A stretch of DNA of 22,433 nucleotides from Baffinella frigidus (Eukaryota > Cryptophyceae > Cryptomonadales > Baffinellaceae), in contig MU646750.1 in the NCBI GenBank assembly GCA_026770585.1, forward strand, positions 176,747-199,179, in the 5' to 3' direction. Numbering within the stretch: position 1 is the first letter of the stretch; every line of letters starts with the position of its first letter. Under the pieces are notes generated by a model, which worked only from the letters and a program-made list of their open reading frames with translations, did not search any database and was not told the DNA's origin. Position numbers and translations under genes: made by a program. Shown here piece after piece: positions 1 to 22,433 of the stretch.

Positions 1-704
1 CCTGAACCCTAAACCCTAAACCCTAAACCCTAAACCCTGAACCCAAAACTCCAAACCCCAAACCCTAAGCCGTAAATCCTAAACCCTAAACCCAAATCCC
101 TAAACCCTAAACCTTGAACCCTTGACACTCAATTCTAAACCCTAAATCCTAAACCCTAAATCCTCAACTATAAATCCTCAACCTTAAACCCTAAACCCCA
201 AACCCCAAACAGTAAACCTTAAACCCCAAGCCCCAAACCCCAAACCTCACATCCAAACCCTAAATCCTAAACCCTAAACCGTAAGCCCCCAACCCCCTCA
301 ACCCTAATCTCCAATTCCTACACCCTACGCCCTAAACCGTGTGAATGAATTTTCTGTGTTGTCTGAATCCTGATCTCATATGAGACCCTGAACCACGACC
401 TTCAAACCCTACAACCCAAACCCTCCACCCTCCACCCTCAACCTTACAACCTAAACCCAAACCCTAAATCCCAAACCCTAAATCCCAAACCCCAAACCCT
501 AAACCTTAGACCCTAAACCCTAAACCCTAAGCCCTCAACCCTCGACCCTCAACCTAAACCCTAAACCATAAACCCTAAACCCTAAACCCTAACCCCCAAA
601 CCCCAAACCCTAAACCCTACACCCTGCACCCTACACCATAAACCCTAAACCCCAAACCCTAAACCCTAAATCCTAAACCCAACCCCCTAAACCGTAAGTC
701 CTAA
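1..704. repeat. degenerate CCCTAAA telomere-like array
   Basis: The stretch is almost entirely C-rich heptamers, CCCTAAA with many variants (CCCCAAA, CCCTCAA, CCTTAAA), interrupted near 340-400 by a short unique segment. On the plus strand this is the orientation of a left chromosome end. The heavy decay, and the similar arrays inside introns throughout the window, argue for interstitial or subtelomeric repeat and not a functional telomere. No coding region is supported here. Confidence 0.9.
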
Positions 705-727
705 ACCATATACCACGAGGTTTCCCG

Positions 728-774
728 ACTGCGCCTTCGCCGCGCTGAAGGACGGGTTGATCTCCATGACCCTC
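728..774 (+). pseudogene. partial copy of the HORMA exon (echo)
   Basis: About 45 bases match 1316-1362 inside the main HORMA exon (the part encoding GAFAALKDGFISMIL) with a few substitutions. The copy lies about 590 bp upstream of the intact exon, has no open flanks, and ends in unrelated sequence. It is a decayed fragment and not a separate gene. Confidence 0.8.
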
Positions 775-831
775 AGATTTTTGGAACCCACAGAACCAAG
801 GACTGCCCACGTTTGCCGCCGCCCCCGTAGC

Positions 832-1637
832 ATGTCCCCCTCCACGCAGATGCAGGCGGTCAAGCCCACGGCCATCACGCACAAGATGAGCCTTGGCGTC
901 ACGCTGTGAGCCTCGGCCAGTCAGGTAGCGAGCCTCGATCAAAAACGCTGAACCTGATCCGCGCGTTGTTCTCCGAGCTCTGCTTAGGGTTTAGGGATTA
1001 GGATTTAGGGTTTAGGTTTTTGGGTTTGCGCAACATCTTTGCACATCGCGCAACATCTTTGATGCCAAGTACTTCAAGGAGCAGACGGTAAACCCTGCCT
1101 GGCCCCCGCTAGCCCCCATTTCCTCCATGTCTAGCACTCCCAACCCACTACGCCCCGCCCGGTGCCCGTGCGCAGCCCCTCGGTGGATGAACGTTCGCAC
1201 CAGTGCCTGACAACCTGCCGGGCACCACACCACAGTTTGGCGGCCAGAACTGCCACGGTCTCATCAAGGACACCGACAACAAGGACGTCGACACCGTGCT
1301 ATCCTGGCTCGAGGAAGGCGCCTTCGCCGCGCTCAAGGACGGGTTCATCTCCATGATCCTCTTCGGGGTCTACACCGACGAGGAGGACCCTACCAACCTG
1401 CGCGAGGCGTGGTATTTCCGGGTGTCGGACTGCGGCAACAACCTCCAAGTCTCGCGTGGGGAGGAAGACGGCACGCCGAGCGAGACGAGCCCGTCCTGGA
1501 TCAACGGGTTCAACAAGGGCTCCTCCTTGGTGGGGCAGAACACGGACGAGGTCACGAAGCTCTCCTCCAACTTCATCCGCACCGTCGTGGCCCTCAACTC
1601 CGCCCTCGACGACCTCCCGGAGGTGCTGCCCTCACAC
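832..1637 (+). CDS. HORMA-domain protein (Hop1/HORMAD-like), partial and frame-disrupted
   Basis: HORMA proteins of this type sit on meiotic chromosome axes and control crossover formation. Proposed exons are 832-905, 929-988, 1016-1087 and 1236-1637. The last is the most secure. It encodes DVDTVLSWLEEG, then FISMILFGVYTDEEDPTNL, then REAWYFRVSDCG, and later a helix with NFIRTVVALNSALDDLPEVL. This is the order expected for the HORMA core: the helix, the VYTDPEDP-like loop, the strand, and the helix before the safety-belt region. Exon 2 gives SKTLNLIRALFSELC, the first HORMA helix. The spacing to RNIFDAKYFKEQT fits the family if 20 duplicated bases at 1028-1067 are ignored; as written they shift the frame. 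The start ATG at 832 is tentative. The safety-belt strand (usually an LFY-type motif) and the rest of the protein are not found, and a CT microsatellite follows. It may be a pseudogene, a truncated copy, or a gene hit by an assembly error. If exon 4 is not spliced at 1637, it stays open to a stop at 1815-1817. Confidence 0.72.
989..1015 (+). other. 27-nt putative intron made only of telomere-like repeat
   Basis: Between two HORMA coding pieces lies GTTTAGGGATTAGG... ending ATTTAGGGTTTAG, which starts with GT and ends with AG. Removing it joins GG to G as a glycine codon and gives the spacing expected between the first helix and the NIF motif. The TTTAGGG unit contains both a G|GT donor and a TTTAG|G acceptor. 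Intron status is inferred, and 27 nt is very short. Confidence 0.4.
1028..1067 (+). repeat. 20-bp imperfect tandem duplication in the HORMA exon
   Basis: GCGCAACATCTTTG occurs at 1028 and again at 1048, making a 20-bp unit. The duplication shifts the frame by two between the first-helix exon and DAKYFKEQT. A similar short direct repeat, GAGCCTCG, flanks the proposed 906-928 intron. Both resemble small versions of the exon-edge duplications seen elsewhere in the window. Confidence 0.8.
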
Positions 1638-1822
1638 GTGCGCAATGCTGCCCGTTGCCGCCGCACACGCTTGAGCGCGCAACATTTCACACTCCTGCCC
1701 CCCCCTGATGCAAATCCTGCGCCACAAAGCAACTCACCAGTTGCTTTGTCGACCCGCACACTGGTGATTTTTGATCAATTTTATTCGAGCGGCAGACATG
1801 ACCCCGCATGCTGTTGATCACA

Positions 1823-1854
1823 CGCTCTCTCTCTCTCTCTCTCTCTCTCGCTCG

Positions 1855-1887
<33 letters not shown>

Positions 1888-1975
1888 GCGCGCGCGCGCT
1901 CTCCCTCTCTCTCCCTCTCTCTCCCTCTCTCTCTATCGCTGCCGCGCCCCTCTCTCTCCTCCCTTCTCGCAGAAA
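1823..1975. repeat. CT/GA microsatellite
   Basis: Long run of CT dinucleotides with CTCTGT, CTCGCT and CGCG interruptions, just after the last recognisable HORMA coding sequence. It produces spurious Leu/Ser-rich open frames. No gene is supported here. Confidence 0.95.
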
Positions 1976-2049
1976 ACTTATCTCTCGCTTCTCTCACACA
2001 CGCCTCTCACAGAAAGCGTCTCTTACTTCTCACACGCACGTCCGCTGGT

Positions 2050-5000
2050 TCACGCGGCCCCGGCGGTGTGCTTGAGCAGGGAAAGCGTCCCAATCAGCCT
2101 GTTTTGGAGTTTAGGGTTTAGGACGTGTGCGCAGCATCGGTCAGCGCGTTAATTAATTAATTATTCAACTAATCAATTAATTAATTAATTGTTAATTAAT
2201 TAATTAGCAGCCTCAAACCGGCGTCTCCTCACAGGACAATGCGCCCGAAACAAACAGGGTCCGCATCGTGGCTTTACGCGTGGTGTTGCGTTTGATCGCA
2301 CACATTCGTGAGTGGGCTCTTCCGGCTCTTCTTCACCCCTCCGATCCTCTTACTTCTCTCAGCTTCGGGGGGGTGAGGAGACGGGCCCTAGGACGGGCCC
2401 GCCTCGGGCAGAGAGAAGTCATGTACGTAGACATTACTCAGGGGGGGGGGGGAGGACACCGCAGGGCTTAGGAATCCCTCAAGTGGCCAGCTGGTCGAAA
2501 ACGACCCGCAGAGGTCCTAGGCAGGTCCTACGGCCCTACGGTAGGGCGTATGCGCCTACTCGCCACTTGAGGGATAGGCCTACTGTAGGGTCCTAGGGGG
2601 GTGGGCGGAGAGGTACCCGGAGAGTTGGAGGAGGGAGTGCGTGCAGTCAAGGATGCGCATGAGGAGCCGCGCCCCCACCTAGGGACAACCGTTGGGCTAC
2701 ACAGGTACATGCCTACCGTAGGATACGGTAGGCCTATACTTAAGGTAGGCCTATCCCTTAAGTGACCAGTAGGCTCATACGCCCTACCGTAGGGCCCTAG
2801 GACCTGCCTAGGGCTTCCACGGGCGATTATTCGCCCGTTGGTCACTTAAGGGATACATACGGTAGGCCTACTGTATGATCCCATGGGGGCTGGAGGGGTA
2901 CCCCGAGAGTTGGAGGAGGGAGTCTGTGCCGTCAAGGATGCGCATGTGCACCGTGCCCAGAACCTGTGTACATCATTACAGGGGTTACTCGAAATCAATA
3001 AAACACACCGCCATGGGACCCTACGGGGGTTATTCGCGAACAAGGACACGGTGCACCGTGCCCAAAACCTGTGTACAGGGGTCACTCGCGAGGAGGGACG
3101 CGCACCGCCATAGGGTCCTACAGTAGGGCGGGTCCTAGGAGCATAGGACCACTCTAGGGGCGGTGCGTGCCCAGCACTTGCGTACATTACAGGGTTAACT
3201 CGCTCATAAGGAGCCGCACCCCCCTAGGACCCTACCGTAGGCCTATACCTAGGGCCATACGGTGGTCCCTAGGCCCCAAAGCAGACGGATTTGTACCGCA
3301 CGCCCAGCATGCCCACTTGAGAATAGTCGGCCGGCGATGGTCGGTATTTGAAAAACGGTACATGTACAAGGATGTAGACCAAACGGCTCCAAGAACGAGA
3401 GTGAGACAGAGCTAGGAGATAGCGCCCACCCTCTAGGCCTAGGGTCCTACAGGGTCCTACATACCCTGTAGGACCCTAGGCGGTATCCGTAGGAACAACC
3501 CTACGTCCCTACGGATCGCCTACCGTAGGGCCATAGGGCTTATCCACTCATGAGTTATGCACGAAATCCCTGGGTAGCCCTTGCTCGCGAGTTCTTCGCG
3601 TTCCTGATTAGATTTAATTTCAGATTTAGCTTGGCTTTTGAGCCATTTCGTACTTTTAGGGCTTTAAAATCGCTGGGTTTGTACCATAAGTCTTTTAGAT
3701 GGACAGTTCCCGAAATGAAATCTAGCCAGGTCCGGGACTGGCGTGGCGGGGGCATACTTTTAGGGCTTTAAAATCACTGGGTTTGTACCATAAGTCTTTT
3801 AGATGGACAGTTCCCGAAATTAAATCTAGCCAGGTCCGGGACTGGCGTGGCGGGAGACCTGGAGGAAGTCGAGTTTTGTCTTCTCGGGCATCTCCATCGA
3901 CCGCGTCACCCGCGAGAGTGTCTGGTTTAGGGTGTAGGGCGTGGGGTTTAGGGTTTAGGGTTTAGGGTTTAGGGTTTAGGGTTTAGGGTTTAGGGTGTAG
4001 TGTTGACTGTTCACTGTTTGGGGTTTGGGGTTTGGGATTTGGGATTTGGGGGTTGGGGGTTGAGGTGTGGGGTTCGGGGGGGAGGGGTTGGGGGTTGGGG
4101 TTTGGAGTTTGGGATTTGGGGTTGGGGGTTTGGGATTTAGGATTTAGGGTTTAGGGTTCGGGGTTCAGGGTTCAGGGTTTAGGGTTTAGGGTTTAGGGTT
4201 GAGGGTTTGGGGTTTAGGGTTTAGGGTGTAGTTTTGACTGTTGACTGTAGGGTTTGGGGTTTGGGATTTGGGTTTGGGGTTTTGGGGTGTGGGTTTAGGG
4301 TTTTGGGTTTTGGGTTTTGGGTTTTGGGTTCTGGGTTCTGGGTTCTGGGATTAGGGTCAGGGTTCAGGGCTCAGGGTTCAGGTTTTAGACTTCAGGGTTT
4401 AGGGTTTAGGGTTTAGGGTTTAGGGTTTAGACTTCAGGGTCTAGGGTTTGGACTTCAGGGTGTAGGGTTCAGGGTCGAAAGAGGGGCTCGCAACCTGGAT
4501 GATATCCTGGGTGGAGTAGCCCTTGGCCCAGCGCGCCGGGTTGGCGGACTTTTCTTAAGTTGACATGCTGGGTCTGCGGTACAAATGTGTCAACTTTGGA
4601 GCGAAACCGCAGAGGGGGCTCGCAACCTGGATGATATCCTGGGCGGAGTAGCCCTTGGCCCAGAGCTCCTCGAGCCGTTGGTGCGCCTCGTGCACTTCAC
4701 CCGCCTGCTCTCGGGGTTTCGGGATAAGGGGTTCCCCACGAGCGCCCCGTGCACGTCCCCCGCCTAAAAAAAAAATCCATTCAGTCTTATCCACGTATCC
4801 GAGCGTGCGATAAATCACTCGACGAATCGGACCACACCCACCATCGTGCACCTCCCGCCTGATATTGTTTCGGAACATCACTGGCACCTCGTGCGCCTCC
4901 CCCGCCTGGGGTGGGTTTGCGAGGAGTAATTTAAATACTCGCGCCCTAGGGAATCGGAGTCTTTCCTTCTGAAATTAGGCTAACGATTCGAGTTCCCTAT

Positions 5001-8000
5001 GGGCGGATGCATTGGTGCGCTTCGTGCACGTCCCCCGCCTGAGTCCGGGGTTTGCCATCTTAGCCTAACCATAGAGCGCTGTGCAGAGAAGTTGGCCACC
5101 GGAAAATGGGAAAATGAGGGAATTGGAGCCATTTTTCACTTTTGAGAAATTCATGGTACTAAATTTCTCAAAAGTCGACAAAATGGCTCCAATTTCTCAA
5201 TTTTGTATTATTTCCCGTGGCCAACTTCTCTGCACAGCGCTCTAGCTGCACCACGGCACACCACCCAGCATAGCACACACGCGGTTCAAACCGCACCAGT
5301 GTGCAGACGGGATCGCATACGGAAGGGCGGCGCACCATGCAACGCCGCACGATGCCCATAGCTGACTATTCTCAAGTCGACATGCTGGGGTTGCGGTACA
5401 CGTTACCAAATCGGTGAGCCCAGATAGACCGAGCCAGAGCTGGAAGGTTGGCAGCGCACCATGCAACGCCGCACAACGTCCATCGCTTTCAACACACGCC
5501 AGGTCGCCAGTAAGAAGAGACAGGTTCACAACGCGACGCGACGAAAGATTCAGAACCCTCTCTCTCTCTGGGTTGAGGTGGGCAGCGCACCATGCAACTC
5601 CGGACGATGTCCATGGCTTTCTTCGGGTGCGGCTGGTCACACACCTGCGAACAACCCACGCCAGGTCACAAATCAGGAATTAAGGTTGACCCCCCCCCCA
5701 AAAAAGTGTTTCCTGGTACACATGAAACATTGAAAATCGAAGACTTCTTCGGGTGCGGCTGCTCGCACCCCTGCGCACAACCCACGCCAGGTCACACACA
5801 CGACAATTTCATCTTGGACTATACCAGAATCTGTCCTGAAAAAGGCGTATGATAGCATCATTTGATGCCTAAAATAGCATATACACCCTCACCTTCCGCG
5901 TGGGGAGCCTAAGATAGCGGGACAGATTCTGTCTTGGTCCGAAATTAAATTGAAGGTTGAGCCCCCCCCCAAAAAAAATGTACACAGGAAACATCGTTGC
6001 GCATGGCAATGGCTCGAATTACGGGCTTTAAAAAACCTGAGATTCTTCGGGCGAGGCTGGTCGCACACTTGCAAACAACCCACGCCAGGTAACAAATCAG
6101 GAATTCACGTTATCAGGAATTAAGATCCAGAATTAAGGAATTAATCAAGAATTAACGAATTAAGGAGGCCCCCCCTAATCAGGAATTAAGGAATTGAGGA
6201 GGCCTCCTCCTTTTAAAAGCATTTCCTGAAACACACGCAGCATTGTCGCGCATGGCAATGGCTCCAATTACGGGCTTTTGGCGTGTTTGCTGGGGGGGGG
6301 ATCTGAGACTTCTTCGGGTGCGGCTGATCGCAAACCGTGCAAACAACCCAGTTCACACCTGAGAATTTTCCTAAAGCCGATTCTCCGGATTTGCCCCCCA
6401 GATTTGTATCATGAGCATGCCAAAAGCGAAACGCCCGCGCCGCAACAGCGTCGAGTTCGTACCACGAACCAGGAGTGGACAACGCTCTAATCAGCCAACA
6501 GTCGTACGTGGATGGGCCTAAATAATGAACCTTTGTTATTTTTTTTTACCCAAATGAAAAAAAAAAATGCCAAACCAATAAATCAATGAAACACATTCAT
6601 GCCGAATCAATAAATTGATGGCATTAATTTATTGACTTGGCATATAATAGATGTACAGATGGAGAAGGGGGCGCACCTTGAAGACGCTGACCTGGTCGAC
6701 CAGGTCAAACCCCGCGGCCGTGCTCTGCAGCGCGTTGATCGCCTGCGAAAGGGTTAGTGTTTAGGGTTTAGGGTTCAAGGTTTATGGTTCATGGTTTGGG
6801 GTTTGGGGGTCGGGGTTTAAGGGTTGGGGTTCAGGGTTGAGGGTTTAGGGTTTCGGGGGTAGGGTTTAGGGTTTAGGGTGTGGGGTTTAGGGTGCAGAGC
6901 TCTGCAGCGCGTTGATTGCCTGCCACACAGGTTATGGTTTAGGTTGACCAACCCCGACAGTGTGAGAGTGCATTGTCAAACCTAGAGGAACGTGACCAAC
7001 CCCGCCGCCGTGCTCTGCAGTGCGTTGATCGCCTTTGGAATAGGGTTTGGGGTTTAGGGGTTGGGGTTTGGGGTTTGGGGTTTGGGGTTTGGGATTTAGG
7101 GGTTGGGGTTTAGGGTTTAGGGTTTAGGGGTTGGGGATTAGGGTTTAGGGGTTGGGGTTTAGGGTTTAGGGTTTAGGGGTTGGGGTTCAGGGTTTAGGGT
7201 TTAGGGGTTGGGGTTTAGGGTTTAGGGTTTGGGGTTTACGGGTTGGGGTTGATCGCTTGCCACACAGGTTATGGTTGAGGTTGACTAACCCCGACAGTCT
7301 TGCCCGCCAAAAGCAATGAATTAATACTTTTGTGGAAATGATATTGGTTCACGACTCTACGCACGACGGTTGACTAACCCGGGCGGGCTTGTCCGTGGAA
7401 AATGACTGATCCGCGCAGGGGTTGTACCAGGAACAGGTGGAGTTCGTCGAAAGTGGTGGGCCGCGTACCCTGCGTCAAAAGTGGTGGGTCTGCTAGCTCT
7501 GTCTCAGTCGGGTTGACTGGTCGTTTTTGCACCAAACGTTGACGAATTTGTACCACACAACAGGGGAATCAACTTCCGGTCTCCCCATTTTGAGGTGACT
7601 GGGTTAACTCAGGCAGAGCTGGGGGATAGAGTGTTGTAGCGTTTGGGGTTGGAGTGTAGAAGCGTTAGGGGTTAGCATGTATTAGCGTCAGGGGATGGCG
7701 TGTGGTAGCGTTAGGGCTCGTACGTAACCTGGCGAAGGTCAAAAGTGGTGTGCCTAGTTAAGTCAACATTTGGCGGAAGTGGTGGGACTCGTAACCTGGC
7801 GGAGATCGCCGTCAGCCGTGAAGATGATAGCCTCCAGCCCGTCCATCGTGTACTTGATCTGCCACCAAAAGTTGACTCAGCGCCGAATGTTGACTCGGCG
7901 CCAAATGTTGACTCAGCGCCGAATGTTGAATCGGCGCCAAATGTTAAGTGGGCGCCGAATGTTGACAACCTAAACCCTCAACCCTAAATACTTTTTTCCG

Positions 8001-11000
8001 CCCACAAAGGGCAACGCCCACAAAGGGCAACGGGCAGCGTTGAGACCGCTCGTCGACCATCTGGTTGGACTGCACCACTTCGTCTGTCGCGTGTTTGATC
8101 GTCCCCGGCTCGTGCACGTCGGGGAGGGACCAGACGCCTGGGAAGCCCCCCGCAGGGGTCGACCGGGATTCGGGTCGCGCAGCAAGCTCCCCGCAGGGGC
8201 CGCCGGAGGCTCGTTAGGTCCTCCTCTAGTGGCTTGCCTCGCCTTGAAAGGCCCTTACGACGGCGTGCCTCCACTTTCGCTCGTCATACAGATGTGCTCG
8301 TCGTGGGAAATGTGCCCCCCACACCCCTCGTTCGGTCACACACGCGCCACGCAAGCAAGCCAGGAGCCCCTAAACCCTAAACCCTAACCCCCAAACCCTA
8401 AACCCTAAACCCCAAACCCTAAACCCTAACCCCCAAACCCTAAACCCTAACCCCCAAACCCTAAACCCTAACCCCCAAACCCTAAACCCTAACCCCCAAA
8501 CCCTAAACCCTAAACCCCAAACCCTAAACCCTAACCCCCAAACCCTAAACCCTAGCACCTCCTTCTTCGCCTGCACATGACCCACGACACCCTAAACCCC
8601 TCAACCATCAGCCCTTAACTCTAACCCCTAACTCCTAAACCCTAAAACCTAACCCTTAAACCCTCAACCCTAAACAATCAACCCTAACACCTCCTCCTGG
8701 GCGCAGATGTCCTGCAGCCGCCAAACTCTAAACTCTAAGCCCTAAACCCTAAACCCTAAACCCTAAACCCTAAACCCTAAACTCTAAACCCTAATCCCTA
8801 AACCCCCAACACCCAACCCTAAACCCTACTCCCTAAACCCTCAACCTTAAACTTTGAACCCTAAAGCCTAAACCCTAAACGTGCTCAAGTTCAAGGCTCC
8901 GGGTTTTGTGTTTCGTGTTTCGTATTTCGTGTTCCAGGTTCCGGGCTTCGGGTTTCGGATTTCGGATTTCGGGTTCCGGGTTCCGGGTTCCAGGTTTCGG
9001 GTTCCGGGTTCCGAATTTCGGGTTTCGGGTTTCGGGGTGAGCAACTCCTCCTTCTTGCAGATATCCTCCAGCTGCTAAACCCAAAACCCGAAACCCGAAA
9101 CCCTGAACGTGCTCCGGTTAGGGATTCCGGGTTTCGGGTTTCGGGTTTCGGGTTCCGGGTTTCGGGTTTCGGGTTTCGGGGTGAGTACCTCCTCCTTCTT
9201 GCAGATATCCTCCAGCCGCTCCAACAGCTCTGCGTCCTGCAGCCGCGTGAACCTGAAAACGATGACGGAATTAGGTTGACGCCGGACTGTCTGCGCGTGA
9301 ACCTACCGCGAGCGCTCCCAACCCAGTTCCACAAAGCGTCAAATTTGACGTTTCGCAAAACGTCAAATTTGACGTGCTCCGCGTCCGAGAACCCACCAAC
9401 CATGCCGGAATTCGGTTGACGGCCGGAATTAGGTCGTCCACCCAAACAGTTGACATTTGTCTGACAGAAAGACTAGTGGGCGCGTGAACCTGCCCCCGCG
9501 AACGCTCCCAACTCAGTTTCTCAAAAGCGTCAAATTTGTCCTGGCCCCGCGAGAACCCCAATGCTGGAATTATGTTGACGCCGGAATTAGGAAGGACACC
9601 CGTACGACGGTTGACTGAACCTTTCAGGTTTCGTTCGTGGGTGGTGAATAAACGAGGCATAGTTAGCACCGGGATAGGCTCTGATTAGTCAACCCTTACC
9701 GGAGGATGGCGTAGCGTGACTGGGTCGGCTAGGTTGACGCCCTACCCTAATATTCCCCGATAGCGTACCAGACGGGAGAAGTTTTGTACCAGGAAAGGCG
9801 GGTATAATAGGTTTGTGCGGTGGATTTGGCGTGGGGCGTGGCCGGCAGGCGCGGGGCTTGCTAGCTCTGTCCTAGTAAATTTGGGCTCGCCATTATTCCC
9901 CCCCCCCCCCGAAATTTCACAGGTGAATTTTGGCAACCCCCCCATGAAATTTACCTGTAAAATTTCGGGGGGGGGGGCGAAATAATGGCGAGCCCAAATT
10001 GAAGTGTGACAGAGTTAGGCGTACCGGAGGATGGCGCAACGCGACTGGATCGGCTCGATGATCTCCGAGGAGTTGTTGCACGCCAGCGCGAACCTGATTT
10101 CGGGTTTCGGGTTTGGGTTTCGGGATCTCAGTTCCCAGATTCGGGATTCCGGGATCTGGGTTTCGGGTTTCGGGTTTCGGGATCCGGGTTCCCGGGTTCG
10201 GGATTCGGGATTCAGGATTCGGGATTCGGGTGTCGGGTTTCGGGTTCCGGGTTTCACTTATGAGGACCTACCTATGTATCGAGGCGGGCTCGTATTAAGG
10301 TTCATAGACTTTTGGATCACTCATCTCTAGCTTTGAAAGTAATAAAGACGAAGAAGAAGAAGGTTTCGGGTTTCGGGATTCGGGATTCGGGTTCCGGGTT
10401 TCGGGTTCCGGGTTCCGGATTCCAGGTTCCGGGATCCGGGTTCCAGGCTTCGGGTTTCGAGATTCGGGCTTCGGGTTCCGGTTTCCAGGTTCCGGGTTCC
10501 GGGTTTCAGAACTCGGGTTTCGGTTTCCGGGTTTCGGGTTTCGGGGTTCGGGGTTAACCGCATGGCGTTCGAGTAGAGCTCCATGGTCCGCCGCATCGCT
10601 TGCTGCGCCGTCCCTTTCACCCCCCGCAACCAGCCCTCCACCCCGCCCCCCCCCCAAGTTCCGGGTTCCGGGTTTCGGGTTCCGGGTTCCGGGTTTCGGT
10701 TCCGGGCTTCGGGTTTGCGGGTTGCGGGTTGCGGGCTTCGAACTTCGGGCTTCGGGCTTCGGGTTTCGGGTTCCGGGTTTCGGGTTTCGGGGTGCGGGGT
10801 TAACCGCGTGGTGTTCGAGTAGAGCTCCATGGTCCGCCGCATCGCTTGCTGCGCCGCCGTCGTCATGCTGTGCAGGGCTTAGGGTTTAGGGGTTGAAGTT
10901 TAGGGGTTGGGATTTAGGGTTTGGGGTTTAGGGTTTAGGGTTTAGGGTTTAGGGTTCAGGGATCAGGGCTCAGGGTACAGGGTTTAGGGTTTAGGGTACA

Positions 11001-11736
11001 GGGTACAGGGTTGAGGGTTCTGTGGTTAGGGTTTATGGTTTATGGTTTATGGTTTATGGTTTATGGTTCAGGGTTCAGGGTTCAAGGTTCAGGGCTCAGG
11101 GTACAGGGTTAAGGGTGAAGGGTTCTGTAGTTAGGTTTGATGGTTTATGTTTCATGATTCAGGGTTTATGGTTCAGGGTTCAGGGTTCATGGTTCAGGAT
11201 TCAAGGCTCATGTTTCAGGGTTTAGCGTTCAGGTGGAGACCTGTCGGCCTCGTCAAGGATGACGATCTTGTGCTTGCCTTGCGGCAGGGTCACCTGCCAC
11301 GCCACACTCCGTCACCACTCCTGCTTTACAGGATCTCTGACCCTCTCTCTCTCTCTCTCCCTCTCCCTCTCTCTCCCTCTCTCGCTCTCTCTCTCGATCT
11401 CTGTCGCTCTCTCTGTCGCTCCCTCTCTCTCTCGCGCGCGCTCTCTCGGCCTCATCGAGAATGACGATCGTGTGCTTCCCGGGCGGCAGGGTCACCTGCC
11501 ACGCCACACTCCGTCACCACTCCTGCTTTACAGCATCTCTGCCCGTCTCTCTCTCTCTCTCTCTCTCTCGCTCTCTCTCTCGATCTTATCCGGGGAAACC
11601 CATTTTTCTTTCATTTGATGGCAACGAAAATTACTACACAAATGCTTCAATATTACTAATAAGAACGAATTGTGTAGTAATTTTCGTTGCCATCAAATGA
11701 AAGAAAAATAGGTTTCCCCGGATAAGATCTCTGTCG

Positions 11737-11769
<33 letters not shown>

Positions 11770-11938
11770 GCGCGCGCTCTCTCGGCCTCGTCGAGGATGA
11801 CGATCGTGTGCTTCTCGGGCGGCAGCGTCACCTGCCACGCCACACACTCTCCGTCATCACCCCTGTTTGCTTTACAGGATCTCTCTGTCTCTCTCTCGCT
11901 CTCTCTCTTTCTCTCTCTCACACACACACACACTCTCG

Positions 11939-11973
<35 letters not shown>

Positions 11974-12798
11974 GCTCTCTCTCTGTCTCACTGAGACAGA
12001 GGAGGGGGGAGCGGGACCTTCTGCTGCGCGAACATCTTGATCTTGTTGCGCACCACGTCGATGCCGCTGCAGGAGGGGAGGGGGGTTGTTAAAGCCGGCA
12101 CAACCGCAGGCTGGGTCTGAGGAGGACCGATAGGTACTATTGTGAGGCAGGTCCCCGAGATGAGCCTAACGCCGTCCGAGAGCCAAGGGGGGGCTGCCTC
12201 GGCCCGGGTCCTTCCGCGCTGGGACGATGCAGCAGTGCAATCCACCGACGAGGGGGGGGGCGGGGGCGCACCGCTCGTCAGACGCGTTGAGCTCAAGGAC
12301 ACCCTCCTTGACGCTGCTCCCCAGGATTTCACGCGCGAGCGCGAGCACACACGTGGTCTTACCGATGCCGGGCGAGCCCTGCGAGACGAACATGCACTCA
12401 CACACTCAGCCTGGGCCGCAAGAGCCCCGCCACCTGCGAACATTGGGGCGGTAGCGGTGCCACGAACCAAGACCCTCATCTGTTGACCATCCGGGAATAT
12501 CCGACCTTCGCCGAGACCGGACACGATCAGGGGCAGTTTTTTGTATGCATGATCAAAGTGCATGGCGCAGAGTCGCTGGGCAAGATCAGAAGGCTGGAGA
12601 GAGAGAGCGCTCTCCATCGTGTCGACGGGAGAACGGGCGAGGAAGATGTACCGTCAGGATCATGTGGGGCATGTTGCCGTCCTCAGCGATCCGCTGCAGG
12701 CGCGAGACGGCGTCGACGTTCCCAACGACGTCGCTGAGCGTCTGCGGGCGGTACTTCTCCACCCACGGCATGTGCGCGGCGCCCTTGGAAGAGAGCAT
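2050..12798 (-). CDS. RFC2: replication factor C subunit 2 (clamp loader AAA+ ATPase), complete, 14 exons
   Basis: RFC2 is a small subunit of the RFC complex, which loads PCNA onto primed DNA in the nucleus. Exons in transcript order (high to low): 12798-12652, 12378-12272, 12066-12018, 11293-11241, 10867-10805, 10093-10025, 9252-9189, 7858-7796, 6742-6677, 5644-5591, 4704-4627, 3921-3859, 2963-2902, 2098-2050. All junctions are GT-AG, all phases agree, and the sum is 987 nt (328 residues plus TGA). This is close to yeast Rfc4 and slightly shorter than human RFC2. Motifs: PWVEKYRP near residue 11; Walker [10 protein letters not shown] at 50; [19 protein letters not shown]; Walker B VILDEAD at 112-118; [26 protein letters not shown] with the arginine-finger SRC at 157-159; [44 protein letters not shown]; the C-terminal LLQLSGLIGTL. 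The [10 protein letters not shown] wording favours RFC2 over RFC4 and RFC5. The start ATG at 12798 precedes the conserved N-terminus by nine residues. Introns run from about 200 to 1330 nt and hold heptamer arrays, foldback elements and decayed exon ends. Exon 14 is the least conserved; it is supported by phase, acceptor, stop and length. Confidence 0.95.
2149..2206. repeat. TTAA/ATTA palindromic low-complexity block
   Basis: Runs of TTAATTAATTAA on both sides of a short spacer form a near-perfect palindrome just beyond the 3' end of RFC2, at the acceptor side of its last intron. AT-rich, with no coding content. Confidence 0.8.
2514..2813. repeat. large inverted repeat of CCTAGG/CCTACGGTAGG palindromes
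   Basis: The left arm (about 2514-2582) pairs with the right arm (about 2745-2813). Both carry, in order or in reverse, the pieces CCTAGGCAGGTCCTA, CCTACGGTAGGGCGTATG and CACTT(G/A)AGGGATAGGCC. The arms match at roughly nine of ten positions and are themselves rich in short palindromes. They lie in the last RFC2 intron. Confidence 0.8.
2617..2662 (-). pseudogene. echo of RFC2 exon 13, 3' part with donor
   Basis: On the minus strand this reads MRILDC, then HSLLQLSG and a GTACC donor. It matches the 3' half of the true exon at 2902-2963 ([19 protein letters not shown]). It lies about 285 bp downstream in the transcript direction and lacks the 5' part of the exon. Confidence 0.85.
3050..3177 (-). 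pseudogene. two echoes of RFC2 exon 13, 5' part with acceptor
   Basis: At 3050-3068 the minus strand reads ACACAG followed by GTTTTGGGCACGGTGCAC, matching the acceptor and first codons (VLGTVH) of exon 13. A more decayed copy, GCTGGGCACGCACCG, is at about 3160-3177. Both lie upstream of the true exon and contain only its 5' end. The surrounding intron is also repeated: acceptor-proximal CTGTGTACATTACAGGG-like blocks recur three times. Confidence 0.82.
3270..3415. mobile_element. MITE-like element, CTAGCTCTGTC family (right end clear)
   Basis: The right end GAGTGAGACAGAGCTAG is the complement of the CTAGCTCTGTCTCA end seen at 7493, 9861 and 20747. The interior shares the family core: GGATTTGTACCGC, CCCAGCATGCC, CACTTGAGAATAGTCGG. 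The left end is blurred by CCTAGG repeats. Confidence 0.6.
3438..3480. repeat. perfect hairpin, 17-bp arms
   Basis: CCTAGGGTCCTACAGGG is followed after a short loop by its exact complement CCCTGTAGGACCCTAGG. It belongs to the palindrome-rich CCTAGG repeats that fill 2500-3540. Confidence 0.9.
3651..3856. repeat. 104-bp tandem duplication next to RFC2 exon 12
   Basis: Two near-identical units begin at 3651 and 3755 (TACTTTTAGGGCTTTAAAAT ... CTGGCGTGGCGGG). The second ends at the donor of RFC2 exon 12. They differ at a few positions only, so the duplication is recent. Confidence 0.92.
3933..4480. repeat. TTTAGGG heptamer array in RFC2 intron 11
   Basis: Mostly TTTAGGG with blocks of TTTGGGG, TTTTGGG and TTCAGGG. 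In RFC2 transcript sense it is CCCTAAA, and it runs straight into the exon 12 acceptor (CCCTAAACCAG). The short open frame over it (repeated GLGFRV-type residues) is not a gene. Confidence 0.95.
4495..5039 (-). pseudogene. echoes of RFC2 exon 11 on both sides
   Basis: The true exon is 4627-4704. Downstream, 4495-4531 repeats its 3' part ([12 protein letters not shown] plus the GTTGCGAG donor). Upstream, short pieces at about 4748-4764, 4884-4906 and 5013-5039 repeat its 5' end (AG(E/D)VHEAH coding, with the CAGGCGGG acceptor). No upstream copy contains the 3' half, and the downstream copy lacks the 5' half. A piece of the CTAGCTCTGTC-family core (4552-4610) lies between the downstream echo and the exon. 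Confidence 0.88.
5072..5244. mobile_element. 173-bp foldback (MITE-like) element
   Basis: Ends TAGAGCGCTGTGCAGAGAAG and its complement form terminal inverted repeats that continue through GTTGGCCAC and further inner pairs (TTGGAGCCATTTT, TTTTGAGAAAT). The structure is close to one long hairpin with no coding capacity. It sits in RFC2 intron 10. Confidence 0.88.
5336..5490 (-). pseudogene. two downstream echoes of RFC2 exon 10, 3' part with donor
   Basis: The true exon is 5591-5644 ([18 protein letters not shown]). At 5460-5490 the minus strand reads [10 protein letters not shown] followed by GTGCGC, and at 5336-5359 it reads MGIVRRCM followed by GTGCGC. Both keep the donor and lack the VCDQPHP start. 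Between them (about 5371-5445) lies a member of the CTAGCTCTGTC family core (GACATGCTGGGGTTGCGGTA). Confidence 0.88.
5743..6333 (-). pseudogene. three upstream echoes of RFC2 exon 10, 5' part
   Basis: Pieces at 5743-5770, 6041-6068 and 6306-6333 encode decayed versions of CDQPHPKK(S) on the minus strand. Each is preceded by the same intron-end sequence (GGCGTGGGTTGTTTGCA-like) found before the true exon. All stop before the MDIVRSCM part. The stretch between them also holds poly-C runs and GAATTAAG repeats (6100-6200). Confidence 0.87.
6751..7250 (-). repeat. heptamer arrays with exon 9 echoes in RFC2 intron 8
   Basis: Plus-strand TTTAGGG/TTTGGGG arrays (CCCTAAA in transcript sense) alternate with decayed 5' ends of exon 9. 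The true exon is 6677-6742 ([15 protein letters not shown]...). Echoes are at 6895-6919 (GCAATCAACGCGCTGCAGAG) and 6994-7032 ([13 protein letters not shown]), with a remnant of the acceptor at about 7245-7256. The intron-end motif CATAACCTGTGTGGCA is repeated with them. Confidence 0.88.
7493..7622. mobile_element. MITE-like element, CTAGCTCTGTC family
   Basis: Starts CTAGCTCTGTCTCAGTCGGG and ends AACTCAGGCAGAGCTGG, giving imperfect terminal inverted repeats. The interior includes the family motif with GTTGACGAATTTGTACC. It lies in RFC2 intron 8 and has no coding capacity. Confidence 0.7.
7729..7738 (-). pseudogene. minimal echo of the RFC2 exon 8 donor edge
   Basis: CTTCGCCAG followed by GTTACG repeats the last codons and donor of exon 8 (true exon 7796-7858, ending CTCCGCCAG|GTTACG). 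It is only about ten bases plus the intron start, so confidence is moderate. Confidence 0.55.
7867..7966. repeat. 18-bp tandem repeat just upstream of RFC2 exon 8
   Basis: About five to six units of GTTGACTC(A/G)GCGCC(G/A)AAT, alternating in pairs to give a 36-bp period. They abut the acceptor side of exon 8 and contain repeated GGCGCC palindromes. Confidence 0.9.
8049..8131 (-). other. unassigned exon-like open segment inside RFC2 intron 7
   Basis: The minus strand reads CCAG, then an open frame with [20 protein letters not shown], then GACGAGCG|GTCTCAAC. It has GC-rich, coding-like composition and splice-like borders. Its phase does not fit between RFC2 exons 7 and 8, and I do not recognise the peptide. 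It could be a cryptic exon, an exon fragment of another gene, or chance. The plus strand here is also open. The rest of 8140-8365 shows nothing recognisable. Confidence 0.25.
8368..8550. repeat. 21-bp higher-order telomere-like repeat
   Basis: CCAAACCCTAAACCCTAACCC is repeated with almost no change, three heptamers per unit. The 21-bp period keeps one frame open on the minus strand (VWGLGFR repeats), but this is not a gene. More degenerate CCCTAAA continues to about 8880. This is the main array in the window whose C-rich strand is antisense to RFC2. Confidence 0.95.
8559..9073 (-). pseudogene. three echoes of RFC2 exon 7, 3' part with donor
   Basis: The true exon is 9189-9252 (ending [15 protein letters not shown]). 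Downstream in transcript sense lie 9045-9073 (LEDICKKEE), 8691-8720 ([14 protein letters not shown]) and 8559-8577 (QAKKE|GTGCT), progressively shorter and more decayed. Heptamer arrays separate them. None includes the exon start FTRLQDAEL. Confidence 0.88.
8895..9185. repeat. TTTCGGG/TTCCGGG heptamer array
   Basis: The same 7-bp period as the telomere-like repeats, but locally converted to CpG-containing units TTTCGGG, TTCCGGG and GGTTTCG. The C-rich form CCCGAAA is the RFC2 sense strand and lies directly downstream of the exon 7 donor. Confidence 0.93.
9700..9728 (-). pseudogene. echo of RFC2 exon 6, 3' end with donor
   Basis: The minus strand reads [10 protein letters not shown] followed by GTAAGG, repeating the end of exon 6 (true exon 10025-10093, ending [16 protein letters not shown]). 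The conserved Cys of the SRC motif is Tyr here. The upstream half of the exon is missing. The rest of intron 6 (9253-9860) has two repeated CAAATTTGACG blocks and otherwise nothing recognised. Confidence 0.87.
9861..10018. mobile_element. foldback element, CTAGCTCTGTC family
   Basis: Starts CTAGCTCTGTCCTAGTAAAT and ends GTGTGACAGAGTTAG. The inner arms TTTGGGCTCGCCATTATT and complement, then a poly-C/poly-G pair and GAAATTTCACAGG, fold almost fully on themselves. It sits just downstream of RFC2 exon 6. Confidence 0.85.
10098..10800. repeat. TTTCGGG-type heptamer arrays in RFC2 intron 5
   Basis: Three arrays (about 10098-10255, 10362-10556, 10658-10800) of TTTCGGG, TTCCGGG and GATTCGG units. 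Transcript sense is CCCGAAA. They are separated by a short AT-rich segment and by the exon 5 echo. Open frames over them (FGFRVSG repeats) are artefacts of the 7-bp period. Confidence 0.93.
10559..10611 (-). pseudogene. echo of RFC2 exon 5, 3' part with donor
   Basis: [19 protein letters not shown] followed by GTTAAC, nearly identical to the 3' part of exon 5 (true exon 10805-10867, [20 protein letters not shown]). The 5' edge and acceptor are replaced by other sequence. The copy must be skipped for the protein to stay in frame. Confidence 0.9.
10877..11230. repeat. TTTAGGG array with TTTATGG and TTCAGGG blocks filling RFC2 intron 4
   Basis: Almost the whole intron between exons 4 and 5 is heptamer repeat (CCCTAAA in sense). 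Sub-blocks are homogenised to GGTTTAT (about 11033-11067) and GGTTCAG. Both splice sites sit within about ten bases of the array. Confidence 0.95.
11340..11995 (-). repeat. CT/GA microsatellites carrying two echoes of RFC2 exon 4
   Basis: RFC2 intron 3 holds four CT-rich blocks (GA in transcript sense). Between them are two copies of exon 4: 11447-11495 ([17 protein letters not shown]) and 11781-11831 ([17 protein letters not shown]). Each keeps the CAG|GTGAC acceptor. In both, DEAD is DEAE and the exon 3' end runs into GAGAGCGCGCGCGAG with no donor. The true exon at 11241-11293 has DEAD and CAG|GTCTCC. Confidence 0.9.
11586..11725. mobile_element. 140-bp foldback MITE, TTATCCGGGG family, copy 1
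   Basis: Terminal inverted repeats of about 60 bp start TTATCCGGGGAAACC and include CTTTCATTTGATGGCAACGA and AAATTACTACACAA around a short loop. It is flanked on both sides by GATC, a possible 4-bp target duplication. It lies inside RFC2 intron 3 between exon 4 echoes. Confidence 0.93.
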
Positions 12799-13247
12799 TT
12801 TGCCGGATTACTTTTTTGGCGGGAGGCTCCACCACATTTCACCTCAAAGTCAACTGTACACTACAGTAGTTGACTTTCGGTGAAACGTTGTAAAAATATT
12901 TTAATTCCGGATTTTAGAATTGGATTATCGTCGGGTAAGTTTGGGCTGGCAGCGGGGGGACACTGACGTGTTGCTCCTGCGTTGGAAAAGTGCCCGCTTG
13001 GACGTCTGGTCGCTAGAGGCGTCCCAAGTCCATCGGCAGCCAGCAGCGGCGGGGCTACAAGAGCAGCGGCGACGACGGGGCTGCGAAAAGCGCTGGGGAG
13101 AGACCCTTGAGGCGGGAGGAGGCGGGGGAGCGCCAGGGGAGCCGAGCGGAACCGGCGATTGGTGATGGCGAGGTGCTGAGTTCCTGCATAGTCTGTCCAG
13201 GGCGCGGGGAAATCGCTCCTGGGAGTCGGCGAAGGAGAGCGGGCGGG
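12799..13247. promoter_or_regulatory. divergent intergenic region of RFC2 and the surface-protein gene
   Basis: About 450 bp separate the RFC2 ATG (minus strand, 12798) from the first in-frame ATG of the plus-strand gene (13248). It should contain both promoters. A hairpin at 12836-12884 (TTTCACC, TCAAAGTCAACT and their complements) is followed by an AT-rich patch (AAAAATATTTTAATTCC, 12891-12907). No TATA box or known motif can be asserted. Confidence 0.5.
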
Positions 13248-16200
13248 ATGGTGTGTCGCGGGCGGGCGGGGAGCATGTTTGGACGCGCAGCATTTTACTT
13301 GCTGGTAGCCGCGGCTTTCCTGGCGGAGATTCCGGGGGGACGCGTCGGGGGGCAGTATTTCCTCTACGCGTCGCTTGACTACAAGCAGACGGGGATCACC
13401 ACGACGGGGATCACCGTGCTGTTCACGCTCAAGACGGCGTGGAAGCGCTCCTTCTTCGACAAGAGCGAGGGCCATGAACCGTACGGCCCGTGCAACCCGT
13501 GCAGCAGCGATGGCATCACCAACGCCGAGAAGCAGGAGTGCTCGGACATCTGCCTCACGCCGCCCTGCTCGTGCCTCCTCACCCTTCCAGGAGACGAGGT
13601 CCCTGCTCGTCCCTGGCACCCCCCGCAACCAGCCCTCCACCCTTATCCGGGGAAACCTATTTTTCTTTCATTTGATGGCAATCAAAATTACTACACAGAT
13701 TCTTTTACATTACTAATAAGAACGAATTGTGTAGTAATTTTCGTTGCCAACAAATGAAAGAAAAATAGGTTTCCCCGGATAAACCCCGCCACTGGCGTAT
13801 TTTTATGGGTTAGAGCCCTCCACCCAGCCACTGAATCTAACCCATAAAAATACGCCACTTGAGAGGATGGCGTATTTTTCACCCAGCCCTCCCAAGTGGC
13901 GTATTTTGATGGGTTGGATTCCCCGGATTTGTACGGGGTGGGGTATCGCCGCACGGCATCCCCGTTACAAATCCCCCTACCTTGAAAACGACCACACCCC
14001 TTCACTTCGGAGGGCGAATCGATCCTTGCTAACCCAGAGCGTGGCAAGCTGGGCCATCCTTGCAACACGGACAACCTAGCCCGTTACGCGCTTTGTTTTG
14101 AAGGAACGTTTGGCCGCGCACCCCTCTGCTCTTACACCTCCGTGTTGGTAGTGATAAATGTCTCTCTCTCCACTCGGGTGGGCTACGAGGGTTTCGTTGG
14201 CCCCGGATTCCGGGGTGTTACATGACCAATCTGCATCAGAAAAATCCTTCAAGTTAATTGTCTTCAGGTAAGATGACTTTTGATGAAAGGTTCGTAGTCC
14301 ACCGTGTGGTAGACCGTGTTGGTAGTAATCAAAGTCTCTCACTTAGGCCGCGTTGGTACCATTACAGGTATCTCTCTTTCCCAACACAGTCCACCCTTAA
14401 AACCTAACGCTTAAAACCTACACCTTAAACCCCAGGTGTACATCTTCGACCCGCGTGATTTCGACACAGCGACCGGGACGCGTCCGCCCGTGCCCGTCTC
14501 GACGACCTTCTCCTTCGGGGAGAACCCTGACGACTCACTCAAAGGCGCGTACTCCCATCGCCCCCCCCGACAATTTTTATCTCATATTCAGGGCGGCGTT
14601 GGAGCCATTTTGTGTATTTCGGGCGTGAATTCCCTTCGTTTTGTACCGGAAATCGTTTAGATGGACGGATACTGAGACCACGTTTAGTGGGTTCGATCAA
14701 GCGGCCGGGACGCGTCCGCCCGTCCCCGTCTCGACGACTTTCTCCTTCGGGGAGAACCCCGACGACTCGCTCAAAGGCGCGTTCTCCCACCAACCACCAG
14801 AAGAGAACCACAACTAGATGGACGCGATTTTTCGATTTCGGACGACCCTACGGTAGCAAACCGGTAGGGACCTAGGGTTTTCCTACAAGGGCGAATAAAG
14901 GGACCTAGGGGTTCCCTACGAGGGCGAGTAGATGGACACTAAAGACTGAGTGACTAAAGGCCTCTCCTTCGGCGAGAACCCCGACGACTCGCTTAAAGGC
15001 GCGTACTCCCACCCACGCGACGACAGCCTGCACCTCAAATCGACAGTGGACTAACTCGGCTTGGCTCTCTAATCAGTACTTATCCGCGGCCGGATTCCGT
15101 CGTCTTTGTACCAGGAATAATAGAAAGACGCAGTCGATTTGAGGTGCGGGGTATCGTCGCGTGTTCTCCTTTGGGGAGAACCCTGACGACTCGCTCAAAG
15201 GCGAGTACTCCCACCCTTGGTCGGATAGCGATGGGGCAAATGGATCTTTTCACTGCAGGTACACATTCAAAAATCGTTACCAGTCGCGTCCAGTGTGTAC
15301 TGGGCTAGACTGCCCAAATTGAACTCTAGACAGAAGTTGCCCGATCCATTTGCCCCCTCGCTATCCAACCAAGGCTCTGTCTCAATCTATTTCGTATCAC
15401 CGATTTGGTGGTTTGGTGAGCCCAGGCTCTTTCCCGCTCCAACGTTGACGTGGCTGTTCCGCACACCCAGCATGTCAACTTTCGAATAGTCGGTCAACAA
15501 GGCTGAGGCAGACCTAGGCAGACCTGGCGGAAGTCAAGAATCTAATCCCGCAGAGTTTTCAAGTTGGATATCTAGCAACGAAAATTACTACACAATTGGT
15601 CCATACAAGTAATTGTAAAATCAATTGTGTAGTAATTTTCGTTGCCAGATCGTTTTCAACTTGAATATGAAAGTCCGGATGAAATTGATTCCTGGCGGCA
15701 GGGCGTACGTACCACACGAGAATGCTAGAGGGGCCTATTTAAAAGTGAGTTGTAACATTTGTGTAGTAACTTTCGTGAAATTGGTCACGTAACTGTGCGA
15801 AATTAGCACAGTCACGAGGTTAGAATACCCTATCCTGGTGCAAATGTTTACAACCCCACATGTAAATAGGTTCCTCCAGCATTCTCGAGCGGACCCCCAC
15901 TCAGCAGCGGCGCACCTGTTTCTTCATCTCCTCGACCATTTCCTCCACCTGCATTTAGGGCTTAGGGTTTAGGGCTCAGGGTTCAGGGTTCAGGGGTTTA
16001 GAGTTTAGGGTGGTATCCTCGGGACTCCCCCGTGCGACTGACGAGAAACCTTGTCAACAAATCTCTCGCTACTATCAACCAAGGTCTGTTGGTACTAACC
16101 ACCACGTAGCAGCCACCGGAGGCTTCACGGATACAGCCCATCCAAACGATTTGTACTAGAATCTTATCCATTTGCATTGGATTCTAACCGCATTTCTCCC

Positions 16201-16594
16201 GGATATCCGGGGGGAAAGGAACTCGGCCGCTGCTAAGTGGCTGTAGGACGTACGAGCCTTTTCGCCGCTTAAGGGATACCTACTGCCTACCACGCAAGAG
16301 TGTAGGGCTGACCTGGGAAAACAAGCCAGTTCACACGGAATTTGTAACATCTTTCCGAAATTTCGATTTTTCTGTGGGAAGAATGTCCACTTATGAACTT
16401 CAGAAATAGTCGAATTCGACTATTTCTCCTGTAGGCCACTCTGCCCTAGAATCTTGCGTGGTACCGCCCGGCTTAACAGGCCGCCTGTAAGTGGGGTCTC
16501 TGTCTGGCTGCAGGGCGTCTTATCTAGTAATTAACCGATACCTGGCGGTAGGGCGGCGGTTCGCACTACAAGGTACACCAAACAAACCTGAACC

Positions 16595-16647
<53 letters not shown>

Positions 16648-19600
16648 ACCCTTAACCCTCAACCCTCAACCCTCAACCCTCAACCCAGGGCGGCGGTCCG
16701 ACCAAGGGAATGCGTACCGGCCCTTCTGCCTCGATACCGTCCCCCCCTCGTGCATTAAGGGCCGTGTCGTCGACTCGCGCCCTAACGCGACCGCGGCGTC
16801 ACCACTATGGGAGGAGAACGCTGCCGCGGTTCACCCCCCCCCTCCCCCTTCCCGTCTAGCCTCGAGACGTTTTTTTTTTAGGGATTAAACTTCTGTGGCA
16901 GGAAGTACAGGACCGCACACATGGGTGCAGACCCTGGCTCTTGAGTTTCAATGCCTGTTTCGGGGGGGGGGCGGGTGGTGTACGTGGTCTCGGAGTTACA
17001 CTACACGTACCCGAAGTCCAGCGTCCAGATTGGTTCGGTAGTGGTGTAGGGAGTAGGGTGCACGATGTCAGGAAGGTGCACGATGCAACAGAGGGGGTGG
17101 GAACAATCACGCGGAAGAACAAAGCCTCGACGCGAGGTGGTGTGTGTGGTGTCACCACCAAGAAAGAACAGGAAATATCCGGTGTCTCAACGCGCATGTG
17201 TGTGGGGGGGCAGGTGGTGTATGTGGTCTCGGAGTTCCACTACACGTACCCGAAGTCGACAGCCACCTACGTGGCTGGCTTCCAAGGTGACCCCCCCCCC
17301 CCCTCTCCCCCAAAGCCTACACCCTCCATGGGTAAAGGCGATTTCCCTCCCTACACCGTAAACCGTAAATTCTGAACCCTAACCCCTAAACCCTAAACCC
17401 TAAACCCTAACTTACGTGGCTGGTTTCCAAGGTGCCCCCCCCCCCCCCCCCCCCAAACCCTAAAACTTTAGGGTTTAGAGTTCGGACCAACACATGTACC
17501 CGAAGTCGACAGCCACCTACGTGGCTGGCTTCCAAGGTGCGTAACCCCCCAGTTAGAACCGAAGTTAAACCCCCACTTAGAACCGAAGTTTAACCCCCAC
17601 TTAGAACCTAAACCCCCACTTAGAGCCCGAAGTCAACCGCCACCTACGTGGCTGGCTTCCAAGGTGCCCTCCCCCGAAACCCTAAACCCTAAAACTTTAG
17701 GGTCAGGGTGTAAAACCCTAAACCCAACACCCTCAAACTTTAGGGTTAGATTTAGGACCCTAAACCCTGAACCCTAAACCCTAAACCTTAAGGGTCAGGG
17801 TGTATAACCCTAAACCCTTAGTATTTTAAACCCCAACCCCTCAACCCTCAACCCTCAACCCTCAACCTTAATCCCTAAACCCTTAACTCTATACCCGAAA
17901 CCCTACCCTGTCAACCCTAAACCCTAAACCCTAATCCGTAACCCCTAAACCCTAAACACTACCCACCAACCCAGGATGCTGCCGGCTCCCGGGGGGGGGG
18001 GGGGGAGCAAAGGCCTGCGCCACAACGCCAAAGCCCCCCGAAACCCCAAACCCTCAACCCTAACCACCAGCCGGAATGGTGGGTACGGTTCACAGATTAG
18101 GGGTGAAGGTTTCCTGAGCCTGAAAGGGTTATTCACCGTCAACCGTACCCACCACCCCTGCACGCCCAGGGGTACTGACAGCTCCCCCCGGGGGGGGGGG
18201 CACAGGCCTGCGCAACAACGCTAACGGCGCCCGAAAGCCTCAACCCTAAACCCTACACCCTAAACCCTAAACCCTCCGAAAATCAGGGTGCTGCCGGCTG
18301 CCGGGGGGTGACAAGGGGCTGCGCAACAATGCTAACGCCCCCGTATGCCTAAACCCTAAACCCTAAACCCTAAAACCTAAACCCCTGCAAAAGGGTGCTG
18401 CCGGCTGCCAGGAGGGGACAAGGGGCTTATCAACAATCAAAACGGCGCCCAAAACCCCAAACCCCAAACCATAAACCATAAACCCTAAATGCTCCCGGCT
18501 GCCGGGGGGGGGCAAGGGGCGGCTCCGCAACAACGCCAAACGCCCCCCCGAAACCCGAAATCCGAAACCCTAAACCGTTCACCATCCCAGGGTGCTGCCG
18601 GCTGCCGGGGGGGGACAAGGGGCTGCGCAACAACCAAAACGGCGCGTGGGATGTCAAGGTCAAGGTCGCCGTCACGGACAGCCAGGCGGTACCACCACCA
18701 CCCTCCACGCCAGATTCTTGGAAGGGGTCGCCGAAAGTCGATTCTCCTGAAGGAATAAAAGGGAATTATTTACTTTTGGGATAGTTCGGCGCCCCAAAGT
18801 GCGCTCGGAAAGAGCCGAACCCCCACGAGGAATCTGGCGTGGTGTGTCGTGGGGCGTTGGGGTTAAGGTCGCCGTCACGGACAGCCATCCGGTACCACGA
18901 CCCACCTGATCTGCCGAGACCTCCTGAACCATTGCCTCGAGGAGACCTCCTGAACCATTGCCTCGAGCACAGTGTCCATTACAGTGTCCATTACCTCCCG
19001 TCAAGTCCTCGAGGGTTTGGTTCAGGAGACATGAAGAGACGTGAAGGTCAAGGTCGCCGTCACAGACAGCCAGCCGGTACCACCACCACCCTGCCGTCCT
19101 CATCTCAGATATCTGAAAGAGCGTATTAATTGATGCCTTTCCGCCAACGAAAATTTCTACGCGATTGGATCATACTAGTAATAGAAGAGCGTGGGATGTC
19201 AAGGTCAAGGTCGCCGTCACGGACAGCCAGCCGGTACCAGCTAAATCTGAAACCCCAAACCCCGAACCCTAAACCCCAAACCCTGAACCCGAAACCCCAA
19301 ACCCCAAACGGTAACACCACCACCCTGCCACCCCAAACGCGGCAGATCAAACGTTGCATGATCAAAAATGCTCCGCCCGTGATTCGCTGACGTGATGAAT
19401 TCACCGTAAGGGTGCTACAGGAGCGTCTCGATGTGATACTCAGGCTGACCCAGCCGCAGAACAGGCCGGAGGTATATGTAACGTTAGATTTGGTAGGGGT
19501 GTCCACATGCTCCGCCCGTCAGCGAATCAGCCTGGGTATCTCATCAAGACGCTCCTGTAGCACCCTTACGGTGAATCCATCACATCACATGTGATACTCA

Positions 19601-21425
19601 CGCTGGCTCGCTGACGGGCGGAGCATGGGGACACCCCTATCACATCTAACGTTACACATACCTCCGGCCTGTTCTGCGGCGTGTACGCAGATGGTTCAGT
19701 CAACCCTGTCCATTTCAGGCAACTTCCCTGCTCGTGCGCAGATGGTTGAGTCAACTCTCCGGCTCGTGCGCAGATTTATGGTCGGTTTAGTCAACTCTCC
19801 GGCGTGTTCGCAGATTTTCCAGACGGGGACCGCCGACGCGCCCTTCCTGAGCCACATTCCGATCACGGCTGTGATCAAGGGGCGCCCGCTCTCCTTCAAG
19901 CTCCACGCAACCGACGCCGCGGGCCGCCCAATCACGTTCACGGTATCTATCTCGTGGCAGTCTATTTGGAGTCACCAATCTGCTTCCCCCGGGCACTTTC
20001 CCGCTCCAAAGTTGACGGGGTTGTACCGGACACCCAGGATGTCAACTTGAGGATAGTCGGTCCACCTGAGTGAGGCAGACGATCGGACGCCGCGGGCCGC
20101 CCGATCACCTTCACGGTCACCACTAGCCCTTGGAAGTGGCTCAAATAGTGGTCTGGAATATTTTTAATTTACCTTGACAGACCCCCGATCTGGGGGGGGG
20201 TGCAACAAAACGGACGCTGCGGGCCGCCCGATCACCTTTACGGTATGTGAGTGTGCGGGGCGACTCAATTTAAACCGCCTTTTATGCTATCTTAAGGGTG
20301 GTGACTCTCTTATTTTGCTATGTTAGCCTCGACATAGCTTTTGCATTCAACCATTTCAGTCAACTTGTGTAGTGATTTTGTGAAATCAATGAAATTTACT
20401 ACAAAAGTTGTCTGAAATGGTTGAATGCTTTCCTGTTTTTCGAGATCCGAATCGTGTCAACTATTGAGGGACCCGCTCTACTAGCTCTTGGAAGTGGCTC
20501 AAATAGTGGTCTGGAACATTTTTAATTTACCTTGACAGACCCCCCGATCTGGGGGGGGGTGCAACAAAAGTTGACGCATTTTCGGCGCAAAAATTAACTT
20601 TTGAAAAATAGTTCCAGAGCACAATTTGAGCCACCTTCCAGGGCTAGTGGAAGGGTGGACGCACCCTACTGTATTGCATTCCGGTGTACCCTACCGAATG
20701 CTGGGAATAGGTTGATCTCAGACTTACGTGATCACGTTCACTGTATCTAGCTCTGCCTCACTCCGGTTCACTGGCGGGCTATTCCCAAGTTGACGTGCTG
20801 GGTTCGCGGTACAAATCCGTCAACTTTGGAGCGGGGGAAGAGCCCGAGTTCACCAGATTGGTGAGCCCAAATAGACCGAGACAGGGCGAGCCCGAATCAG
20901 ACTGCGACAGAGCTAGGGTAGGGTATCTCGGTATCTAGCTCGTCGTATCTCGGTATCTAGCTCGTCTATTTGGGCGAAGCGATTTGGCGGGCCTGGGCGC
21001 TTTCGAGCGGGAAACCTGTTTAGTGTTGTAATCTTACCCTACGTGAGTGCTACTTCCCTACTTGGTTAGGTGGGAGACGACCACGGGGCGGGCCTCTCGC
21101 AGAGCAACGCACCTTGCAGCTGTACATACACACTATTTCAGGATAGTGATGACACAACTATCCTGAATTTAGGCCGTTGCCCTAATAATAAATTACTAAA
21201 TTTATCAATAAATTACTAAATTTATTAGGAATTCAAGATTTATTTCGTCAAACGGCATGCTAACTATCCTACGTGCGGGCTTGACTGGACACAGGTGGGA
21301 GACAACACCGACCACGGGGTAGGCCTCTCGCAGAGCAACGCCCCGGAGCCGCTTTCCACACCATTTCCTAACACACACACACACACACACACACACGCAC
21401 GCACACACGCACACACACACACACA

Positions 21426-21465
<40 letters not shown>

Positions 21466-22433
21466 ACTAACAGTCGGCACCCCGGGCAGGGTAGTTCCCA
21501 CACGGCACGCTAACAACCCTACGTGAGTGCTAACTTCCCTACTTGGTTCGGTGGGCGACAACAACGACCACGGGGTAGGCCTCTCCCAGAGCAACGCCCC
21601 TTGCAGCTGTACACACACACTATCTCAGGATGGTTATGGCATATCTTTCATGATAGTTATGACACATCGATCCTGATTTCAGGCCATTGCCCTATTGATA
21701 CGGCATGCTAACTATCCTGCGTGCGTGCTTGACTGGACACAGGTGGGCGACAACGACGACCACGGGGTGGGCCTCTCCCAGAGCAACGCGCCGGGCAGCT
21801 TGACACACACTATTTCAGGATAGTTCTGACATACCTATCCTGAATCTTGGCCGTTACCCTACCAATAAATTACTAAATTTATTAATAATTAAATATTTAT
21901 GTCTTAATACGGCATGCTGACTACCCTACGTGTGCGTGGATAGGTGGGCGACAACAACGACCATGGGGTGGGCCTCTCCCAGAGCAACGCGCCGGAGCCG
22001 CACGGGAACAACATGGCTGCCAGCGTCGACCCTGCTACCGGTATCACGCCAGGGCCGAAGTGGGATTTTCATACACACTTCGCAATAGATGGCTTATCCT
22101 GGTACACATTCTTAACAACATGGCTGCTAGCGTCGATCCTGCTACAGGTCCAAAGCTCACAACCCGAAAACCCGTAAAGGGCTCATAACCCGAAAAATCG
22201 CGTCGATCCCGCCACCGGTCCTCCCACGCCAGATTGCTCGAGGGGGTTCGGCTCTTTCCGAGCGCACTTTTGGGCGCTGAACTATCCCACAAGTAAACAA
22301 TTTCCTCTTATTCCTTCCGGGGGGTTCACTTTTGGCGACCCCTTCTGAGAATCTGGCGTGGTCATCTTCCCTGCTCGGTGCTTTACTGTGAACGGCGCTT
22401 TACTGTGAATGTAACCCCCCCCCCCCCCCCCCC
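13248..22433 (+). CDS. secreted surface/adhesion-type protein, 5' part, seven exons visible
   Basis: The product is unrecognised as a named gene. Its start resembles a signal peptide: from ATG 13275, MFGRAAFYLLVAAAFLAEIP (an in-frame ATG at 13248 adds nine residues). Proposed exons: 13248-13598, 14436-14548, 16689-16828 (less sure), 17214-17286, 18591-18688, 19814-19942, 21944-22040. Exon 1 encodes YFLYASLDYKQTG and a Cys cluster (CNPC, ECSDIC, PPCSC). Exon 2 encodes VYIFDPRDF ... TTFSFGENPDDSLKG. Exon 4 encodes VVYVVSEFHYTYP ... VAGFQ. Exon 5 encodes GCCRLPGG ... AWDVKVKVAVTDSQ. Exon 6 encodes PITAVIKGRPLSFKLHATDA. Exon 7 encodes VGDNNDHGVGLSQSNAP ... SVDPATG. The GxPLSFKLxATDAxGRPITF and GLS..P...SVDPATG motifs resemble extracellular cadherin-like/Ig-like beta-sandwich repeats, and the CCR segment recalls protist surface proteins. 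Phases agree at all junctions except exon 2 to 3, which is off by one base. The gene runs past the window end. Confidence 0.75.
13643..13782. mobile_element. 140-bp foldback MITE, TTATCCGGGG family, copy 2
   Basis: Same length, ends and interior as 11586-11725, with few differences. Flanked by ACCC on both sides, supporting a 4-bp target-site duplication. It lies in the first intron of the surface-protein gene. Confidence 0.93.
13794..13919. repeat. hairpin cluster, GGCGTATTTTTATGGGTTAGA
   Basis: A 20-bp arm at 13794 pairs with its complement ending at 13856. Two further partial arms occur at about 13869 and 13905. From 13920 to 14395 I see only short repeats (GTGTTGGTAGT near 14143 and 14318) and no gene. 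Confidence 0.85.
14701..15214 (+). pseudogene. three downstream echoes of surface-protein exon 2, 3' part
   Basis: The true exon is 14436-14548. Copies at 14701-14790, 14961-15013 and 15164-15214 repeat FSFGENPDDSLKGA(Y/F)SH. The first also includes GTRPPVPVSTT. None has the VYIFDPRDF start. The second echo ends where a foldback (15014-15163) begins; the third starts where that foldback ends and is followed at once by another foldback (15215-15374). Confidence 0.9.
15014..15163. mobile_element. 150-bp foldback between two exon 2 echoes
   Basis: Arms CACGCGACGACAGCCTGCAC and TCAAATCGAC pair with GTCGATTTGAGGTGCGGGGT and CGTCGCGTG at the other end. An exon 2 echo abuts each side. Confidence 0.87.
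15215..15374. mobile_element. 160-bp foldback after the last exon 2 echo
   Basis: Arms CCTTGGTCGGATAGCGATGG and GGCAAATGGATC pair with GATCCATTTGCCCCCTCGCT and ATCCAACCAAGG. No coding content. It directly follows the echo at 15164-15214. Confidence 0.88.
15373..15505. mobile_element. CTAGCTCTGTC-family member, degenerate
   Basis: Contains GGCTCTGTCTCAATCTATTT, GGTGAGCCCAG, CCGCACACCCAGCATGTCAA and GAATAGTCGG, all family core motifs shared with 20747-20916 and 3270-3415. The ends are poorly preserved. Confidence 0.6.
15554..15670. mobile_element. foldback related to the TTATCCGGGG MITE core
   Basis: GCAACGAAAATTACTACACA and its complement are the same inner arms as in the 140-bp MITEs, but the outer ends differ (TTTTCAAGTTG). 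A diverged relative or a different deletion derivative. Confidence 0.75.
15916..15948 (-). other. orphan 33-nt exon-like segment, VEEMVEEMKKQ
   Basis: On the minus strand: CCCTAAATGCAG, then eleven codons for VEEMVEEMKKQ, then GTGCGC. The acceptor side carries CCCTAAA, as at confirmed RFC2 exons, and the donor matches RFC2 exon 9 and 10 donors. It lies antisense in intron 2 of the surface-protein gene and matches no RFC2 segment. It could be an echo of an exon outside the window or chance. Confidence 0.35.
16010..16580. other. intron stretch without recognised gene
   Basis: Part of the long intron before exon 3 of the surface-protein gene. It holds short palindromes (GTCGAATTCGAC near 16410) and copies of the CTGGCGG(T/C)AGGGCG motif that also precedes exon 3. 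The small minus-strand open frame at 16156-16350 has no recognisable content. Confidence 0.6.
16584..16685. repeat. homogeneous CCCTCAA array
   Basis: Fourteen or so nearly perfect CCCTCAA units, a one-base variant of the telomere-like heptamer, ending at the CCCAG acceptor of proposed exon 3. Its uniformity contrasts with the decayed CCCTAAA arrays nearby. Confidence 0.95.
16975..17662 (+). pseudogene. echoes of surface-protein exon 4 on both sides
   Basis: The true exon is 17214-17286. Upstream, 16975-17023 repeats its 5' part (VVYVVSELHYTYPKSS) but lacks TYVAGFQ. Downstream, 17413-17431, 17490-17536 and 17625-17662 repeat only its 3' part (STATYVAGFQ|GTG or less). A 24-bp tandem repeat (ACCCCCACTTAGAACCGAAG) lies between the last two. 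Confidence 0.9.
17375..18585. repeat. CCCTAAA heptamer blocks in surface-protein intron 4
   Basis: Several blocks (about 17375-17410, 17680-17960, 18238-18275, 18350-18385, 18450-18490) of C-rich heptamers on the plus, i.e. sense, strand. They alternate with exon 5 echoes and with poly-C/poly-G runs of 8 to 18 bases. Confidence 0.9.
17975..18545 (+). pseudogene. five upstream echoes of surface-protein exon 5, 5' part
   Basis: The true exon is 18591-18688. Copies start near 17975, 18170, 18287, 18394 and 18489. Each has the G-rich CCRLPGG(D)KGLRNNA segment, and most keep the CAG acceptor. All stop at the NNAN(G)A region and lack WDVKVKVAVTDSQ. Poly-G length varies among copies. Confidence 0.9.
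18705..18842. mobile_element. 138-bp MITE, CCACGCCAGATTC family, copy 1
   Basis: Ends CCACGCCAGATTC and GAATCTGGCGTGG. The interior includes GGTCGCCGAAAG, GGGAATTATTTACTTTTGGG and GAAAGAGCCGAACCC. It starts 16 bases after the donor of exon 5 and is followed by an exon 5 echo. Confidence 0.92.
18850..19233 (+). pseudogene. three downstream echoes of surface-protein exon 5, 3' part
   Basis: Copies at about 18850-18891, 19041-19077 and 19189-19233 repeat (WDVK)VKVAVTDS(Q/H)P followed by GTACCA. None has the CCRLPGG start. The third preserves AWDVKVKVAVTDSQ fully. The middle segment (18915-19030) holds a duplicated GAGACCTCCTGAACCATTGC and a complementary copy. Confidence 0.9.
19391..19680. repeat. 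interlocked inverted repeats in order B-A-B'-A'
   Basis: Segment B (about 19391-19447, with ACCGTAAGGGTGCTACAGGA) is complementary to 19527-19588. Segment A (about 19453-19526, with GGCCGGAGGTATATGTAACG) is complementary to 19610-19680. Arms are roughly 60 to 75 bp and closely matched. The order means both hairpins cannot form as simple nested stems. Mobile-element origin is likely but unproven. Confidence 0.88.
19681..20242 (+). pseudogene. echoes of surface-protein exon 6 on both sides
   Basis: The true exon is 19814-19942. Upstream, three copies of the acceptor edge (CTCGTGCGCAGATGGTT-like, near 19690, 19738 and 19771) precede the real TTCGCAG|ATTTTC. Downstream, 20084-20115 and 20210-20242 repeat TDAAGRPITFT|GT, and a remnant is at 20728-20743. 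The downstream copies lack the TADAPFLSHIP start. Confidence 0.88.
20123..20210. mobile_element. truncated CTAGC-CTTGGAAGTGG element between exon 6 echoes
   Basis: Matches the left half of the full element at 20481-20647 (CTAGC(C/T)CTTGGAAGTGGC ... TGCAACAAAA) and stops at the first base of an exon 6 echo (CGGACGCTGCGGGCC). Confidence 0.88.
20343..20428. mobile_element. 86-bp foldback
   Basis: GCATTCAACCATTTCAG and its complement CTGAAATGGTTGAATGC are the outer arms. The inner arms include CAACTTGTGTAGTGATTTTG, related to the ACTACACAA core of the 140-bp MITEs. Confidence 0.87.
20481..20647. mobile_element. 167-bp foldback, CTAGCTCTTGGAAGTGG family, full copy
   Basis: Left end CTAGCTCTTGGAAGTGGCTC; right end GAGCCACCTTCCAGGGCTAG. 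Inner arms include GTGGTCTGGAAC and GTTCCAGAGCAC. The left half is duplicated at 20123-20210. Confidence 0.9.
20747..20916. mobile_element. 170-bp CTAGCTCTGTC-family element, best-preserved copy
   Basis: Starts CTAGCTCTGCCTCACTCCGG, ends CTGCGACAGAGCTAG. The core has GTTGACGTGCTGGGTTCGCG, GTCAACTTTGGAGCGGG and GGTGAGCCCAAATAGACCGA. It begins directly after a remnant of the exon 6 edge. Confidence 0.85.
21070..21943 (+). repeat. tandem units carrying four upstream echoes of surface-protein exon 7
   Basis: Units of about 190 to 260 bp start near 21070, 21295, 21551 and 21743. Each begins with the 5' part of exon 7 (VGD(NN)DHG(V/A)GLSQSNAP), continues with an imperfect hairpin (TATTTCAGGATAG / CTATCCTGAA), AT-rich sequence and GGCATGCTAACTA(T/C)CCTACGTG, and ends at an acceptor. 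The complete exon is the fifth copy (21944-22040). The second unit also contains a CA/CT microsatellite (21371-21461). Confidence 0.92.
22117..22225 (+). pseudogene. two downstream echoes of surface-protein exon 7, 3' part
   Basis: At 22117-22149 the sequence repeats NMAASVDPAT with a GTCC donor, and at about 22198-22217 it repeats ASVDPAT (GTCGATCCCGCCACCG|GTCC). Both lack GDNNDHGVGLSQ. A MITE follows immediately. Confidence 0.87.
22224..22361. mobile_element. 138-bp MITE, CCACGCCAGATTC family, copy 2 (inverted)
   Basis: The same element as 18705-18842 in opposite orientation, with identical length and conserved interior (GTTCGGCTCTTTCCGAGCGC). It directly follows an exon 7 echo, as copy 1 directly precedes an exon 5 echo. 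Confidence 0.92.
22415..22433. repeat. terminal poly-C run
   Basis: The window ends in an unbroken run of C. Similar poly-C or poly-G runs occur at many points inside. This may mark a contig edge or low-quality homopolymer; it is not a telomere. Confidence 0.8.

Follow-up and report, generated by a model that had tools for sequence, protein, structure and literature searches.

Partial exon copies and short insertions in the introns of the cryptophyte Baffinella frigidus

Results

The window, i.e., the whole stretch of 22,433 nucleotides that was analysed (assembly GCA_026770585.1 of Baffinella frigidus, contig MU646750.1, positions 176,747 to 199,179), carries RFC2 on the minus strand and, on the plus strand, a HORMA gene, whose identity was upheld (PF02301, 1.4e-16), and a further gene in which no Pfam family scored above its curated cut-off. 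Masked self-BLAST of the window (E<=1e-3) yielded 61 direct repeat pairs less than 2.5 kb apart, as compared to none in each of 10 first-order Markov shuffles. The partial exon copies that the initial annotation had described in neighbouring introns are therefore real.

Twelve RFC2 exons were placed, the gene's last part being left out; all have GT donors and the 11 after the start exon have AG acceptors. Joined together, the outermost exon copies encode a gap-free protein over 288 residues, which indirectly favours the proposed use of the first donor and the last acceptor in the mRNA. Strong partial copies, 15 in total, accompany seven of the 12 placed exons:

11241..11293, minus strand: complete exon 4; acceptor-spanning copies 11448-11533 and 11785-11879
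10805..10867, minus strand: complete exon 5; donor-spanning copy 10553-10610
10025..10093, minus strand: complete exon 6; donor-spanning copy 9697-9730
9189..9252, minus strand: complete exon 7; donor copy 9037-9076, acceptor copy 9538-9585
6677..6742, minus strand: complete exon 9; acceptor copies 6899-6923 and 6998-7034
5591..5644, minus strand: complete exon 10; acceptor copies 5745-5796, 6043-6105 and 6310-6350, donor copies 5445-5490 and 5325-5363
4627..4704, minus strand: complete exon 11; donor copy 4483-4537, acceptor copy 5012-5053

Echoes had been proposed for exons 4 to 11 and 13, which holds for exons 4, 5, 6, 7, 9, 10, and 11. Exon 8 gave only a weak match, of score 29 against a threshold of about 28, that lies almost wholly in the exon's flank, and the proposed exon 13, read by eye only, fits a repeated stretch (2575-2674/2863-2958). 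Exon 12 matched by its flank only, and no partial copies of exons 1, 2, and 3 were found when the 12 placed exons were queried. In a conservative permutation test restricted to RFC2, nine of 12 repeat families touched an exon (null mean 4.5, P 0.008); the three that did not comprise one dispersed element and two families that by coordinate lie beside the acceptor copies of exons 7 and 9.

In the second plus-strand gene, masked self-BLAST resolved seven repeat clusters between 14460 and 22149. Without a Pfam family in this gene, its exon boundaries are defined largely by these repeats and have no homology support. Individual stretches are as follows:

14460..15216, plus strand: one exon end, present four times (14460-14557, 14692-14789, 14963-15014, 15164-15215)
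15013..15163, no strand assigned: element f (about 150 bp, 31-bp terminal inverted repeats), which sits exactly between two of the four copies above
18644..19239, plus strand: copies (18644-18704, 18848-18902, 19038-19092, 19189-19239), with element j (18705-18842) between the first two
19909..20246, plus strand: one exon end in three copies; both spacers contain a dispersed element
21036..22001, plus strand: chain of longer units, each repeating the exon copy as well as the spacer, which amounts to a larger tandem duplication

The spacers among the four copies at 14460-15216 are mutually dissimilar, and the second spacer of 19909..20246 holds half of a longer palindromic element found at 20477-20651.

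The HORMA gene, which had been listed as a probable further case, shows a different type of repeat. Positions 731-774 are a copy of 1318-1361 and sit upstream of the first exon, outside any neighbouring intron. The first exon itself is interrupted:

801..1090, plus strand: first exon of HORMA, continuous in the paralogue at L005 and divided here by a 44-bp insert and a 59-bp insert with telomere-type repeats

This single paralogue comparison, an uninterrupted exon versus two inserts, documents insertion of telomere-type repeats into coding DNA together with a 14-15 bp duplication, which lies on one side with a 5-bp spacer and does not cleanly flank the insert.

Across the sampled loci, copy-insert-copy is the unit that recurs; the initial annotation did not mention that each duplication encloses an insert. 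Duplications have a median length of 50 bp (5-95% range 26-105 bp) and a median copy identity of 88.6%, i.e., copies differ by about 10%. More than 10 bp separate the copies in 340 of 352 adjacent pairs and 10 bp or less in the other 12, spacers of 101-200 bp being the commonest class. The inserts comprise arrays of telomere type, fragments of dispersed repeats, in some cases complete elements with terminal inverted repeats, and unclassified DNA: among 296 spacers, 70 were arrays, 28 were dispersed repeats matched end to end, 86 were partly dispersed, and 112 were of other content. Of 208 spacers in the non-array, non-end class, 145 were unrepeated outside their pair and 63 were repeated elsewhere. 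Terminal inverted repeats were present at 11 of 124 spacers versus 17 of 620 controls. In chains, the echo nearest the exon was the youngest in six of seven cases, ties included, an ordering too weak to rely on.

The stretch occupied by element f has at least 26 other matching places among the matches listed. At six of 23 other sites, f is bracketed by repeats of 42-89 bp that are of unrelated sequence, and complete f elements stand between copies several times, as does one complete j in the window. Full-length copies nevertheless mostly have 2-bp target duplications (f 12/20, j 15/28), and long target duplications of constant length are not a property of these elements, given the 42 to 89 bp range at f. 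Among 29 other j copies, none was flanked on both sides by a long repeat at a distance of up to 15 bp; the j copy in L050 has a repeat 4 and 31 bp away that is itself a dispersed element. An f in L018 bears its own 2-bp TT duplication inside the spacer. In L036, a truncated and a full f alternate with exon copies.

The extent of the phenomenon was surveyed in five conserved genes, RFC2 and four CCT genes, with a total of 40 exons located by homology. Partial copies, 32 in total, were found at 18 of these exons, so that the earlier wording "nearly every exon" overstates the case outside the window. Exon-only queries recovered direct copies at 17 of 40 exons and inverted copies at none; with 20-bp flanks, the counts were 21 and two. 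A splice junction was spanned by 29 of the 32 copies. All 29 lie on the matching intron side, and by coordinates the complete exon is the outermost copy in every one of them. The suggestion that the process lengthens introns is also supported. Near direct repeats occurred in all 73 loci examined (L010-L082, some overlapping and not a random sample). Together with exon-edge copies in the four CCT genes on other contigs, this bears out the proposed genome-wide process.

The view that splice-site regions are what the process itself duplicates was not supported. Duplications without an annotated exon partner were detected in 32 of 200 intron control segments, some of which may be two echoes of one exon.

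Discussion

We favour, with moderate confidence, the explanation that each echo represents half of a direct duplication of about 25-100 bp that was formed together with a short insertion, most often of 100-200 bp, through fill-in of a staggered break and capture of filler DNA; the molecular cause is inferred from the pattern. Small tandem duplications are described to arise from fill-in of protruding ends (PMC8355091). Briefly, a double-strand break with widely staggered ends would start the event, and fill-in of both ends would double the overhang. Stray DNA, such as telomere-type or CT repeats, pieces of dispersed elements or sometimes a complete element with terminal inverted repeats, could be trapped between the ends. 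Where the doubled stretch lies across a splice junction, the outer copy would preserve the exon, and the inner copy and the insert would become intron; a doubling wholly within an exon would break the gene and be lost. Repeated events at one edge would give rise to copy chains and longer introns.

Fill-in implies direct adjacent duplications, and with exon-only queries the exon copies are direct at 17 of 40 exons and inverted at none. Combined with filler capture, it also implies unrelated DNA between the copies, which is seen in the 340 of 352 pairs with a spacer, in their mixed content, and in the 145 of 208 spacers that are unrepeated outside their pair. The mixed filler, the wide spread of duplication lengths, the position of all 29 junction-spanning echoes on the matching intron side, and the occurrence of f between unrelated 42-89 bp repeats speak for this model, as does the telomere-type insertion in HORMA coding DNA with its 14-15 bp duplication. 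Observations of the opposite sign are the 63 of 208 spacers repeated outside their pair, the one-sidedness of that HORMA duplication, the copy at 731-774, which is not part of a copy-insert-copy unit, the f in L018, whose TT duplication would fit ordinary insertion into an existing spacer, and the weakness of the nearest-is-youngest ordering.

Exon edges are probably conspicuous since only junction-spanning copies keep the gene working and such pairs stay recognisable longer. An exon and its echo should remain recognisable for roughly twice the time of two neutral copies, and selection would remove doublings confined to exons, which we take as the reason why the surviving exon copies span a junction. 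Since both effects would intervene in the comparison of 18 of 40 exons with 32 of 200 intron controls, we did not adopt targeting of the process to exon edges.

One alternative is transposition with an exceptionally long target duplication, in which small elements with terminal inverted repeats integrate close to exon edges, the integration step as such producing a duplication of 30-100 bp. The positions of f and j exactly between exon-edge copies in the window, the further, several times complete, f elements elsewhere, and the commonest spacer class of 101-200 bp, which is the size of such elements, would agree with this. However, f and j otherwise have 2-bp target duplications, none of the 29 other j copies has a long repeat close by on both sides, and terminal inverted repeats are found at few spacers, which weakens a pure transposon account. 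In addition, duplication lengths are widely spread and arrays show the same pattern, and we regard transposition as unlikely.

A comparably improbable explanation is ordinary tandem duplication, through slippage or unequal exchange, of an exon edge together with the intron next to it, the copies later diverging or receiving an insertion. The stretches 21036-22001 and 3651-3854 in the window are such cases, the alternation of truncated and full f with exon copies in L036 is compatible with it, and the 63 of 208 spacers repeated outside their pair indicate that larger tandem duplication contributes. Yet only 12 of 352 adjacent pairs are separated by 10 bp or less, 145 of 208 spacers are unrepeated outside the pair, and the four copies at 14460-15216 have dissimilar spacers.

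It is doubtful, to a high degree, that breaks in introns were instead repaired with a piece copied from the nearest exon edge as template. Repair by copying nearby DNA is known in vertebrates, splice-site duplication included (PMC2671141), and the HORMA copy at 731-774, possibly a single case, fits it better than fill-in. Such repair should, however, leave inverted and misplaced copies, whereas inverted copies were found at none of 40 exons with exon-only queries and at two with flanks. Copies free in place and orientation are not what we observe, as all 29 junction-spanning echoes lie on the matching intron side, which argues against random local copying; it would also leave unexplained those inserts in which a dispersed element exactly fills the space between the copies. 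An assembly artefact, for which nothing was found in favour apart from noting one N run in L079, is barely conceivable because the copies differ by about 10% and are separated by dissimilar dispersed repeats, the pattern recurs at all 73 loci examined, and the outermost RFC2 exons give a gap-free protein.

Returning to staggered breaks and filler, it is tempting to propose, although we consider it rather doubtful, that one insertion process operating throughout the genome, with a target duplication of some 50 bp, drew on any short DNA available (telomere-type repeats, elements, fragments) and is responsible for much of the intron length in this lineage. To our knowledge, such a target duplication is several times longer than that of any known transposon. 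If this proposal were true, introns growing at exon edges would represent the tolerated remains of a single unusual machinery of breakage or integration, perhaps tied to telomere-type repair. Intron growth is usually inferred from transposon content. Here, single growth steps are readable, as each leaves an exon-edge copy that can be compared with the functional edge, which makes event rate, filler source, and duplication length measurable in one genome. The pattern is also a warning for gene finders, with truncated look-alikes near 18 of 40 exons, most of them including a splice site.

Filler DNA between direct duplications, or telomeric repeats at repaired breaks, is shared with several systems: insertions with partial tandem duplications in rice, which have been ascribed to patch-mediated break repair, direct repeats at new introns in Daphnia, and telomere-repeat insertion at breaks in mammals. 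We know of no case of comparable density or of exon-edge copy chains, and among the papers listed by searches of the open-licence literature, no title or abstract describes chains of partial exon copies in introns.

Introners, as presented by Gozashti et al. 2022 (PMC9860276), are likewise short elements with terminal inverted repeats whose target duplications shape protist introns, with splice sites within the duplicated target. However, they have 3-9 bp target duplications, occur as similar sequences that form whole introns, and create new introns, whereas in B. frigidus mixed inserts lie inside existing introns, which grow, and the median duplication is 50 bp. Fill-in by CST-guided Pol alpha-primase at breaks with 3' overhangs leads to small tandem duplications (Schimmel et al. 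2021, PMC8355091). There, too, the stretch between staggered cuts is directly duplicated after fill-in and end joining; unlike in that system, the copies described here are parted by inserts, many of them telomere-type, and the events are old and accumulated. Vertebrate repair-mediated duplication, which captures proximal DNA (Pace et al. 2009, PMC2671141), also leaves short local copies near their source, exons and splice sites included, from break repair. It accounts for about 1,000 events in the human genome, as compared to about two near pairs per kilobase in our sampled loci, and differs from the present pattern, in which copies at exons are exclusively direct with exon-only queries and an insert lies between source and copy. 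Overall, the pattern in B. frigidus resembles known break-repair duplication in an unusually heavy form.

Results

We placed 12 exons of RFC2 on the minus strand of the window (contig C441, 176747-199179, of a 382-Mb assembly in 1,364 contigs), the 3' end of the gene lying outside the placed set. All 12 exons have a GT donor, and the 11 that follow the start exon have an AG acceptor. The joined translation (292 residues) matches an RFC subunit 2 (PDB 6vvo_B, residues 30-317) over residues 4-291 (E 7.1e-116); the outermost complete exon copies therefore yield a continuous protein. The identity of the HORMA gene was confirmed by Pfam, and a Pfam search with the long plus-strand gene returned no family exceeding the cut-off.

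The partial exon copies that the initial annotation had reported in neighbouring introns (echoes) are real: once simple and telomere-type arrays, which make up 25% of the window, had been masked, self-BLAST gave 61 direct pairs less than 2.5 kb apart, as compared to none in ten shuffles. Its proposal that the pattern extends beyond the window also stands, with near direct pairs in 73 of 73 other loci (L010-L082, a partly overlapping, non-random sample picked through repeats or CCT matches) and echoes across 40 exons of five genes. In 236 kb (62 loci and the window) we counted 488 pairs with a median length of 50 bp, gap of 232 bp and identity of 88.6%.

The five genes were RFC2, CCT1 (L079, another contig) and three further CCT-type genes, parts of which (L080-L082) were found, like CCT1, by tblastn with human CCT1; exon borders in L079-L082 are approximate. 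Queried with 20-bp flanks, 21 of the 40 exons exceeded the 99.5th percentile of 800 shuffled queries, three of them matching wholly or almost wholly through the flank, and a stricter listing holds 32 echoes in 18 exons. The acceptor is spanned by 18 echoes, the donor by 11 and neither by three; by coordinates, the 29 echoes with a junction are all located to the intron side of it. Exon-only queries found direct copies for 17 exons and inverted copies for none, flanked queries for 21 and two, respectively.

The recurring unit is copy-insert-copy. Gaps between the two copies of an adjacent pair were most commonly 101-200 bp (117 of 352 pairs) and 10 bp or less in 12. For the 296 adjacent pairs whose gap measures 40-700 bp, filler was classified by two different rules. 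The first gave 74 array inserts, 14 at a locus end, 145 not repeated outside the pair and 63 repeated outside; the second, whose comparison covered only about 0.06% of the genome, gave 70 arrays, 28 inserts that a dispersed repeat matches end to end, 86 partly dispersed and 112 others. The duplicated segments were themselves dispersed repeats in 61 pairs. A 104-bp tandem duplication at window 3651-3854 lacks an insert and, at 98% identity, represents a recent case of plain tandem duplication.

Some inserts are short dispersed elements with terminal inverted repeats, f and j:

Window 15013-15163: element f, the clearest case, between copies 14963-15014 and 15164-15215
L011, L018, L023, L031, L032, L036: other loci with f between 42-89 bp repeats

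These flanking repeats, of unrelated sequence, occur at 6 of 23 other f copies examined. L032 and L036 hold a second f copy, and f is truncated at L031 and in one L036 copy. Otherwise f and j have 2-bp duplications (12/20 and 15/28, respectively). In 29 other copies of j, no long repeat flanks the element on the two sides at a distance of 15 bp or less. Terminal inverted repeats were present at just 11 of 124 spacers (controls, 17 of 620), so most inserts are not complete elements of this type. Two copies of another such element, starting TTATCCGGGG (window 11586-11726 and 13643-13782), have 4-bp target duplications (GATC and ACCC, read by eye), i.e., ordinary insertion.

The first HORMA exon is unbroken in paralogue L005 and split by two inserts in the window copy, which may no longer be functional. 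The first insert (44 bp) has ACGCTG at either end; the second (59 bp) consists of TTTAGGG-type repeats and ends in a second copy of the adjoining 14-15 bp. Telomere-type repeats thus entered coding DNA with a short duplication, though without the clean flanking form. L005 and L004 (C491:325993-331801) are inverted HORMA copies separated by about 2 kb, and the identity of either to the window copy is 81%.

Across seven gene stretches (window genes and L079-L082), telomere-type units are C-rich on the sense strand (521 sense, 138 antisense). CCCTAAA lacks AG and GT, and TTTAGGG contains both; selection against stray splice sites is therefore a possible cause. A 500-bp telomere-type array in RFC2 (window 8368-8880) is G-rich on the sense strand, opposite to this bias.

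Discussion

To the initial annotation the pattern looked like a process that enlarges introns by repeated duplication of splice-site regions; targeting to splice sites is neither needed nor shown. At the exon threshold, 81 of 200 intron control segments had a local copy. The best partner of 49 was an annotated exon, and these are therefore themselves echoes; that of the other 32 was not, so duplications arise inside introns too, although some of the 32 may pair two echoes derived from a single exon. Detection would be favoured at exon edges, as a within-exon duplication would destroy the gene unless a splice junction was included, and an exon and its echo would diverge through the echo alone. 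In the larger sample (181 segments, 905 controls), duplicated unique segments are coding-like in GC content (0.617 vs 0.528) and 3-periodicity (0.320 vs 0.212), and AGGTR occurs on either strand in 49 segments vs 151 controls (P 0.001).

We judge repair of widely staggered breaks, with fill-in and captured filler, to be the best account of the echoes. Copies are in direct orientation, in the positions described, with inserts of mixed filler between them; a break with widely staggered ends would have preceded them, fill-in would have doubled the overhang, and filler DNA would have been captured between the doubled copies. Larger tandem duplication certainly contributes, as at window 21036-22001, and explains part of the data. 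Transposition with a long target duplication and proximal capture, i.e., copying of nearby DNA, also account for a part each. One case that staggered-break repair leaves unexplained is at window 731-774, where 44 bp from the interior of the HORMA exon (1318-1361) are copied upstream of the first exon.

In the portions considered here of three studies, which do not describe such density at exon edges, there are near parallels: vertebrate repair-mediated duplications (PMC2671141), duplications left by CST- and Pol alpha-primase-guided fill-in (PMC8355091), and introners (PMC9860276).
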